The notes beneath the pieces are model-generated. The model made no database searches. It saw only the letters and a list, made by a program, of their open reading frames with translations, and was not told the origin of the DNA. Positions 1-60,923 of a stretch of DNA of 60,923 bases are shown here, one piece after another (position 1 is the stretch's first letter; the number at the start of each line of letters is the position of its first letter). Made by a program: the position numbers and the translations under genes. Source of the DNA: Bacteroidales bacterium (GTDB lineage: Bacteria > Bacteroidota > Bacteroidia > Bacteroidales > WCHB1-69); contig JAFRUI010000008.1 in NCBI GenBank assembly GCA_017438945.1, forward strand, positions 1 to 60,923, given 5' to 3'.

Positions 1-56
1 ACCCGCAGGGCGGTGCAAATCAAACCTTGAAGGCAGGGGAGGGAAGCGAGGAGAGC

Positions 57-596
57 ATGACACCCACGCTGAAAGTTCCCGTGATGGAAATCACGGATTC
101 CAAGTCCGAACACCCGGAGTTTGTCATGCGCATCGAGCAGGCGGGCTGCAGCCCTGTCTTCGACACGGGCAACACGGACTTCCCGATGGTGCTGGAGACC
201 TACCTCGGTAGTCGTCAGCTGGCAATTCCGCAGGCGGGAAGCCCCTTCATAGAGGTGGCGCAGCCGACCCGTTACAACCGTGGCGGCGAGTCCCTTGACG
301 GCGTGTCGCTGACCGTGCAAGGGGAGAACTCCGTGGGGGAGAAATGGGTGCGCCCGTGGCTTGACTTTCTCGCAGGCTACGAGAAAGTCAAGTACCGCTT
401 CGTCTTGCCCCTTTCTGAGTTCCTCAACCTGTGGCGACTGCTGAAGCCGCAGGAGGCACGGGCGGAAAACCAAACCCGCTGGCTGCTGGTCGCCGGAGTG
501 AAGAGTTTGCCCGTCAAAATCACCTTCCAGTTCACCGAGGGCGGCGAATCCGTCACCGCCGAAGTGGAGGCCGCGAAACCGAAGGTGGTGCTTTAG
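57..596 (+). CDS. Unknown protein of the integrated element
   Basis: About 179 residues, soluble, without signal peptide or membrane segment. I do not recognise the family. I chose the ATG at 57 because a GAGGAG purine stretch sits 3-8 bases upstream; a TTG at 27 is in frame but has no such site. The bases before it (1-30) read as an open frame ending in TGA at 28-30, perhaps the end of a preceding gene. The gene converges on the integrase and its last codons overlap the integrase stop by 4 bases. Base composition here is visibly richer in G+C (60% in the first 60 bases) than most of the window, consistent with element cargo. It could be a phage structural or ICE accessory gene; nothing decides between them. 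Confidence 0.6.
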   Translation: MTPTLKVPVMEITDSKSEHPEFVMRIEQAGCSPVFDTGNTDFPMVLETYLGSRQLAIPQAGSPFIEVAQPTRYNRGGESLDGVSLTVQGENSVGEKWVRPWLDFLAGYEKVKYRFVLPLSEFLNLWRLLKPQEARAENQTRWLLVAGVKSLPVKITFQFTEGGESVTAEVEAAKPKVVL

Positions 597-1804
597 CTCC
601 GCACCTTGTCCGACGTGAACCCCGGTGCCTTCTCCCGAATCAGCTCCTTGAGGTGCGGGTCGGCGTGGTTGGAATAGATGGTGGTCATTGAGAGGGAATA
701 GTGGTCGGCCAGCTGCTTGACGGAGAGCGGGTCAAGTCCGTTCTTGAGCATTTCCGTGATGCCCGTATCGCGCAGCGAATACTGCTGCATCTCCAGCGGC
801 AGGTTGAACTCCTTGCGCAGCTTATCCCAGAACTTCCTGTAATATTTGGGTACCATCTGCTCCCTGCCCGGTCGCTGCTCCTTGCTGAATAGGAAGAACT
901 CGGACGGGTATTCGTAAGGGTTCATTCTGAACAATATATGCTCTATCTCCTTTGTCATCGGCACAACACGCTGCTTGCCGTTCTTGGAGACTTCCGGCCT
1001 CACTGTGATGGTCTTCTCCTTAAATGACAAGTCCCCGACCTTCAGCTTCAGAATTTCCCTCGGGCGGAGCAGCGCACCGTATATCAGTTCGAGGAATGCG
1101 AGGTAACCCGGATTCTTCTCCACAAGATATTGTTGTATCTGCACACGCTTTTCGCTGGGAATGAGCACGCGCTTCTTCTCCGTCACTTTCTTGGTCTTGA
1201 TTTTTTGGAAATGGTTCTCCTTGCAGTAGCACTTGCTGATCATCCACGAGAAGAACGCGCCGCCGTTCTTTATATAATTATTGTATGTGCGGGGGGAGAT
1301 TTCGCCGCCCCTGCGCCCGCCGCGCTCCTTCTGCACATCGTCCATGAAGCGGACTATCATGCTGTGGGAAATCATAGAGGAATAGATGTTCGGGGAGTTC
1401 CGCTTTATCCAATCCCCAAAAATCTTGGAGAACGAGATATAGGATTCGGCGGTGGATTCCCGATGTTCCCGCGCCACCTCCTCGCGGTACTGCTCCAGCA
1501 CCTCCTGTATAGGGGTGTACATGCGGGAGTCTTCGCCCTGAAAATAGGGGTTCCAGCCCGTGGACAGCTTCATGTTCAGTGCCACGATGATGTTGTTGAT
1601 GTGCTTCCGCGCCTCCGTCTTTGACGAATAGCGGTTCATCAGCCGAGCAAGGCGGATCTTCTTCCTTGCAAGCTGCTGGGTCTGTGGATTCTCCACATAA
1701 TACTCAATAAGCCATCCTGACTTGTTGGTTTTCAATGTTGCCGGCAGATAGTTTGCTGCTGCATACGCCGAAGATACGGCTAACCTGTTCGAAGTTTCTG
1801 ACAT
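593..1804 (-). CDS. Tyrosine recombinase (phage/ICE integrase)
   Basis: A 403-residue site-specific recombinase expected to integrate and excise a mobile element. The N-terminal half (about 95-200) looks like the SAM-like core-binding domain. The catalytic domain keeps Arg247 (LLRPREI), Arg345 (in YSLRDTG, where the usual first His of HxxR is Tyr342), His368 (LADHY) and the nucleophile Tyr377 (TTIYSNH). Length and His-to-Tyr change are common in Bacteroidota integrases. The gene starts 127 bases from the 3' end of tRNA-Gly, the classic arrangement for an element that uses the tRNA 3' end as its attachment site. The other end of the element would lie left of the window, so element size is unknown. 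Confidence 0.93.
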   Translation of the reverse strand: MSETSNRLAVSSAYAAANYLPATLKTNKSGWLIEYYVENPQTQQLARKKIRLARLMNRYSSKTEARKHINNIIVALNMKLSTGWNPYFQGEDSRMYTPIQEVLEQYREEVAREHRESTAESYISFSKIFGDWIKRNSPNIYSSMISHSMIVRFMDDVQKERGGRRGGEISPRTYNNYIKNGGAFFSWMISKCYCKENHFQKIKTKKVTEKKRVLIPSEKRVQIQQYLVEKNPGYLAFLELIYGALLRPREILKLKVGDLSFKEKTITVRPEVSKNGKQRVVPMTKEIEHILFRMNPYEYPSEFFLFSKEQRPGREQMVPKYYRKFWDKLRKEFNLPLEMQQYSLRDTGITEMLKNGLDPLSVKQLADHYSLSMTTIYSNHADPHLKELIREKAPGFTSDKVRS

Positions 1805-1873
1805 TTTTTTTTTGGTTTTCGGCTGCGAATACCAAAAAATCGGTTTGTCTCAATTCTGTCTCAGTTTTAACGC

Positions 1874-1911
1874 AAAAATCAGCAAACCACGTCTGTAATT
1901 TGCTGATTTTT
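1874..1911 (-). terminator. 13-bp perfect hairpin between tRNA-Gly and integrase
   Basis: AAAAATCAGCAAA (1874-1886) and its exact complement (1899-1911) flank a 12-base loop. The A/T-tailed arms fit an intrinsic terminator for tRNA-Gly read on the minus strand. Because it sits at the junction between the tRNA and the integrase gene it could also be a recombinase arm site or part of the attachment region. Confidence 0.55.
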
Positions 1912-1930
1912 ATTGTTTTATAAGACTTTG

Positions 1931-3651
<1,721 letters not shown>

Positions 3652-3657
3652 CGGACT

Positions 3658-3894
3658 ATGAAATTAGAGATTATCACCCCCAGCAGCACTCTGTTCTCCG
3701 GCGATGTCACGCTGGTGCAGCTCCCCGGTATTGACGGTCTGTTTGAGATCCTGAAATCCCACGCCCCGTTGGTTTCCGCTTTGAAAGAAGGCCGCGTGAA
3801 AGTGGAGGAGGCTCAGGGTCAGACACAATATTTCGACATTCGTGGCGGCGTGGTGGAAGTCAGCCACGACAAGATCCTGCTGCTGGCAGAGTAA
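3658..3894 (+). CDS. atpC: F-type ATP synthase subunit epsilon (short form)
   Basis: A 78-residue protein matching only the N-terminal beta-sandwich domain of epsilon (LEIITPSSTLFSGDV at the start, FDIRGGVVEVSHDKILLLAE at the end). The C-terminal helical hairpin that inhibits ATP hydrolysis in longer homologues (about 130-140 residues) is absent. A short epsilon is known from Bacteroidota, so this looks natural rather than truncated: the stop is followed closely by a clean terminator. Confidence 0.95.
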   Translation: MKLEIITPSSTLFSGDVTLVQLPGIDGLFEILKSHAPLVSALKEGRVKVEEAQGQTQYFDIRGGVVEVSHDKILLLAE

Positions 3895-3915
3895 AGGGAT
3901 ATAAAATATTATGAC

Positions 3916-3958
3916 GTGAGACATTGAACGATAACCGTCTGATGTCTCACTTTTTTTT
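3916..3958 (+). terminator. Intrinsic terminator of atpDC
   Basis: GTGAGACAT (3916-3924) pairs exactly with ATGTCTCAC (3942-3950) and is followed by eight T (3951-3958). It lies 21 bases after the atpC stop codon. Confidence 0.9.
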
Positions 3959-3986
3959 CGGAATTAAACGTGTATATTATGCCCAG

Positions 3987-4014
3987 GTAGAGACGCGCCA
4001 TGGCACGTCTCTAC
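3987..4014. repeat. 28-bp dispersed palindrome, copy 1
   Basis: Palindrome with outer arms GTAGAGACG and CGTCTCTAC around the centre CGCCATGGCA. It is the exact reverse complement of the copy at 54389-54416 and shares its arms with the copy at 40417-40444. The right arm contains CTA (4011-4013), which is the TAG stop codon of truB on the minus strand. Confidence 0.9.
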
Positions 4015-4739
4015 AATGTTGGTGTTTCTCGATGTCGGATTTCCGGTTTAATCGCGTCTTCCACACACAAGCTGCCGATGCGAGTGCGGCGCAGAGCGGT
4101 GAGGTGCGCGCCACTGTTGAGCGCTGCCCCGAAATCGCGGGCGATAGCGCGGATATAGGTTCCCTTCGAACAACGGATACGGAAGTCGATTTCCGGCAGT
4201 TCAAAGCGGGTGATTTCAAACTCGTAAATAGTGATGTTCTTGGCGGCTAAAGGGGCATCCTCGCCGCGACGGGCGATTTCGTATGATCGTTCGCCCTGGT
4301 GCTTTACCGCGGAAAACATCGGTGGAACTTGTTGGATTTCGCCAGTGAAGGAACGCGCTACATCCTCGACCATCTTGCGGGTGATGTGCTCATAAGGGAA
4401 TGTTGCGTCAATGGGCTTTTCCAAATCGTAACTTGGGGTGGTGGCACCCATCATGAAGGTCCCGGTGTATGTCTTCTCCTGCGCCTGCAGTGTATCGACC
4501 TGCTTGGTCATCTTGCCCACACAAATGAGCAACAACCCGGTGGCCAACGGATCCAATGTGCCCGCATGGCCCACTTTGACGCGATGTCCGGCGGCACGGC
4601 TCGCCATCTTGCGCACTTTGCCCACCACATCGAAAGAGGTGCACTTGTAAGGTTTGTCAATCAGCAACAAATCACCTTCCGGATTGATATTCATCTCCGG
4701 CAAATCGAAGGTGACGTCATGGATCATCTTCTTTAACAT
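4011..4739 (-). CDS. truB: tRNA pseudouridine(55) synthase
   Basis: TruB isomerises U55 in the T loop of tRNAs. The catalytic motif [12 protein letters not shown] is present with the catalytic Asp at about residue 63, preceded by the early [12 protein letters not shown] segment. I start at the ATG ending at 4739 (MLKKMIHDV), giving 242 residues. This ATG overlaps the uppP stop codon by 7 bases, suggesting translational coupling; a start further upstream would lie well inside uppP. The TAG stop is inside the 28-bp dispersed palindrome. It is the last gene of the ftsX-DUF3098-uppP-truB unit. Confidence 0.96.
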
Positions 4740-5557
4740 AAACCTAATATGATGGCCAGGATGCCGACAATCACGCAGTAGATGGCGAACCAGATCAGCT
4801 TGCCTTTCTTCACGATGTTGATCATCCATTTGCAGGCGAGACAGCCGGTGATGAAGGCGGCGATGAAGCCCACGGCCAAAGAGAAGGCGGAGATGCCGCT
4901 CATGGCGGTGCTGAACCCTTGTTGGGCGATGTCGAGGGTGTCAAGCAAAGCCTCGCCTAACACGGGCGGGATGACCATCAGGAACGAAAACTGTGCCATC
5001 CGTTCTTTCTTGTTGCCTAATAAGAGACCAGTGGCGATGGTGGTTCCCGAACGGGAAAGTCCCGGGAGCACAGCTACTGCCTGACCGATACCGATGATGA
5101 AGGCGTGCAGCGGGGAGATCTCCTCACGCTGGCGCGGTTTGGCATAGTAGGAAAAGGCAAGTAGCGAGGCCGTGACTAAAAGCATGATACCGACAATTAG
5201 CAAACCGGAACCGAAAATCTCTTCCACCGTGTCTTTAAAACAGAAACCCACAATGGCGACAGGAATCATGGAAATCAGGATGTTGATGGCGAATTTAGTA
5301 CCCTCGTTCAGCCCGGAATAGCTTTTCCATGACTGTTTTGTGAACAGATCTTTGAAAATCCAGACAACCTCTTTCCACAAAATGGTCAGCGTGCTGAGCA
5401 CAGTGGCTACATGCAAGGCTACAATCATTGTAAGGTTCGATTCCCCTTCCAGTCCGAAAAGGTTGGACAAAATCGTAAGGTGCCCGCTACTGCTGACAGG
5501 CAAAAACTCGGTTAATCCTTGTACGATGCCTAGGATTAATGCTTCTAACCAGCTCAT
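4733..5557 (-). CDS. uppP: Undecaprenyl-diphosphate phosphatase
   Basis: BacA/UppP family integral membrane enzyme, 274 residues, which dephosphorylates undecaprenyl diphosphate so that the lipid carrier for peptidoglycan and glycan export is recycled. The two signature stretches are present: [10 protein letters not shown] with Glu17 near the N-terminus, and PGLSRSGTT in the middle. Multiple hydrophobic segments run the length of the protein. The gene lies 9 bases downstream of DUF3098 and overlaps truB by 7 bases. Confidence 0.96.
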
Positions 5558-5566
5558 GTCGAAGTT

Positions 5567-5848
5567 CTATTCGTTTTCGTTTTCCGAAGCTTTCGGATGC
5601 CACATGATGGCCACGATTTCAACCACTAATCCCAAGAAGATCAGGATCGGTGCCACCACAATCCGGCGAGTGTTGAAAATTTCACCGTCGAAAACATCAT
5701 CCGGAACATCGCCGCCACCCAGGCAGATGTAGCCGATGAGCAGGAGTAGCGCGCCGACGCCCATCAAAATGTAGTTCATTTTGCGGAATAATGGCGGGCG
5801 GTTGCCTTTCACATTACTGATGTTCTCATTATTCGTATTAGTACTCAT
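5567..5848 (-). CDS. DUF3098 small membrane protein
   Basis: A 93-residue protein with two hydrophobic helices (MNYILMGVGALLLLIGYICL and the VVAPILIFLGLVVEIVAIMW region) separated by an acidic loop. It matches the DUF3098 family found between ftsX and uppP in Bacteroidota; function unknown, probably envelope related by its neighbours. I start at the ATG ending at 5848 (MSTNTNNEN), 20 bases after the ftsX stop, rather than an earlier one that overlaps ftsX. Confidence 0.85.
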   Translation of the reverse strand: MSTNTNNENISNVKGNRPPLFRKMNYILMGVGALLLLIGYICLGGGDVPDDVFDGEIFNTRRIVVAPILIFLGLVVEIVAIMWHPKASENENE

Positions 5849-5867
5849 AATATTGGTTATTAATAAT

Positions 5868-6752
5868 TTACATGTATAATCTTTCGTCATTTATGCGGAT
5901 GTATTTGTTGACCGAGAAGGCCGAAATCAACATGGTGAACAACATGCTGAAAACAAATACGGCAGACAGAATGATGACGATGTAGAGCATGGCTGAAAAG
6001 TCTACAAAATCAGGGGCCATGCGGTTTCCGTAAAGAAGGGTGAGTGCCAGCAATGCCACAGCGATAAGCCCGCCCCAGATACCTTGGAGCATCCCTTTGG
6101 TGACAAAGGGCTTGCGGACGAATTTTGGCGTTGCACCCACCAACAGCATACTCTTGATATTGAACCGTTTGGCGAAGATGTTCAGGCGGATACAGTTGGC
6201 CACCAGTAGCATGGAAATGATCATGAAGACAGCACAAATAGCCACAATCACCCATTGTATCTTGCGGAAGTTGTTGCTAATGGATTTAACGATGAAGTCC
6301 GGATAATCAACATCCTGCACGATAGGATTGCGTTTCAACTCCTTGGAAATCTTGTTCAGGGAGTCGGAGTTGGCATATTGCGGCTTTACGTTGATGATGA
6401 TGGAGGCGTTGATAGGGTTGGAAATCACTTCTGTGAAGTTGCTGCCGATGATCTGTTGTGCAGTGCGGGTATTTTCCTCCCGCGACGAAACCCGCGACGA
6501 CTCAATATACGGTTTCAGCTTGATCTGCTTTTCCAGCGCGTCGATGTCAGCTTCCTTGATGTCGGAATAGAATAGCACTTCCATTTCGATTTTCTGGGAG
6601 AGGTTTTGGAGGTATCTCATGGAGAAAAAGGCGAAAAACGCCAAAGCTCCGATGAAGAACATGGTGAGTGCAATGCTGAAAATAGAACCGAAAGCCGACA
6701 GCCTGAGACGTGCTTTCGTAATTCTGTCTATCGAATCCGGATAGTTTGCCAT
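5868..6752 (-). CDS. ftsX: Cell division protein FtsX
   Basis: FtsX-family permease, 294 residues. One N-terminal membrane segment (FGSIFSIALTMFFIGALAFF) is followed by a periplasmic domain of about 110 residues and three C-terminal membrane segments, the standard FtsX topology. With FtsE it activates periplasmic peptidoglycan hydrolases at division. No ftsE is adjacent. I start at the ATG ending at 6752 (MANYPDSIDRI); the in-frame TTG upstream overlaps the promoter. Several LytM proteins elsewhere in the window (12124, 29503) are the kind of enzyme FtsEX controls, but a link is only inference. Confidence 0.92.
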   Translation of the reverse strand: MANYPDSIDRITKARLRLSAFGSIFSIALTMFFIGALAFFAFFSMRYLQNLSQKIEMEVLFYSDIKEADIDALEKQIKLKPYIESSRVSSREENTRTAQQIIGSNFTEVISNPINASIIINVKPQYANSDSLNKISKELKRNPIVQDVDYPDFIVKSISNNFRKIQWVIVAICAVFMIISMLLVANCIRLNIFAKRFNIKSMLLVGATPKFVRKPFVTKGMLQGIWGGLIAVALLALTLLYGNRMAPDFVDFSAMLYIVIILSAVFVFSMLFTMLISAFSVNKYIRINDERLYM

Positions 6753-6770
6753 AATAAATTTTTTGCGCCG

Positions 6771-6778
6771 CAAAAGTA
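6771..6778 (-). promoter_or_regulatory. -7 box of the ftsX operon
   Basis: TACTTTTG on the minus strand, 19 bases before the ftsX ATG. It is back to back with the promoter of the exporter gene. Confidence 0.7.
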
Positions 6779-6804
6779 CAAAAAATTGGGAAACAAAAAT
6801 ATCG

Positions 6805-6812
6805 TACCTTTG
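6805..6812 (+). promoter_or_regulatory. -7 box of the ABC exporter gene
   Basis: TACCTTTG followed by CCGCC, 18 bases before the ATG at 6831. Together with the box at 6771-6778 it forms a compact divergent promoter. Confidence 0.7.
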
Positions 6813-6830
6813 CCGCCGATTTGAAAAGGT

Positions 6831-8672
6831 ATGGAATATCTCGGAAGAATCTTTAAATATCTGAAAAACTACAAGTTACAGATTGCATTCATCCTGTTTG
6901 TGCAGCTGTTGTATGCGTTTTTCTCCATCTTTACCCTTACGCTCCTGGTGCCTTTCCTGCAAGTGCTTTTCCATCAAGTGGAGGCCGTGACCGTGCGCCC
7001 CGAATTCTCCTTTTCCCCGCAGTATCTCATCGATACGTTTTACTACCTTATGAACTCGGTGATTGAACGTCATGGACAGACTTCCGCGCTGCTGTTCATT
7101 GCCGGCACCATGATTCTGCTGTCGTTTCTGGCGAACCTCTGCCGCTATGCGGGCATGTTTTGGCTTTCCCACATCCGTTCCGGCATCCTTTCCCACATCC
7201 GCGATGATTTCTATCGCAAACTAATCCGGCTTCCATTGTCGTTTTACACCAAGCAGCGTTCCGGTGACATTGTCAGCCGGATGGGCGCCGATGTTCTGGA
7301 AGTCGAGTGGACGGTCATCTCTTCGCTATTGGCATTGTGTCGTGACCCTTTCTTGATCATCGCCTATTTGATCACATTGTTTACCATCAGTGTGAAACTC
7401 AGCGTGATAACGCTCTTGATTCTGCCGCTGATGGCGGTTGTTCTCTCCGTTATCGGGAAGAATATCCGCAATTATTCACTGCGGTCGCAGGAGCTGATCG
7501 GAAGCATGACCGCCTATTTCGAAGAAGCCGTGGATGGCTTGCGCGTCATCAAAGGGTATAATGCGCAGCAATACGTGTCGGAGCAATTTCAAAAGGAAAA
7601 TTTCCGTTTTTACCTTCTTAACAAGAAGATTTTCAGGATCAAGGAATTGGGCTCCCCTCTGATAGAGTTTTTGTGCATTTTCACGGCGCTGGCCATTTCC
7701 ATGATCGGATTGGTGGCATTTCCGGATAGTTTTGCCTCGCGTGGAGCCGCTTTCATGCTCTATTTTGTGGTCTTCGCGCGCATGATCCCCCCTGCCAAGT
7801 CGTTGGCCTCCACCTATTACCAGATCCGCAAAGGACTGGGGGCCGCCGCCCGCATTTATGAGATTATAGATGCCGAAGAGGAAATCAAGGATGTTCCAAA
7901 TGCGAAGCATATTGCTGATCTCCAAAGTGTTATAGAGTTCAAGGATGTAAGTTTCACCTATAATCCCGAAATTGAAAACGCTGAAGATTGTGAGGTGCTG
8001 CGGCACGTCAGTTTTTCGTTGAAGAAGGGCGAGACCCTGGCGATTGTGGGACCGTCCGGAAGCGGAAAATCAACTTTAGTGGATTTGCTGTCAAGGTTTT
8101 ATGACATCCATTTCGGAGAGATTCTGATTGACGGGGTGCCCATTAACCAGTATGCGCTGGCCGATCTTAGAGGATTGTTCGGCATTGTCAACCAGGACGT
8201 TTTCCTTTTCGATGACACGGTATATAACAACCTGACGTTCGGGACGGAAAACGCCACAGAAGAGGAGGTGATGGCCGCGGCGAAAATCGCACAGGCACAT
8301 GAGTTCATCATGGAGTTGGAGGATGGTTACCAGACACGAATCGGAAATCGGGGTATGCGGCTTTCCGGTGGCCAGCGGCAACGGCTCAGTATCGCCCGCG
8401 CTATCTTGAAAAATCCGCAGATTATCGTTCTCGATGAAGCCACTTCCGCTCTCGACAACGAATCCGAACTTCTTTTTCAAGAAGCCTTACTTCCTTATAT
8501 TGAACAACATACAGGCATTATTATCGCCCATAGACTCTCTACCATTCGCTTCGCTGACCATATCCTGTTTCTGAAAGACGGACAAGTGGTGGAGTTCGGG
8601 TCCCATGACGAGCTGATGGCGAAAAAAGGAGATTATTACCAGTTCTGCATCACGCAACAGATGTCGGAATAA
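6831..8672 (+). CDS. ABC exporter, MsbA-like (permease-ATPase fusion)
   Basis: A 613-residue half-transporter. About six membrane segments fill the first 330 residues. The ATPase domain follows with Walker A GPSGSGKST (about 406), Q-loop NQDVF, signature LSGGQRQR (about 510), Walker B IIVLDEAT (about 531) and the switch His in IIAHRLST. It would work as a homodimer exporting a lipid, peptide or drug. Family resemblance is to MsbA/LmrA exporters, but the substrate cannot be assigned. It stands alone with its own promoter. Confidence 0.93.
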   Translation: MEYLGRIFKYLKNYKLQIAFILFVQLLYAFFSIFTLTLLVPFLQVLFHQVEAVTVRPEFSFSPQYLIDTFYYLMNSVIERHGQTSALLFIAGTMILLSFLANLCRYAGMFWLSHIRSGILSHIRDDFYRKLIRLPLSFYTKQRSGDIVSRMGADVLEVEWTVISSLLALCRDPFLIIAYLITLFTISVKLSVITLLILPLMAVVLSVIGKNIRNYSLRSQELIGSMTAYFEEAVDGLRVIKGYNAQQYVSEQFQKENFRFYLLNKKIFRIKELGSPLIEFLCIFTALAISMIGLVAFPDSFASRGAAFMLYFVVFARMIPPAKSLASTYYQIRKGLGAAARIYEIIDAEEEIKDVPNAKHIADLQSVIEFKDVSFTYNPEIENAEDCEVLRHVSFSLKKGETLAIVGPSGSGKSTLVDLLSRFYDIHFGEILIDGVPINQYALADLRGLFGIVNQDVFLFDDTVYNNLTFGTENATEEEVMAAAKIAQAHEFIMELEDGYQTRIGNRGMRLSGGQRQRLSIARAILKNPQIIVLDEATSALDNESELLFQEALLPYIEQHTGIIIAHRLSTIRFADHILFLKDGQVVEFGSHDELMAKKGDYYQFCITQQMSE

Positions 8673-8731
8673 CACACAATTCGTTGTTAAAAAACAATTT
8701 TTATTCCAATTAAACAACGTCATAATAACAC

Positions 8732-8739
8732 TATATTTG
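8732..8739 (+). promoter_or_regulatory. -7 box of ddl
   Basis: TATATTTG, giving a very short leader (about 10-20 bases) before the possible ATG codons at 8756 and 8765. Confidence 0.65.
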
Positions 8740-8764
8740 CGTTTTGTATATAATAATGTGTAAT

Positions 8765-9745
8765 ATGTATAAAATTGCAGTAGTGGCCGGTGGAGATTCC
8801 GGTGAATATGAGGTCTCCTTGAAAACAGCGGATAATGTCTTTCAACAGCTTGACAAGTCGTTGTTTGAGCCGTACATGATTCTTTTCAAGGGCACTGATT
8901 GGCATTATAAAACCTCAGATGGACGGCAAGTCCAGATTGACAAAAACGATTTTTCGCTGACTGTTGGCGGACAGAAGATTGTGTTCGATGCCGTGTTCAT
9001 CGCCATTCATGGCACGCCTGGCGAAAATGGAAAATTGCAGAGCTATTTTGAAATGATCAAGATGCCATACGTGGGTTGCACAAGCTTCCCGTCAGCCTTG
9101 ACATTCAACAAGTTCTACTGTAATTTGGCCGTCGCGCAGTTAGGAGTTCCGATTGCCCCGTCACTGCATTTTTATGCCGGCGATCCCATGGATGTGGACC
9201 GCATTGAAGAGGTCTGCGGATACCCCTGTTTCGTGAAATCCTGCAATTCCGGCTCCAGCGTGGGCGTGACGAAGGTGCATGGGCGTGAGGAACTGAAAAC
9301 CGCTTTCGAGGAGGCGTTGAAATACGATAACCAACTGATAGTGGAAAAAATGATCCATGGTCGCGAATTGGCCTGCGGCGTGACAGCAGTCTATGGCGAT
9401 GTCAAGATGTTGGCTATCACGGAAATCGTGGCCCATAACGAGTTCTATGACTACAACGCCAAATATACGGATGTGGGCCACAGTCTCATCACTCCTGCCG
9501 ATATCGCCCCCGACATGCAGAAACTTGTCAAGCAATACGCAGAGTTGGTTTTCCGCCAGCTCGACTGCAAGGGCATCGTCCGCGTGGACTTCATTCTTGA
9601 TGAGGATGCGAAAAAGCCTTATTTCCTGGAAGTCAACACGATTCCCGGACAAACGGCTATGAGCATCATTCCGGCACAGGTGAAAAGCCAGGGATTGGAT
9701 GTGCAGGATTTCTACACGAAATTGGTGATGGAGGCGTTGGCTTAA
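8765..9745 (+). CDS. ddl: D-alanine--D-alanine ligase
   Basis: ATP-grasp enzyme, 326 residues, making the D-Ala-D-Ala dipeptide for peptidoglycan precursors. The N-terminal VAGGDSGEYEVSLKTA segment is the Bacteroidota version of the Ddl entry motif; CFVKSCNSGSSVGV is the ATP-grasp loop and FLEVNTIPG carries the metal ligands near the C-terminus. I prefer the ATG at 8765 (MYKIAVVAGG), with 8756 a near alternative. The TAA stop is the first codon of a 7-base tandem array that fills the gap to the next gene, a peptidoglycan hydrolase. Confidence 0.96.
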   Translation: MYKIAVVAGGDSGEYEVSLKTADNVFQQLDKSLFEPYMILFKGTDWHYKTSDGRQVQIDKNDFSLTVGGQKIVFDAVFIAIHGTPGENGKLQSYFEMIKMPYVGCTSFPSALTFNKFYCNLAVAQLGVPIAPSLHFYAGDPMDVDRIEEVCGYPCFVKSCNSGSSVGVTKVHGREELKTAFEEALKYDNQLIVEKMIHGRELACGVTAVYGDVKMLAITEIVAHNEFYDYNAKYTDVGHSLITPADIAPDMQKLVKQYAELVFRQLDCKGIVRVDFILDEDAKKPYFLEVNTIPGQTAMSIIPAQVKSQGLDVQDFYTKLVMEALA

Positions 9746-9798
9746 TGGATAATTGATAATGGATAATTGATAATGGATAATTGATAATGGATAATTTT
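9743..9798. repeat. Heptanucleotide array, 8 units
   Basis: Alternating units TAATGGA and TAATTGA, eight in all, the last one changed to TAATTTT. The first TAA is the ddl stop codon, and the ATG at 9787 inside the seventh unit is the start of the next gene, so the array forms the whole intergenic space. Confidence 0.92.
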
Positions 9799-10806
9799 GG
9801 AAAAACGATAGCGTGTGTAATAATTGGGCTGATGTCCGGATTTGCGGCATTTGCGCAGTACAACGAGCAGGATATCCGCGATTATATCGAGCAATACGCA
9901 GAGGTGGCTATCCAGAAGATGCACGAGTACAAGATTCCGGCGAGCATCACGGTGGCGCAGGGCATTTTCGAAAGTGCCTGCGGCAAAAGCCGGCTTGCGG
10001 TGGAAGGCAATAACCATTTCGGCATCAAATGCCACACCGAATGGACAGGTGACACCATCTTGGTTGATGATGACGAATTGCAGGAGTGTTTCCGTAGATA
10101 CGCCTCTGTGTCAGAATCCTACACAGACCATTCACTGTTCCTGACCAATCGGAAACGTTATTCCAATCTGTTCCAGTTAGACATCATGGACTACAAGGCA
10201 TGGGCGCGGACCCTGAAACAGGATGGTTACGCCACCAACCCACAATATGCCGACCGGCTCATCAGTCTGATCGAACGTTTCAATATCGCCCGTTTGGATA
10301 CGATCTACTATCAGCAGAAACATGGCTATGTTCCGATGGCGGTCGCCGAATCCAAACCGGTGGTGCAGAATACCCAGCCTGTTGAAAAACCTGCTGAGAC
10401 GAAGAAGCCCGGCAAGAAGGTGTTCACCGCAAGCGGAAGTGAGTACCCGGCGGATGAAAGCCCGTTCACCTACAGGAAAGTTTTCAAGAACAACAATACC
10501 TATTTTGTCATCGCCGAGAAAGGGGACACCTACGAGAAAATCGCGCAGGATATCCTGGTGATGTCCGATAATCTGCGGAAGTTCAATGATGTCGGGGCAA
10601 ATGAGGAGCCTATGGAGAATGAGATTGTCTATGTGGAGGCCAAAGCCCGCGGGAATGCCACTCGCGTCCACACCGTCCAGCCCGGTGAGACATTGCGTTA
10701 CATTTCGCAACGCTACGGGGTCCAGCTACGATATATTTTCAAATACAATATGTTGGATGAAAATTCAGTTATTCATCCGGGAGACCAAATATTATTAAAA
10801 CGATAA
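9787..10806 (+). CDS. LysM-containing N-acetylglucosaminidase
   Basis: Exported peptidoglycan hydrolase, 339 residues. A signal peptide (about 1-24, ending GFAAFAQ) precedes a FlgJ/AcmA-type glucosaminidase domain (about 25-170) with the expected catalytic Glu62 in AQGIFESACG and a second conserved Glu73 before NNHFGIKC. A charged linker leads to two C-terminal LysM domains (about 235-285 and 293-339). The start codon ATG lies within the heptanucleotide array. Ten bases separate it from the paralogue downstream, and the order ddl, hydrolases, LytM protein suggests a cell-wall turnover unit. Confidence 0.92.
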   Translation: MDNFGKTIACVIIGLMSGFAAFAQYNEQDIRDYIEQYAEVAIQKMHEYKIPASITVAQGIFESACGKSRLAVEGNNHFGIKCHTEWTGDTILVDDDELQECFRRYASVSESYTDHSLFLTNRKRYSNLFQLDIMDYKAWARTLKQDGYATNPQYADRLISLIERFNIARLDTIYYQQKHGYVPMAVAESKPVVQNTQPVEKPAETKKPGKKVFTASGSEYPADESPFTYRKVFKNNNTYFVIAEKGDTYEKIAQDILVMSDNLRKFNDVGANEEPMENEIVYVEAKARGNATRVHTVQPGETLRYISQRYGVQLRYIFKYNMLDENSVIHPGDQILLKR

Positions 10807-10816
10807 ATTCAGAACG

Positions 10817-12121
10817 ATGAAAAAAATATTATGCTTATTGGCAGGTATATGCCTGGGATCCATCGGTTTTGCGCAATACACGATGGAGGATCACATTTAC
10901 GACTACATTGACGAATACAAGAACCTTGCGATGCAGGAGATGGAGTTATACGGGGTGCCGGCCAGCATCACCTTGGCACAGGCCATCTATGCCTCACAGG
11001 CAGGCACCAACGATTTGGTGCGTGAGTGCCACAACCATTTCGCTATCATGTGCCATACGCAGGAGTGGACAGGAGAGACCTACTATCGTCCTTCCGATAA
11101 AAAGCAGGAAAATTGCTACCGAAAGTATGCCACTGACGCGGAATCCTATCGTGATCACTCACTTTTCCTTTCCACCCGCAGCCGTTATGTGAAACTTTTC
11201 TATTTTCCCATCACAGATTATAGATCATGGGCAAACGGTCTTCTGGAAGCCGGCTTCTCGGGCAACCCGAAATATGCCGACACGTTGGTCTCCATCATCG
11301 AAAAATACTATCTGATGCACTATGACCGCAAGGTGGCGCAGAAGTTGGGTGATACGGTGGCATTACGCGCCATGGACAAACCGCATCCGGAACGGACAGG
11401 GGTGGTGGCACATACGGAAACACCGACTCCAACCACACAACCCGTGACCCCGACAGTCAAGCCAGTGGAGAAACCAGTGGAAAAACCTGTGGAGAAGCCC
11501 GTAGAGGTGACGAAGCCTGTCCAAACCGCTCAACCCAAGGCGGAACCTGCGCCTCAAAAGCCTGCCGTAAAAACGGATACAATGGAAGTGAACGGTATTC
11601 AGGTCTTGGTGGAGAAAAAAGAGAAACCGCAACCTCAGAAACCAGCTGAGCCCCAAAAGGTGCAACAGCCTGAAACGCCTGTCACCCAAACGCAAATCAA
11701 ACAGCCGGAAAAAGTGGATGGCATAAATGTTTTTGTACTGGACCCATATTCCATCCCGTTCAAAGCAGCCTATTATCCTTATACCAGCCGTCCCGTTTAC
11801 GAGAATAACAAAACAAAATTCATTCTGGCGCGTCCTGGCGATACCTATCAGAAACTGGCAGCTTCATTGCAGATGACGGAGAAAAATCTGCGTCTCTACA
11901 ATGATGTCTATGACGGATCGGAACCCATAGAGGATGAAGTGATTTATCTGGAGATGAAAAGCACAAAATCCCCGGAGTCATACCATACGCTGCAGGAAGG
12001 CGACACCTATCGCTATATTGCCCAACGATATGGAATCCAGTTGAAAATCTTAATCAAAAGAAACAGCGGAAATATCAATAATTACAAAGTCGGAGACCAG
12101 ATTTGTATCGGTTGTAACTAA
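10817..12121 (+). CDS. Glucosaminidase paralogue lacking catalytic Glu, LysM C-terminus
   Basis: 434 residues with the same layout as the gene before it: signal peptide (ending GFAQ), glucosaminidase-fold domain, linker, two LysM domains. The aligned catalytic site reads AQAIYASQAG: the position of Glu62 in the active copy is Ala59 here, while the second Glu (Glu70, before CHNHF) is kept. The protein is therefore probably catalytically dead and may bind peptidoglycan or regulate the active copy. The linker (about 190-300) is rich in Pro, Lys, Glu and Thr, with four tandem PVEK/PVEV units. It follows the active copy by 10 bases and precedes the LytM gene by 2. Confidence 0.9.
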   Translation: MKKILCLLAGICLGSIGFAQYTMEDHIYDYIDEYKNLAMQEMELYGVPASITLAQAIYASQAGTNDLVRECHNHFAIMCHTQEWTGETYYRPSDKKQENCYRKYATDAESYRDHSLFLSTRSRYVKLFYFPITDYRSWANGLLEAGFSGNPKYADTLVSIIEKYYLMHYDRKVAQKLGDTVALRAMDKPHPERTGVVAHTETPTPTTQPVTPTVKPVEKPVEKPVEKPVEVTKPVQTAQPKAEPAPQKPAVKTDTMEVNGIQVLVEKKEKPQPQKPAEPQKVQQPETPVTQTQIKQPEKVDGINVFVLDPYSIPFKAAYYPYTSRPVYENNKTKFILARPGDTYQKLAASLQMTEKNLRLYNDVYDGSEPIEDEVIYLEMKSTKSPESYHTLQEGDTYRYIAQRYGIQLKILIKRNSGNINNYKVGDQICIGCN

Positions 12122-12123
12122 AA

Positions 12124-13086
12124 ATGCCTAAGTCTTTCTATCATTTTAATCCAAAAACACTGACGTATGAAAAGGTGAAACTCAGTTTCAAGCACCTTTT
12201 CAAACGTATGGCCTGGATTTTTGCCAGCGGAGTGGCTTTCGCGTTGGTATTTGTCTGGATAGCGTTCTATTTTATAGACTCGCCTAAGGTGAAGATTTTG
12301 GAGAAAGAGAACAATGAACTGAAAGAAGAGGTTAATCGCTTGAGCACACGCATCAATGTCATGTCGGAGGTTTTGGCGGACATTGAAGACCGGGATGATA
12401 ATGTTTACCGCAATGTTTTTGAGACAGATCCAGTGCCGGTGAGTGAACGATATCCGTTACTGGCGGAGGATGCGCATTTCGACAGCCTGTCCCGCTCTGA
12501 AGCCAATACCATGCTGAAGGCCGCCAACAAGAAAGCCGACCAGCTGACGGTCAGATTGGCGGTGCAGACTCGTTCGTTGGACACGTTGGAGAAGATCGCA
12601 ACTTCCAAGGCGAAGATGTTGGCCGCCATTCCTGCCATACGCCCGTTGAAAAACATGTACACGATTACTTCCGGCTTCGGCAAACGCTACCATCCCATCC
12701 TCAAGACATTACGAAACCATACAGGCATTGATATCGCCGCTCCGAAAGGCACGCCCATCTATGCCACCGCCGACGGCACGGTCTCCCGAGAGAACCCCGG
12801 TTCCGGCTACGGTATCTGCGTGCTGTTGAACCATGGCTATTCCTACCAGACGCTCTATGCCCACATGTCGAAGGCCGCTGTGAGACCCGGTCAAAAGGTG
12901 AAACGTGGCCAACTGATTGGCTATGTGGGATCTTCCGGTATGTCATCAGGCACCCACCTTCATTACGAGGTCATCAAAAACGGCCAGCCCGTTAATCCGA
13001 TTTACTACTTCTACATTGACATTACCCCCGAAGAGTATAATTCACTGTTGGAGTCCTCCAAGAAAATCAACCAAGCGTTGTCCTAA
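12124..13086 (+). CDS. Membrane-anchored LytM (M23) metallopeptidase
   Basis: 320 residues. A cytoplasmic N-terminus of about 30 residues leads to one membrane helix (about 30-52), a coiled coil (about 57-95) and a C-terminal M23 domain. The zinc site is complete: His and Asp in NHTGIDIAAP and the HLH of SGTHLHYEV. It should cut peptide cross-links in peptidoglycan. It starts 2 bases after the glucosaminidase paralogue and ends 2 bases before the next gene, so all are probably one mRNA. Confidence 0.93.
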   Translation: MPKSFYHFNPKTLTYEKVKLSFKHLFKRMAWIFASGVAFALVFVWIAFYFIDSPKVKILEKENNELKEEVNRLSTRINVMSEVLADIEDRDDNVYRNVFETDPVPVSERYPLLAEDAHFDSLSRSEANTMLKAANKKADQLTVRLAVQTRSLDTLEKIATSKAKMLAAIPAIRPLKNMYTITSGFGKRYHPILKTLRNHTGIDIAAPKGTPIYATADGTVSRENPGSGYGICVLLNHGYSYQTLYAHMSKAAVRPGQKVKRGQLIGYVGSSGMSSGTHLHYEVIKNGQPVNPIYYFYIDITPEEYNSLLESSKKINQALS

Positions 13087-13088
13087 GT

Positions 13089-14726
13089 ATGAAAAAGTTT
13101 ACACCAGCGGCCGCTATTGTTTTGCTTTTCATGACTTTGCTGGTCTCCTGCAAGACCAGATTTGACCATCCTGACAAGCAGATTTTCCATTATAATGAGT
13201 CTTCCGGCATTTTGTCTTTGGATCCGGCATACGCTTCCGGGCAATCCACAATATGGCCTTGTAACCAGCTGTATAACGGCTTGGTGGATATGGACGAGAA
13301 TCTGCAGGTGGTGCCGGCTATTGCGAAAAGCTGGACGATTTCTGATGACGGGAAAACCTATACGTTCATTCTCCGCGATGACGTGCGGTTCCATCAGACG
13401 GAATTTTTCCCGTTCGACAAACCACGATATGTCACCGCATCCGATTTCGTCTATAGTCTCGGGCGCATTCTTGATCCCGAAGTGGCCTCGCCGGGTGCGT
13501 GGATTTTCCAGAAGGTAAAGCGTGATGCACAGGGCAAACCAGCCTTCCGTGCCCTGAATGACACGGTTTTCCAGATTGAACTCTCCGAGCCGTTCCCGCC
13601 GTTTTTGGGAATCTTGACGATGAAGTATTGCTCTGTGGTACCGCACGAGGTGGTGGAACGCTACGGTAAGGATTACCGCAAATACCCCGTCGGCACGGGA
13701 CCGTTCCAAATGCAGCTGTGGGAGGAGGGCGTGAAGCTCGTAATGCGAAAGAATCCCAATTACTTTGAGAAAGATTCCGCCGGTAACCGTTTGCCTTATA
13801 TTGATGCGGTCGCGGTCTCCTTCATTGTCGATAAACAGTCTGTGTTCATGGAGTTTATGAAAGGAACCCTCGACTTTATGTCCGGTGTGGATCCGAGCTA
13901 CAAGGATGCCTTGCTGACGAAAGACGGTCGGTTGAATCCGGAATACGCGGACAAAATCACGCTGATTACGGGTCCGTATCTGAACACAGAGTATCTTGGA
14001 TTTAACTTAAAACCCACTGGGAAGCCTAATCCTTTGTTGGACAAGCGAGTTCGTCAGGCCATCAATTACGGTTTCGACCGGGACAAGATGATGAAGTATC
14101 TGCGTAACAATATGGGGTATGCCGGAGTTGGCGGGTTTGTGCCGCGAGGAATGCCGTCGTACGGACCTGAGCGCACGGGCGGTTACGATTACAATCCGCA
14201 GAAAGCGTTGAAGTTATTGGCGGAGGCTGGCTATCCCAATGGCAAGGGGTTGCCGGAAATCACACTTACCGTATCGGCGCAGTATGCGGATCTGTGCCAG
14301 TACATCCAGCACGAATTGGAGCAGCTGGGCATCACCTTGAAGTTGGATATCGCGCAACCCGCGCAGCAACGCCAAATGATGCGGGCTTACCAGCTGTCGT
14401 TTTTCCGTGGTTCCTGGATTTGCGACTACCCTGATGCCGAAAACCAGATGTCGCTGTTTTATTCCAAAAACCTGCAGCCGGTGGGCTCTAACTACACTCA
14501 CTACGTGAACCCTGCATTCGACAAATTGTACGAGAAATCCCAGCGTTGCACCGATGATTCGTTGCGCAACGAGTATTATACCCGAATGGACTCGATTTTA
14601 GTGACGGATGCCCCGTTTGTCGTCCTGTACTATGACAAAGTGGCGCGTTTCGTGCAGAAAAATGTTCAGGGGTTAGGCACAAATCCTGTGAACATGTTGG
14701 ATTTGCGGCGAGTAAGAATGAAATAA
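13089..14726 (+). CDS. OppA-type peptide-binding lipoprotein
   Basis: Family 5 extracellular solute-binding protein, 545 residues, with a lipoprotein signal (LLVSCKTR). The usual landmarks are present: LSLDPAYA, YNGLVDMDENLQVVPAIAKSW and the FYSKNLQPVGSNYTHYVNPAFD region. It would bind oligopeptides in the periplasm or at the cell surface. No permease genes are adjacent; the fused OppD-OppF ATPase at 36314 is a possible partner. Being last in a cell-wall hydrolase operon, it may take up muropeptides, an inference from position. Confidence 0.92.
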   Translation: MKKFTPAAAIVLLFMTLLVSCKTRFDHPDKQIFHYNESSGILSLDPAYASGQSTIWPCNQLYNGLVDMDENLQVVPAIAKSWTISDDGKTYTFILRDDVRFHQTEFFPFDKPRYVTASDFVYSLGRILDPEVASPGAWIFQKVKRDAQGKPAFRALNDTVFQIELSEPFPPFLGILTMKYCSVVPHEVVERYGKDYRKYPVGTGPFQMQLWEEGVKLVMRKNPNYFEKDSAGNRLPYIDAVAVSFIVDKQSVFMEFMKGTLDFMSGVDPSYKDALLTKDGRLNPEYADKITLITGPYLNTEYLGFNLKPTGKPNPLLDKRVRQAINYGFDRDKMMKYLRNNMGYAGVGGFVPRGMPSYGPERTGGYDYNPQKALKLLAEAGYPNGKGLPEITLTVSAQYADLCQYIQHELEQLGITLKLDIAQPAQQRQMMRAYQLSFFRGSWICDYPDAENQMSLFYSKNLQPVGSNYTHYVNPAFDKLYEKSQRCTDDSLRNEYYTRMDSILVTDAPFVVLYYDKVARFVQKNVQGLGTNPVNMLDLRRVRMK

Positions 14727-14740
14727 TGTCGGATTATTTC
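14720..14740. terminator. Hairpin holding both convergent stop codons
   Basis: GAAATAAT (14720-14727) pairs with ATTATTTC (14733-14740) around GTCGG. The TAA of the plus gene (14724-14726) and the TAA of the minus gene (14734-14736) each lie in one arm. The stem is AT-rich and there is no long T tract, so terminator strength is uncertain. Confidence 0.5.
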
Positions 14741-16329
14741 AGGGTCTCCAATGCCTTGATTATCACATTGTCCGTCTTGTTGATCACAGGATAGAACGCC
14801 TCGTCGCCGTAAAGGTTGCGGCCTATTAGCGCCTTCAGCCAAGTTTTCAGCTCTTTGGAAGAGTTCGCGGACATTTTCGACACTTTCTTCTTGTTGTTTT
14901 TCTCGTAATATTGAATGAGCTGCTGCAGCATTTGGTCAGTGACTTGCATCTTTGCCACGTAGTTTTTTTTGTCAGGGTACTGTTTTTGCAGCGTTGCCTT
15001 GTGTTCGTTGGTGTAATGGAAGGCGAATTGGATGAGTGACGAGGAGTTGGCGATGTCGTAGTAGGCGTTGAGGTCGTCACCGCGATCAATGGGCACGAAA
15101 ATGTCGGGCATGATGCCACCGCCACCGTAAACCGTGCGCCCCTTGAGGGTGTGATAGACTTTGGAGGAATCCAAGTGGATACTGTCGAGGCTCTCCATTT
15201 CACCGTTGACCAACCGCTTGTAGATGTCCTCGTAGTAAGCTTCTGTACCGTTTTCATACTCGCGTTGGATGCATCGTCCGCTAGGGGTATGATAACGCGA
15301 AGTGGTCAGCCGGATGGACGATTTGTCCTCTAAATCGAACTGTCGCTGCACCAACCCCTTGCCAAATGAACGGCGTCCGATGACGGTGCCACGGTCGTTG
15401 TCTTGGATGGCCCCGGCCACAATCTCGCTCGCTGACGCACTGAAGTCGTCAATCAAAATCACGACTTTGCCTTGCTCGAAATCGCCTTTACGAGAGGCAT
15501 ATATGATTTCGGGACGCACTTTGGAACCTTCGATGGAAACGATTTTTTGCTTGTTGCTCAGAAACTCGTCGCATACGCTTACCGCCGCATCCAAGAAACC
15601 GCCGCCGTTACTGCGCAAATCCACAATCAGACTGCTCATTCCTTGCCGTTTTAGTTTCAGGATAGCCTCGTTAAACTCCTTGGCTGTGGTGCTGCCAAAT
15701 TCGTTCAATTTGATGTAACCGATTTGAGAGTCAATCATATAAGCCACATCCACAGTGTAAGTGGGAATCACTCCGCGAGTTATCTCGTAGGTATATTTGT
15801 CCTTGAAACCCGGTCGTAAAATACCGACTTTCACTTTAGAACCTTTCTTACCACGCAACTTCTTGAAAGCTTGTTCATTCTTGATGCCGATAATGGATTT
15901 TCCGTCCACCTCGATCATGCGGTCGCCTGCCATCAGACCGGCTTTTTCCGAGGGACCTCCGGAAATCACGGAAACAACCATCAAGGTGTCGTTCATGATG
16001 TTGAATTGTATGCCGATGCCCTCAAAAGAGCCCTCCAACGTTTCCATCATGGTTTTGTTTTCATCCGCGGTGGCATAACTGGAATGCGGGTCTAGTCCCT
16101 GCAGCATTGCGTTGATAGCCAGTCCATAGATGGAGTCTGTATTAACGGAGTCCACATAAAAGTGCTCAATGTAGCTCATCACCTCGCTCATTTTTTGTAG
16201 CTCGGAATTTCCGGTTTTGCTCAATCGGCGGGGATTCCAATGTAAGGCTATGGAAAATCCACCCAGAAAAGCGACTAAAAGCCACAAAAAAACGATGCAT
16301 CCATTATATCTGTTTCTGTTCTCACTCAT
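14734..16329 (-). CDS. ctpA: C-terminal processing peptidase (S41 family)
   Basis: 531 residues with an N-terminal membrane segment, a PDZ domain (about 100-180) and the S41 protease core. The SASASE motif (about 297-302) and Lys324 in RSFGKGLVQ form the Ser-Lys dyad. Such enzymes trim or degrade periplasmic proteins and in some bacteria control peptidoglycan hydrolases. It converges with the OppA lipoprotein gene, sharing a hairpin. Confidence 0.95.
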   Translation of the reverse strand: MSENRNRYNGCIVFLWLLVAFLGGFSIALHWNPRRLSKTGNSELQKMSEVMSYIEHFYVDSVNTDSIYGLAINAMLQGLDPHSSYATADENKTMMETLEGSFEGIGIQFNIMNDTLMVVSVISGGPSEKAGLMAGDRMIEVDGKSIIGIKNEQAFKKLRGKKGSKVKVGILRPGFKDKYTYEITRGVIPTYTVDVAYMIDSQIGYIKLNEFGSTTAKEFNEAILKLKRQGMSSLIVDLRSNGGGFLDAAVSVCDEFLSNKQKIVSIEGSKVRPEIIYASRKGDFEQGKVVILIDDFSASASEIVAGAIQDNDRGTVIGRRSFGKGLVQRQFDLEDKSSIRLTTSRYHTPSGRCIQREYENGTEAYYEDIYKRLVNGEMESLDSIHLDSSKVYHTLKGRTVYGGGGIMPDIFVPIDRGDDLNAYYDIANSSSLIQFAFHYTNEHKATLQKQYPDKKNYVAKMQVTDQMLQQLIQYYEKNNKKKVSKMSANSSKELKTWLKALIGRNLYGDEAFYPVINKTDNVIIKALETLK

Positions 16330-16352
16330 TTTTTGTCAAAAATAAAAGACCG

Positions 16353-16360
16353 CAAAAATA
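16353..16360 (-). promoter_or_regulatory. -7 box of ctpA
   Basis: TATTTTTG on the minus strand, 24 bases upstream of the ctpA ATG. It lies just beyond the end of the next minus-strand gene, so ctpA has its own promoter. Confidence 0.65.
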
Positions 16361-16371
16361 CACTTTTAATT

Positions 16372-17391
16372 TTATTTCTGTCGATCGATGGAAGACTGGT
16401 GCAACAATTCGAGAAATTGTTCAATAAATGCTTGATAAGAAGTGTCTTCAGAGTGTTTCGTGTAACGTTTCACCACTTGTTGCCACTGTTGGGGTTGTAC
16501 TAATGCGATATGATGATTTCGTTTGATTTCCGCAATCTCATCTACCATTTTCATTCGCTGATAGAGAAGCGTACTTATTTGATTGTCAATATTTTCGAGA
16601 GTTGAACGCTGTTTTACCAACTCCAAGTCGGCCGAGTCATTGCGCAGATCCAGATGGCTGATCATGTTCGCCCAATCAGCGGGAAGCATCTGCTGGTCTG
16701 CATCGGAAAGGGCATGTTCGGGATGGGAATGGCATTCGATCATTAGTCCGTTGAATCCATAGTTCATCGCCAATTGCGCGACTTCGGGAATCCATTCCAC
16801 TTTTCCGCACAAGTGCGACGGATCGCAGAGGATGGGCAGATCGGGCATCTGCACTTTTAACTCGATGGGAATGTGCCAGAAGGGGGCGTTGCGGAAAATA
16901 TTCTCCTGAACGTCTGGAAAACCCCGATGGATGGCCATCACACCCCGAATGTCCGCTTGCAGGAACCGCTCGATGTTCCCGATCCACAGTTTCAGGTCGG
17001 GAATCATCGGATTCTTGACCATGACAGTGAATTTGGAATGTTTTACGGCGTCGGCGATTTTCTGTACCTCGACCGGGTTGACGGAGGTGCGTGCTCCCAC
17101 CCATATCGTATGTATGTCGTATTTGTCGCACAACTCCACCTGTTTGGCATTCATTGCCTCCACGCAAACGGGAATGTGGTAGGTGTTCTGCACTTCTTGC
17201 AACCAGGGCAAGGCGGCCTCGCCTGCGCCGGCAAAACTATCAGGCACACTACGAACCTTCCAGGACCCGGCTCTGAAATAATGCAGTGAAATGCCCTTTT
17301 CCTGTGCTTGTTCCGACAGTTGCGCTGCTGTATCCATCAACTGTCCGCGGCTTTCCGCCGCACAGGGCCCCGCTATCCAAATCCGTTCCAT
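16372..17391 (-). CDS. DAHP synthase / chorismate mutase, bifunctional
   Basis: 339 residues. The N-terminal domain (about 1-245) has the KdsA-like class I-beta DAHP synthase features, opening IAGPCAAESRGQL and including ILCDPSHLCG. The C-terminal part (about 250-339) is an all-helical chorismate mutase of the AroQ type (LENIDNQISTLLYQRMKMVD). The protein would start the shikimate pathway and also feed prephenate synthesis. I chose the ATG ending at 17391 (MERIWIAGPC), which follows the upstream stop codon by a single base; the upstream in-frame alternative lies inside the neighbouring gene. Confidence 0.94.
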   Translation of the reverse strand: MERIWIAGPCAAESRGQLMDTAAQLSEQAQEKGISLHYFRAGSWKVRSVPDSFAGAGEAALPWLQEVQNTYHIPVCVEAMNAKQVELCDKYDIHTIWVGARTSVNPVEVQKIADAVKHSKFTVMVKNPMIPDLKLWIGNIERFLQADIRGVMAIHRGFPDVQENIFRNAPFWHIPIELKVQMPDLPILCDPSHLCGKVEWIPEVAQLAMNYGFNGLMIECHSHPEHALSDADQQMLPADWANMISHLDLRNDSADLELVKQRSTLENIDNQISTLLYQRMKMVDEIAEIKRNHHIALVQPQQWQQVVKRYTKHSEDTSYQAFIEQFLELLHQSSIDRQK

Positions 17392-17392
17392 A

Positions 17393-20300
17393 CTAGTCTC
17401 CGTTTTCAGATTCTTCTTCAACATCCGTGAAGTATTTCTTCACAAATTTGTTTTTCAAACTTCTGTTACCTAACTTATAGGTGAAGGAAGGAAGTCCTTT
17501 GGCCTGATCTGGCGCTTGGAACCTGTTCTTGGGCTTCACGCTGGAGATGGCATCGTTGAAGGCTTTGTCGGAGGCAAAGGCGGAAACGGCGTTGTTGTCG
17601 AACTGGAAGTAGTAGAACTGATTGTCAAATTCAAAATAGAGGTAGAGGCGGTTGCGGGAACCTCTTTTTTCAATCACGATGCGGCCCGGAACCATCTTAT
17701 ATACCGTCTTTTCGCCACAAATAATCAGTGGAAGCTGCGTTTGCGATTTGAATGTGGATTGCTCTTTGTCCCACTCAAAGTCGATGTTGGAGAATAGGAA
17801 TTTCACCTGAAGCGCCTCCGGCAGACGACGGTTTTGTCCCAAAGCCACATTCCGCTGATATCGGTCATACTCCGTTTTGCCCAGGATATTGTAAAGTGCA
17901 AGGTCAAAAGCTTCGTCTTGAGAGACATCCACGAAGTCCAATGAGGCTTTGTCTATGGCCTTGTTCATCAGATCCATGGATTTTTCATTGAAGAAGAAGT
18001 TGATGGAGGTGGTGAGGTGCATTTCCGCGGAGTCGGCGAGGGTGTAGTTCACAATGGTACCGTTGGTGACGAAGTCCACGCGGCCCAGTTTGGCGCCCAT
18101 ATCGATGGTGCCGCTGCCGTGCGCCTCACAGTTGTCGGTGTTGAGTGTAATGATGTTGCCCGGAATACTGGGGTCGTTCAATTTCTCCAAAGAGGCCGCC
18201 TTGAACTCCCGCGTCTCCTTGTCGTAGGTGATGTAGCCGAACACGTTGATGTATTCCGCATCGTTGAACTCGTCTTTGGCCACACCAAAAGCCGTGTAAA
18301 TCCGTCCGGTTTTGTTACTGGAGGCAATGGCCACCACCACTTTGCGTTCATTTACGTCTTTGGTGCGGTCATGCACCTGCAGCATGATGTTGTTCGGATC
18401 CACCTGTTGCAGGATTTTCATACGGGCGTGTTTGATGGTGTCACAGCCGTGGATGATTTCCACACCGCCGAAATAGGAGAGGAACGGGTTTGTGCTGTGC
18501 AGTTCCGCACGGCCATCGAAGGCAAACTGGTCACTGAAGTGGAAGTCCTTCTCCAACGGGATTTTCGCCTCCCCGAAGGTCTCTTTCATAAAGTAAACCG
18601 TGTCGAAATAAAGCGTCTGCACACGTTGCTCGGCGTCAATGTAGTCATAATAGCCGTTGGCATAGAATCTTGTGGCGCTTTGCACGCGGGAAGTGCAGTT
18701 GTAAAGCTCGTGATATTTGTTGTCGCGGCCAGCCAGAATGCGCGATTTTTCCAGAACGTCCATGGCCGCATTCTTCCGGATAGTGACATCCCCATGCAAT
18801 GGGGTGATGGCTGCGTCACCGACGTTGATGTAGCGCACTCCATGGGCGAAGATGATGTTCTTCGCGAAATCATACTCCGCATTCACGGCCGTGAACATGT
18901 AATTGGAATTTACGGCAACAGCGTATAATTCATTTCCAACGCTCTGCATGTCAACGAGTTCCTTGATGGACGTGTTGTCAATGTCAACGTCCTTGTGCGG
19001 ATCGTCCCACTTGAATCTCAGGATGGTGGAGTCGATGGGATCCCATTCAAACTCGGAAGATTTCGCCTTGATTTCATTTTGCACGAAGTAGACTTCCGAA
19101 GCCTGTCCATTTGCTAGAAAATGACCTTTTCGGGTCTTGAAGTCAATGTGGGAATTGTAGTTGTCGGTGGAAAAAGCGATATCTTTCCCACCTCCGATGT
19201 CGTAAATCCGTAGGTCGGCGGTGTCCGCTAACAGTTCGTGGTGCTTGAACTGGAACAGCCGGGAGGAAATGTCAGCACGATTGAACTTTACAATGCCGGT
19301 GCCGAACAGACCGTTTGGGGTAATCTTGGAATTACCGGTAAGCTGCGCCTCACGGAACAGATCCATAGGCTCTTGCAATGTATGGATGAACATTTGGTCC
19401 TGATAAGGCTCCCAATGCATATAGGCTTCATTGACAGAGGCAGGGGGAAATTCTGTACCCGCCATCTGCTCATCCACCACATGCTGGTTGGCAGCGCCAT
19501 TGGTGGAGTCAATGTAGAAGACCAGACTGTCAGAGAACGTATGGGAGGTGATGTAGTCAATAGTTCCTTTTCCTCGCAAACCTCTGTTACTAAGACTGAT
19601 ACGTCCTTGATAACCGCCTTTTGTGCCATACATGGGCAACCCGCTCGTGTTGTGGACGAAACCGAGGGAGAAGTCGGATTGAACCTTCAGCGGTTCGGCA
19701 ATGTCCGGGAAAATGCCGCCGGAAACCAACGCTCCGGTGAATTTCATGGAGTCAATCACGAAATTGTCGAGGTTGACAATCCGGAATTGGTTGACCAAAT
19801 AGTAGAATTTGTCCCGATTATAAACGCCTCCCAGCACATAAGGTTGGTCATAGAAGACCTTGCCGCCTTTTCGCGCCTCAAAAATCGGATAGTCGGGATA
19901 GTCCACCATACCGCATTTGTTGCCGGGCACATCGATGTACAGCACCCCTGACAGCTCCTGAATCTGGCTGCGCACACGCTGAAGTTTGTAATCACCGTAC
20001 ATGTCCATAGGACCGTTTTTGTCTTCCACGTACATGATCAGCGTGTCAATGATATCCATATCGACCAAAAACCGGTCATAGTCGAATTTGCAGTTGTGTG
20101 TCACGAAATCGAACAAACCGCCGATAACCCTGCCGGAGAAAACCATGTCCCGGTTCTTTTTCACGGTCACCAACTCGTCCATGGGATAGACATTGACAAT
20201 CTGAGGGTCACTCAACACAAAAAACTCACATCCAGTTATTTTTAAGTCATTGGTCAGCAGGTCTAAAGAGGCGTAATGCGTTTTGGACTCCAGCTTTATG

Positions 20301-21868
20301 TAGTCGTAGTCTTTCTTTTTGACTTGGTTGTTCAAGTATTGTGCGATTTTGCTCCGATAGTGGATTTGGTTGTGGTTTATGTCATATTCGACAAAACCAC
20401 GGGCAGCGAAATCAATCATCATCGCCTTGATGTCCAATGGCGGTTTGTTGAACCAGCTGATAACATCCTCGATGGTGAGTGGTTCATAACCAGCACTGTT
20501 GAATAACTGCCAAAGGGTGTATATCGGATTGACAGTGTTATAACCGGCGATTTCGTGCATTACGTCCTCTTCATAGTAATTCTGGGATTCAAAGTAGGCT
20601 TCTTGGTCACTGGTGTTGCCCACAATGGGCTTGAACTCAATTCGTTTTTCCTGAGTCTCCCATTGGATGGATTCCACATACATATCCAGTTTATGATAGG
20701 AGTCGAAGAAAGGGGAACGTCCCACACCTTGTTTCGGGCGGGAGATGAGCAAGCTCCGCTTTTCGTTGTCAAATTTGAAGTTTGCGGCAGGATGATAGAT
20801 GGAGTCGGTTTCAATATAGAGGGAAACCTTAGCGTCTTCTGAAAGCAGGGTGGTGGGTTTGATGAGAAAATTTTGAGATAACGCGGAGATAATGACTTTC
20901 CCTTCGTTGTAAATGGTGATCTTGGCCAGTGTGTCCCCTTGGCCTGCGCCGAAAATGGATGCTCCGCGCATGTCAAATCCGCCGATGTAGTCAATATCTT
21001 TGTAGAGATTTTTGATGGGAAGGGTGGCCTCATAACTGGTGAATCGGGGATAGGAGGCTTTCTCTTCGGAAGTCGGCAGCATGGCTTTCTCCTCCACGCG
21101 ACCGATGATGGGGCGTGCGAAAAGGCGGGGATAGTAGAATAAGGCGTTCTCGGCCTCCACTTTAGGGAAACGCAAATCGATATCGTAAGTTTTCAACTCT
21201 GCTTTGACATTGGGGTCCAATCCGGCGCGATCCCAGGAAATGGTGCCTCCGTTAGCCTTAAATATCAGTTTGTCAGGATAATATCGGCCATTCACGCTGC
21301 TGACAATCAAACTGTCTTTGGCGGAATAACCCCAAAGGTCAATGTCTTTGAAATCAAAACAGGGCTCCCCGTCAAACCCTAAATGGTCGGCAAAGCCCAT
21401 GGCTACCCATTTGACATTGTCACCCTGGTTCATGATGTTGTTTTTGAAGAACTGCTCGTAGTGCTTCATCTTGTCATGGAAAAAGGTGGAACTCTGCCCG
21501 ATGTGATAGTTCAGGATTTTCTGCCATGTTTCGGTCTCAGAGGCGTATTGGCTTTCCAGAAAAGCACGATAAGTTTCTATGTAGCTTTGGAAATGGGGGA
21601 AAGGACGGTGTTTTTTCTTCACCATCTTGTTGGCCTCCTCAATGAAAACGGCTTGGTTGTCTTCGTCCATTTGGGTGGTCCACATCAACTCGAAAACATC
21701 AAGAATCTCCTTGGACTCTTTCTGGCGGTCTTTCGGCACTGTCGAGTAAAACTCCTTCATCTCTTCCACGGTTTTGGAAGGGTCTTTGGAGAACGATGTA
21801 AAACGCTGAGCTTGAGCAAGCACTGTCAAGCATATTAGGAAACTGACACAAAAAAATCTTTTCATCAT
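17393..21868 (-). CDS. Very large exported protein, function unknown
   Basis: 1491 residues with a clear signal peptide (MMKRFFCVSFLICLTVLAQA). No membrane helix follows. The body is rich in aromatic and beta-strand-forming residues with many short DNF, YDYI and GGKDIAF-like stretches, suggesting tandem beta domains, and ends in a basic tail (SLKNKFVKKYF). I see no catalytic motif, lipobox or T9SS sorting tail, so a periplasmic or outer-membrane-associated scaffold is likelier than an enzyme. Some stretches recall the beta-jelly-roll style of LptA/OstA proteins, but that is weak. The aromatic biosynthesis gene begins one base after its stop, an odd partner. Confidence 0.85.
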   Translation of the reverse strand: MMKRFFCVSFLICLTVLAQAQRFTSFSKDPSKTVEEMKEFYSTVPKDRQKESKEILDVFELMWTTQMDEDNQAVFIEEANKMVKKKHRPFPHFQSYIETYRAFLESQYASETETWQKILNYHIGQSSTFFHDKMKHYEQFFKNNIMNQGDNVKWVAMGFADHLGFDGEPCFDFKDIDLWGYSAKDSLIVSSVNGRYYPDKLIFKANGGTISWDRAGLDPNVKAELKTYDIDLRFPKVEAENALFYYPRLFARPIIGRVEEKAMLPTSEEKASYPRFTSYEATLPIKNLYKDIDYIGGFDMRGASIFGAGQGDTLAKITIYNEGKVIISALSQNFLIKPTTLLSEDAKVSLYIETDSIYHPAANFKFDNEKRSLLISRPKQGVGRSPFFDSYHKLDMYVESIQWETQEKRIEFKPIVGNTSDQEAYFESQNYYEEDVMHEIAGYNTVNPIYTLWQLFNSAGYEPLTIEDVISWFNKPPLDIKAMMIDFAARGFVEYDINHNQIHYRSKIAQYLNNQVKKKDYDYIKLESKTHYASLDLLTNDLKITGCEFFVLSDPQIVNVYPMDELVTVKKNRDMVFSGRVIGGLFDFVTHNCKFDYDRFLVDMDIIDTLIMYVEDKNGPMDMYGDYKLQRVRSQIQELSGVLYIDVPGNKCGMVDYPDYPIFEARKGGKVFYDQPYVLGGVYNRDKFYYLVNQFRIVNLDNFVIDSMKFTGALVSGGIFPDIAEPLKVQSDFSLGFVHNTSGLPMYGTKGGYQGRISLSNRGLRGKGTIDYITSHTFSDSLVFYIDSTNGAANQHVVDEQMAGTEFPPASVNEAYMHWEPYQDQMFIHTLQEPMDLFREAQLTGNSKITPNGLFGTGIVKFNRADISSRLFQFKHHELLADTADLRIYDIGGGKDIAFSTDNYNSHIDFKTRKGHFLANGQASEVYFVQNEIKAKSSEFEWDPIDSTILRFKWDDPHKDVDIDNTSIKELVDMQSVGNELYAVAVNSNYMFTAVNAEYDFAKNIIFAHGVRYINVGDAAITPLHGDVTIRKNAAMDVLEKSRILAGRDNKYHELYNCTSRVQSATRFYANGYYDYIDAEQRVQTLYFDTVYFMKETFGEAKIPLEKDFHFSDQFAFDGRAELHSTNPFLSYFGGVEIIHGCDTIKHARMKILQQVDPNNIMLQVHDRTKDVNERKVVVAIASSNKTGRIYTAFGVAKDEFNDAEYINVFGYITYDKETREFKAASLEKLNDPSIPGNIITLNTDNCEAHGSGTIDMGAKLGRVDFVTNGTIVNYTLADSAEMHLTTSINFFFNEKSMDLMNKAIDKASLDFVDVSQDEAFDLALYNILGKTEYDRYQRNVALGQNRRLPEALQVKFLFSNIDFEWDKEQSTFKSQTQLPLIICGEKTVYKMVPGRIVIEKRGSRNRLYLYFEFDNQFYYFQFDNNAVSAFASDKAFNDAISSVKPKNRFQAPDQAKGLPSFTYKLGNRSLKNKFVKKYFTDVEEESENGD

Positions 21869-21887
21869 TACATAGAAAAATGGTGTG

Positions 21888-21895
21888 CAAAGATA
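21888..21895 (-). promoter_or_regulatory. -7 box of the large exported protein gene
   Basis: TATCTTTG on the minus strand, 20 bases before the start codon. Confidence 0.7.
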
Positions 21896-21954
21896 GCAAA
21901 AAGTTTGCTATTCTGCACACGGGATGTTAATGGTAAAATCTAAAAGATTGAAAA

Positions 21955-22797
21955 TCAGATTTTCTCAAATTTCGCCGCCACCCATTTGTCTTTTGACTTA
22001 TGGTCCACGTATTTGAGACCGTTTTGTGCGCAGCAATAACGCAGTGCGGGTAAATCTTCTTCATAGAAACCGCTTAAAAACAGTAACGCTCCCTCATTCA
22101 TGCACTTGACATATTGCGGGATGTCCTGCAGCAAGATGTTACGGTTGATGTTGGCCAAGATAATGTCATAACTTTCGTCACCGAGCAGTGAAGCGTCGCC
22201 CAGTAATACTTTGAGTTGGTCGCAGTGATTGTGCCGGGCATTCTCCACGCCGTTGCGGTAGGCCCATTCGTCATTGTCAATGGCCGTGACAGGAGTGGCT
22301 CCCTTCATCGTGGAGAGGATTGCCAAGACTCCTGTGCCCGCACCCATGTCGAGCACTGCCTTGCCACGAACGTCCGTTTCCAACAAGTAAGAAACCATCT
22401 GTGCCGTGGTGGCGTGGTGTGCCGTCCCAAACGACATCTTCGGCTCAATTACAATATCGTATTCTGTCTCTGGTCGCGCAGGATGGAACGGGGCGCGGAT
22501 ATAGCATTTCCCGTCAATCAGCACAGGCTCGTAATTGGCCTCCCAAGCGGCATTCCAGTCTTTGTCTTCCATCGGTGCAACGGAATAGGAAATCTTCACT
22601 TCAGGAAACTGTGGAGTGTCCAACAAATCCTTGAAAACATCTTCTTGGAAATCTTTCTCGGGAATGTAACACAAGAGCTCCTGTTCGCTTTCCCCATCCA
22701 TGAAACTGTCACATCCGGCCTCCGCCATTAGCGAAGTGTAAATTTCCTTCCACGGCTCTGCCGGCTCAATTACAAGTCTGATTTCGAGATATTTCAT
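21955..22797 (-). CDS. prmA: Ribosomal protein L11 methyltransferase
   Basis: 280 residues. PrmA trimethylates ribosomal protein L11 using S-adenosylmethionine. The N-terminal substrate-recognition region precedes the Rossmann core with motif I VLDMGAGTGVLAI and the post-motif II segment DIILANINRNIL, where ANIN replaces the NPPY of other methyltransferases, as is normal for PrmA. Confidence 0.94.
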   Translation of the reverse strand: MKYLEIRLVIEPAEPWKEIYTSLMAEAGCDSFMDGESEQELLCYIPEKDFQEDVFKDLLDTPQFPEVKISYSVAPMEDKDWNAAWEANYEPVLIDGKCYIRAPFHPARPETEYDIVIEPKMSFGTAHHATTAQMVSYLLETDVRGKAVLDMGAGTGVLAILSTMKGATPVTAIDNDEWAYRNGVENARHNHCDQLKVLLGDASLLGDESYDIILANINRNILLQDIPQYVKCMNEGALLFLSGFYEEDLPALRYCCAQNGLKYVDHKSKDKWVAAKFEKI

Positions 22798-22813
22798 ACG
22801 ATAAACGAAATTA

Positions 22814-22848
22814 GTCCAACGTCTTACGTCTAAAGTCTTACGTCCTAA
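22814..22848. repeat. Heptanucleotide array, 5 units
   Basis: Units GTCCAAC, GTCTTAC, GTCTAAA, GTCTTAC and GTCCTAA between prmA and the PepSY-like gene. The last unit includes the TAG stop codon (22847-22845) of the minus-strand PepSY-like gene. Confidence 0.85.
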
Positions 22849-24440
22849 TATTCAATCGGCTTTCCAGACAAATTGAACCACAGCTCCTGCTCCTCTTGAG
22901 TTTTCTTGTCCACAATGATGACCTTGTAGGCATTCAGTTTGTCGGCGAGGCGTTTCACGGAATAGAATTCTTTCAGCTTGTAGTTCTTATATTCTTTTTT
23001 GAGATAATCCTGAATGGTGGCGGAGAGATTGTCATTCTTCCCCATCACCCAGGTCTCTACGATTTCACCATAACTGTTGAAGACGCAGATTTCCTTGCCT
23101 CTGGTGGTGTAGAAGATGGCCTGATACTCCATATAGTCCCCTTCTCTCCACTCCACATTGTTCACTTTCGGGTATTTCAGCTTGAATGCGGCCTTGACAT
23201 TGTCAGGTACACTTGACGCGTCGTCATTGTCCAGCTCCATGTTCATTTTTTCGTAATATTTGTTGAGTGCGTCATCCTCATCGCTCTCTTGTGCGCCACC
23301 ACCTAATTCATAGTCGGGGTCTATGGTGCGAATCAGTTTGCCGGCTTTGTCAAAGAAGACGGTGGTGACCAACTTGGCCTTGTAGTTGGCTTTTTCGTAG
23401 AATTCCACCATCATTTTGTCATCTTTGTCTGCTCTCTGCTCTTTGACAGCATTCTTGAACCGCCAGCTGGGGTAGAAGTCGTTGAGGTGTTTGGCCATTA
23501 GGCCAGATACAGACTCTTCAGGCATGATGGTCAAGGTTTTTTCCCACACACCAGCAGGGGAGATGTAGACGGCTGTTTTCTTGCCTTGGTTCAGGCAACG
23601 GGCGATGTACATACTGTCTACTAGGAACCAGTTAAGCTCGGCAGGATGCAACACCTTTTTAACCAAAGCTTTGGAAACGACTTCAGGCACGGTGTTGGCT
23701 TTGATGGCGATATTGCCGTGCTCATCTTTCACCACGGGTTCAGGCTTCTCTTTCTTGGGTTTGGCCTCTTTTGGGGATTGCGTGGCGGCAGGCTTGCTAG
23801 TTGTCGTAGTGGGTTTCGGGGTGCTTTTCGCCGCTTTCTCGGCTGCGGCTTTTTCAGCGGCCTCGCGTTTCGCTTCCTCCTCCTTAGCTGCTTGTTTTTC
23901 AGCGGCAGCGGCTTTTGCCTGGTCTATCTTGTCGGGCTGCTTTACGGTTGGATCTTGGAAATCATCCGGATCCTCGCGTGTAAGTAGCTTGTTCTGGCCT
24001 GTCGAGGCGAAGGTCAGAACGGAGGGCTTTGTCCCGACGCCTTCAGGTTTCACCTCAAGGTAATAGTGCGTGTTCTCATCCTCTTTTTCTTCAAGGCAGC
24101 TCATGCTGATGTTGAAGTCAGGGTAATTGGTCTTCACATAGTCGGTGATGGATGACGGCAGCTCGCTGACAGGAACTGTGAAGAGCGTGCGTATCCATTC
24201 GCCGCTTGCGGACAGAAACACTTTCCCGGCTGTTGCGCCGTCTTTAATGGTGGCAATGTAGGTGCCTCCTTCTTTCATCCATCCGGTGACTTTCACGTAA
24301 GAATATTGCTCTTCCAACGTTTGAATGACATCCGCCGGCACATCTGTGGGTTTCAGTTTTTGAGCCGTAATAGTGTTGGTGTTGAGAATAACTATCTGAA
24401 TCACAGATAATAACAGGACAAATAAAATCTTATTTTTCAT
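22845..24440 (-). CDS. Exported PepSY-like repeat protein
   Basis: 531 residues with a signal peptide. At least three modules resemble the PepSY-like (beta-lactamase-inhibitor-like) family: about 25-105, about 245-370 and about 420-531, the last with SSVPDNVKAAFKLKYP followed by VNNVEWREGDYMEYQ. Between the first two lies a low-complexity linker (about 170-245) of Ala/Lys/Glu runs, then Pro/Thr/Lys runs. Family function is unknown; the modules may bind peptides or inhibit proteases in the periplasm. I start at the ATG ending at 24440; a TTG further up overlaps the promoter. Confidence 0.85.
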   Translation of the reverse strand: MKNKILFVLLLSVIQIVILNTNTITAQKLKPTDVPADVIQTLEEQYSYVKVTGWMKEGGTYIATIKDGATAGKVFLSASGEWIRTLFTVPVSELPSSITDYVKTNYPDFNISMSCLEEKEDENTHYYLEVKPEGVGTKPSVLTFASTGQNKLLTREDPDDFQDPTVKQPDKIDQAKAAAAEKQAAKEEEAKREAAEKAAAEKAAKSTPKPTTTTSKPAATQSPKEAKPKKEKPEPVVKDEHGNIAIKANTVPEVVSKALVKKVLHPAELNWFLVDSMYIARCLNQGKKTAVYISPAGVWEKTLTIMPEESVSGLMAKHLNDFYPSWRFKNAVKEQRADKDDKMMVEFYEKANYKAKLVTTVFFDKAGKLIRTIDPDYELGGGAQESDEDDALNKYYEKMNMELDNDDASSVPDNVKAAFKLKYPKVNNVEWREGDYMEYQAIFYTTRGKEICVFNSYGEIVETWVMGKNDNLSATIQDYLKKEYKNYKLKEFYSVKRLADKLNAYKVIIVDKKTQEEQELWFNLSGKPIEY

Positions 24441-24467
24441 TTTTGTAAAAATTATCAAACAGAGCCA

Positions 24468-24475
24468 CAAAAATA
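24468..24475 (-). promoter_or_regulatory. -7 box of the PepSY-like gene
   Basis: TATTTTTG on the minus strand, about 28 bases before the ATG. Confidence 0.6.
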
Positions 24476-24561
24476 AAGTTTTTTTGTGAATTTAAGATAA
24501 ATAGTGAAAATTTTAGCAAACAAGTCAGCTAGTCTATGTTCTAGGTTTGAGTCTTCGTAAT

Positions 24562-25200
24562 CTACAAGCCCCTCTTCATCTTCGTGTTTTCTCCTTTCAG
24601 CGTTTCCCGGATTTTGGCGGTCAGGATGTCAATCCCGATGTTGTTTTGGCCGCCTACAGGGATGATGATGTCTGCGAGGCGTTTGGTGGGTTCGATGAAA
24701 AGTTCGTGCATCGGTTTTACGAAGTTGCGGTAGTGGCGGATGGATTTGTCGAGTCCTCGTCCGCGTTCGATGACATCGCGGCTGATGATACGGATGAGCC
24801 GTTCGTCCGCGTCTGTGTCCACGAAAACTTTAATGTCCATGGTGTCGCAAAGTTCCGGGTTCGTGAAGATGAGGATTCCTTCGACGATGAGCACTTCGGC
24901 AGGGTAGACCGTGATGGTTTCTTTGCCGCGTGCGCAGGTGACGTACGAGTAGGTGGGCATAGGGATGGATTTGCCTGCCTTCAGCTGGTTGATATGGTCC
25001 ACCAGCAAGGGAAATTCGATGGAGGAGGGGTGGTCGAAGTTGATTTGTTCCTTCTCTTCTTGTGTGAGGTCGCCGTTATCACGATAGTATGCGTCCTGCG
25101 ACAGCACACTCACGTGGTGTTTTGGGAACTGGTTGACGATTTTTTGCACCACAGAGGTTTTTCCTGAGCCGGATCCGCCGGCAATGCCTAATACTAACAT
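24562..25200 (-). CDS. udk: Uridine kinase
   Basis: 212 residues. Udk phosphorylates uridine and cytidine for pyrimidine salvage. The P-loop GIAGGSGSGKTS lies at the very N-terminus, followed by LSQDAYYRDNG and INFDHPSSIEFPLL, both typical of the family. I start at the ATG ending at 25200 (MLVLGIAGG); upstream in-frame sequence is not conserved in kind. A weak -7-like box (TGCACTTTTGCA region, 25250-25257) lies between it and the tRNA-Gln terminator. Confidence 0.95.
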   Translation of the reverse strand: MLVLGIAGGSGSGKTSVVQKIVNQFPKHHVSVLSQDAYYRDNGDLTQEEKEQINFDHPSSIEFPLLVDHINQLKAGKSIPMPTYSYVTCARGKETITVYPAEVLIVEGILIFTNPELCDTMDIKVFVDTDADERLIRIISRDVIERGRGLDKSIRHYRNFVKPMHELFIEPTKRLADIIIPVGGQNNIGIDILTAKIRETLKGENTKMKRGL

Positions 25201-25261
25201 GGTAAAAGGATTATATGAAACAAAGGATATTATTTGACAGTTTACGGTGCAAAAGTGCAAA

Positions 25262-25297
25262 AAAAATCTGAACCCTAGGATAAGGATTCAGATTTTT
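25262..25297 (-). terminator. Intrinsic terminator of tRNA-Gln
   Basis: AAAAATCTGAA (25262-25272) pairs exactly with TTCAGATTTTT (25287-25297), an 11-bp stem. On the minus strand it follows the tRNA directly and ends in a run of T. Confidence 0.85.
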
Positions 25298-25298
25298 G

Positions 25299-25369
25299 TT
25301 GCCCCGATAGGATTCGAACCCATACAAACAGAACCAGAATCTGCGGTGCTACCATTACACAACAGGGCA
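25299..25369 (-). tRNA. tRNA-Gln (CTG)
   Basis: On the minus strand the acceptor TGCCCTG pairs with CGGGGCA (one wobble), the anticodon stem GCAGA/TCTGT holds loop TTCTGGT with anticodon CTG, and the T arm is GGGTTCGAATCC. CCA is not encoded. It has its own promoter and terminator. Confidence 0.95.
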
Positions 25370-25384
25370 AATGCAAATGCGCGG

Positions 25385-25392
25385 CAAAAATA
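25385..25392 (-). promoter_or_regulatory. -7 box of tRNA-Gln
   Basis: TATTTTTG followed by CCGCGC on the minus strand, 15 bases before the tRNA. The box lies inside a perfect 8-bp inverted repeat, ATGCGCGG (25377-25384) and CCGCGCAT (25407-25414). Confidence 0.7.
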
Positions 25393-25435
25393 CACTTTTT
25401 TTCTTACCGCGCATACTTTTTTTGAAAAAAAACTT

Positions 25436-26590
25436 TTAACTTACAAAAACCACTTCGTACCAAATATATCCGCTAACTACAACTGCCTTATAATAAACGT
25501 TATCCACTTTATAATAGAGCGTGTTGTCCAGGATAATTTCTTCGTAGTTGCTGGGGAGTTCCGCCACGCGCGCACCGATCGGAGGGGCTACAACTTGGTA
25601 ATTATTGTTGTAGGGGAGGTAGAAAGTGCCGTCATCGTAGTAGTAGTTCACATTTTTGTACACCACAATTACAGGGCTCCAGGTGTGGAAGATGGCGTGG
25701 GCTATGATGGCTCCAAGGGGAGGACGGCAGATGATGTAGCGACCGTTGATGTAGCGGCAGTAGACGCTGTTGTAGAAGTAGTAGGGGATGCCGTGATAGT
25801 AGACAGGTCTGACGTGGTGCGGGACGTGAATGTAGGAGTGGTAGTTGTGGTAGTTGGGGTGCATATACGGGGTGTGAGGCGCTCCGCCATAGTGCGGACC
25901 ATGATTTCCATGTTTGTCATTGTTGTTTACATTGCTGTTTCCCTCGTTACGCGGACCGGTCACAACGGGCTGAGGCTGAGCCTGACCTTCGGCGGTATAA
26001 CCGCGCTTTGCAACGGTGCTGGCGCTGTTGGTGGAGGAAGAGGTGCCTGCATTTGCGCTGGGAGTCACATTCTGCTTGACGGCCGAAGAGCTGCTCGCAT
26101 TCTGTCTTGCTGTTGTTGCGGTGGGAGTTGTAGTCGTTGTAGAGACAGGACGAGTGTTGGAAGTGGCGGGCTTGTTAGCCGTTACCGGAGTTGTGGTGCG
26201 GCTGGATGTAGTCGGCGTGGATGAAGGTCTTGCCGTTGCATTCGTGGCTGCCGGACGAGTGGTGGAAGGTGTGGTAGAAGGTCTGACATTGTTGGCAGGT
26301 CTTGTGTTTGCCGGGCTGGTCGTGGGACGTCCTTGCGTGGAAGGTGTACGACCTATGTTTTGCTGAGCTTTCTGATAGTTGTTGTTCGCTTTGCTTAAAT
26401 GAGAGTCACCTTTCTGCATTTGACGCGCGGCCTGAGAGGAGGCAGAGGGCGTGTTTTGTTTAGTAGCCGTTACAGTGTTTCTGCTGTTGTTGGCGTTAAT
26501 TCTGGATGAGTTGGGCGTTTGTGCCACAGCTTCCATGGACACTAAACCAGTCATCAGGAAGATACTCATCATTAACATTAACTTTTTCAT
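25436..26590 (-). CDS. Exported Thr/Pro/Asn-rich protein with DUF6515-like C-terminus
   Basis: 384 residues with a signal peptide ending in EAVAQ. Residues about 25-215 are low complexity, dominated by Thr, Ser, Pro, Asn and Ala and resembling a flexible surface linker. A His/Tyr-rich stretch (about 225-280) follows, and the last 120 residues contain repeated YY pairs and the PPIGARVAELPSNY segment seen in the DUF6515 family. Function is unknown; it could be a surface or cell-wall-spanning protein. The transcript probably starts upstream of 26590; no strong box is visible there. Confidence 0.8.
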   Translation of the reverse strand: MKKLMLMMSIFLMTGLVSMEAVAQTPNSSRINANNSRNTVTATKQNTPSASSQAARQMQKGDSHLSKANNNYQKAQQNIGRTPSTQGRPTTSPANTRPANNVRPSTTPSTTRPAATNATARPSSTPTTSSRTTTPVTANKPATSNTRPVSTTTTTPTATTARQNASSSSAVKQNVTPSANAGTSSSTNSASTVAKRGYTAEGQAQPQPVVTGPRNEGNSNVNNNDKHGNHGPHYGGAPHTPYMHPNYHNYHSYIHVPHHVRPVYYHGIPYYFYNSVYCRYINGRYIICRPPLGAIIAHAIFHTWSPVIVVYKNVNYYYDDGTFYLPYNNNYQVVAPPIGARVAELPSNYEEIILDNTLYYKVDNVYYKAVVVSGYIWYEVVFVS

Positions 26591-26647
26591 TGTTTTGAAG
26601 TTTTTGGGTTAAAAGTTACTGGTAAGACGATCTTCCCTCCGTTTTGT

Positions 26648-28735
26648 TTAATGCACAACCACTATTTTTTTATGAGTGGTATTGCTCTCGCTTTCCATTT
26701 GAAGCATGTAGATGCCGTTTGAAAGCTGGTGGACAGGGATTTCAACCTCTCCCTCCACAGACATAAAATGCTGTGTGTATAACGATTGCCCTGACATACT
26801 ATATATTGTGATGTCGCATTGTCCGACCTCTGCAGGTATCACAAGGTGCAGCATGTCGGATGCAGGGTTGGGATAGACGGACACGGGAATCTCGTGGTTT
26901 TCAATCCCGGCGCCATCGGCAGACCAAGTGACTCTGAATCCAGCTTCACTGAGATAGTTGTCCGAGGTGAACTTGACTCTGATCTTGATGTTGTCAAACG
27001 TCATGGGATCGGGGAGTGTGCTTCCCGAAAAGCGTGCCAGCAAAACATGGGGTATTGTCTGGATATCGTAGAAGTCCAGGTGATCCTCAGGGCTGATATC
27101 CATTTCTTCGAAGTTGAATGTGAGGGTCTCGACGTTTTTCAGCCTAAATGTCCAAGAGCAGTTAAGATTGTCGCGGTAGTTGTTATCTCCGCTGTTGTCA
27201 GTGATAACTCCGGAATTCTCCTTGACAATGTTGGCGCCGCAGCCGAAACCTTCTCGTTGGGACTCAAATGTGAGATGCCATCCTTTTCCGGTAATGGAAT
27301 CATCCGTCTCAAACGTGATGTAGAGGCTGTCAGTAATGAAAGTATGCGTGACTTCGGATAATACTTCGCCGGAGATCTCCAACAGGAGGTTCTCTTGGGA
27401 AGGATATCCGTCCCAGAAACGGAGGAAATCATGGCTTTCTTGTGTGGAGCATTGTTTTAATGTAACCCGGACGTCGTATTGGTTCGGATGGGTGATAACA
27501 TAAGTGCAATTGAGATTGTCCAGATAGTTTTGGTTTCCACTCCCGTCCTCCAAGGAACCGTTTGCGGCTGTGAGAATACGGTCGTTGCAGTAGGTCGGGT
27601 AAGAGTGCACAGTAGGATGGAGGTTGACGATGGCAGACTGCCAATGGCTGTAGCCGCCCACGGCATAGTCGTTGTCGTCGGTGCTTTGCGTAGCGTAGAA
27701 TCCGTTGCTGGCACCGCCCCATCCGAAGTTGAAGTGGAAATAGTCGTCGCTGTTGTATCCGTCGCAGACAAAAGCGTGGCCGCCTTGTTCTGAATAGCCG
27801 GAGTAGTAGATGGGTTGGAGGATATTCAGATCCGCCCGGAGAATGACGTGCCAGGAAGAGTCGGAATAATGATGCTTGGAGACGTATTGTGCGTCGGTGT
27901 TGTATCTGAAATAACTGGCCATGGCTTCCGGCACCTCTTGGGAATAAGCGCCAGATCCATCAGGACCGTACATCATGTCGATGGCAGTGCCGCAATGGAA
28001 AATGAGTTTCGCCACCTCGTTGTTGTAAAAGCTCAGCTTGTCGCACATGACATCGTAGTCGTAGTGTTGTTGGGCGAAGTTGACGTGGAAATTTCCGTAT
28101 TCGGTGTGGTTGGTGTGGCTGCCAGTGCCGGATTCGGGAAAACGATAGTAATACATGATTTGGGACATGGCGATGGCAACGCAACCGTTGGGGACCTTCC
28201 CGTCATATCCTGACGGCGCATTTTCGTCTTCAGGACATAAATCATTATAGTATTTGTTTTGGTTCCATGTGGAGTGCAGCAAGGGAGGGACGATGGCCTC
28301 GGCGGTCGCGTCCTTCGAAGGGTGCAGAAGATTGTCCCAAGCTTTTTTCACCTTTTCGCTAGGCGTAGCATGATTGCGACGTGCGGTGGCGATTTCCTGT
28401 TGATACTGGGCGATAAAGAGTTGTGCGCCGGAAGCGGGATTGTCAAGGTCGAAGTCATTGGTGAAACTGTAGGCAAGCACCGGAAGAACAGCGTCCTCAG
28501 CCGAAAAAATCAAAAAACCTGAATCGAAATGCAGGATTGCCAAATCAATGACTCCGTTGTTTTCCAAGTATTGGCAGTTTTTCAAGGAGTAGGAAAGCGC
28601 TTCGGGACAAAGAAATTGCGCTTTTTGTTGGAATGCGCGAACGCCCAGTGTCGTTATCTCTTCTTTGGACAGTGTCTTGGCGAGGGTTAGACCTGGTAGA
28701 AATAGCAGTAGAATTAGTAAATTTCTAAATTTCAT
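26648..28735 (-). CDS. Secreted C10 cysteine protease with CUB-like domains and T9SS tail
   Basis: 695 residues: signal peptide, streptopain-like propeptide (about 20-145), C10 protease domain with catalytic Cys185 (VPNGCVAIAMSQ) and His320 (EQGGHAFVCDGY), then two CUB-like beta domains beginning near CNDRILTAANG and CGANIVKENSG, each with a DNLNC segment. The C-terminus (about 615-695) is a type A T9SS sorting domain: SVYPNPASD, then SNGIYMLQ and a final KKIVVVH. It should be exported through the outer membrane and anchored or released, degrading host or environmental protein. Relatives include interpain and the P. gingivalis PrtT. Confidence 0.93.
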   Translation of the reverse strand: MKFRNLLILLLFLPGLTLAKTLSKEEITTLGVRAFQQKAQFLCPEALSYSLKNCQYLENNGVIDLAILHFDSGFLIFSAEDAVLPVLAYSFTNDFDLDNPASGAQLFIAQYQQEIATARRNHATPSEKVKKAWDNLLHPSKDATAEAIVPPLLHSTWNQNKYYNDLCPEDENAPSGYDGKVPNGCVAIAMSQIMYYYRFPESGTGSHTNHTEYGNFHVNFAQQHYDYDVMCDKLSFYNNEVAKLIFHCGTAIDMMYGPDGSGAYSQEVPEAMASYFRYNTDAQYVSKHHYSDSSWHVILRADLNILQPIYYSGYSEQGGHAFVCDGYNSDDYFHFNFGWGGASNGFYATQSTDDNDYAVGGYSHWQSAIVNLHPTVHSYPTYCNDRILTAANGSLEDGSGNQNYLDNLNCTYVITHPNQYDVRVTLKQCSTQESHDFLRFWDGYPSQENLLLEISGEVLSEVTHTFITDSLYITFETDDSITGKGWHLTFESQREGFGCGANIVKENSGVITDNSGDNNYRDNLNCSWTFRLKNVETLTFNFEEMDISPEDHLDFYDIQTIPHVLLARFSGSTLPDPMTFDNIKIRVKFTSDNYLSEAGFRVTWSADGAGIENHEIPVSVYPNPASDMLHLVIPAEVGQCDITIYSMSGQSLYTQHFMSVEGEVEIPVHQLSNGIYMLQMESESNTTHKKIVVVH

Positions 28736-28751
28736 ATTGGAGTTTGTTTAA

Positions 28752-28782
28752 TAAAAAAAGGAATACCCAAAACGATATTCCT
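28752..28782 (-). terminator. Intrinsic terminator of the four-helix-bundle gene
   Basis: On the minus strand AGGAATA (28782-28776) pairs with TATTCCT (28765-28759) and is followed by seven T. It lies about 50 bases after the stop at 28831. Confidence 0.8.
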
Positions 28783-28830
28783 AAATATGATTGTTTGTTG
28801 TCAGCATAAAGAATAGTTGGCGGGGTGATG

Positions 28831-29301
28831 TTATACCATCTCGTCGAAATCATCCGCTTCCGGAATGGAAAGATCATCCGTGTCGTCAGAAGGTCTGCCG
28901 GAATGAGAAAGACCGATGGTGGAACGTTGCAGGGAAGCGATAAGAGATCCGATCATTTTGGTCAGCTCCATTAACTCAGTGCGGGAATGCTCTTTGCCTT
29001 CTTCATTGAGTATGCCGACACGGGAAGCGATCTCTGTGTGAACAACACATTCCCGAACAGAACTCTTCGCCATTTTCAAATAATACAAGAATTGCGTTCT
29101 GTTGCGGGAAGACCCTTCTGCCGTGTTTAGTGCGATATCTTGGGCTGACTTCAAAAACGACTTCTGGATGAATTTTTGATTTGAAGCCATCTCTCCCGTG
29201 GGAAATTGCTGGTACAACCAGACAATATAGTCCATGGCCTTCGCGTAAATTCTTAAATCCTCAAATCTGAAAAAACTTACATTGTTGTCTCTTTCGTTCA
29301 T
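28831..29301 (-). CDS. Four-helix-bundle protein (S23/IVP family)
   Basis: 156 residues matching the four-helix-bundle family first seen inside 23S rRNA intervening sequences: LRIYAKAMDYIVWLYQQFP opens helix one, and SAQDIALNTAEGSSRN is the family hallmark before helix two. The acidic tail of about 30 residues after the bundle is extra. Here it is a free-standing gene with its own promoter and terminator and no rRNA nearby. The function of the family is unknown; basic surfaces suggest nucleic acid binding in some members. Confidence 0.9.
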   Translation of the reverse strand: MNERDNNVSFFRFEDLRIYAKAMDYIVWLYQQFPTGEMASNQKFIQKSFLKSAQDIALNTAEGSSRNRTQFLYYLKMAKSSVRECVVHTEIASRVGILNEEGKEHSRTELMELTKMIGSLIASLQRSTIGLSHSGRPSDDTDDLSIPEADDFDEMV

Positions 29302-29332
29302 AATACTTGACTTTATTGATTTTTTCGGGCAG

Positions 29333-29340
29333 CAAAAATA
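29333..29340 (-). promoter_or_regulatory. -7 box of the four-helix-bundle gene
   Basis: TATTTTTG on the minus strand, 31 bases upstream of the ATG. The remaining spacer up to 29465 is very AT-rich and shows no gene. Confidence 0.65.
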
Positions 29341-29465
29341 CGATTATTTCTTTATCAAAATCCACTAAAATCAAATACTTTTCACCATTTTAGCTGTTGT
29401 TGTTTGCAATATTCTGATTATCAATAAAATAAAAAGTAATGATAAAATCATATTACATTTTTTGC

Positions 29466-29473
29466 TACTTTTG
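29466..29473 (+). promoter_or_regulatory. -7 box of the LytM-phoH-lpxK unit
   Basis: TACTTTTG, 29 bases before the ATG at 29503. The genes downstream are closely packed to 33318. Confidence 0.7.
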
Positions 29474-29502
29474 CACCGCAAAAACGGGTAGTTAAAGCAA
29501 GA

Positions 29503-30417
29503 ATGAGTAAGTTAGAGAAACTGAAAAAAGGATGGAATATCGTCGTGAACGAGTGGAAGACAAGGTATAGGCTTGTCTTTTCCAATGAGGACACCCACGA
29601 GCAGAGCTTTTTGATCCGGAATATCACAATCCAAAAGGTGGTTGTCGTGTCCATCCTGGCTGCTTTTGTCATCATTGTGCTGACGACCATTCTGATTGCA
29701 CTTACTCCATTGAGGGTTTATATTCCAGGATACACAAATCAGAAAGACTATAAGTTATACAGACAGACAGCCGCGAAGGTGGATTCCCTGGAGAAGCGTT
29801 TGGCGTTAAACCAGCAGTATATAGAGTCCTTTTCGAACATGTTGGAAGGTAAAGACGGGGTTCTATATGAGGATGATGAGGTGAAGGCAACGCCGGATGT
29901 GCATGCTGTGGAGCGGAAGGAGTCACGACGGACACATGTCAATGAGATACTGGAAGATGCAAAATTGATTTTGGGACGTACGTCGGAGAGCAGTGCTCCC
30001 ACTGCTTCCAGTGTCCCTAACATAGAACAGGCCAAAATCACGAACATTTCCATTTATCCGCCTGCAATGGGTGCTGTGACGCGGCTTTTTGACGCCTCCC
30101 AAAACCATTACGGCATTGATATAGTCACAGCGGACAACAAAACGGTGTCATGCGTGGCAGACGGGGTGGTGATCGCGGCGGATTACACCTCCACAGACGG
30201 ATATACGATCGTAGTGCAGCATCCCGGCAATATGATCTCCATATACAAACGCAATGCTGCATTGTTGAAAACAGTGGGTGCGCGTGTGAAAAGCGGTATG
30301 CCTATTGCCACAGCTGGAAACACAGGCTCCGCGGAAGGGAAAAGCCCGCATCTCCATTTTGAACTCTGGTACAATGGGTTCCCTATCAATCCTTTAAATT
30401 ACCTTGTCATCGAATAA
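29503..30417 (+). CDS. Membrane-anchored LytM (M23) peptidase
   Basis: 304 residues. A cytoplasmic leader of about 48 residues, one membrane helix (VVVVSILAAFVIIVLTTILI), a coiled-coil stretch (about 85-115), a linker and a C-terminal M23 domain. Zinc ligands are kept: His and Asp in NHYGIDIVT and HLHFE near the end. Layout mirrors the LytM protein at 12124, so the window encodes two such anchored hydrolases. phoH starts 4 bases after its stop. Confidence 0.9.
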   Translation: MSKLEKLKKGWNIVVNEWKTRYRLVFSNEDTHEQSFLIRNITIQKVVVVSILAAFVIIVLTTILIALTPLRVYIPGYTNQKDYKLYRQTAAKVDSLEKRLALNQQYIESFSNMLEGKDGVLYEDDEVKATPDVHAVERKESRRTHVNEILEDAKLILGRTSESSAPTASSVPNIEQAKITNISIYPPAMGAVTRLFDASQNHYGIDIVTADNKTVSCVADGVVIAADYTSTDGYTIVVQHPGNMISIYKRNAALLKTVGARVKSGMPIATAGNTGSAEGKSPHLHFELWYNGFPINPLNYLVIE

Positions 30418-30421
30418 CATC

Positions 30422-31447
30422 ATGGATAAAATTATTGAACTGAATCCCGAAACTGCAGTTGAACTTATTGGTTTTCAAAACAATAACATTAATATGCTCA
30501 CTCACATCTTCCCGAAATTGAAGATGTTTGTGCGGGGCAATGAAATAAAAGTCACGGGAACTGATGCCGATGTGGAAGAGTTTGAAAACCGTATCTCTTT
30601 ATTACAGAATCATATAGAACAATTTGGAAAGCTGACAGAAACCGATATCATCAACATTACAGCAATGGAGGATGACAGCTTTTATGCGCTCAATCAGGTG
30701 GATGCAAATGTGATTGTGCATGGTCGGGAGGGTAAGGTCATCAAAGCCATCACCCCGAACCAGAAACGCCTTGTGGAAAGTGCGGAGAAAAACGACATGG
30801 TTTTCGTGGTGGGTCCTGCCGGTACGGGTAAAACCTATACCGCTGTTGCTTTGGCTGTTAAGGCGCTGAAAAACAAGCAGATAAAAAGGATTATCTTGAC
30901 CCGTCCGGCAGTCGAGGCTGGAGAAAACCTCGGATTCCTTCCTGGGGACCTGCGCGACAAACTCGATCCATACCTTCAACCGCTGTATGATGCTCTTTGG
31001 GATATGATGCCCATGCAGAAGCTGATGACTATGATGGAGGACAAGGTCATTGAAATTGCGCCGTTGGCATTTATGCGCGGACGCACCCTCGACAACGCCT
31101 ACGTGATTCTCGACGAGGCACAGAATGCCACCTCTTCGCAGCTGAAAATGTTCCTCACCCGCATGGGAAAGAACGCCAAATTCTTCATTACCGGCGACAT
31201 CACACAGATAGACCTCCCCAAAAACCAACAGTCGGGATTGATTCTCGCAGACCGCATTCTGCGTGGCGTGAAAGGGATAGACTTCATCTATATGGACAAT
31301 AAGGATGTCGTCCGACATCATTTGGTGACCAAAATCATCAGCCGCTACGAATCGTATGAGAATGAGGTTGAAGAACAGATGCGCAAGAGACGTGAGGAAC
31401 GGGAGGCGGCCAAACACAGTGAAGCATCAGAGAATGGATCGGATTAA
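30422..31447 (+). CDS. PhoH-family ATPase
   Basis: 341 residues. An N-terminal KH-like region (about 1-95) precedes the PhoH ATPase domain with Walker A GPAGTGKTYTA (about 131), Walker B VILDEAQN and sensor-like FFITGDITQIDLP. PhoH/YbeZ proteins are RNA-linked ATPases or helicases working with the rRNA endonuclease YbeY. I chose the ATG at 30422; the in-frame TTG at 30404 lies in the previous gene. Its 3' end overlaps lpxK by 14 bases. Confidence 0.94.
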   Translation: MDKIIELNPETAVELIGFQNNNINMLTHIFPKLKMFVRGNEIKVTGTDADVEEFENRISLLQNHIEQFGKLTETDIINITAMEDDSFYALNQVDANVIVHGREGKVIKAITPNQKRLVESAEKNDMVFVVGPAGTGKTYTAVALAVKALKNKQIKRIILTRPAVEAGENLGFLPGDLRDKLDPYLQPLYDALWDMMPMQKLMTMMEDKVIEIAPLAFMRGRTLDNAYVILDEAQNATSSQLKMFLTRMGKNAKFFITGDITQIDLPKNQQSGLILADRILRGVKGIDFIYMDNKDVVRHHLVTKIISRYESYENEVEEQMRKRREEREAAKHSEASENGSD

Positions 31448-32534
31448 ACTCATCATAGGGCTGTTGTTGACCCCCTTTTCCTTGATTTACGGTTTGGTGG
31501 CCGCAATTCGCCGGTTTTTGTACAGAATTGGCTTTTGGAAAGGGATGGAGTCCCCTATTCCCGCCATTGACATAGGAAATCTGGCGGTGGGTGGAACGGG
31601 AAAAACTCCTCATACACAGTATGTTATTGAATTATTGAAACGGGACTTCCATGTGGCGGCGTTAAGTCGTGGTTATGGACGGAAATCCAAAGGTTATCTT
31701 TCTGTCTTGCAGACGGATCCCCAAGGTCGGAATGCAGAAATGTTTGGGGATGAGCCGTTTATGACGCATCTTCGTTTCCCGGACATCCCTATGGCTGTGG
31801 ATGGTGATCGTGTCGAAGGTGTACGGAATCTGCTTGACGAAAATCCTGGTACAGAAGTGGTTGTCTTGGATGATGCCTACCAGCACCTGCGTTTCCGTCC
31901 CAGCTTCCATATCTTGTTAACCGAATACAATCGTCCGTATCGTCCGGACATGCCAATGCCGGCGGGCAAGCTGCGGGAGTTCCCGGGTGCCGCGCGATTC
32001 GCCGATGTTGTTGTCGTGACAAAAGTTCCCGACAAGGCAAACCCTGATGACTCCACGTGGAGGTACAAACTCCGCTTAAAACCCCATCAGCACCTGTTTT
32101 TCACACGCTATCGTTATGAACAGTTGTTTCCCGTCACTCCTGCTGCGGAGAAAATCGATCCAAAGTCTGTTCGTGACATCGTTGTTTTGACAGGAATAGC
32201 CCATCCGCAACCCTTAATCAATCATTTGGAGAAAACGTATAACATCGTGGGGCATCACGAATTTCCGGACCATCACTCTTTTACTGAAAAAGAGATACAA
32301 ACTGTTTATGATAAGCACTTTAACAATATCGGCAATCAATGTTTACTCGTCACTACCGAGAAAGATTGGATGCGGTTGCAGGCAGAGCGAATCGTAAATA
32401 TTGTATCTTTGCTTCCCGTTTTTGTTGTGCCTGTGAATGTGGAATTTCTTACTAGTGCACAAAGAGATAAGTTTAATCAAATAATCATAGACCATGTTAG
32501 AGGAAAAGAAACAAAGAATAGCGCAAACGGTTGA
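31434..32534 (+). CDS. lpxK: Tetraacyldisaccharide 4'-kinase
   Basis: 366 residues. LpxK phosphorylates the lipid A disaccharide at the 4' position, inner-membrane face. An N-terminal membrane-associated helix (MDRIKLIIGLLLTPFSLIYG) is followed by the P-loop GNLAVGGTGKTPH and the LSRGYGRKSKGY segment. The start ATG lies inside the last codons of phoH. Its end overlaps punA by 41 bases and also carries a promoter-like box for that gene. Confidence 0.95.
   Translation: MDRIKLIIGLLLTPFSLIYGLVAAIRRFLYRIGFWKGMESPIPAIDIGNLAVGGTGKTPHTQYVIELLKRDFHVAALSRGYGRKSKGYLSVLQTDPQGRNAEMFGDEPFMTHLRFPDIPMAVDGDRVEGVRNLLDENPGTEVVVLDDAYQHLRFRPSFHILLTEYNRPYRPDMPMPAGKLREFPGAARFADVVVVTKVPDKANPDDSTWRYKLRLKPHQHLFFTRYRYEQLFPVTPAAEKIDPKSVRDIVVLTGIAHPQPLINHLEKTYNIVGHHEFPDHHSFTEKEIQTVYDKHFNNIGNQCLLVTTEKDWMRLQAERIVNIVSLLPVFVVPVNVEFLTSAQRDKFNQIIIDHVRGKETKNSANG
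32404..32411 (+). promoter_or_regulatory. -7 box inside lpxK, for punA
   Basis: TATCTTTG followed by C within the coding sequence of lpxK, 82 bases before the punA ATG. It would let punA be expressed apart from lipid A synthesis. Confidence 0.5.
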
Positions 32535-33318
32535 GTATCTGAACAACCGTAAAACAATAAGCCCGAAGGTGGCTATCGTGTTGGGCTCCGGTTTAGGCGG
32601 CCTGAGCGAAAAAGTCGAAATAGTGGATGAAATCCCGTACAAAGAGATTCCCAATTTTCCGGTTTCCACGGTGGAAGGCCACAAAGGGACAATGATTTTC
32701 GGCAGATTGAACGGGGTGGAGGTGCTGGTTTTCAACGGCCGTTTCCACTATTATGAGGGTTATCCGATGGATGTGGTAACCTATCCACAACAGATTCTGC
32801 CCGGCATCGGGGTGAAAACGGTGATTTTGTCGAATGCTGCTGGCGGCATGAATCCCACGTTCCAGGTGGGTGACATCATGTTGATTCGAGATCATATCAA
32901 CCTGTTTGGCACGAACCCGCTTTTGGGTCCGAATGACGATGAGCTTGGACCGCGTTTCCCGAATATGAGTGAGGTCTATTCGCACCGATTGGTGAAATTG
33001 GCGCAGCAAACGGGCAAGAAATTGAATATTCATCTGCAGGAAGGCGTCTATATTGGCGTGTCGGGTCCTTGTTTCGAAACGCCTTCAGAGTATAAGATGT
33101 TTTACCTTTTCGGAGCTGATGCCGTGGGCATGTCCACTGTTCCGGAAGCCATCATGGCTCGTCATCGTGGTATCGAAGTGTTCGCGCTTTCCGTCATCAC
33201 GGATCTCGGAATCATTGGCAGAGTGGAAAAAGCCAGTCATGAAGAAGTTTTGGCCGCTGCCGCCGCTGCCGGTCCGCAAGTGGTGGACCTTATCTATAAT
33301 ATGATGCCGGAGATTTAG
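32494..33318 (+). CDS. punA: Purine-nucleoside phosphorylase
   Basis: 274 residues, trimeric PNP type. It splits inosine and guanosine into base and ribose 1-phosphate. Motifs VLGSGLGGLSEK, the phosphate/His segment FHYYEGYP, SNAAGGMNP and VGMSTVPEAIMARH are all present. The start overlaps lpxK by 41 bases in another frame. The TAG stop is the first codon of a 7-base tandem array separating it from a convergent gene. Confidence 0.96.
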   Translation: MLEEKKQRIAQTVEYLNNRKTISPKVAIVLGSGLGGLSEKVEIVDEIPYKEIPNFPVSTVEGHKGTMIFGRLNGVEVLVFNGRFHYYEGYPMDVVTYPQQILPGIGVKTVILSNAAGGMNPTFQVGDIMLIRDHINLFGTNPLLGPNDDELGPRFPNMSEVYSHRLVKLAQQTGKKLNIHLQEGVYIGVSGPCFETPSEYKMFYLFGADAVGMSTVPEAIMARHRGIEVFALSVITDLGIIGRVEKASHEEVLAAAAAAGPQVVDLIYNMMPEI

Positions 33319-33357
33319 CTATTGGCTAAATTGGTCCTCAGTCCTCAGTCCTAAGTC
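33316..33357. repeat. Heptanucleotide array, 6 units
   Basis: Units TAGCTAT, TGGCTAA, ATTGGTC, CTCAGTC, CTCAGTC and CTAAGTC. The array begins exactly at the punA TAG stop and its last unit opens with CTA, the TAG stop (33353-33351) of the convergent gene. Nothing else lies between the two genes. Confidence 0.88.
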
Positions 33358-34610
33358 TTTTGCTGCTGTTTTTTAGCGGCAGGAAAGAGTACGTTGTTGA
33401 GAATCAGACGATAACCTGCTGAATTAGGGAACAGATTCAGATCTGTGGGGGCATCGTTGACCAGATGCTGATAGTCTTCCGGGTCGTGACCGGAGTAGAA
33501 AGTCCAGGTGCCTTTTCCATATTCTCCGTGAATATAGCGCGCTTCGTTAAAGAAAGCACATTCACCCATGATGGTCACAGTGGGCTTGATAAGCTCTTTC
33601 CGGAACGCTGTGGTTTGGCCCATGAATCCCGGAATTACTTGTAAGTGATTTTGACACAGCATAGTAGGGACAGGGTCCCATTTGGCTGAGAATTCAAAGA
33701 GGGTGAAATAGTCGTTGGATTTGTTTTGGATATGTTGCGACGGATTCACGTCAATGTTGGAAACCTCATAAACGTAAGGGTTGGTTTCAATCCTGAAATC
33801 AGTGAAAGCGAAGCAGTTGTCGTAGTTGAGTTTGCTTTGGGCTTGCGGATCCATAGGGTCACCGTCGAACATGGTCTCGCAAATGTCAACCCCTTCGGCG
33901 GCAAGAGCGATGTCGTAGCTGTCGGGCCCCGAGCACATGGCGAACAGGTAGCCACCACCTGCTACAAAATCGCGGATGCCTTTGGCCACGGCGAGTTTCA
34001 TCTGCGACACTTTCGCAAAACCCAGTTGCGCCGCACGTTCCTCGTTTTCCCGCACATCGTCCTGATACCATTTGGCATTGCGGTAGTTGGCCCAGAATTT
34101 CCCATATTGCCCGGTGAAATCCTCGTGGTGAAGGTGCAGCCAGTCATATTTTGGGAGCTCTCCTTTAATGACTTCTTCGTCATAGATCACGGTGTAGGGA
34201 ATTTCGGCATAGGTTAGCACCAAGGTGACGGCATCGTCCCATGGAAGTTTGTTTTTGGGAGAATAAACGGCAATTTTAGGTTCTTTAGTCAGGCGTATTT
34301 CGTTCATGTTGTTCTCGATCACCGCGATTTCATTGAGAATTTGCGTGGCCTGCAGGTCAGCGATGACCTCGTAGGAAACACCGCGCACCAGACATTCATT
34401 TTCCACACCTTCATTATAAGGGCAGAGAAAACTTCCGCCGCGATAGTTCAACAGCCAGCTCATGTCTATCTGATGCGAAACGGCGAAATAGGCGATTCCG
34501 TATGCTTTCAAATGGTTGCTTTGTGCCAAATCCATGGGAATCAGCAGATAACTGGCCCGACCTGCTGTCATAAGTAGAAGTATCCCCAAGAATAAAACTG
34601 CTTTTTTCAT
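33351..34610 (-). CDS. Exported protein with glutamine-amidotransferase-like fold
   Basis: 419 residues with a signal peptide (MKKAVLFLGILLLMTAGRA). Homologues in Bacteroidales are often labelled asparagine synthetase B, a doubtful name: I see no aminotransferase or ATP-pyrophosphatase motif and an export signal argues against it. The region around GGGYLFAMCSGPDSYDIALAAEGVD looks like a ThuA/class I amidotransferase-like nucleophile elbow with a Cys. The ending SGHDPEDYQHLVNDAPTDLN fits such a fold. Role unknown. I start at the ATG ending at 34610, downstream of the promoter. Confidence 0.8.
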   Translation of the reverse strand: MKKAVLFLGILLLMTAGRASYLLIPMDLAQSNHLKAYGIAYFAVSHQIDMSWLLNYRGGSFLCPYNEGVENECLVRGVSYEVIADLQATQILNEIAVIENNMNEIRLTKEPKIAVYSPKNKLPWDDAVTLVLTYAEIPYTVIYDEEVIKGELPKYDWLHLHHEDFTGQYGKFWANYRNAKWYQDDVRENEERAAQLGFAKVSQMKLAVAKGIRDFVAGGGYLFAMCSGPDSYDIALAAEGVDICETMFDGDPMDPQAQSKLNYDNCFAFTDFRIETNPYVYEVSNIDVNPSQHIQNKSNDYFTLFEFSAKWDPVPTMLCQNHLQVIPGFMGQTTAFRKELIKPTVTIMGECAFFNEARYIHGEYGKGTWTFYSGHDPEDYQHLVNDAPTDLNLFPNSAGYRLILNNVLFPAAKKQQQKT

Positions 34611-34627
34611 CGTTTTAAAATTGACGG

Positions 34628-34635
34628 CAAAAATA
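34628..34635 (-). promoter_or_regulatory. -7 box of the GATase-like gene
   Basis: TATTTTTG followed by CCG on the minus strand, 17 bases before the ATG. Beyond it, 34691-34704 holds two GTTGGCT units, a minimal 7-base repeat. Confidence 0.65.
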
Positions 34636-34729
34636 CACATTTCAGTTGAAAGAACACAACTGTTGTAAGTGAAAAAAGTTTAATTCAGCCGTTGGCTGTT
34701 GGCTTGAAGTGAAAGAGAATCAGTTCGAA

Positions 34730-35278
34730 TCAAGCGAAAGGAGTTTCAAGGAAAAGTTCCATCCCGCGTTCGGTCAAAGCCGCATTTAAGATGAATTTCA
34801 ACGTGTCACGCCTCTTATCTTTCTCGAAATCAATAAGAAACATATTGTTAAGTACAAAAGGAGTGTAGGCATCCGTGTTCAGATTTTCCTTTACATGAAA
34901 ACACTTTTTCCCTTTTTCCAAAATAGAATACACAATGGAGTAAAAGTAGGAACCGGTATCGAGATATTTGCGGCTATCGCGTGTGAGTTCGTAATAATGA
35001 GTGTCGAATTCCCGTGTTTTGTACATGTGATAGAGGATCATGAGCAACTCTTCAACGCAATGGTTGCAGTTTTCCAAAATGCGTGACCATTTTTCCTTGC
35101 ACAAGTTTTGCCAATATTCCCAAGCTATTTCTATGGACTGGGATTTGGTTCCGTAGCGGTTAAAGAAGGTCTTATGGCAAATTTTCAACTCTTTTACTAT
35201 TTGCTCAGTAGAGTGGTGGAAGCCGTTTTCCGAATAATAGTCGAAAATAGCTTGTTTCTTTTTTGCTGATAAAGACAT
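34730..35278 (-). CDS. TetR-family transcriptional regulator
   Basis: 182 residues. The N-terminal 50 residues form the TetR helix-turn-helix (AIFDYYSENGFHHSTEQIVKEL, then FFNRYGTKSQSIE); the remainder is an all-helical ligand-binding domain without recognisable family. It is preceded by a palindrome suitable as operator. The MauE-thioredoxin gene upstream on the same strand is the nearest candidate target besides itself. Confidence 0.85.
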   Translation of the reverse strand: MSLSAKKKQAIFDYYSENGFHHSTEQIVKELKICHKTFFNRYGTKSQSIEIAWEYWQNLCKEKWSRILENCNHCVEELLMILYHMYKTREFDTHYYELTRDSRKYLDTGSYFYSIVYSILEKGKKCFHVKENLNTDAYTPFVLNNMFLIDFEKDKRRDTLKFILNAALTERGMELFLETPFA

Positions 35279-35295
35279 TTTAGTACATTTTTGTA

Positions 35296-35312
35296 GAACG
35301 AAAAGGTCGTTC
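35296..35312 (-). promoter_or_regulatory. Candidate TetR operator
   Basis: GAACGA (35296-35301) and TCGTTC (35307-35312) form a perfect 6-bp inverted repeat around AAAGG, located between the -7 box and the TetR start codon. Position and symmetry suit autorepression. Confidence 0.55.
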
Positions 35313-35337
35313 AGATAATAACTTCAATTAACGGCGG

Positions 35338-35345
35338 CAAAAATA
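35338..35345 (-). promoter_or_regulatory. -7 box of the TetR gene
   Basis: TATTTTTG followed by CCGCC on the minus strand. Transcription would run through the palindrome at 35296-35312 before the ATG ending at 35278. Confidence 0.65.
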
Positions 35346-35353
35346 AAAAAAAT

Positions 35354-36262
35354 TTATTGTAAATGAGAAGTAACTGATTTTTCTGTCAAATGACGTAAAT
35401 CAGCAGTACTTTGCACTTGTCCATCGCTGATAAACAGAAAAGTAGGGAATTGCCCATTGACAGCTTGGACGGCTTGAAGTGGGGAAATCTGGAAGAATTG
35501 GTATGGTTCGGATTTGGTTTCTGTTTGGAATTGACGCGTCCGGGTGCTGTCACCCCATATCAGATAAAACACCCGATTGGTGTCCAGATGGTTGTTATCC
35601 ACGATTTCAGACATTTTCAAGCAACCTGTATGACAAAATTCGCATCCGGAAGACACAATGCCAATGATGTAGTTGTCCTTGTCAAGGTTGATATCTTGCA
35701 GGGTGGAGTCCGCCATCAGCGCGTTGAAAGCGGCTTCATTGTAGTTGAGATTATCGGATTTGGAGAAAAAGTTGTAGATGTTGTCTATCGGGAACAGGGC
35801 GAAAGGGGGCACAATGGCGGCCACAAAAGCACCCACAAGGACGGCGATGCGGCCCCGGAACCGGTAATCCTCCTCTTTGCGGATGCAAAGCATCAGAGCG
35901 ATGGCCACGAGGTTCTTGATGAGTGAAAGTGACGGCTTGATTTCCACCAAGTCTCCCATACAATGGCAGTTGCTGTCGTTCCGGAAAAGGATCACATAGA
36001 CAAGAAGGAAGGAGAATCCAACCAACATCAGCAGGGTCATCCACCACGCTGCTTTGTATTTTATCTTGACAATCAGCAAAATACCGAGTAGAATCTCACA
36101 AGCGATGATGGCGCGTGCCACCAAGCCGCTCATTGTGAAACTGACAATGTTGAAACTGTAGATGTAAAGCTCGAAATGATCCAAGGAAAGCAGTTTCAAG
36201 ATGGCGGATGCGATGAAAAACACGCCAATGCCAATTCGAATGATAGTCTTAAGTATGTTCAT
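35354..36262 (-). CDS. MauE/DoxX-like membrane protein with thioredoxin-like domain
   Basis: 302 residues. Four or five hydrophobic helices fill the first 165 residues and include NCHCMG, a Cys pair in a loop typical of MauE-type thiol proteins. The C-terminal part (about 170-302) is thioredoxin-like, with GCEFCHTGC as the redox-type Cys motif. It may pass electrons across the membrane to a periplasmic thiol partner. It lies between a TetR gene and an ABC ATPase gene, with no obvious substrate protein alongside. Confidence 0.85.
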   Translation of the reverse strand: MNILKTIIRIGIGVFFIASAILKLLSLDHFELYIYSFNIVSFTMSGLVARAIIACEILLGILLIVKIKYKAAWWMTLLMLVGFSFLLVYVILFRNDSNCHCMGDLVEIKPSLSLIKNLVAIALMLCIRKEEDYRFRGRIAVLVGAFVAAIVPPFALFPIDNIYNFFSKSDNLNYNEAAFNALMADSTLQDINLDKDNYIIGIVSSGCEFCHTGCLKMSEIVDNNHLDTNRVFYLIWGDSTRTRQFQTETKSEPYQFFQISPLQAVQAVNGQFPTFLFISDGQVQSTADLRHLTEKSVTSHLQ

Positions 36263-36313
36263 TGTTTTGCGGTTTACGATTAGAATTACGGTTGCTTGAC
36301 AGCTTAGTTATCG

Positions 36314-38053
36314 TCAACAAACAATCCCTTTCGGGATAGCATCGATTAGTTTGCGGGTATAGTCGGTTTGCGGATGTGCGCAGAGGGCGTCCGCTTCGTT
36401 GATTTCCACGATGGAACCTTGCTGCATGACAGCAATGCGGTCGGCCATGAATTTCACGACGGACAGATCATGAGAGATGAAGATGTAGGTGAAGTGATAC
36501 TCGGACTTGAGTTCGTTCAGCAGATTAAGCACTTGGGCTTGTACGGAAACATCGAGGGCGGATACGGATTCGTCGCAGATGATGAATTTGGGATTAACGG
36601 AGAGGGCTCGGGCTATAGAGATGCGTTGCCGTTGACCACCGGAAAATTCGTGAGGATATCGATAAAAGTGTGATTCGTTTAGACTTACACGTTCAAGCAG
36701 TTCGATGACACGTTTTTTACGTTCTTTGTCGTTGTGCAGGATGCCATGTACGCGCATGGGTTCCATAAGAGCTTCGCCGATAGTGAGTCGTTGGTTAAGT
36801 GAAGAATACGGATCTTGAAGAATGATTTGCAAGTCTTTCCGCATCTCGCGAAGTTCGGAAGCCGGAAGCTTGACGAGGTCTTTCCCGCGGAAGGCGACCT
36901 CTCCTGAGGAGGGTTCTATAAGTCGTAACAGGGTGCGCCCCAAGGTGGTTTTGCCGCAACCGGACTCGCCGACGAGCCCCAAAGTCTCACCTTCATAAAT
37001 GTCCAAGTTGATATCCTTGAGTGCATGCAGAAACTGCTGTTTTTCGAAAAGTTTTCTCTTCCGAAGTTTATAAACCTTGTTTAAATCCTTGATTGTGATG
37101 ATTTTGTCACCCGAATAGAGTTTTTTGTGCGTTGCCTTTCGCTCTTCGGGGTTGACGGTCAGTTTAGTGATGATGTCTTGCACCGCTTTGTCATCATTTC
37201 CAGCAAAATCAGACACTTGCGGCAGCGTTCTCAGCCGTTGGATCATGGAGGGACGGCAGGCGATAAGTTGTTTGGTATAAGGCTTTTGTGGATTCAGGAA
37301 AATGTTGTGAACGGTGTTTTCCTCCACGATATCCCCTTTGTACATCACGATCGTACGGTCAGCGACTTCCGCCATCACTCCTAAATCGTGGGTGATGAAC
37401 AGCACGCTCATGCCATGTTTCTGTTGCAGACTACGGATGAGTTGAAGGATGTTTTTCTGAATAGTGACGTCCAAGGCTGTGGTGGGCTCGTCGGCGATGA
37501 GCAGTTTTGGATTGCAGCTCATGGCCATGGCGATCATGATGCGCTGTTTTTGCCCGCCGGAAAGCTCGTGGGGGTAAGCGTCGAATATTTGGGCGGGACG
37601 AGGTAGCATGACTTCGTTGAACAGGTTGATAACCTGCTCCTTCGCCTCTTTTCTGCTGACGTGTTTGTGCAAGACGATCTGTTCGGAAATTTGCTCGCCG
37701 CAGCGGATGACAGGATTGAGAGAAGTCATCGGCTCTTGAAAAATCATGCCGATCTGATTCCCTCTTATGGATTGCATCGTGGAGTCAGATGCCTTTAGAA
37801 TATCCAAAGGTGGTTTTTCCCCCTCGTTTTGTGAAAAAAAGAGGATTTTTCCAGAAGGGTATCGTGCTGTTTTGGGATTCAGAAGCCGCATGACGGAAAG
37901 TGCGGTCACGGATTTCCCTGACCCTGATTCACCTACTATACCCAACACCTCTCCTTCATCAAGTGAAAAATTGATGTGATGCAGAATAGGGTTCCATTGA
38001 GTTTCATTGCGGAACTCAAGCGATAAATCTTCTATTTTAAGCAGGGGATTCAT
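36314..38053 (-). CDS. Fused oligopeptide ABC ATPase (OppD-OppF)
   Basis: 579 residues with two complete ABC domains: the first has GESGSGKS (about 40) and SGGQKQR, the second GESGCGKTT (about 365) and SGGQRQR, each followed by a Walker B and the oligopeptide-type C-terminal extension. Single-chain OppD-OppF proteins energise peptide import. No permeases are next to it; the binding lipoprotein at 13089 is a likely partner by family but lies 21 kb away. Confidence 0.93.
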
Positions 38054-38094
38054 TCGAATGCCCGGACGTGAAGGCTTCTATTACCAGGCAATGC

Positions 38095-38481
38095 CTATTT
38101 TTTCTTTTCTTGAAGCTTGGTGTCGATGTCCAAGGTGGCATGGGGGACGATTCTCAGACGTTCTTTGGGAATCAATTTGCCTGTGATACGGTCCACTCCA
38201 TAGGTCTTGTTCTCAATGCGAACCAATGCGGCTTCCAAATTGGAAATATATTTCACCAAACGAGACATCAGACGACCGTTTTCCTCTTTTGAAAGTACTT
38301 GGTTCCCTTCTTCGAGATTCTTAAAAGTGGGTGCAGTGTCTTGTGTGTCATTTCCGACACCGCTATAGGCTTCCTGATAGACTTCCAGGTTCTTTTTCGC
38401 TTCTTCTATTTTTTTCTCTATTAAGATTCTGAATTCTTCTAAATCTTCGTCAGAATAACGGTTTACGACAATTTCACTCAT
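38095..38481 (-). CDS. DksA/TraR-like protein without zinc cysteines
   Basis: 128 residues. The N-terminal coiled coil (about 10-90) is followed by YGVDRITGKLIPKERL and VPHAT, the DksA zinc-finger region. No cysteine occurs anywhere: the first ligand position is Asp, so zinc cannot be bound in the usual way. DksA acts in the secondary channel of RNA polymerase with ppGpp. Bacteroidota versions often have reduced zinc fingers, so it may still be functional. Confidence 0.88.
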   Translation of the reverse strand: MSEIVVNRYSDEDLEEFRILIEKKIEEAKKNLEVYQEAYSGVGNDTQDTAPTFKNLEEGNQVLSKEENGRLMSRLVKYISNLEAALVRIENKTYGVDRITGKLIPKERLRIVPHATLDIDTKLQEKKK

Positions 38482-38519
38482 AATGGTTTTGTTTCTTGTT
38501 CGTGATGAAAATTCGGGTG

Positions 38520-38527
38520 CAAAGATA
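38520..38527 (-). promoter_or_regulatory. -7 box of the DksA-like gene
   Basis: TATCTTTG on the minus strand, 38 bases before the ATG. Confidence 0.7.
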
Positions 38528-38577
38528 TAATTTTTTCATACAGCAACCCTTTTCCAAGATGTTTTTTAGGCGTAAAA

Positions 38578-39879
38578 TTAATAATGAATCAGTTTTAAGG
38601 TCGATTTTTGACCTGATTCATCAGTGAATACTGCAAAATAGACACCTTTTTGAAAAGGGAAAGGATAGGACAAATGATGGGCACCGGCATCCAAATCTTC
38701 ATGATGTGTCATGACGAGGTGTCCGTCTGTGGCATAAATGCTGATGGCATATTTTCCTGATTCGTCGTTTTGAAGATCAATCCGAAGCGTTTCCCGCACT
38801 GGATTGGCGATGTTAACCTTGAAATCGGGTGTGAAAACAGGAACTCCTACATGGGCGTCAATGGTCATATCCATAATGACCGGCAGGTGGTCGGATTGCT
38901 GGTAAAGAGCGTTGACCACGGGACTTGGAATCGAGTTGTTGGCAGGCGACAAAATCGAGTTGTTGAAACGATTCCCGTCTTGTCCTAGCGCATGGTAAGA
39001 TCCCTCAACGACATGCATTCTGTCGCTGCCGTAGTAAATATACGGCGAAACCAGAATGAAATCGAAGCGGTCATCCAAACCACCACTGGAAAAACAATAG
39101 TTCTCTTGCGAGTGGGTGGATTGCGTGTGCAGTGAGGAAAATTGCGAATTGTTATGCCAATAACCAGGGCTGTTTACGGGGTCGTAGAAGCGGTAAAGAC
39201 TGTTGGAAAATTCAGTAAGCTCTTGATACGCAGGCTCGTCACTGTAGTAGATGTTGAAATCGCCGGATAACGTGTAGTTGCCTGGCAAGCCGGAGTTTAC
39301 GATGCGATTCATCAACTTTTGCACTTGCGCCAGACGTGCTTCTTCGTTTGAGGAATAATTGCCCGCTTTCAGATGCGCAATCCAAAAGGTCATGAAGATC
39401 GTGTCACTCGCACTCAAATCATCCGAATTGTAATAAAAGGTGTAACCGTTAATATCTCTGTATGAGGTTGTTATATTGGTGGATTTGTATAATGTGAGTT
39501 TGCGCGAATCATAATAAATCATGTTGGCGATGGTCCCTCCAGACTGGTTGGTGAGCGGGCCTCGACGGTAATAGTCGATTCCATCGGTGTTGATGGCATT
39601 GTTGAGCAAACGGTCGGCATACAGGGTTTGCGATCCCATCTCGCAGACACACATCACGGTCGGCTTCACATATTGGAAAATGGTCTTGATGTGGGCGTCT
39701 TTTGTGTCCAAATTGTTACTCAAGCTGTTGCAGTCTGAGACGCCGGAGGTGTTCGTGTAGTACATCAGATTGTACTGCATCATGCGGATGGTATCGGGTC
39801 CTTGGGCAAAAGCACTCTCCACCGCCGCGAACAGCAGCAGCCCGAAAACAGCCATGCACAAACACACACGATGCCTCAT
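38578..39879 (-). CDS. Secreted endonuclease/exonuclease/phosphatase-family protein, T9SS tail
   Basis: 433 residues: signal peptide (ending ESAFAQ), an EEP-fold domain (about 30-345) with the opening MMQYNLMYY, CEMG, LSGDFNIYYS and the closing SDHLPVIMDM, then a T9SS-type C-terminal domain ending KGVYFAVFTDESG. EEP enzymes hydrolyse phosphodiesters in nucleic acids or phospholipids; extracellular DNA or phosphate scavenging is plausible. It begins 19 bases after the FMN-binding gene, so the two are probably co-transcribed. Confidence 0.9.
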   Translation of the reverse strand: MRHRVCLCMAVFGLLLFAAVESAFAQGPDTIRMMQYNLMYYTNTSGVSDCNSLSNNLDTKDAHIKTIFQYVKPTVMCVCEMGSQTLYADRLLNNAINTDGIDYYRRGPLTNQSGGTIANMIYYDSRKLTLYKSTNITTSYRDINGYTFYYNSDDLSASDTIFMTFWIAHLKAGNYSSNEEARLAQVQKLMNRIVNSGLPGNYTLSGDFNIYYSDEPAYQELTEFSNSLYRFYDPVNSPGYWHNNSQFSSLHTQSTHSQENYCFSSGGLDDRFDFILVSPYIYYGSDRMHVVEGSYHALGQDGNRFNNSILSPANNSIPSPVVNALYQQSDHLPVIMDMTIDAHVGVPVFTPDFKVNIANPVRETLRIDLQNDESGKYAISIYATDGHLVMTHHEDLDAGAHHLSYPFPFQKGVYFAVFTDESGQKSTLKLIHY

Positions 39880-39898
39880 CTCTTTGCTATTGCCTGAC

Positions 39899-40306
39899 TT
39901 ACTTTTTATGTTTTTGGTAATATTTCACACCCAATCGCACATTCTCTTTGACGGCGTTGGAAGAGTAGGTGGCGCCGGTCACTGCATCCACGTTAGCAGT
40001 GGCTGCCTGTTTCACGGTCATGCCGTTCCATTTGTGGAGCAAGTTGGTTTTCACCATTTCGAAGAACCGCGGGGTTTCGTCATTTGGCAACGCTTCGATT
40101 TTTTCGATTTTGTCTCCCTTGATGTAAATATTCAGCGGGGTGGGACCATTATAACCTTGGACATCCGCCCCCAGTTTGGTGGTGTTTACGATATAGGCAC
40201 CGTTTTTCTTGGTCATGACGTCATCGCCGGATGTGGCGCAGATTAATACCAAAGCCGCCACAGCCACCATCACTACGCAAAGAATTCCATACAGCCATTT
40301 TTTCAT
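39899..40306 (-). CDS. Periplasmic FMN-binding protein
   Basis: 135 residues with an N-terminal membrane anchor and an FMN-binding domain of the RnfG/NqrC type. The flavinylation motif DAVTGAT ends at Thr113, the residue to which ApbE would attach FMN. No rnf, nqr or apbE gene is near. Single-domain proteins like this serve extracytoplasmic electron transfer. It is first in an operon with the secreted phosphoesterase. Confidence 0.9.
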   Translation of the reverse strand: MKKWLYGILCVVMVAVAALVLICATSGDDVMTKKNGAYIVNTTKLGADVQGYNGPTPLNIYIKGDKIEKIEALPNDETPRFFEMVKTNLLHKWNGMTVKQAATANVDAVTGATYSSNAVKENVRLGVKYYQKHKK

Positions 40307-40368
40307 AATTCTATAATCGTTTGGTTAACAATAATTTAAAAATGCATTCCCTTAAAAAGGGGACTTTG

Positions 40369-40376
40369 CAAAGATA
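40369..40376 (-). promoter_or_regulatory. -7 box of the FMN-binding gene
   Basis: TATCTTTG on the minus strand, 62 bases before the ATG. Confidence 0.6.
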
Positions 40377-40416
40377 CAAATAAAATACGAATTCACGACC
40401 TAAAGAAATTGTCGTT

Positions 40417-40444
40417 GTAGAGTCGTTGCGCGCAACGTCTCTAC
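40417..40444. repeat. 28-bp dispersed palindrome, copy 2 (variant core)
   Basis: Left arm GTAGAGTCGTTGCG and right arm CGCAACGTCTCTAC, one mismatch. Outer arms match the copies at 3987 and 54389 while the centre is GTTGCGCGCAAC instead of the CCATGG core. It lies 19 bases downstream of the LuxE-like gene's stop. Confidence 0.85.
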
Positions 40445-40463
40445 GGGTGCTGAAATAGGACTG

Positions 40464-41447
40464 TCACAGAACCATCAAGTTACAGCCACGGATTTGTGCG
40501 TGGTCGAGGCGGCCGAGCACTTCAATGCCTTGCGGGTGGCGGCGGCCAAGGTCTTCGGTGGCAATGAATGAACAACTGTATATATTGGCCAGATCGATGA
40601 CGTTGATGACGCCGGTGCTGACGGAGTCACTGCTGTCAAGAGGATCTTTCTCGTTGCGTAGGCGCAGCTTCATCCACGGTGGAGTGGCAAAGATGTTTCC
40701 CCCTTTGCTGTATGCTTGCGACAGCAGTTCGCACATGCCATATTCAGAATGGATGTCCGGCACGCCAAATGCTTTGCGAAGGGTGGCGTACAGTTCTTCC
40801 TTTACCATTTCTTTCCGACGGCCTTTCATTCCTCCTGTCTCAAACACAATAAGTTCTGGAAAATCCAGCGTGTAATTTTCGGCAAAATCCAAAAGAGCAA
40901 AGGTCACGCCCCATAAGATTGTTTTTTGCTTGTTATCACGCAGTTGGATGAGTTTTTTATACAGATCTTCGTGATTATAAAGATAATATCCGCTTTCCTT
41001 GGAGTGCGACTGACGCATCAGCGAGTCCATCATATAAACCAGGGAGGAATGCTTCTGTTCCAGATAATTGGGCAAAAGTGCGAGGAAGGTATAGTCGGAC
41101 GGATTCCCATAAAAAAAACGGAATCCTTCCGTCAGACTCGTTTGGTAGATGATTGCATCTTTAATGAGGTGCCGGGATTGTTGCATTCCCGTGGTGCCGC
41201 TGCTGCGGAAGGTTAGGGCTGGCGTAAATGTAGTGGTCTTGACGGCGTGGGTCTTAAAAAACGAAATAGGTAAGAAGGGAATGTCCTCCAGATGATGAAT
41301 GTCTTCTTTTTTGATGTTAAGAAGCTGGCAATATGAGCGATATGTTGTATTATGGGCGAATTGGAAACGAAAAACGGACAATGCCGATTGCTCGAATTCG
41401 GCATCGTCGCGGATGTGGAAGATTGAAAACGGATTTAAGGTCTCCAT
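40464..41447 (-). CDS. LuxE-like acyl-protein synthetase
   Basis: 327 residues of the LuxE/PaaK-like adenylating family; the segment FRSSGTTGMQQSRHL is the ATP-binding loop and IHSEYGMCELLSQAYSKGG lies in the C-terminal half. LuxE itself activates fatty acids in bioluminescence, but no luxCDAB genes are here, so this is probably an acyl or carboxylate activating enzyme of another pathway. It overlaps the end of gldD by 13 bases. Confidence 0.88.
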   Translation of the reverse strand: METLNPFSIFHIRDDAEFEQSALSVFRFQFAHNTTYRSYCQLLNIKKEDIHHLEDIPFLPISFFKTHAVKTTTFTPALTFRSSGTTGMQQSRHLIKDAIIYQTSLTEGFRFFYGNPSDYTFLALLPNYLEQKHSSLVYMMDSLMRQSHSKESGYYLYNHEDLYKKLIQLRDNKQKTILWGVTFALLDFAENYTLDFPELIVFETGGMKGRRKEMVKEELYATLRKAFGVPDIHSEYGMCELLSQAYSKGGNIFATPPWMKLRLRNEKDPLDSSDSVSTGVINVIDLANIYSCSFIATEDLGRRHPQGIEVLGRLDHAQIRGCNLMVL

Positions 41448-42028
41448 TCGAAAGTGTTTATGAGGTGCATGGCATCCTCTTTAAGATATTGTATGACAGG
41501 CTGCAGGGAGTCGTTGTTGGGCGTTTCGTCAAAGTATAGGGTGGCGCGAACGAATCGGTGAGCACTGTCGGTCAGCCAAAACTGGAACGGCGTGGCCACT
41601 TCTTTGCCGTAAATTTCGTAAGTTTGTCCCCAAAGGTGTGTTTCCGGATCTTTGATGACAGAATATTGCACGTCATCCGCTTTCTGATAATGGAATTTCA
41701 CCATTTTGTCTTCGGAAACCATCAACTTTCGCAGACTGTCCGCATTCTTGACTTCAAAACAGGTGAACCGGAGCGATGCTTTCAAATCAGGATAAGAAAC
41801 GGTCATCCATAAAGTGTTGTCCTTTTGTTTTTCTATAGTGGTGTTTGCGAAAACGGACTGTTCATATCGGAAAGGAAGGGAAGTGTCTAAAGTCCGGTAT
41901 TGGTGATTTGGCAGGTCAATACGGAAATAGCCCATAGGCTTTGGCTCGGGCAGAGGTCTTGGCTTACAGGCTGAAAAAAATACGCATAAACCCATCGTTA
42001 TCAGGAAACAAAACAGGGCTTTTTTCAT
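41435..42028 (-). CDS. gldD: Gliding motility lipoprotein GldD
   Basis: 197 residues. Lipoprotein signal with Cys21 (FFSACKPR), then the GldD opening PKPMGYFRIDLP and a C-terminal YFDETPNNDSLQPVIQYLKED. GldD is needed for gliding and T9SS function in Flavobacteria; in non-gliders it accompanies the T9SS. The T9SS tails on the C10 protease and EEP protein fit. It lies 18 bases downstream of rpoD and overlaps the LuxE-like gene. Confidence 0.9.
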   Translation of the reverse strand: MKKALFCFLITMGLCVFFSACKPRPLPEPKPMGYFRIDLPNHQYRTLDTSLPFRYEQSVFANTTIEKQKDNTLWMTVSYPDLKASLRFTCFEVKNADSLRKLMVSEDKMVKFHYQKADDVQYSVIKDPETHLWGQTYEIYGKEVATPFQFWLTDSAHRFVRATLYFDETPNNDSLQPVIQYLKEDAMHLINTFEWRP

Positions 42029-42046
42029 GAAGATGGAGATGTTTTC

Positions 42047-42907
42047 CTATAAATAGCTTTTTAAGTTCTTGTTTTTTGCACTTTGACGCAGTCTTTTAAG
42101 GGCGCGTTCTTTGATTTGCCGCACGCGCTCGCGGGAGAGCTCCAGCTTGTCGCCGATTTCGTCCAGCGTGTGTTCGTGCGAGGTGCCGATGCCGAAGAAA
42201 AGACGCAGGACATCCGCTTCCTTGTCGGGGAGGGTCTTCAACAGATCGTTGATTTCAGAGGAGAGGGACTCTTTCATCAGCGAGGTGTCTGTGTTCTCGT
42301 CGTTGTCATGGACGAAGACATCCACGAAACGGGTTTCCTCGTTGGGTGCAATCGGGGAGTCAATGGATTGCGGGTGGTTGTTCATCTTCATGATCTCCGC
42401 CACCTTATAGACGGGCATGTCCATGGCGTTGGCGATCTCTTCAGTGGTGGGCAGGCGGTTGAGCGTCTGTTCCAAACGGGCGGTTTCTTTTTTGATTTTG
42501 TTGATGACACCGACTTGGTTCAGGGGCAGTCTCACGATGCGCGACTGGTCAGCAATAGCCTGCAGGATGGCCTGACGGATCCACCACACTGCGTAGGAGA
42601 TGAATTTAAAGCCGCGCGTCTCGTCGAAACGTTGCGCGGCTTTGATAAGTCCCAAGTTGCCCTCGTTAATGAGGTCTTGCAGTCCGATACCTTGATTCTG
42701 GTACTGCTTGGCCACGGACACGACAAAGCGCAAGTTGGTGGTGACCAACTTGTTGAGGGCATCCTCGTCCCCAGCTTTGATTTTACGTGCCAGCTCCACC
42801 TCTTCATCCGCGCCAATCATCTGCACCTTGCTGATGTCGGACAAAAACCGTTCCAGCGATGCAGAATCGCGGTTGGTGATGGATTTCGATATTTTTAATT
42901 GTCTCAT
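42047..42907 (-). CDS. rpoD: Primary sigma factor RpoD/SigA
   Basis: 286 residues, the short Bacteroidota primary sigma factor. [18 protein letters not shown] is the family start, region 2 contains [20 protein letters not shown] and [10 protein letters not shown], and region 4.2 carries [19 protein letters not shown]. Region 1.1 is absent. This is the factor expected to read the TAnnTTTG boxes marked throughout the window. It is co-oriented with gldD and preceded by a large repeat array that lacks an obvious -7 box. Confidence 0.97.
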
Positions 42908-42910
42908 TTA

Positions 42911-43011
42911 TTTAGCTTTTGGCCTTTGGCTTTTAGCTTTTGGCTATTGGCCTTTAGCTATTTTTCCAACAGCTAAAGGCTAACAGCTAACAGCTAACAG
43001 CCGACAGCTAT
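42911..43011. repeat. Two facing heptanucleotide arrays, 7 + 6 units
   Basis: 42911-42959: seven units of the TTTAGCT/TTTGGCT type. 42970-43011: six units of the CAGCTAA type, the complement of the first block. Together they fill the gap between rpoD and htrA and can pair as a long imperfect hairpin. The htrA TAG stop (43010-43008) is in the last unit. Confidence 0.9.
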
Positions 43012-44132
43012 TTTTCAACCTTTTCAGTTGTACCTTTACTATTTAATAAAGTTACATTTTTGGTTAAATTTTCTTTGTTTCTGACTAAAATGACCTTCAC
43101 TTTGTCACCGGGCGACTTTGTTTTGAGCACACCGCGCACTTCCGCCAGGCTGTTGACAGGGGTGTTGTCGATATGAGTGATGACATCGCCTTCCTGAAAA
43201 CCGTTTTGGGCAGCAGCGCCGTTGTCAGAGACTTCGGCCACGTAGATGCCATTTACGTCGCTGAGATTCAGCTCTTTGGCATTGGTGGCGTTCAGCTCCA
43301 TGATGGAAACGCCAAGGTAGGCTTGTTGGGTGGTGCCGAAATGTTCCAGATCGTAGCAGATTTTTTGGACGATATTGGAGGGGATAGCGAAAGAGTAGCC
43401 GGTGTAGTAGCCGTTGCCGGAGGCGATGGCGGTGTTGATACCGACCAGTTTGCCATCAGCGTTGACCAGTGCGCCGCCGGAGTTGCCTGAGTTGACAGCG
43501 GCATCAGTCTGAAGATATACCTCATCGGACATGGTGTTGCGGCCAGTGTTGAGCTGACGGGCTTTTGCACTGATGATACCGGCGGTGACCGTGGAGTTCA
43601 GTCCCATGGGGTTGCCGATGGCCAACACCCACTCACCGATGCGCACGGAATCAGAGTTGGCGAATGTCAGGTAGGGGAGACGGTTCTCGTTGATTTTGAT
43701 GAGCGCCAGGTCGGAGGCGGGGTCGGTACCGATGATTTCGCCCTCATACTCGCGCTTGTCATTCAACGTAATCGTCACTTTTTCCGCATCTTCCACTACA
43801 TGGTTGTTGGTCACGATATAACCGTCGGAGGAGATGATCACCCCGGAGCCGGCTGCCTGCACAGGGTAGGTACTTGGAGCGGAACCGAAGAAATGCTCCC
43901 AGATGGTGCCGCCGAAAAAGTCATCCCACATGGAGTTTTTCTGCGTAAATTCGGTCTTGATATAGACGACAGCGTTCACAGACGACTCTGCCGCTTCTGT
44001 CAGGTCGACATATTTCGCCACCCGTTTTTCCGGTTGCGAACATCCGCTGTATGTGCAGGCGAAAATGGATAAAATTGCGATTAACAGAGCTTTAGAACAA
44101 TTCATTGCTTTCATATTTACTGTATTTTTCAT
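43008..44132 (-). CDS. HtrA/DegP-type serine protease, lipoprotein
   Basis: 374 residues. Lipobox YSGC (Cys31), trypsin-like domain with His111 (TNNHVV), Asp141 (SDLALI) and Ser218 (GNSGG), and a single PDZ domain (about 280-350). Most DegP/DegQ proteins have two PDZ domains, DegS-like ones have one. It would monitor and clear misfolded envelope proteins. Other ATGs at residues 7 and 10 are possible starts; the first is kept because the longer form still gives a good lipoprotein signal. Confidence 0.94.
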   Translation of the reverse strand: MKNTVNMKAMNCSKALLIAILSIFACTYSGCSQPEKRVAKYVDLTEAAESSVNAVVYIKTEFTQKNSMWDDFFGGTIWEHFFGSAPSTYPVQAAGSGVIISSDGYIVTNNHVVEDAEKVTITLNDKREYEGEIIGTDPASDLALIKINENRLPYLTFANSDSVRIGEWVLAIGNPMGLNSTVTAGIISAKARQLNTGRNTMSDEVYLQTDAAVNSGNSGGALVNADGKLVGINTAIASGNGYYTGYSFAIPSNIVQKICYDLEHFGTTQQAYLGVSIMELNATNAKELNLSDVNGIYVAEVSDNGAAAQNGFQEGDVITHIDNTPVNSLAEVRGVLKTKSPGDKVKVILVRNKENLTKNVTLLNSKGTTEKVEK

Positions 44133-44214
44133 TGTATATTCTTATTGAAAACCCTATGATAACGGAAAAGTTTAAAAAAAATTGCATATAAATGGGTTGT
44201 ATCAAAAAAAATCT

Positions 44215-44222
44215 TATTTTTG
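44215..44222 (+). promoter_or_regulatory. -7 box of rplU-rpmA
   Basis: TATTTTTG followed by CCGCC, 35 bases before the rplU ATG. Confidence 0.75.
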
Positions 44223-44257
44223 CCGCCCAAAAAATTACAAACAAAAATTATACCAAA

Positions 44258-44569
44258 ATGTACGCAATTGTAGAAATAGCCGGGCAACAATTCAAGGTTG
44301 AAAAAGACCGCAGAGTCTATGTTCAGCGCCTCAAGGCTGAAGAAGGTGCGCAAGTCACATTTGACCGCGTAATGTTAGTGGATAATGACGGTGATGTCAA
44401 AGTAGGTACGCCGACCGTTTCCGGTGCGAACGTAACCGCTACCGTTCTCCAACACCTGAAAGGTGACAAAGTTCTTGTTTTCAAGAAGAAAAGAAGAAAA
44501 GGTTATCAGAAATTGAATGGTCATCGCCAGTGCCTGACCTCCATCAAGATTGATAACATAACCCTGTAA
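44258..44569 (+). CDS. rplU: 50S ribosomal protein L21
   Basis: 103 residues with the L21 start MYAIVEIAGQQFKVEKD and the C-terminal KRRKGYQKLNGHRQ segment. I start at the ATG at 44258; an earlier in-frame ATG lies upstream of the promoter box. rpmA follows after 30 bases, the universal pairing. Confidence 0.98.
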   Translation: MYAIVEIAGQQFKVEKDRRVYVQRLKAEEGAQVTFDRVMLVDNDGDVKVGTPTVSGANVTATVLQHLKGDKVLVFKKKRRKGYQKLNGHRQCLTSIKIDNITL

Positions 44570-44599
44570 AATTTTTATTAACGATTAAAATTAAGACGT

Positions 44600-44863
44600 A
44601 TGGCTCATAAAAAAGGTGTCGGTAGTTCACAGAACGGCCGCGAATCAGCGAGTAAAAGATTAGGTTTGAAGATCTTCGGTGGTCAGTTCGCCAAAGCTGG
44701 CAACATCATCGTCCGCCAAAGAGGAACCGTTCACAACCCTGGCAAGAACGTGGGAATGGGTAAAGACCACACCCTCTTCGCTTTGTGTGACGGTATCGTC
44801 GAATTCAAAAAGACCTACAAAGACAGATCTTACGTTTCTGTCATTCCTGCCACACAAGAGTAG
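44600..44863 (+). CDS. rpmA: 50S ribosomal protein L27
   Basis: 87 residues starting [16 protein letters not shown], with no N-terminal extension to be cleaved, and [17 protein letters not shown] in the middle. Second gene of the rplU operon. Confidence 0.98.
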
Positions 44864-44907
44864 GAAATAAAAAATCGCGCGGCATTTAAGGATATCGAAA
44901 AAAAGTG

Positions 44908-44915
44908 TATCTTTG
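44908..44915 (+). promoter_or_regulatory. -7 box of tRNA-Thr
   Basis: TATCTTTG followed by CCGCG, 13 bases before the tRNA. Confidence 0.75.
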
Positions 44916-44928
44916 CCGCGCAAAACCA

Positions 44929-45001
<73 letters not shown>

Positions 45002-45010
45002 CAAAATCAA

Positions 45011-45040
45011 AAAAAGAGGAACCTTAAAGTTCCTCTTTTT
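45011..45040. terminator. Bidirectional terminator of tRNA-Thr and adenosine kinase
   Basis: AAAAAGAGGAAC (45011-45022) pairs exactly with GTTCCTCTTTTT (45029-45040), loop CTTAAA. It terminates the tRNA on the plus strand. On the minus strand the kinase's TAA stop (45026-45024) is inside the loop, so coding sequence forms one arm. Confidence 0.88.
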
Positions 45041-45992
45041 TTATATTTGCCCATTCCTCATCGGGAAGTTTTGCACCTATGTACTCAATCAGTCTTGCGG
45101 ACAGATAAGAGGCCAGGTTGCCAGATTTCAATGCACCGAAGTCGTTGATGAGTCCGTATAGGAATCCAGAGGCGTAGATGTCGCCGGCTCCCGTGGTGTC
45201 ACGGCGGACAGCGTCCACAGGAGTTATGGCAGTGACTTCGCCGTCCATCTTGATGTAGGATCCGTCCTTGCCGACTTTCACGATAGCCACGGGACAGTAT
45301 CCCGAGAGCACATGCAGAGCCTCCAGGTTTTCCACGCCAGTGAAAGCTTTGGCTTCCTCTTCATTGGCGAAAATAATATCCACATAATCTCGCAAAAGCA
45401 TTTTCACGAAATCCAAATTGCTCTCTATCAAATTATAGCTGGCCATATCCATGGAGATTTGAAGCCCTTGCTCCTTGGATTTCTGACAAATTGACAGGAT
45501 CAAGTCGTGGTTAAAGATGAGGTAGCCTTCGATATGGATGATGTCGTAGCTTTTCAGGATTTCAGCATCCACTTGGTCGGGTTGCATAGTTGCGGCGGCA
45601 CCGAGGTAAGTAGCAAAGGTGCGCTCTGCATTTTGGGAGATGAAAGAGATGGCCACACCTGTATCTTCGTTGGATTCAATGAGATGCGGGATTACGCCGA
45701 AGCGTTGGCACTCTTCGCGGAAAAGTCTGCCCAAATCATCGTTGCCCACTTTGCCGATATAACCTGCCTGCGCCCCTAAACGGGCCAAACCATGTATGGT
45801 GTTAGCGGTGGAGCCGCCTGTTGCCATGGTCTGCGGCATTCCGGAAATCACCTCCAGAATCTCGCGTTTCCGCTGGGCGTCGATCATCTCCATGCCGCCC
45901 TTCTGCAATCCTAAGCGGTCGAGAATCTCATCATTGTCAATATGCACCAGAATGTCCACCAGTGCGTTGCCGATTCCTAATATTTTCTTCAT
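45024..45992 (-). CDS. PfkB-family adenosine kinase-like protein
   Basis: 322 residues, ribokinase fold. GNALVDILVHID begins the fold, ATGGSTANTIHGLARLG is the first PfkB signature area, and DTTGAGDIYASGF holds the catalytic Asp and anion hole. It resembles the adenosine-kinase branch common in Bacteroidota, though another sugar or nucleoside substrate is possible. Its last codons lie in the terminator hairpin shared with tRNA-Thr. Confidence 0.9.
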   Translation of the reverse strand: MKKILGIGNALVDILVHIDNDEILDRLGLQKGGMEMIDAQRKREILEVISGMPQTMATGGSTANTIHGLARLGAQAGYIGKVGNDDLGRLFREECQRFGVIPHLIESNEDTGVAISFISQNAERTFATYLGAAATMQPDQVDAEILKSYDIIHIEGYLIFNHDLILSICQKSKEQGLQISMDMASYNLIESNLDFVKMLLRDYVDIIFANEEEAKAFTGVENLEALHVLSGYCPVAIVKVGKDGSYIKMDGEVTAITPVDAVRRDTTGAGDIYASGFLYGLINDFGALKSGNLASYLSARLIEYIGAKLPDEEWANIKKEEL

Positions 45993-46031
45993 TTTTCTGA
46001 AATTGAAAAAGTATAAACAGTTCAGTTGATT

Positions 46032-46100
46032 TTATAAAAAAGTGTAGCGAATACCAAGATTCACAATATCGTCAAAATAAGATGAAATAGAAAACAGATT
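46032..46100 (-). pseudogene. Orphan C-terminal end of an outer-membrane barrel protein
   Basis: The minus strand reads 22 codons ending SSYFDDIVNLGIRYTFL then TAA. The intact barrel protein at 51091 ends HYFDWSVNLGVRYTF. The stretch has the final beta-strand with a terminal aromatic, the recognition signal of the BAM machinery, but no start or body: upstream it runs into the AlgX-like gene, overlapping its stop codon in another frame. It is probably what is left of a lost or displaced gene. Confidence 0.5.
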
Positions 46101-47511
46101 ATTTATTTGAGAGTGCAAAAGTACAATTATTTCTAATAGCTTTCAAATCTTTATTTCGGTGGGTGGGCAATTTGTTGCCTTCCAGTTCTTTGAAATATTT
46201 CTCCGGCTCTGTGTAAAGCATATCTAACGCTTTCTTATGGAGAACAGTGTCCACGTTTTGTTTGGTTTCTTTAGCCACATGTAGGACTTCACGGTACTGT
46301 TCTGGATGATATAAAGAAATGCTATCTATAATGTTGAGGGCCATGGAATCGATGGCGGCTTTGTCGTAACAGAGATGCAGCAAGGCTCGCGGCAAAAATT
46401 TATGACTGAATTCGTATAGCGTCACGGTATTATAAATCAACATGATGTAATCGTGTCGCATCAGTTCCTGCTCAAAATCCACCTCCGATGTGGAAGTGTG
46501 TGCCTTATCGCCATGGATAGTGCTGTTATAAAACCAGTAGGTATTTGATTGGAAAATTTCCCAAAGCGGGACATTGTCGAGGATATTCCAAAAGAAAGAA
46601 TCGCCCACGGTCAAAAAATTGGGTTTGGCCGCCAAGGAGTCTCTTTTGACCCCTACCACGGCATATAGATTTTTGGGTGTTTTAATAGGGAATATCAGAT
46701 TGAGAACCAGTTCAAGGTCATTGTCAGGAGAACGGGTTTTGTCATAGTGTTTGTCATAGATGTCGAGGTTAACAAGATTTTGATTACCAATGTGTTCCAT
46801 GTATTTGATAATGGAATCGAAAGCGTGCCAGGAGGCGATATTGCTCCAATGTGCGCCAGTCTCGGTAAATAAAGGATAATCAGCAGTATCCTTGAGATTC
46901 TTGAAAACGGGTATAAAATCAATGTAGTTCACATTGAGGTCGTCGAATCGTTTTTTCAGGTAATCGTAAGCGCGAACACCTATGGGTCTGAAGTATGACC
47001 TGTTTTCGGGAAGATATTCTGGAAAAATAACATGTTTACTGGGGTTTATGTCAACGAAAATGTAGATGTTGTACTCTTTTAGTAACTCCTGTACCTTCCA
47101 TAGACGGAGTGCCTCTGTCTCCAAAATCCGTTTCATTTCGGCCGTGTCGTTGGTGTATTTGTACATCAAGCTCTCGTAGTGTTCTTTGACCCTTCCCTCT
47201 CCAAACAACCAGTTCCCTTTCCCGCGCATCACGGTGGCATTGTTTGTTTCGTGGAAACAGCTCCAGAGATACTGGTTGTAAAGTCGGATCATCCACTCCC
47301 GAAAGCCGAGGTGTTTCAGTAAATATCGGTTCAGACCGTCTTGGAAGGAGTGGTCAGTATAGCTTTTGAGTGTCAGTTTCGGTATTTCCGCTTCGTTGGA
47401 AACCCCATTGAGCGGCTTGAGCTTGAAAACACCGGTGCCGGTTTGGATCAAAATGAGCAGCAAGAGTAATGTCGTGCTGACAAACAATGTTTTATGTAGT
47501 AAATCTTTCAT
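46099..47511 (-). CDS. AlgJ/AlgX-like SGNH protein for polysaccharide O-acetylation
   Basis: 470 residues with one N-terminal membrane anchor and a periplasmic SGNH-like domain. GKGNWLFGEG is the AlgX-family opening; the nucleophile is Ser305 in TVGDSFFWN and the His is His221 in TETGAHWSN. In alginate AlgX the His lies in a D-x-H pair; here that Asp position is Gly219, so the triad may be altered. It should transfer acetyl groups, delivered by the MBOAT protein encoded 9 bases upstream, to an exported glycan. Confidence 0.87.
   Translation of the reverse strand: MKDLLHKTLFVSTTLLLLLILIQTGTGVFKLKPLNGVSNEAEIPKLTLKSYTDHSFQDGLNRYLLKHLGFREWMIRLYNQYLWSCFHETNNATVMRGKGNWLFGEGRVKEHYESLMYKYTNDTAEMKRILETEALRLWKVQELLKEYNIYIFVDINPSKHVIFPEYLPENRSYFRPIGVRAYDYLKKRFDDLNVNYIDFIPVFKNLKDTADYPLFTETGAHWSNIASWHAFDSIIKYMEHIGNQNLVNLDIYDKHYDKTRSPDNDLELVLNLIFPIKTPKNLYAVVGVKRDSLAAKPNFLTVGDSFFWNILDNVPLWEIFQSNTYWFYNSTIHGDKAHTSTSEVDFEQELMRHDYIMLIYNTVTLYEFSHKFLPRALLHLCYDKAAIDSMALNIIDSISLYHPEQYREVLHVAKETKQNVDTVLHKKALDMLYTEPEKYFKELEGNKLPTHRNKDLKAIRNNCTFALSNK
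46116..46123 (-). promoter_or_regulatory. -7 box of the adenosine kinase-like gene
   Basis: TACTTTTG on the minus strand, inside the last codons of the AlgX-like gene and 123 bases before the kinase ATG. The long leader includes the barrel-gene remnant. Confidence 0.5.
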
Positions 47512-47520
47512 GTCTGACCT

Positions 47521-48939
47521 CTAAAACTTGAAATAGATGAAAGGACTGAATCCTGTCGCGCTAATTGCGCTGAGGCAGAATATGAAAAGGAGAATGCTGG
47601 CAGACCAGACAGCAATGTGCTGATTATTTGAGAAATCTGTGTAATATACCCAGTTTTGCATTTTTTTCCCAAATGGGGAGAGAACGATGAAAGCAAGGAC
47701 TATTGCCAGAACGAGTGTGACGTAAAAATGTGGACTTGAAATCAGTACAATTGACTGGAAATCAAAAGCGAAGAGTCTTGAAATAAAGGAGAAGGCATCT
47801 GGCAGGTTTTCGATGCGGAAAATGGCCCAGCCTATCGTTACGATAAGGAAAGTGATGATGACGCTGGGTATCTTTCCCATCTTGTCGTAGATTTTGCTCA
47901 ATCCGATGCGTTCCAATACAAGCCAGAAGCCGTGATATGCGCCCCAAACGACGAAATTCCAGCTTGCGCCATGCCATAATCCCGAAAGGAGAAACACCAC
48001 CCAAAGGTTGAAATACATCCTCGGTTTGGAACAGCGGTTGCCGCCGAGCGGAATGTAAAGATAGTTGCGCATGAATGTACCCAGCGTGATGTGCCAGCGT
48101 CTCCAGAACTCGCTGACACTTGCGGAGTTGTACGGGTTGTCAAAGTTCTCGGGAAAATGGAATCCCATGATTTTGCCGAGACCGATGGCCATGTCGGAAT
48201 AGCCTGAGAAATCGAAATAGAGCTGCATGGTGTAGGCGATGATGGTGATCCATGCTGTGCCGCTACCCATGGTCAGCAAATCGCCTGCAAGCACTGTATC
48301 CACTTGACGGCCAATCACATCTGCAATAAGTATCTTTTTGGAAAGTCCAATCACAAAACGGTAGAAGCCCTGTAGGCTTTCCGACCAGTTCTGCTCCCTG
48401 CTTCGGATTTCGTCTGCAATGTCGCAATAGCGCACAATCGGACCCGCGATCAGCTGGGGAAACATGATGATGTAGAGCATGTAGTCGGTGAGCCGATCCA
48501 TCGGCTTATGGACATTGCGATAAGCATCGACCACGTATGTGATGGATTGGAACGTGAAAAAGGATATTCCGATGGGCAGCACCACCTTCGCGAAAGTGAA
48601 AGGTTCCAAGCCGATGGCCCCCAGTATTGCATTCAGGTTGTCCACAAAGAAGTTCGCATACTTGAAATAACCTAAAAGTCCCAAGCTGATTGCAATGGCC
48701 AATCCTGCAAGTAATTTTCTGTGTACAAGATTATTAGACTTATACAACAACTTTACCAGATAGAAATTGATGATGGTGGAACCGAGAAGCAGAAGGATAA
48801 AGGTCGGTGCCCCATACGAGTAGAAGACGATGGAAAACAGCAACAAAATGATATTTCGCCATTTTTTTGGACCTGCGAAATAGCATATCAAAAAAACAGG
48901 CAGAAACAGTATCAGAAAGACGTTGCTGCTGAAAACCAT
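47521..48939 (-). CDS. MBOAT-family O-acyltransferase (AlgI-like)
   Basis: 472 residues, about ten membrane helices. The family His is in LSGLWHGASWNFVVWG, with the second conserved area SEFWRRWHITLGTFMRNYLY. AlgI/DltB-type proteins move acyl groups across the inner membrane. The adjacent AlgX-like gene completes a two-component O-acetylation module; its glycan target is not identified in this window. Confidence 0.94.
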   Translation of the reverse strand: MVFSSNVFLILFLPVFLICYFAGPKKWRNIILLLFSIVFYSYGAPTFILLLLGSTIINFYLVKLLYKSNNLVHRKLLAGLAIAISLGLLGYFKYANFFVDNLNAILGAIGLEPFTFAKVVLPIGISFFTFQSITYVVDAYRNVHKPMDRLTDYMLYIIMFPQLIAGPIVRYCDIADEIRSREQNWSESLQGFYRFVIGLSKKILIADVIGRQVDTVLAGDLLTMGSGTAWITIIAYTMQLYFDFSGYSDMAIGLGKIMGFHFPENFDNPYNSASVSEFWRRWHITLGTFMRNYLYIPLGGNRCSKPRMYFNLWVVFLLSGLWHGASWNFVVWGAYHGFWLVLERIGLSKIYDKMGKIPSVIITFLIVTIGWAIFRIENLPDAFSFISRLFAFDFQSIVLISSPHFYVTLVLAIVLAFIVLSPFGKKMQNWVYYTDFSNNQHIAVWSASILLFIFCLSAISATGFSPFIYFKF

Positions 48940-48944
48940 TTTTT

Positions 48945-48979
48945 AGGCAATAGGCAATAGGCAACAGGCAACAGGTCCT
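48945..48979. repeat. Heptanucleotide array, 5 units
   Basis: Units AGGCAAT (2), AGGCAAC (2) and AGGTCCT between the MBOAT gene and upp. The array starts 5 bases from the MBOAT start codon and its last unit overlaps the upp TAG stop codon (48980-48978). Confidence 0.9.
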
Positions 48980-49634
48980 ACTCTTTGATGCCGTAGGCGA
49001 GATCGCCGGCATCACCGAGGCCGGGCACGATGTAGGAGTGCGCGGTCAGTTCCTCATCCACAGCACCGATCCAGAAAGTGCAATTGTCTGTGGGGAGCTT
49101 ACTCATCACGTAATCAAGGCCTTGCCGGCTGGCGATGACGCTCACGATGTGCGTGTGCAACGGGTCACCCTTGCTCATGAGTTCCTCGTATGCCAATGCA
49201 AGTGACTGTCCGGTGGCGAGCATCGGGTCGCAAAGAATCAGCGTTTTCTCGTCCAAGTCAGGCGAGGAGAGATAGTCGATTTGGATTTCGAAGGTGCCAT
49301 CCTTGTAATATTTGCGGAATGCGGAAATGAAGGCGTTGTCGGCGTGGTCGAAATAGTTGAGCATTCCCTGATGCAGCGGCAGTCCGGCGCGCAAGATGGT
49401 AGCCAATACCGGCTTTTCCTGCAGGCGGGGAATATTGGCGATGCCCAGCGGGGTGACCACCTCCTGTTCGGCGTAGGCCATGTTCTTGCTGATTTCGTAG
49501 GCGAAAATCTCACCGATGCGTTCCAGGTTCCTTCGAAAACGCATGCTGTCCACCTGCATTTCAACGCTGCGCACTTCGGAGATGAACTCGTTGAAAAGGG
49601 AGTTTTGGGTTCCTAAAATGTTTAGATTTTTCAT
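48978..49634 (-). CDS. upp: Uracil phosphoribosyltransferase
   Basis: 218 residues. Upp makes UMP from uracil and PRPP. The PRPP loop is ILCDPMLATGQSL and the C-terminal uracil-binding region is IVPGLGDAGDLAYG. A salvage enzyme, matching udk, punA and the adenosine kinase elsewhere in the window. Confidence 0.95.
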   Translation of the reverse strand: MKNLNILGTQNSLFNEFISEVRSVEMQVDSMRFRRNLERIGEIFAYEISKNMAYAEQEVVTPLGIANIPRLQEKPVLATILRAGLPLHQGMLNYFDHADNAFISAFRKYYKDGTFEIQIDYLSSPDLDEKTLILCDPMLATGQSLALAYEELMSKGDPLHTHIVSVIASRQGLDYVMSKLPTDNCTFWIGAVDEELTAHSYIVPGLGDAGDLAYGIKE

Positions 49635-49663
49635 AATGCGATTTTTAATGGTGGTTATTCTTT

Positions 49664-49757
49664 TAGTTAGCAGTTAGTAGTCAGCAGTTAGTAGTTGGCA
49701 CACGTTAGAGCGGTAATTACTAACTACTAACTGCTAATTGCTAATTTCTAATTGCCG
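49664..49757. repeat. Two heptanucleotide arrays, 5 + 6 units
   Basis: 49664-49698: units TAGTTAG, CAGTTAG, TAGTCAG, CAGTTAG, TAGTTGG. 49716-49757: units ATTACTA, ACTACTA, ACTGCTA, ATTGCTA, ATTTCTA, ATTGCCG. The second block is roughly the complement of the first, so the pair can form a hairpin. The purB TAG stop (49750-49748) is in the fifth unit of the second block. Confidence 0.9.
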
Positions 49758-51043
49758 AACACGCGTTCGAAGATGGCGGGCACCTGCTTCAGGTAGTACT
49801 CCAACGTGAAGCACTGGTCGAGTTCTTCGGGAGTGAAGTGGCTCATGACGGTCTCGTTTTGGGAGAGAAGTTCCTTGTAGTCCTGTCCTTCGAACCATGC
49901 TTTCATGGCGATGGGTTGCACGAGGTCGTAGGCGCTTTCGCGGGAGAAGCCCTTGTTGATGAGGGCGGTCATGACGCGCTGCGCAAAGATAACCTTGTGG
50001 GTCAAGTATATGTTTTTCAGCATGTTTTCTGGAAAAACGACGAGGTTCTCGAGGATGTTGCCGAAGCGGTTGAGCATGTAGTCGAGCAGAATGGTGGCGT
50101 CGGGGAGCATAATGCGCTCGGCGGAGGAGTGGGAGATGTCGCGTTCGTGCCAGAGCGGGATGTTTTCGTAGGCGCTGACCATGTAGCCGCGGAGGATTCT
50201 CGCGCAGCCGCACATGTTCTCGCTGCCGATGGGGTTGCGCTTGTGGGGCATCGCGGAGGAACCTTTCTGCCCTTTGCCGAAGGCCTCCTCGGCCTCGCGG
50301 AGTTCCGTGCGCTGCCAGTGGCGCACCTCGATGGCCATCTGCTCCATCGTGGATGCGATGAGCGCGATGGTGCCCATGTAGTGGGCGTGGCGGTCGCGTT
50401 GCAGCACCTGCGTGGAGATGCGGGCGGAGTGGATGCCGAGCTGCTCGCAGACATAGTCCTGCACAAACGGCGGGGTGTTGGCGAAGTTGCCCACGGCGCC
50501 GCTGATCTTGCCGCACTCCACATCGGCGGCGGCCATCTCGAAACGCTCGATGTTGCGGCGCATCTCCTCGAACCACAGCGCCCACTTCAGTCCAAGAGCG
50601 GTGATGTCGGCGTGAACGCCGTGCGTGCGCCCGATGCAAGGCGTGTCTTTGAACTCGTAAGCCCGTTTCTTGAGAATCTCGATGAACCGCTGGAGATCCT
50701 TGCGCAGGATGTTGTTGGCTTGCTTGATGAGGTAGCCGTTGGCGGTATCCACCACATCGGTGGAGGTGAGCCCGTAGTGCACCCACTTCTTTTCGTCGCC
50801 GAGACTCTCGCTCACGGCGCGGGTGAACGCCACGATGTCGTGACGGGTCTCCTTCTCGATTTCGTAGATACGCTGCACGTCGAAGGTGGCCTTCGTGCGC
50901 AGTTTCTCAACGTCTTCAGCCGGAATCACGCCGAGTTGGCTCCATGCGGCGGCGGCTTCGATTTCCACTTTCAAATAGGCACCGAATTTGTTTTCCTCAG
51001 TCCAGACGGCGCTCATCTCCGGACGCGAATAACGGGGTATCAT
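49748..51043 (-). CDS. purB: Adenylosuccinate lyase
   Basis: 431 residues. PurB acts twice in purine synthesis, releasing fumarate from SAICAR and from adenylosuccinate. The superfamily signature [17 protein letters not shown] is intact, and [15 protein letters not shown] and IGRTHGVHA carry the other active-site segments. The last residues of the protein are encoded by the 7-base repeat array. The second codon position and GC bias create long false frames on both strands here. Confidence 0.97.
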
Positions 51044-51090
51044 AATCGCAAAATATTTTTTCGAAGCAAAGATTCAGTTTCAATTATGAA

Positions 51091-51642
51091 TTAAAAAGTA
51101 TATCGGACGCCGAGATTCACGCTCCAGTCAAAGTAATGGGCGTCGTAATGTTCGGCGAAGAGGCAGCCGTATCCCGGACGGAAGTCGAATTGCAAGGCCA
51201 CGGGGGCGTTGAATTTGTATTCCAACCCGAAAATGCCGTTGGCACCGCATTTTCCGAAATCGCTGCGGGTGTGAATCCATATCCAACCGACATCATAGCT
51301 CATCGACGACCAGCTGTAGCCGATACTGGCGCCAAGTCCTACCAGACCATACAGCTTGCCAGCCAATCGGCCTTCAAACATAATGTTGGGATTCAGCTCA
51401 AGGGTCCAGATGTTCACTCCCGTGAGGTCCAAATTTTTGAAGCGGCCGTCAGTGGTGATGTATTTGGTGCCCAGATCCACCTGGAAGGCGAAATGGTTTC
51501 CTCCAAAAGTCTTGAAAGTCAATGCTTGCATGTTGCCGACCGACACGCCAATGCCGTTTTTATAAGGGGCTTGGGCGTTAGCGTGGAACATGATGCCCGT
51601 CAAAAGGGCAACGAACAGAATGATTACGCAATTTTTTTTCAT
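51091..51642 (-). CDS. Small outer-membrane beta-barrel protein
   Basis: 183 residues with a signal peptide (ending HANAQ). Alternating hydrophobic/polar strands and the terminal VNLGVRYTF, ending in Phe, indicate an eight-stranded type barrel inserted by BAM. Function unknown. It lies 12 bases downstream of the DPP7-like peptidase gene, so both may be co-expressed. Its last strand resembles the orphan fragment at 46032. Confidence 0.82.
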   Translation of the reverse strand: MKKNCVIILFVALLTGIMFHANAQAPYKNGIGVSVGNMQALTFKTFGGNHFAFQVDLGTKYITTDGRFKNLDLTGVNIWTLELNPNIMFEGRLAGKLYGLVGLGASIGYSWSSMSYDVGWIWIHTRSDFGKCGANGIFGLEYKFNAPVALQFDFRPGYGCLFAEHYDAHYFDWSVNLGVRYTF

Positions 51643-51654
51643 TACGATGGTGTT

Positions 51655-53799
51655 TTATTGTATGATTTTAAGTTCTTGCATCAGGTTCTGGGCGTTGGCC
51701 ATCTTGTCGATGATGAAGAGCAGGTAGCGCATGTCCATGCAGATGGTGCGCTGAACTTCATTTTCGAAAGCGATGTCGCCACTCATGGCTTCCCAGTTGC
51801 CGTCGAAGGCCAGTCCCACGAGATTGCCGTTAGCGTCAATGACCGGGCTGCCGGAGTTGCCGCCTGTGATGTCGTTGGTGGTGATGAAGTTGACCACCAG
51901 GTCGCCGTTCTTGTCGGCATAGCGGCCGTAATCGTGGTTTTCCCACAGTTTGATGAGGTCTTGCGGCACGTCAAACTCCCAGTTGCCGGGTTTATACTTG
52001 GCCATTACACCGTCGAGGGTGGTGATGTAGTTGTAGGTGATGGCATCCGCCGGCTGGCAGTCCTGCACGCTACCGTAAGTGAGGCGCATCGTGAAGTTGG
52101 CGTCGGGATAGAAATTGCGATCCTTTTGCATCTCCATCAACCCTTCCATATAGAGGCGGTTAGCGCGGCCGCATTCCACTTTTTCGGCCTGATCGCTCAA
52201 ATTCCAATATGACTGCAGGATGTCGTACATCAGGGCATAGACAGGGTCTTTCGACAGAGATTTGGGATTGTTCAACCAAGCTTCCATCTTAGCCTGATCC
52301 ACGAAGATGGATTTGGCGAAAGCGTTATCTACAAAAGCGGTGAAATCGCCGTGGTTTTTGTCACCCACTTTTTTGATGGTGGCGGGCAGCTGGGCGGGGT
52401 TCACATCTTTGTAAAACAGGTTCAGCAAGGCGATGGTGACGTCGCGGTCGAGCGCTTTGTTGTAGTCTTTGAAGAAATCCTGAATAGATTTCTTCATTCC
52501 GTTGGCTCGCTCTTTGATGGCATTCGGGGTGGCGGTTTTGTTCTCTATAATGCTGTTCAGCTGTCTGAACCGCAGGGCGAATGTGACGGCTTCGCCACCG
52601 TGCCAGCCGGCTTCACGGTGATAGATCAGCGCCTTCTGGTATTTGGACTGGTGGTTCCAGTAGTTGTTCATTTCGTCGAAAATGCCGTCATATTTGGCTT
52701 TGCGGTTTTTGTCCTGTGCGGCCCACTGGCGGAAAGCCTGCTCCTGTTCCAAACGTTTCTCATACACTTTGTTGCGCTTCAGCTGTTTCACCTGGCCGAT
52801 GTAATATTTCCAATAGTTGCTGACGCTGGCCTGTTTGGAGGCGTACTGTATGAAGACGGCAGGGTCGGCATCCATGTGCTTGCGGTACTGCTCTAACTTG
52901 GTGGTACGGCAATCCACGATGGCGGGTCCTTCGAGCTCAATGACGTTCTTCACGGCGCCGGAGGCAGAGTAGCGGTCGGTGCTGCCGGGATAGCCGAGAA
53001 TCATCGTGTAGTCGCCGGGTTGCACACCTTTCAGCGAAATCGGCAGGTAGTGTTTGGACTTCATCGGGATGTTGTCCTTGCTGTACTTGGCGGGAGAACC
53101 GTCGGGGGCGGTATAGACACGGAAGATGCAGAAGTCGCCCTTGTGGCGCGGCCACGTCCAGTTGTCGGTGTCGGCACCGAACTTGCCGATACCCCACGGC
53201 GGGCAGGCCACGAGGCGGACATCCCTATAGACGTCGTATTCGAATAAGATGTATTGGTTGCCGTGGTAGAAAGGCACGATTTCCACCTCCACATCGCGTT
53301 TGCCTTTGCGTTCGAGGGTCAATTTCTTGCCGTTCTCCGAGATTTTCGCGGCACGGTCGGCCTCGGACATGTCGTCGGTGACACCCTTCAAGATGGCTGT
53401 GGTGACATCCTCGATATAGGCGAGGAAGGAGACGGTAAGTCCTTCGTTGGGGAGCTCTTCTGCCTTGCTGCGAGCCCAAAAGCCATCCTGCAGGTAGTCG
53501 TGCTCCACGGAGGCATGGGATTGCACATAGGAAAGTCCGCAGTGGTGGTTGGTGAGCAGCAGTCCTTCGGGAGAAATCAGCTCACCGGTGCAGCCGCCGC
53601 CGAATTGCACGATGGCGTCCTTCAAGCTGGGCTGGTTGAAACTGAAGATCTGTTCGGCTGTCAACTTGCAGCCAAGTCGTTGCATGTCAGCCAGATTCTG
53701 GCCATTGATGGAGTAGGGGAGCCACATACCCTCGTCGGCGCGGGCGCCCATCACAAGCATCATCAGCGCGATGCACAAAAGGTGGGTTTTCTTTCTCAT
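51655..53799 (-). CDS. S46 dipeptidyl-peptidase, DPP7-like
   Basis: 714 residues with a signal peptide (ending GARA). S46 exopeptidases release N-terminal dipeptides in the periplasm of peptide-using Bacteroidota. The chymotrypsin-like site has LLTNHHCG (His86) and GGNSGSP (Ser649). The residue 18 positions after the Ser is Gly667 (FDGNWE); at this site DPP11 enzymes have Arg for acidic P1 residues, and DPP7 enzymes Gly for hydrophobic P1. DPP7-type specificity is therefore likely. Confidence 0.93.
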   Translation of the reverse strand: MRKKTHLLCIALMMLVMGARADEGMWLPYSINGQNLADMQRLGCKLTAEQIFSFNQPSLKDAIVQFGGGCTGELISPEGLLLTNHHCGLSYVQSHASVEHDYLQDGFWARSKAEELPNEGLTVSFLAYIEDVTTAILKGVTDDMSEADRAAKISENGKKLTLERKGKRDVEVEIVPFYHGNQYILFEYDVYRDVRLVACPPWGIGKFGADTDNWTWPRHKGDFCIFRVYTAPDGSPAKYSKDNIPMKSKHYLPISLKGVQPGDYTMILGYPGSTDRYSASGAVKNVIELEGPAIVDCRTTKLEQYRKHMDADPAVFIQYASKQASVSNYWKYYIGQVKQLKRNKVYEKRLEQEQAFRQWAAQDKNRKAKYDGIFDEMNNYWNHQSKYQKALIYHREAGWHGGEAVTFALRFRQLNSIIENKTATPNAIKERANGMKKSIQDFFKDYNKALDRDVTIALLNLFYKDVNPAQLPATIKKVGDKNHGDFTAFVDNAFAKSIFVDQAKMEAWLNNPKSLSKDPVYALMYDILQSYWNLSDQAEKVECGRANRLYMEGLMEMQKDRNFYPDANFTMRLTYGSVQDCQPADAITYNYITTLDGVMAKYKPGNWEFDVPQDLIKLWENHDYGRYADKNGDLVVNFITTNDITGGNSGSPVIDANGNLVGLAFDGNWEAMSGDIAFENEVQRTICMDMRYLLFIIDKMANAQNLMQELKIIQ

Positions 53800-53824
53800 A
53801 ATGGATGTTTATTGCATGAAAATG

Positions 53825-53832
53825 CAAAATTA
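53825..53832 (-). promoter_or_regulatory. -7 box of the DPP7 operon
   Basis: TAATTTTG on the minus strand, 25 bases before the ATG, in the spacer shared with the divergent bcp gene. Confidence 0.6.
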
Positions 53833-53883
53833 CAAAAAAAACTTGAATCTCATCCAAGAGAGAAGAAATATGCTTTTTTTATG

Positions 53884-53891
53884 TATGTTTG
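53884..53891 (+). promoter_or_regulatory. -7 box of bcp
   Basis: TATGTTTG followed by CCACC, 24 bases before the bcp ATG. Confidence 0.65.
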
Positions 53892-53915
53892 CCACCCAAA
53901 ACAAACTTACAGAAA

Positions 53916-54362
53916 ATGTTACAAATCGGAACAAAAGCCCCTTATTTCGAGGGCGTTGACGAAAACGGGAATCCCGTGAAACTGAGCGACTTCGCTGGCA
54001 AGAAGCTCGTGCTCTATTTCTACCCCAAAGACAGCACGCCGGGCTGCACCGCCGAGGCCTGCGACCTGCGCGACAATTACCAGCGGTTCTTGGCTATGGG
54101 CTACGAGGTGTTGGGCGTGAGCCGCGACTCCGCCGCTTCGCACCAGCGGTTCATCGCCAAGTATGAACTGCCCTTCCACCTCATCGCCGACACCGACCTC
54201 ACCATCCTGAAGGCCTACGAGGCATGGGGCGAGAAGAAGATGTACGGCAAGGTGACCGAGGGTACGTTGAGAACAACCTACGTCATAGACGAGCAGGGTG
54301 TTATCATCGACGCCATCGGCAAGGTGAACACCAAGGCGCACACGGCGCAGTTGTTGAAATAA
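53916..54362 (+). CDS. bcp: Thiol peroxidase, Bcp/PrxQ type
   Basis: 148 residues. A thioredoxin-dependent peroxiredoxin that reduces H2O2 and organic peroxides. The peroxidatic Cys44 and resolving Cys49 lie in STPGCTAEACDLRD, the PrxQ spacing. I start at the ATG at 53916 (MLQIGTKAPYF); upstream in-frame codons overlap the promoter. A 28-bp dispersed palindrome follows 26 bases after the stop. Confidence 0.95.
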   Translation: MLQIGTKAPYFEGVDENGNPVKLSDFAGKKLVLYFYPKDSTPGCTAEACDLRDNYQRFLAMGYEVLGVSRDSAASHQRFIAKYELPFHLIADTDLTILKAYEAWGEKKMYGKVTEGTLRTTYVIDEQGVIIDAIGKVNTKAHTAQLLK

Positions 54363-54388
54363 TCGGATTGTGTCTCGGAATGGGATTC

Positions 54389-54416
54389 GTAGAGACGTGC
54401 CATGGCGCGTCTCTAC
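54389..54416. repeat. 28-bp dispersed palindrome, copy 3
   Basis: Exact reverse complement of the copy at 3987-4014, with arms GTAGAGACG and CGTCTCTAC. CTA at 54413-54415 is the TAG stop codon of the convergent membrane protein gene. Confidence 0.92.
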
Positions 54417-55279
54417 ACATTTTGTTGTTTCATCTCCCTGCGATAAAGGACAAAAGCGGCCAAAAACAACACCCAATTACAACAATTGGCGACATTGTCG
54501 AAAAGCATCCCATATTGGGTGGTGACTGTGTTTGCGGTGCAGTGTTCAAATAGGATGACACCCAAATAATTGGAAATGAAAAAATGAACGGCAACAACCG
54601 CTATAATCACCGCAAGCGGAAAAACTATCGTCCGCCTTTTGGCCAGCAAATAGATGGCTACACCTGTAACCAAGGCCATCAGCAGGCAAAGAATAACCTC
54701 CATCAACACAGGCTGATGCACATAAAACCACAATATGCCTCCTAAAATGGAAACGGCATAGAGCATATATTCGATGGTTATGACAAACAGTATCCCTGCG
54801 TAATAACTTCGCGATTTTTCTGCCGGTACTTTCGCATCGGCTTCTGTTTTCTCCGAATCGTAACACCACCACAAAAAGCCGATGAAGAGGAGTGAAACGG
54901 CTAGATTCGTCCATTTCCTCACATTTCGCATCGTAAGCATAGTGACATCACATTCCATCCGATTGTCCGCGACAGATTGAACGTCAAAGAAGCGGTCGAG
55001 CAGAAAAACATCCAGCGCTGTCATCAGGAGGATGAAGCCGACCAGCATCGCGAGATGCCCCCATTTGACATCGAACATCCTTGGTTTGCGGAACAGCAGG
55101 TAAAAGACTAGCAGGAAAAGCAGGGATTTCCCGACGACTATGGATGTCGGATGCAGCACGGCTTCCAGCGCGAAGAGGAACGGAGTGAACGATGCCCAAA
55201 CGGCGTCAAACATCCAATACAGGATGATTCCGAGCAGAAAGCAGCGGTAATCAAGGGATTTTTCGATGGTGGTATTCAT
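54413..55279 (-). CDS. Polytopic membrane protein, unknown
   Basis: 288 residues with about eight hydrophobic segments: SLLFLLVFYLLF, LAMLVGFILLMTALDVFLL, LAVSLLFIGFLWWC, three more in the middle and two near the C-terminus. A charged cytoplasmic stretch (SEKTEADAKVPAEKSR) divides the halves. No family is recognised. The stop codon is supplied by the 28-bp palindrome. It faces bcp on the other strand. Confidence 0.75.
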   Translation of the reverse strand: MNTTIEKSLDYRCFLLGIILYWMFDAVWASFTPFLFALEAVLHPTSIVVGKSLLFLLVFYLLFRKPRMFDVKWGHLAMLVGFILLMTALDVFLLDRFFDVQSVADNRMECDVTMLTMRNVRKWTNLAVSLLFIGFLWWCYDSEKTEADAKVPAEKSRSYYAGILFVITIEYMLYAVSILGGILWFYVHQPVLMEVILCLLMALVTGVAIYLLAKRRTIVFPLAVIIAVVAVHFFISNYLGVILFEHCTANTVTTQYGMLFDNVANCCNWVLFLAAFVLYRREMKQQNV

Positions 55280-55447
55280 ATTTTTAATAATCTTGTGGGG
55301 ACTCCTAATCTTTCACTTTTCACGCAGCGTCCGCAAATGGGGCGAAGTCCGAAAACACCCTCCGAAGACAACGGCGCGGCAAAGTTACAACATTATACAG
55401 TACTATGAAGCAAAAAAGTCAAATGGTTGCAGTTTGTTGAAAAAAAG

Positions 55448-55455
55448 TATTTTTG
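55448..55455 (+). promoter_or_regulatory. -7 box of the amidotransferase gene
   Basis: TATTTTTG followed by CCGCC, 21 bases before the ATG at 55477. Confidence 0.7.
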
Positions 55456-55476
55456 CCGCCTGAAATCAACAGACCT

Positions 55477-56184
55477 ATGCGCCAACCTGTCATCAACCTC
55501 CTGCTTTGCGACACGTTCCCCGGACTACTGCCGGAGAGCATTCCGAGCCACGAATACTTTTTCGAGAAGCGGTTCCATTCCGTGGATCCAAACATCATCC
55601 TCAAGGTGTTTCGCACGCTGGACGGCGAATTGCCGGAACATCCCGCCGCGGATGAGCTTTACCTCATCACGGGTTCCAACAACGCCGCCTACGACGCCCT
55701 GCCGTGGATCTTATCTTTACAGGAGTGGATTCGGAAGGCCGCGAAGCAGCAAATCCCCCTCGTCGGCATCTGCTTCGGGCATCAGGTCATCGCGCAGGCG
55801 CTGGGCGGACAGGTGGAACGCTATGCCGGAGGCTGGGGCGTGGGCATCCGCGAGATGGAGGTTTTGGACGCGGACATGTTCCCTTATTTCCCCGACAAGA
55901 AAATGCGTCTTATCGTCAACCACCACGACCAAGTGACGCAATTGCCGGAAGGTGCCATCCCCCTCGCCACCAGTGACTTCTGCCGCTACGAGGGCTTCCG
56001 CATCGGCCGACACATCCTCACCTTCCAAGGACATCCCGAATTCACCGTGGATTACGAACGGCACCTTATCCTTAACCATTCTGAAAATGAGGATGATACG
56101 GTGAAACAATGTGCGTTAAGATCACTGGAGAATTTACAGCACCAAGGTGACTTGGCTGCCAGACTTTTGTTGGAGGTTCTGTAG
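55477..56184 (+). CDS. Class I glutamine amidotransferase (GMP-synthase-like)
   Basis: 235 residues, a stand-alone GATase1 domain. The triad is Cys99 (VGICFGHQ), His186 and Glu188 (FQGHPEF). Without a synthetase partner it resembles the family that includes gamma-glutamyl hydrolases and GMP-synthase-like proteins; amide source and acceptor are unknown. I start at the ATG at 55477 (MRQPVINLLL); the earlier in-frame codon lies in the promoter. It converges on the DUF1295 gene, 6 bases away. Confidence 0.92.
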   Translation: MRQPVINLLLCDTFPGLLPESIPSHEYFFEKRFHSVDPNIILKVFRTLDGELPEHPAADELYLITGSNNAAYDALPWILSLQEWIRKAAKQQIPLVGICFGHQVIAQALGGQVERYAGGWGVGIREMEVLDADMFPYFPDKKMRLIVNHHDQVTQLPEGAIPLATSDFCRYEGFRIGRHILTFQGHPEFTVDYERHLILNHSENEDDTVKQCALRSLENLQHQGDLAARLLLEVL

Positions 56185-56190
56185 AGTATA

Positions 56191-56994
56191 TTACGCCTGC
56201 AGCCACTTGTACTTCTCAACGCTGTAAAGGGGCAGCAACGGTATCAGAATAGGGGTGCTTTTGGCGTACTTCTGATATTCGGGGTCGTTGCCATAGACCT
56301 CGTTTTGGCGGATTTCGAGACGGCGTGCGCCGCTGAACATGACATACACGATGCCGATGTAGCCGATTATGGCTATGATCCATTGCCATGCGGCCAGACC
56401 CGCGCCGATGCCGCTGAGCAACGCGCCCGTCCAGATGACCACCTCGCCCAAATAGTTGGGGCAGCGCACGATACGGTAAAGCCCTGTATCGACAAAACGT
56501 TTGGGGTTGCGCTTCTTGGCGGCCGACTTCTGCGCATCACTGACGGCTTCCAGCAGGATGCCGCAAAGCATGACGGCGGCCCCGATCCATGCCCACAGCT
56601 CGCTCACTTCCACCCCCTTCGCGGCATTGTCCATGCGGAACGCCACGGGACTCACCTGCAGCACATACAGGATGGCGCAGAAGAGCCACACGGTAATGAT
56701 GACGCCGACGGGCTTCTTTTTTTGCAGCGAGGGATCGTAGAGGATCTTGCGGTATGCGGCGGTGCGCTTCTCGCGCAGCAGCAGGTAGGTGCCGAGGCGG
56801 CAGCCGAAAAGGATCAGCATTGCGCAAAGCGCGACGGCGGACCATGTGAGCGTTCCGCCATACAGGCAGAGAAGAGCAACTGCCAAGGCTGCCACACCGT
56901 AGCCGTAGCCGAGGCTGAAGAAGTAGATGAAATATTTCCAGCCCACGGCTGAAACCGCCAAAGAGACGGCGAGAAGAATCAAGAGCATTTTCAT
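56191..56994 (-). CDS. DUF1295 membrane protein (steroid reductase/ICMT-like)
   Basis: 267 residues, about six membrane helices. The C-terminal motif GLYRIVRCPNYLGEVVIWTG and the following YGNDPEYQKYAK are the cofactor-binding signature of the DUF1295 / isoprenylcysteine-methyltransferase-like superfamily. Substrate unknown; lipids are usual for the superfamily. Confidence 0.9.
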   Translation of the reverse strand: MKMLLILLAVSLAVSAVGWKYFIYFFSLGYGYGVAALAVALLCLYGGTLTWSAVALCAMLILFGCRLGTYLLLREKRTAAYRKILYDPSLQKKKPVGVIITVWLFCAILYVLQVSPVAFRMDNAAKGVEVSELWAWIGAAVMLCGILLEAVSDAQKSAAKKRNPKRFVDTGLYRIVRCPNYLGEVVIWTGALLSGIGAGLAAWQWIIAIIGYIGIVYVMFSGARRLEIRQNEVYGNDPEYQKYAKSTPILIPLLPLYSVEKYKWLQA

Positions 56995-57014
56995 ACACGT
57001 AAAAATTTGGATGG

Positions 57015-57022
57015 CAAAGATA
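57015..57022 (-). promoter_or_regulatory. -7 box of the DUF1295 gene
   Basis: TATCTTTG on the minus strand, 20 bases before the ATG. Confidence 0.65.
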
Positions 57023-57041
57023 GGAAATATTCCGACACGAG

Positions 57042-57079
57042 AAACCGGGCGCCGACCGCGATGGGTCAGCGCCCGGTTT
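57042..57079. terminator. GC-rich hairpin downstream of the WYL gene
   Basis: AAACCGGGCGC (57042-57052) pairs exactly with GCGCCCGGTTT (57069-57079). An inner GACC/GGTC pairing is also possible. It has T runs on the plus-strand side only. It may end transcription or be a member of a repeat family. Confidence 0.6.
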
Positions 57080-57090
57080 TTGGGGTGCGC

Positions 57091-57114
57091 AGGGGCGAAT
57101 GATTATTCGCCCCT
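57091..57114. repeat. 24-bp palindrome, REP-like
   Basis: AGGGGCGAAT (57091-57100) pairs exactly with ATTCGCCCCT (57105-57114), loop GATT. Next to the hairpin at 57042 it makes a double stem-loop in a 255-base gap otherwise free of intact genes. Confidence 0.75.
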
Positions 57115-57132
57115 ACGGGTCAATGGATGATT

Positions 57133-57249
57133 TTATTTTCCATCATTTAATTTCTTGTACCCTTCATATCTCAGTTTCGCGAACTACTCGGTCTTGGCGA
57201 ACAACTCCTTTGCTTCCTCCGGGAAATTCGTACGGCATTCAAACCTCGT
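57133..57249 (-). pseudogene. In-frame protein-like extension after the WYL stop codon
   Basis: Directly after the WYL gene's TAA the same frame stays open: RTNFPEEAKELFAKTE, a TAG (57186-57184), then FAKLRYEGYKKLNDGK and a TAA. The composition is protein-like and soluble. It may be the decayed 3' end of a lost gene; readthrough of two stops seems unlikely. Confidence 0.3.
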
Positions 57250-58161
57250 TTAGGGCAATTCTTTACCACCGTATCGTTTCATCAGCGTCTTTGCTTCGTT
57301 TCGAAACTGTTCTCGTAACCACTTCGGGCGCGTGATTTCAATGTCTGGACCAATGGAACGCAAAGCTTGCAGAAAGTCGGGGGTGGGGACAAGGCGCAGC
57401 TCGAACTCATCGGGACGGATTTCCTTCTGACTCTGGTGCAACGGTAGCGAGCGAAGATAGGGCGTTCGGAAATCATTGGTTTTCAGACGGATGGTTTCAA
57501 CATCAGCATCGGTAATCATTGCTCCGAAGAAACGGGAGAAAAAATCGGCTGCATTAAAATCTTCAGGTAGGTGAAAAGTTCTATGCGTGGCAGTCACCGT
57601 ACTCATGCGGTCGAGGGCGTAAAGACGCAGTGCGGTGTGGAAGTCGGTCTTGGCGAGCAGATACCAGCGATGATTGGCGTAGCGGAGGGCATACGGGCAA
57701 ACCTCGAATTCACGGGGCTTCTGCATCTCGAAACTCTGGTAGGTGATGGCGATGCGGCGGTTGTCGCGCATGGCGGCAGTGATGTCTTCCAAGAAGGTGT
57801 TGCCCCCCACCGACACATTGTCCATCAGGATTCGGGGCATCAGGTCCTGGTTTTCGCGCAGCAGGTGGTTCGCGGAGAAGGCGGAGAGCAGGAACTTTCG
57901 GACATTCCGGGTCTGTTCTTCCAGATTGTCAGCGATGTAATAAACGTTGGCGGAGCGGTCGCAGGCAATGCGGATGCCGAACAGCTCCTCTATGGCATCG
58001 CGCATCCGTGCGAATGTGCGGCACGGAATCACCTTCTCTCCGGTCTTGTTGAGGGCTGACATTTCCCAAAGCCGGTCTATTTTCTCCTTGGTGAGCCTAC
58101 GGTTAGGGGAAAGCTGCTCCAAAAGCCAGAGGTAGCGGTTGAAAAGGTTGGTCGGGGTCAT
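57250..58161 (-). CDS. WYL-domain transcriptional regulator
   Basis: 303 residues: N-terminal winged-helix region, then a WYL domain (about 135-215) with ITYQSF and ANHRWYLLAKTD, and a C-terminal WCX-like region. WYL proteins sense ligands, possibly nucleotides, and often regulate phage defence genes. The neighbour upstream is a putative restriction endonuclease, which fits such a role. An apparent in-frame extension follows the stop. Confidence 0.92.
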   Translation of the reverse strand: MTPTNLFNRYLWLLEQLSPNRRLTKEKIDRLWEMSALNKTGEKVIPCRTFARMRDAIEELFGIRIACDRSANVYYIADNLEEQTRNVRKFLLSAFSANHLLRENQDLMPRILMDNVSVGGNTFLEDITAAMRDNRRIAITYQSFEMQKPREFEVCPYALRYANHRWYLLAKTDFHTALRLYALDRMSTVTATHRTFHLPEDFNAADFFSRFFGAMITDADVETIRLKTNDFRTPYLRSLPLHQSQKEIRPDEFELRLVPTPDFLQALRSIGPDIEITRPKWLREQFRNEAKTLMKRYGGKELP

Positions 58162-58316
58162 GATGCGGTATAGCGGTTTTCAAGATAATCAAACCATGAC
58201 ATGAAGTTACTACTAGAACAATGCTTCTGACATAAAAAAATTGGATGTGAAAGGACTAAAAATATCTTTCCATTTTAGCATATTATAGTATTCATCATGA
58301 ACTCACATTGAAATGT

Positions 58317-59381
58317 TTATTGCATTCTGAGATTCTTAAGAAGCCATTCTGCAGTTCTAAAATCCAAATATCTATAGCGGAATTTTTGGAATATTTCTTC
58401 ATCAATAAATTCTTTAATGATAGCTTCTACAAAGGATTCAAGAGATATGACCTGAAATTTGTATTTATATTCCTCTGTCAGTATTTCAGTCAATTGATCT
58501 TCGTCCTGTTTGTTGCAAGTATTGTCTTTGGGTGCGATAATAATAGAAATAGAATTGTCTAGTTTTTCGTGTAATCTCACAGTTTCTGTGAGTAGGACAT
58601 TTCGATAAATTTGTGACAAAGATAATTCACCATTCAGAATCTTCTTTTTCCCTTCAGCGGTAAAGATTTGTGAGATACCATCTTTCTCTGTTGCAGTCTT
58701 GATTGCCAACGAAGGATTAGAAGCCTGATTTTGTCCTAAGCAGTCGGTGTACTTGGTCTCAATGGCAATGATACCGATTTCTCCATCAGTCGTGACATAT
58801 CTGAAAAACGCATCCATGGCTGTTCTGTCATTTAAACAGTTTTCACGATAGTCAGGGATATATTCTATACCTACTTCATCAATATATTTTATTCTTAGAA
58901 TGTTATTTTTGTCCAATAGATTAGTCATAACCAAACCAAGTCTGTGTTTGCCTTCTTTGCTTTTGACTATTTTCATTAAAGGATAGAACAGATTGAATGC
59001 CATTGGTTGACTTGACAGGAAATTGTTGAATAATCTGTTTTTTTCAATTGTCTCGTATTTCTTTTTATTCGCTACTCTGGATTTAGCATATTCAAATATT
59101 TCATGATTGAGAAAGTTACACCCTGTAACTTCGCCATTCAAAGCAAGATTTGGATGATAGTACCTTACTTCTTTTTTGACGATATAACCGCATTCAGCAC
59201 ATGTCTGCCATCTACGAACAGCCTGCAAAAGCCTTGCTTTTTTTGTGAATTCGTTATCTGTGTTGACGAGATAATATTTGTCTGGTTTGTTTGATGAATG
59301 TGACATATAGTTCTCCATGTTGCCTAAAGCACCAATTTCATTATTGATAGACAATGGATCTTTGAAATCATTCTTTTTCAT
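58317..59381 (-). CDS. Putative restriction endonuclease, PGN_0703 type
   Basis: 354 residues. A CAEC Cys pair (61-64) near the N-terminus precedes SSQPMAFNLFYPL, and a PD-(D/E)xK-like core with Asp190 (TAMDAFFRY) and Glu208-x-Lys210 (AIETKYTD). This matches the PGN_0703 family annotated as putative restriction endonucleases. No methyltransferase is adjacent. Codons and spacers are markedly AT-rich compared with the genes to the left, suggesting recent transfer. The AT-rich 155-base spacer before the WYL gene holds nothing recognisable. Confidence 0.82.
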   Translation of the reverse strand: MKKNDFKDPLSINNEIGALGNMENYMSHSSNKPDKYYLVNTDNEFTKKARLLQAVRRWQTCAECGYIVKKEVRYYHPNLALNGEVTGCNFLNHEIFEYAKSRVANKKKYETIEKNRLFNNFLSSQPMAFNLFYPLMKIVKSKEGKHRLGLVMTNLLDKNNILRIKYIDEVGIEYIPDYRENCLNDRTAMDAFFRYVTTDGEIGIIAIETKYTDCLGQNQASNPSLAIKTATEKDGISQIFTAEGKKKILNGELSLSQIYRNVLLTETVRLHEKLDNSISIIIAPKDNTCNKQDEDQLTEILTEEYKYKFQVISLESFVEAIIKEFIDEEIFQKFRYRYLDFRTAEWLLKNLRMQ

Positions 59382-59504
59382 ATTGTTCCTTTTTCAAGTA
59401 GACTTCTATTTTTAACTATTTTTCATTGTTATTCCAGTTCCTGTCGAAGTCAATTAAACAGAATCTAAAGATAACGCAGCTGCAAATTAATGTATTTCTA
59501 TAAA

Positions 59505-60470
59505 TTAACAATTCAATATCTCTACCGCACGCTCCGCATCTTCCTCCGTAATCCCCACGATGGGGTCGATTCGGATGAAGTGATCCTCCTGCTCGGGCAG
59601 AACATCTTTCAAGTCGTCTAAGATGACATACCGCTCCTTGGTGGCATCAACGCACAGCACCTCCTCGAAATAAGCCTTGATTTCGTTGCCTCGGCCGGAG
59701 CAGAACATATCGGCGGTGATCTCGTCCAACTGGCTCAGGTCTGTTTCCAACAGCTTGTCATCGTCCGTGTGCAAGGGCGTGATACCCACGATTTTGCCTG
59801 GCAGACCACGGTCGTGCCACATCCGCTGCAAATTCCCCAATCCCATATACCGCCATGATGAACTGGCTACAATCTGCGCATCCATGGCATCAATGATTTT
59901 CTTCAGGTTCTCTACTGCTTCGGGATCGAACAATGGACCATATTTGTCTTTGAACGGCAGTCCTTTCCCCTTCAATTCGGCAAAATGTCTTTCTGTGTTC
60001 AGCACCCCGTCAAAATCGAGAAAGACAAGGGGCCTGCTTTTGTCATCGGCTTGATTTTCAGATTCTTTCTCCTTCGCAAACAAGACATCCGCCGTCGTCC
60101 TGAACAATTTCTGTTTGCCATGCTTTCCGCTCTTTTTCCATTCCAACAAAACCGGTTGCTCTTTCTCGGCAAGATAGTCCGAGCATTCCAGCAGGTCGCT
60201 CGCGTCTGTGTCGAAAAAGATGTCGCTGGAAATGGTGGGCATTCGCCGGAACAGGTCACGACTTCCTTCAAAGAGCTCCTTGTTTTCCAGATATTCAGTC
60301 AGCGTTCCCATGATGACATATTTCTTTTCCTCAATATGATGCAAGACCGCCTCTATCAAGAAATCGTCAATTTCGTTTTTCAGAGCTTGTAAATTGTACT
60401 GTGCGCCGCAGGCCTCTAAAAACGCCTCCAAATGGGGCAAATCATAAAAAAGTTCAATGTGTCCTTTCAT
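59505..60470 (-). CDS. HAD-fold protein with N-terminal unknown domain
   Basis: 321 residues. The C-terminal half (about 147-321) is a HAD-like hydrolase with LVFLDFDGVLNTE (Asp152, Asp154), VASSSWR and VILDD, resembling the HAD domain of Swiss Army Knife RNA-repair proteins. The N-terminal half (1-145) is a mixed alpha/beta region I do not recognise. I start at the ATG ending at 60470 (MKGHIELFYD). It could be an RNA or nucleotide phosphatase; its place between a nuclease and a HEPN gene supports a defence or RNA-processing role. Confidence 0.8.
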   Translation of the reverse strand: MKGHIELFYDLPHLEAFLEACGAQYNLQALKNEIDDFLIEAVLHHIEEKKYVIMGTLTEYLENKELFEGSRDLFRRMPTISSDIFFDTDASDLLECSDYLAEKEQPVLLEWKKSGKHGKQKLFRTTADVLFAKEKESENQADDKSRPLVFLDFDGVLNTERHFAELKGKGLPFKDKYGPLFDPEAVENLKKIIDAMDAQIVASSSWRYMGLGNLQRMWHDRGLPGKIVGITPLHTDDDKLLETDLSQLDEITADMFCSGRGNEIKAYFEEVLCVDATKERYVILDDLKDVLPEQEDHFIRIDPIVGITEEDAERAVEILNC

Positions 60471-60649
60471 AATAACTGTTTTTATTTCGGCGGCAAAGAA
60501 ACAAAATGAATGTGCCATTATGTGACACAATTAATTATTTTCGCAAAAAAATAGCCACAAACGCTATCTATAATATATATGGTCTTTTAGTCTGTTTCTT
60601 TTGTTCGTTGCTTTTTCGTTAATACCTATTATCTAATATACGATAATAT

Positions 60650-60923
60650 CTATTTCTCAATAAGCTCCGCAATCTTCTCCACAAAACGATGCGTCGGTTC
60701 CTCCAGACTTTTTGCTTCTTCTTCCGTGACATCGTATGCACAATTGTAATCCGCTTTCTGCCGGAGTTGGAATAATCGGGCGAGCAAACTGCCGTCTTCC
60801 AAAGAGACGATGCCCGTTTTCACGAAATGCTGGCTGAACTGCGAAATCATTCCGGAATGGGTGCGGACGGATATACCTTTTTGCAAAAACAACGCTTGCA
60901 CAATGTGGAAGCAAGCATAATAG
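60650..60923 (-). CDS. HEPN-domain protein, truncated by the window edge
   Basis: The last 90 or so residues of a gene that runs off the right edge. Read to the edge, the frame is YYACFHIVQALFLQKGI and then THSGM, the HEPN signature (YYA-x-FH, THSG). The end is a helix of Lys/Glu-rich residues. HEPN proteins of this type usually pair with a nucleotidyltransferase (MNT) that would be encoded to the right. The 180 bases between it and the HAD gene are AT-rich and show no gene. Confidence 0.8.
   Translation of the reverse strand, partial: YYACFHIVQALFLQKGISVRTHSGMISQFSQHFVKTGIVSLEDGSLLARLFQLRQKADYNCAYDVTEEEAKSLEEPTHRFVEKIAELIEK

What the first reader, a model, noticed from the sequence alone, without database searches (positions are those of the whole stretch)
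9743..49757. Family of intergenic arrays built from degenerate 7-base units
At least seven spacers (9743-9798, 22814-22848, 33316-33357, 42911-42959 with 42970-43011, 48945-48979, 49664-49698 with 49716-49757, and a minimal one at 34691-34704) consist of tandem heptamers. Each locus has its own word (TAATGGA, GTCTTAC, CTCAGTC, TTTGGCT, AGGCAAT, CAGTTAG), so only the 7-base period is shared, not the sequence. Heptanucleotide STRR repeats are known in cyanobacteria; I do not know of a description for this group. A period of 7 with free sequence suggests a generating mechanism, such as slippage or a polymerase error with a fixed step, instead of a spread repeat.
Basis: partly seen in the sequence, partly recalled or inferred. 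Interest (0 to 1): 0.8.

Follow-up and report, generated by a model that had tools for sequence, protein, structure and literature searches.

The report
Gene-edge heptamer arrays with fixed polarity
Gaps between genes in this rumen Bacteroidales bacterium hold many short DNA repeats with a seven-letter unit; they are a known kind of bacterial repeat, but here many different repeat words obey one orientation rule, the G-rich strand pointing away from the neighbouring gene, and the cause of that rule is open.

Summary
The arrays are real and strongly period-7: 87 in a 461 kb sample, against 0-14 at other periods from 4 to 13 and 0 in one Markov copy. "Sequence-free" is wrong: words recur (169 identical word pairs of 3741; mean 6.4 for random spacer 7-mers). 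Between sister genomes, arrays change length often in 7-nt steps (30 of 59 gaps), or the spacer holds other or no insert.

Two things stand out. (1) The G-rich strand runs outward from the adjacent gene at starts and stops alike (46:2 own sample, 57:11 close relatives, 19:5 other genus members, 10:0 other loci). Opposed neighbours always face each other (24:0); two window pairs fold into strong hairpins. In cyanobacterial plasmids the test was inconclusive. (2) One family, (ATAACCN)4, keeps four units between species while N drifts.

Closest precedent: GGGAATC arrays of Xanthomonas, with the same polarity, convergent pairs and four-unit mode (PMC4692102). New here: many words in one genome, only 2 of 87 arrays with four GGG runs. 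I favour slippage-propagated heptamer arrays filtered by a strand rule of unknown cause.

The parts
9743..9798 (+). TAATKGA array, fills the whole spacer from the stop codon of a D-Ala-D-Ala ligase gene (8744-9745) to the next gene
   Evidence: spacer 35 nt here, 14 in G020, 21 in G013
22814..22848 (-). short degenerate array, G-rich strand on minus, leaves the stop of the gene 22845-24470
   Evidence: TRF 22819-22844; same length in G020 and G013, other arrays at this place in G016 and G011
33316..33357 (.). two facing remnants between convergent genes: TTGGCTA type from the left, GACTGAG/GGACTGA type (minus) from the right
   Evidence: 14 nt longer in G013, different in G020, G016, G011
34691..34704 (+). 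two units only, not an array by the thresholds used
   Evidence: absent
42911..42959 (+). TTTGGCT array, left arm of an inverted pair next to the start of a sigma-70 family gene
   Evidence: identical in G020 (42 of 42)
42968..43010 (-). right arm (AACAGCT on plus), runs from the stop of a DegP/HtrA-like gene; hairpin with the left arm
   Evidence: fold z -7.15; the spacer is 2 nt in G016
48944..48979 (+). TAGGCAA array spanning the spacer between upp and a DltB/MBOAT-like gene; touches both genes, so its polarity is undecided
   Evidence: 14 nt shorter in G020 and G013
49664..49700 (+). AGTTAGC array, upp side of an inverted pair
   Evidence: fold z -4.73
49713..49757 (-). CTAACTA/TAATTGC array (plus-strand reading), runs from the stop of an adenylosuccinate-lyase-like gene (49748-51043)

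Best explanation
Intergenic heptanucleotide minisatellites. Shown: length changes in 7-nt steps between sister species; a limited vocabulary of degenerate words recurs in the genome; arrays sit against gene ends with the G-rich strand running outward from the gene; opposed neighbours face each other, and two such pairs in the window are predicted to fold as hairpins. Inferred: the 7-nt step is replication slippage, as others proposed for other genomes. Inferred: arrays arise in either orientation but persist mainly where the sense RNA is C-poor behind a stop codon and G-poor before a start codon, so the orientation rule is a selective filter on transcribed strands. Inferred: the (ATAACCN)4 family has gained a sequence-specific role (a recognised site), because unit number and six of seven positions are held.
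For: 7-nt steps: 30 of 59 gaps in 52 pairs, 26 of 44 net changes. Vocabulary. Polarity: 31:2 at stops and 19:0 at starts, ties 2 and 1, with no G/C difference in array-free spacers; 46:2, 57:11, 19:5 and 10:0 in four sets; decay with distance 93:10, 27:10, 9:4. Facing pairs 24:0. Size lock and constraint of ATAACC: 36 of 45 copies with four units, 10 same / 2 changed against 19 / 44 (p 0.0009), differences at N 16 of 40 against 3 of 240 elsewhere.
Against: Arrays touching both genes of a co-directional spacer are G-rich on the sense strand in 12 of 16, so G-rich leaders are tolerated. Array-free spacers show no G/C skew, so no general pressure is visible. ATAACC also lies reversed against stop codons (12 of 38 copies). 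A first, coarser length test gave p 0.09. Cyanobacterial plasmid arrays gave no clear rule away from genes, and TAACTGA sets in Microcystis are reported in mixed orientation. Slippage was not observed, only inferred from lengths.
Confidence: 0.45

Rival explanations
1. End-directed synthesis: breaks in spacers are extended outward at the 3' ends by a polymerase that repeats a 7-nt step, giving G-rich strands that point away from each gene, then the ends are joined. Polarity and facing pairs would come from the making of the array, like telomere addition.
For: Polarity independent of gene direction and of word; facing order 24:0 with same-sign neighbours of other words on one side.
Against: No enzyme was looked for or found; arrays recur as shared words; the rule weakens with distance; mixed order in cyanobacterial plasmids.
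Confidence: 0.13
2. Transcription barriers: RNA entering a gene from either side would be C-rich and G-poor, like a Rho loading site (recalled, no call), so arrays guard gene bodies against read-through and antisense transcription.
For: One rule covers both gene ends and many words; ATAACCN leaders are C-rich with N rarely G (1%).
Against: Many arrays are near 28 nt, short for a Rho site by recall; start-side arrays would hinder read-through within operons; no expression data.
Confidence: 0.13
3. Mobile or inverted-repeat elements whose ends are heptamer arrays insert in spacers and decay.
For: Spacer contents swap between species, with one spacer of 2 nt in G016; ATAACC recurs with constant ends; composite modules are multi-copy.
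Against: Different words on the two sides; no back-to-back order in 52 neighbour pairs; no clear target duplication seen in the spacers I read (by eye).
Confidence: 0.14
4. G-quadruplex function, as proposed for GGGAATC arrays in Xanthomonas.
For: Same polarity, pairs and four-unit mode in PMC4692102; 33 of 87 arrays have four GG runs.
Against: Only 2 of 87 have four GGG runs; families such as TAATKGA, AATTCTT or GACTTRA lack G tracts in their consensus.
Confidence: 0.06

Closest known systems
GGGAATC / GGGGA(C/T)T heptamer arrays of Xanthomonas and Nostoc (Rehm et al. 2015, PMC4692102; sections 10, 11, 13, 16 and passages read)
   Same: Period 7 with free positions; [quoted passage not shown] in Xanthomonas convergent pairs (70 and 75), most often four units, length variation between relatives at the same genes
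   Different: One word per genome was studied there; here many words, most without G tracts, plus one family with locked size. In Nostoc they report few paired repeats and more intragenic ones
TAACTGA direct repeats (MacGregor 2015, PMC4679880; abstract, sections 8 and 10, passages read)
   Same: Intergenic heptamers, mostly just before start codons in one Beggiatoaceae genome, 7-nt indels between two Cyanothece strains; the stop-side sets named for Flexibacter litoralis and PCC 8801 are reversed
   Different: One word; related heptamers rare in that genome; in Microcystis a sample of 24 sets has mixed orientation
Heptanucleotide simple sequence repeats of prokaryotes (Mrazek et al. 2007; seen only as quoted in the two papers above)
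   Same: Heptamers most abundant among longer units; slippage over a 7-nt polymerase contact proposed
   Different: No orientation rule quoted
Cyanobacterial STRR heptanucleotide repeats (recalled; one sentence on Calothrix in PMC4692102)
   Same: Several heptanucleotide words in one genome
   Different: Original papers not read

Membership tests
Intergenic heptanucleotide SSR / STRR | Tandem 7-nt units in excess of other periods | tested here: met
   87 against 0-14 at other periods from 4 to 13
Intergenic heptanucleotide SSR / STRR | Intergenic location | tested here: met
   74 of 87 mostly outside my ORF calls
Intergenic heptanucleotide SSR / STRR | Length change by whole units between relatives | tested here: met
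   30 of 59 gaps multiples of 7; the rest are not
Xanthomonas/Nostoc G-rich heptamer arrays | G-rich strand outward from the nearest ORF | tested here: met
   46:2, 57:11, 19:5, 10:0
Xanthomonas/Nostoc G-rich heptamer arrays | GGG runs able to form a three-layer quadruplex | tested here: not met
   2 of 87 arrays have four GGG runs; 33 have four GG runs
TAACTGA repeats | The word TAACTGA in tandem | tested here: not met
   not among the 36 canonical words of the 87 arrays; the nearest are AACTGCT and ACTGATC
Intrinsic transcription terminator | Stable hairpin followed by a U run | tested here: not met
   two inverted pairs fold strongly but are followed by A-rich sequence; no terminator-like site at the arrays in 42000-50000, a scan limited to loops of 3-8
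MITE or other inserted element | Precise insertion with target duplication | tested here: inconclusive
   near-empty spacer in G016 but no clear duplication, read by eye
Rho-dependent terminator | Rho-dependent RNA ends at the site | not testable with these tools
   no expression data

The most novel reading that the evidence does not exclude
Bacterial heptamer arrays share a word-independent syndrome across phyla (7-nt unit, about four units, one or two free positions, G-rich strand outward from genes, facing pairs) because one end-directed DNA synthesis process makes them in gene junctions, with a polarity comparable to telomere addition; some products, such as (ATAACCN)4, are then recruited as fixed binding sites.
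Probability: 0.13. Interest if true: 0.9.

Novelty: new variant of a known kind. Interest (0 to 1): 0.6.

Why it matters
An excess of heptamers in bacterial spacers has been on record since at least 2007 (quoted in PMC4692102), whose authors still left the function open. A genome with many unrelated words separates what is bound to a word from what is general: period, polarity and facing pairs hold for many words, so explanations tied to one sequence (three-layer quadruplex, one binding protein, one spread element) cannot be the whole story. The rule can be tested in any annotated genome with such arrays, and the size-locked (ATAACCN)4 family gives an internal contrast between free expansion and constraint.

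Tried and rejected
Stop-codon seeding (arrays growing in phase with the stop codon): rejected. In 43 genes with an array within 10 nt of the stop, the stop triplet equals the triplet 7 nt on in 12, against 8-19 at shifts of -3 to +3.

Length test, first version: a tolerant unit counter gave ATAACC 5 same / 3 changed against 12 / 33, Fisher p 0.09. It counted five units where the sequence has four, so I replaced it by net gaps inside the aligned array: 10 / 2 against 19 / 44, p 0.0009. The second version was made after seeing the first. The two 'changed' ATAACC rows are loci that G006 has replaced. One search sets aside 33 of 96 other-array and 2 of 14 ATAACC comparisons as lost or replaced; some of its 'changed' rows align unlike sequence. 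In one search, without the identity and gap filter, 70 of 290 gaps were multiples of 7 (chance about 41).

Inverted partners: at looser thresholds direct partners are enriched too (>=13/16: 12 inverted and 11 direct, against 4.5 and 4.8; >=12/16: 24 and 21, against 18.2 and 13.8); only at >=14/16 do inverted stand alone (10 and 2, against 1.5 and 1.2).

ATAACC purely as a start-codon leader: rejected. Of 38 copies 22 have a start within 100 nt, 12 sit reversed against a stop, 4 neither.

two of the ten ATAACC ortholog rows matched a neighbouring copy; by reading, N differences would be 18 instead of 16 of 40, others still 3 of 240.

Cyanobacteria: in 434 kb of plasmid stretches, 18 intergenic period-7 arrays: within 15 nt of an ORF 4 G-out (one touching both genes), 0 C-out, 1 tie; farther away 8 G-out, 5 C-out; neighbour order 2 back-to-back, 1 facing. 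Inconclusive. One of the nine stretches (L148) was fetched because of a weak ATAACC match (E 6e-3), which lies 5 nt before an annotated start in the same orientation. The window array at 49660-49760 has no match in the plasmid collection.

Papers: listings only, except the two papers named. Nothing relevant for the TGTAGAGACG palindrome. Mrazek 2007 and the original STRR papers were not read.

My notebook calls the gene upstream of upp pckA; that was a guess and wrong: it is adenylosuccinate-lyase-like.
Full report
Setting. The window is contig C1 (60,923 bases) of a 1.86 Mb, 44-contig assembly rated 63% complete. The nearest named contigs at upp are rumen Bacteroidales MAGs. Genes beside the arrays include a D-Ala-D-Ala ligase, prmA, a purine-nucleoside phosphorylase, a sigma-70 family gene, a DegP/HtrA-like protease, a DltB/MBOAT-like protein, upp and an adenylosuccinate-lyase-like gene.

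The observation. They are a genome-wide trait. In 461 kb (window plus twenty 20 kb stretches chosen by position), 87 arrays reach 17 of 21 matches at period 7; other periods from 4 to 13 give 0-14, and one Markov copy gives none. Mostly outside my ORF calls: period 7 has 74; periods 6, 8 and 12 have 9 each; the other periods from 4 to 13 have 0-2. Gene calls here and below are my own greedy longest-ORF calls, not annotation.

Words. The 87 arrays have 36 canonical words. 169 of 3741 pairs share a word, against 6.4 on average (maximum 15 in 20 draws) for random 7-mers of array-free spacers and 16.4 (maximum 25) for shuffled words. Families are degenerate in fixed places: ATAACCN, TCACTNW, AGCYAAN, TAACTRC, TAATKGA, GAATGNW, GACTTRA. 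Arrays occur in some other Bacteroidota loci with other words, for example ACGATTT types in L088, L096 and L103; most loci outside the genus have none.

Homologous spacers. One search printed the spacer upstream of upp for 20 loci. It holds an inverted pair of AGTTAGC arrays here and in L042, L046 and L048; an inverted pair of GACTTAA arrays in L043, L049, L050 and L102; a TGTAGAGACG palindrome in L041, L044, L047, L051, L052 and L068; an 8-nt array in L045; and no insert in L053. L054-L056, L063 and L081 I did not class. These contents do not follow the order of upp identity. In the sigma/protease spacer G016 has 2 nt where this genome and G020 have 100 nt with the array hairpin and G013 has a 159-nt composite. 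Where the same array is present, lengths often differ in 7-nt steps: 30 of 59 gaps in 52 pairs of at least 90% identity; pairs share loci, so this is not 59 independent events. Over 96 comparisons of non-ATAACC arrays, 19 kept their length, 44 changed (26 by a multiple of 7) and 33 were lost or replaced.

Placement and polarity. Non-ATAACC arrays hug stop codons: 43 of 64 within 10 nt, against 16 of 60 on the start side. The strand rule is the main finding. For arrays within 15 nt of one gene only, the strand read outward from the gene has more G than C in 31 of 35 at stops (2 the other way, 2 ties) and 19 of 20 at starts (1 tie); array-free spacers show no difference (G 0.194, C 0.194 at stops; 0.167 and 0.160 at starts). 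Arrays close to both genes are excluded here; read from the nearer gene they are 5 G>C and 9 C>G. Re-run with ATG-only ORFs and period 8 added: 46:2 in the sample where the rule was found; 57:11 in stretches of five close relatives, many orthologous to the sample; 19:5 in 23 loci that I take as the same genus by upp identity of 75% or more; 10:0 in 39 other loci, one of them labelled Gammaproteobacteria. In the sample plus close relatives it weakens with distance: 93:10 within 15 nt, 27:10 at 16-50, 9:4 beyond. Of 52 neighbouring array pairs in one spacer, 24 face each other, 28 have the same sign, 0 face away (10 of the 24 in the sample, 14 in relatives). Inverted array pairs are thus the meeting of two outward-pointing arrays. 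Two such pairs in the window fold far better than shuffles (z -4.73 and -7.15), four other arrays do not. They lack a U run and the scan found no terminator-like site there.

A size-locked family. CTTC-AATAACC-(NATAACC)3-ATT: with the spacing left open from 1 to 30, its two ends are found 45 times in this genome, 36 with exactly four units, 5 with three, 3 with two, 1 with five. It occurs in 19 of 40 genomes of the genus, this one included. A stricter pattern gave 18 of 60 relatives: 18 of 36 in the genus, 0 of 24 in other genera of the order. None of the copies I listed lies in this window, but G013 has one in the homologue of the 42911-43010 spacer. At orthologous places its length stayed the same in 10 of 12 comparisons, while a neighbouring array has 5 units here, 7 in G020 and 16 in G013. 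Differences fall on the free position in 16 of 40 cases and elsewhere in 3 of 240. N is G in 1%. Its ATTA end faces the gene: within 60 nt, 14 forward and 1 reverse before starts, 0 forward and 6 reverse after stops. I read this as constraint on a recognised sequence; what recognises it is unknown.

Mechanism. The 7-nt step fits slippage, a proposal already in print. Slippage alone has no reason to orient arrays by gene ends. A filter on transcribed strands can: C-poor trailers and G-poor leaders would survive. Against the leader half stands that arrays touching both genes of co-directional spacers are G-rich on the sense strand in 12 of 16, and ordinary spacers show no skew. End-directed synthesis would give polarity and facing pairs at once, but no enzyme was looked for. 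Mobile elements explain recurrence but not the missing back-to-back order. I put the filter model first at 0.45.

What is known. Rehm et al. 2015 (PMC4692102; [quoted passage not shown] For Xanthomonas they also report 70 and 75 convergent pairs, a mode of four units and length variation at the same genes; in Nostoc few pairs. They discuss quadruplexes and leave the function open. Here most words lack GGG runs (2 of 87 arrays have four; 33 have four GG runs), so three-layer quadruplexes are not needed; two-layer ones are not excluded. MacGregor 2015 (PMC4679880) described TAACTGA arrays before start codons in a Beggiatoaceae genome, also in 15 Cyanobacteria and five Bacteroidetes; stop-side sets named for F. 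litoralis and PCC 8801 are reversed, which fits an outward word, but a sample of 24 sets in Microcystis is mixed, which does not. My own test on cyanobacterial plasmids was inconclusive. I saw no paper on many-word heptamer polarity in searches, which cover open-access papers only.

Verdict. Real and widespread in this genus; a known kind of repeat with new breadth: many words, one polarity, facing pairs, and one size-locked family. The cause of the polarity is open.

Noticed in passing
Loci L041, L044, L047, L051, L052, L068 upstream of upp; G016 in the homologue of window 33316-33357: A palindrome of about 30 bp, TGTAGAGACG...CGTCTCTACA, recurs in spacers of relatives and takes the place of arrays. 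I recall similar palindromes in cyanobacteria; not checked.
   Followed up: partly
L013:15569-15716, L015:3696-3776, L016:14370-14461, L023:7608-7664: Period-8 arrays, mostly one word family (ACGATGAG), in the same genome.
   Followed up: partly
L016:15167-15229, L023:14888-14946, L027:9760-9799: Period-6 arrays of ACTTAG and ATAGTT types.
   Followed up: no
L014:13100-13270 and 18560-18630; homologous spacers of L011 and L020 in relatives: Further spacer modules in several copies: C/G-rich hairpins of the CCCCCCTTTAGGGGGG and GCCCC..GGGGCTGCT types, combined with heptamer arrays.
   Followed up: no
L148:19992-20032 (Euhalothece plasmid pEu3): A cyanobacterial plasmid has ATAACCA units 5 nt before an annotated start codon, in the orientation common here; a single weak match.
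   Followed up: partly
L078 (JAUIBE010000001.1): A contig labelled Gammaproteobacteria carries a upp gene 62% identical to this Bacteroidales one; a mislabelled bin or transfer.
   Followed up: no
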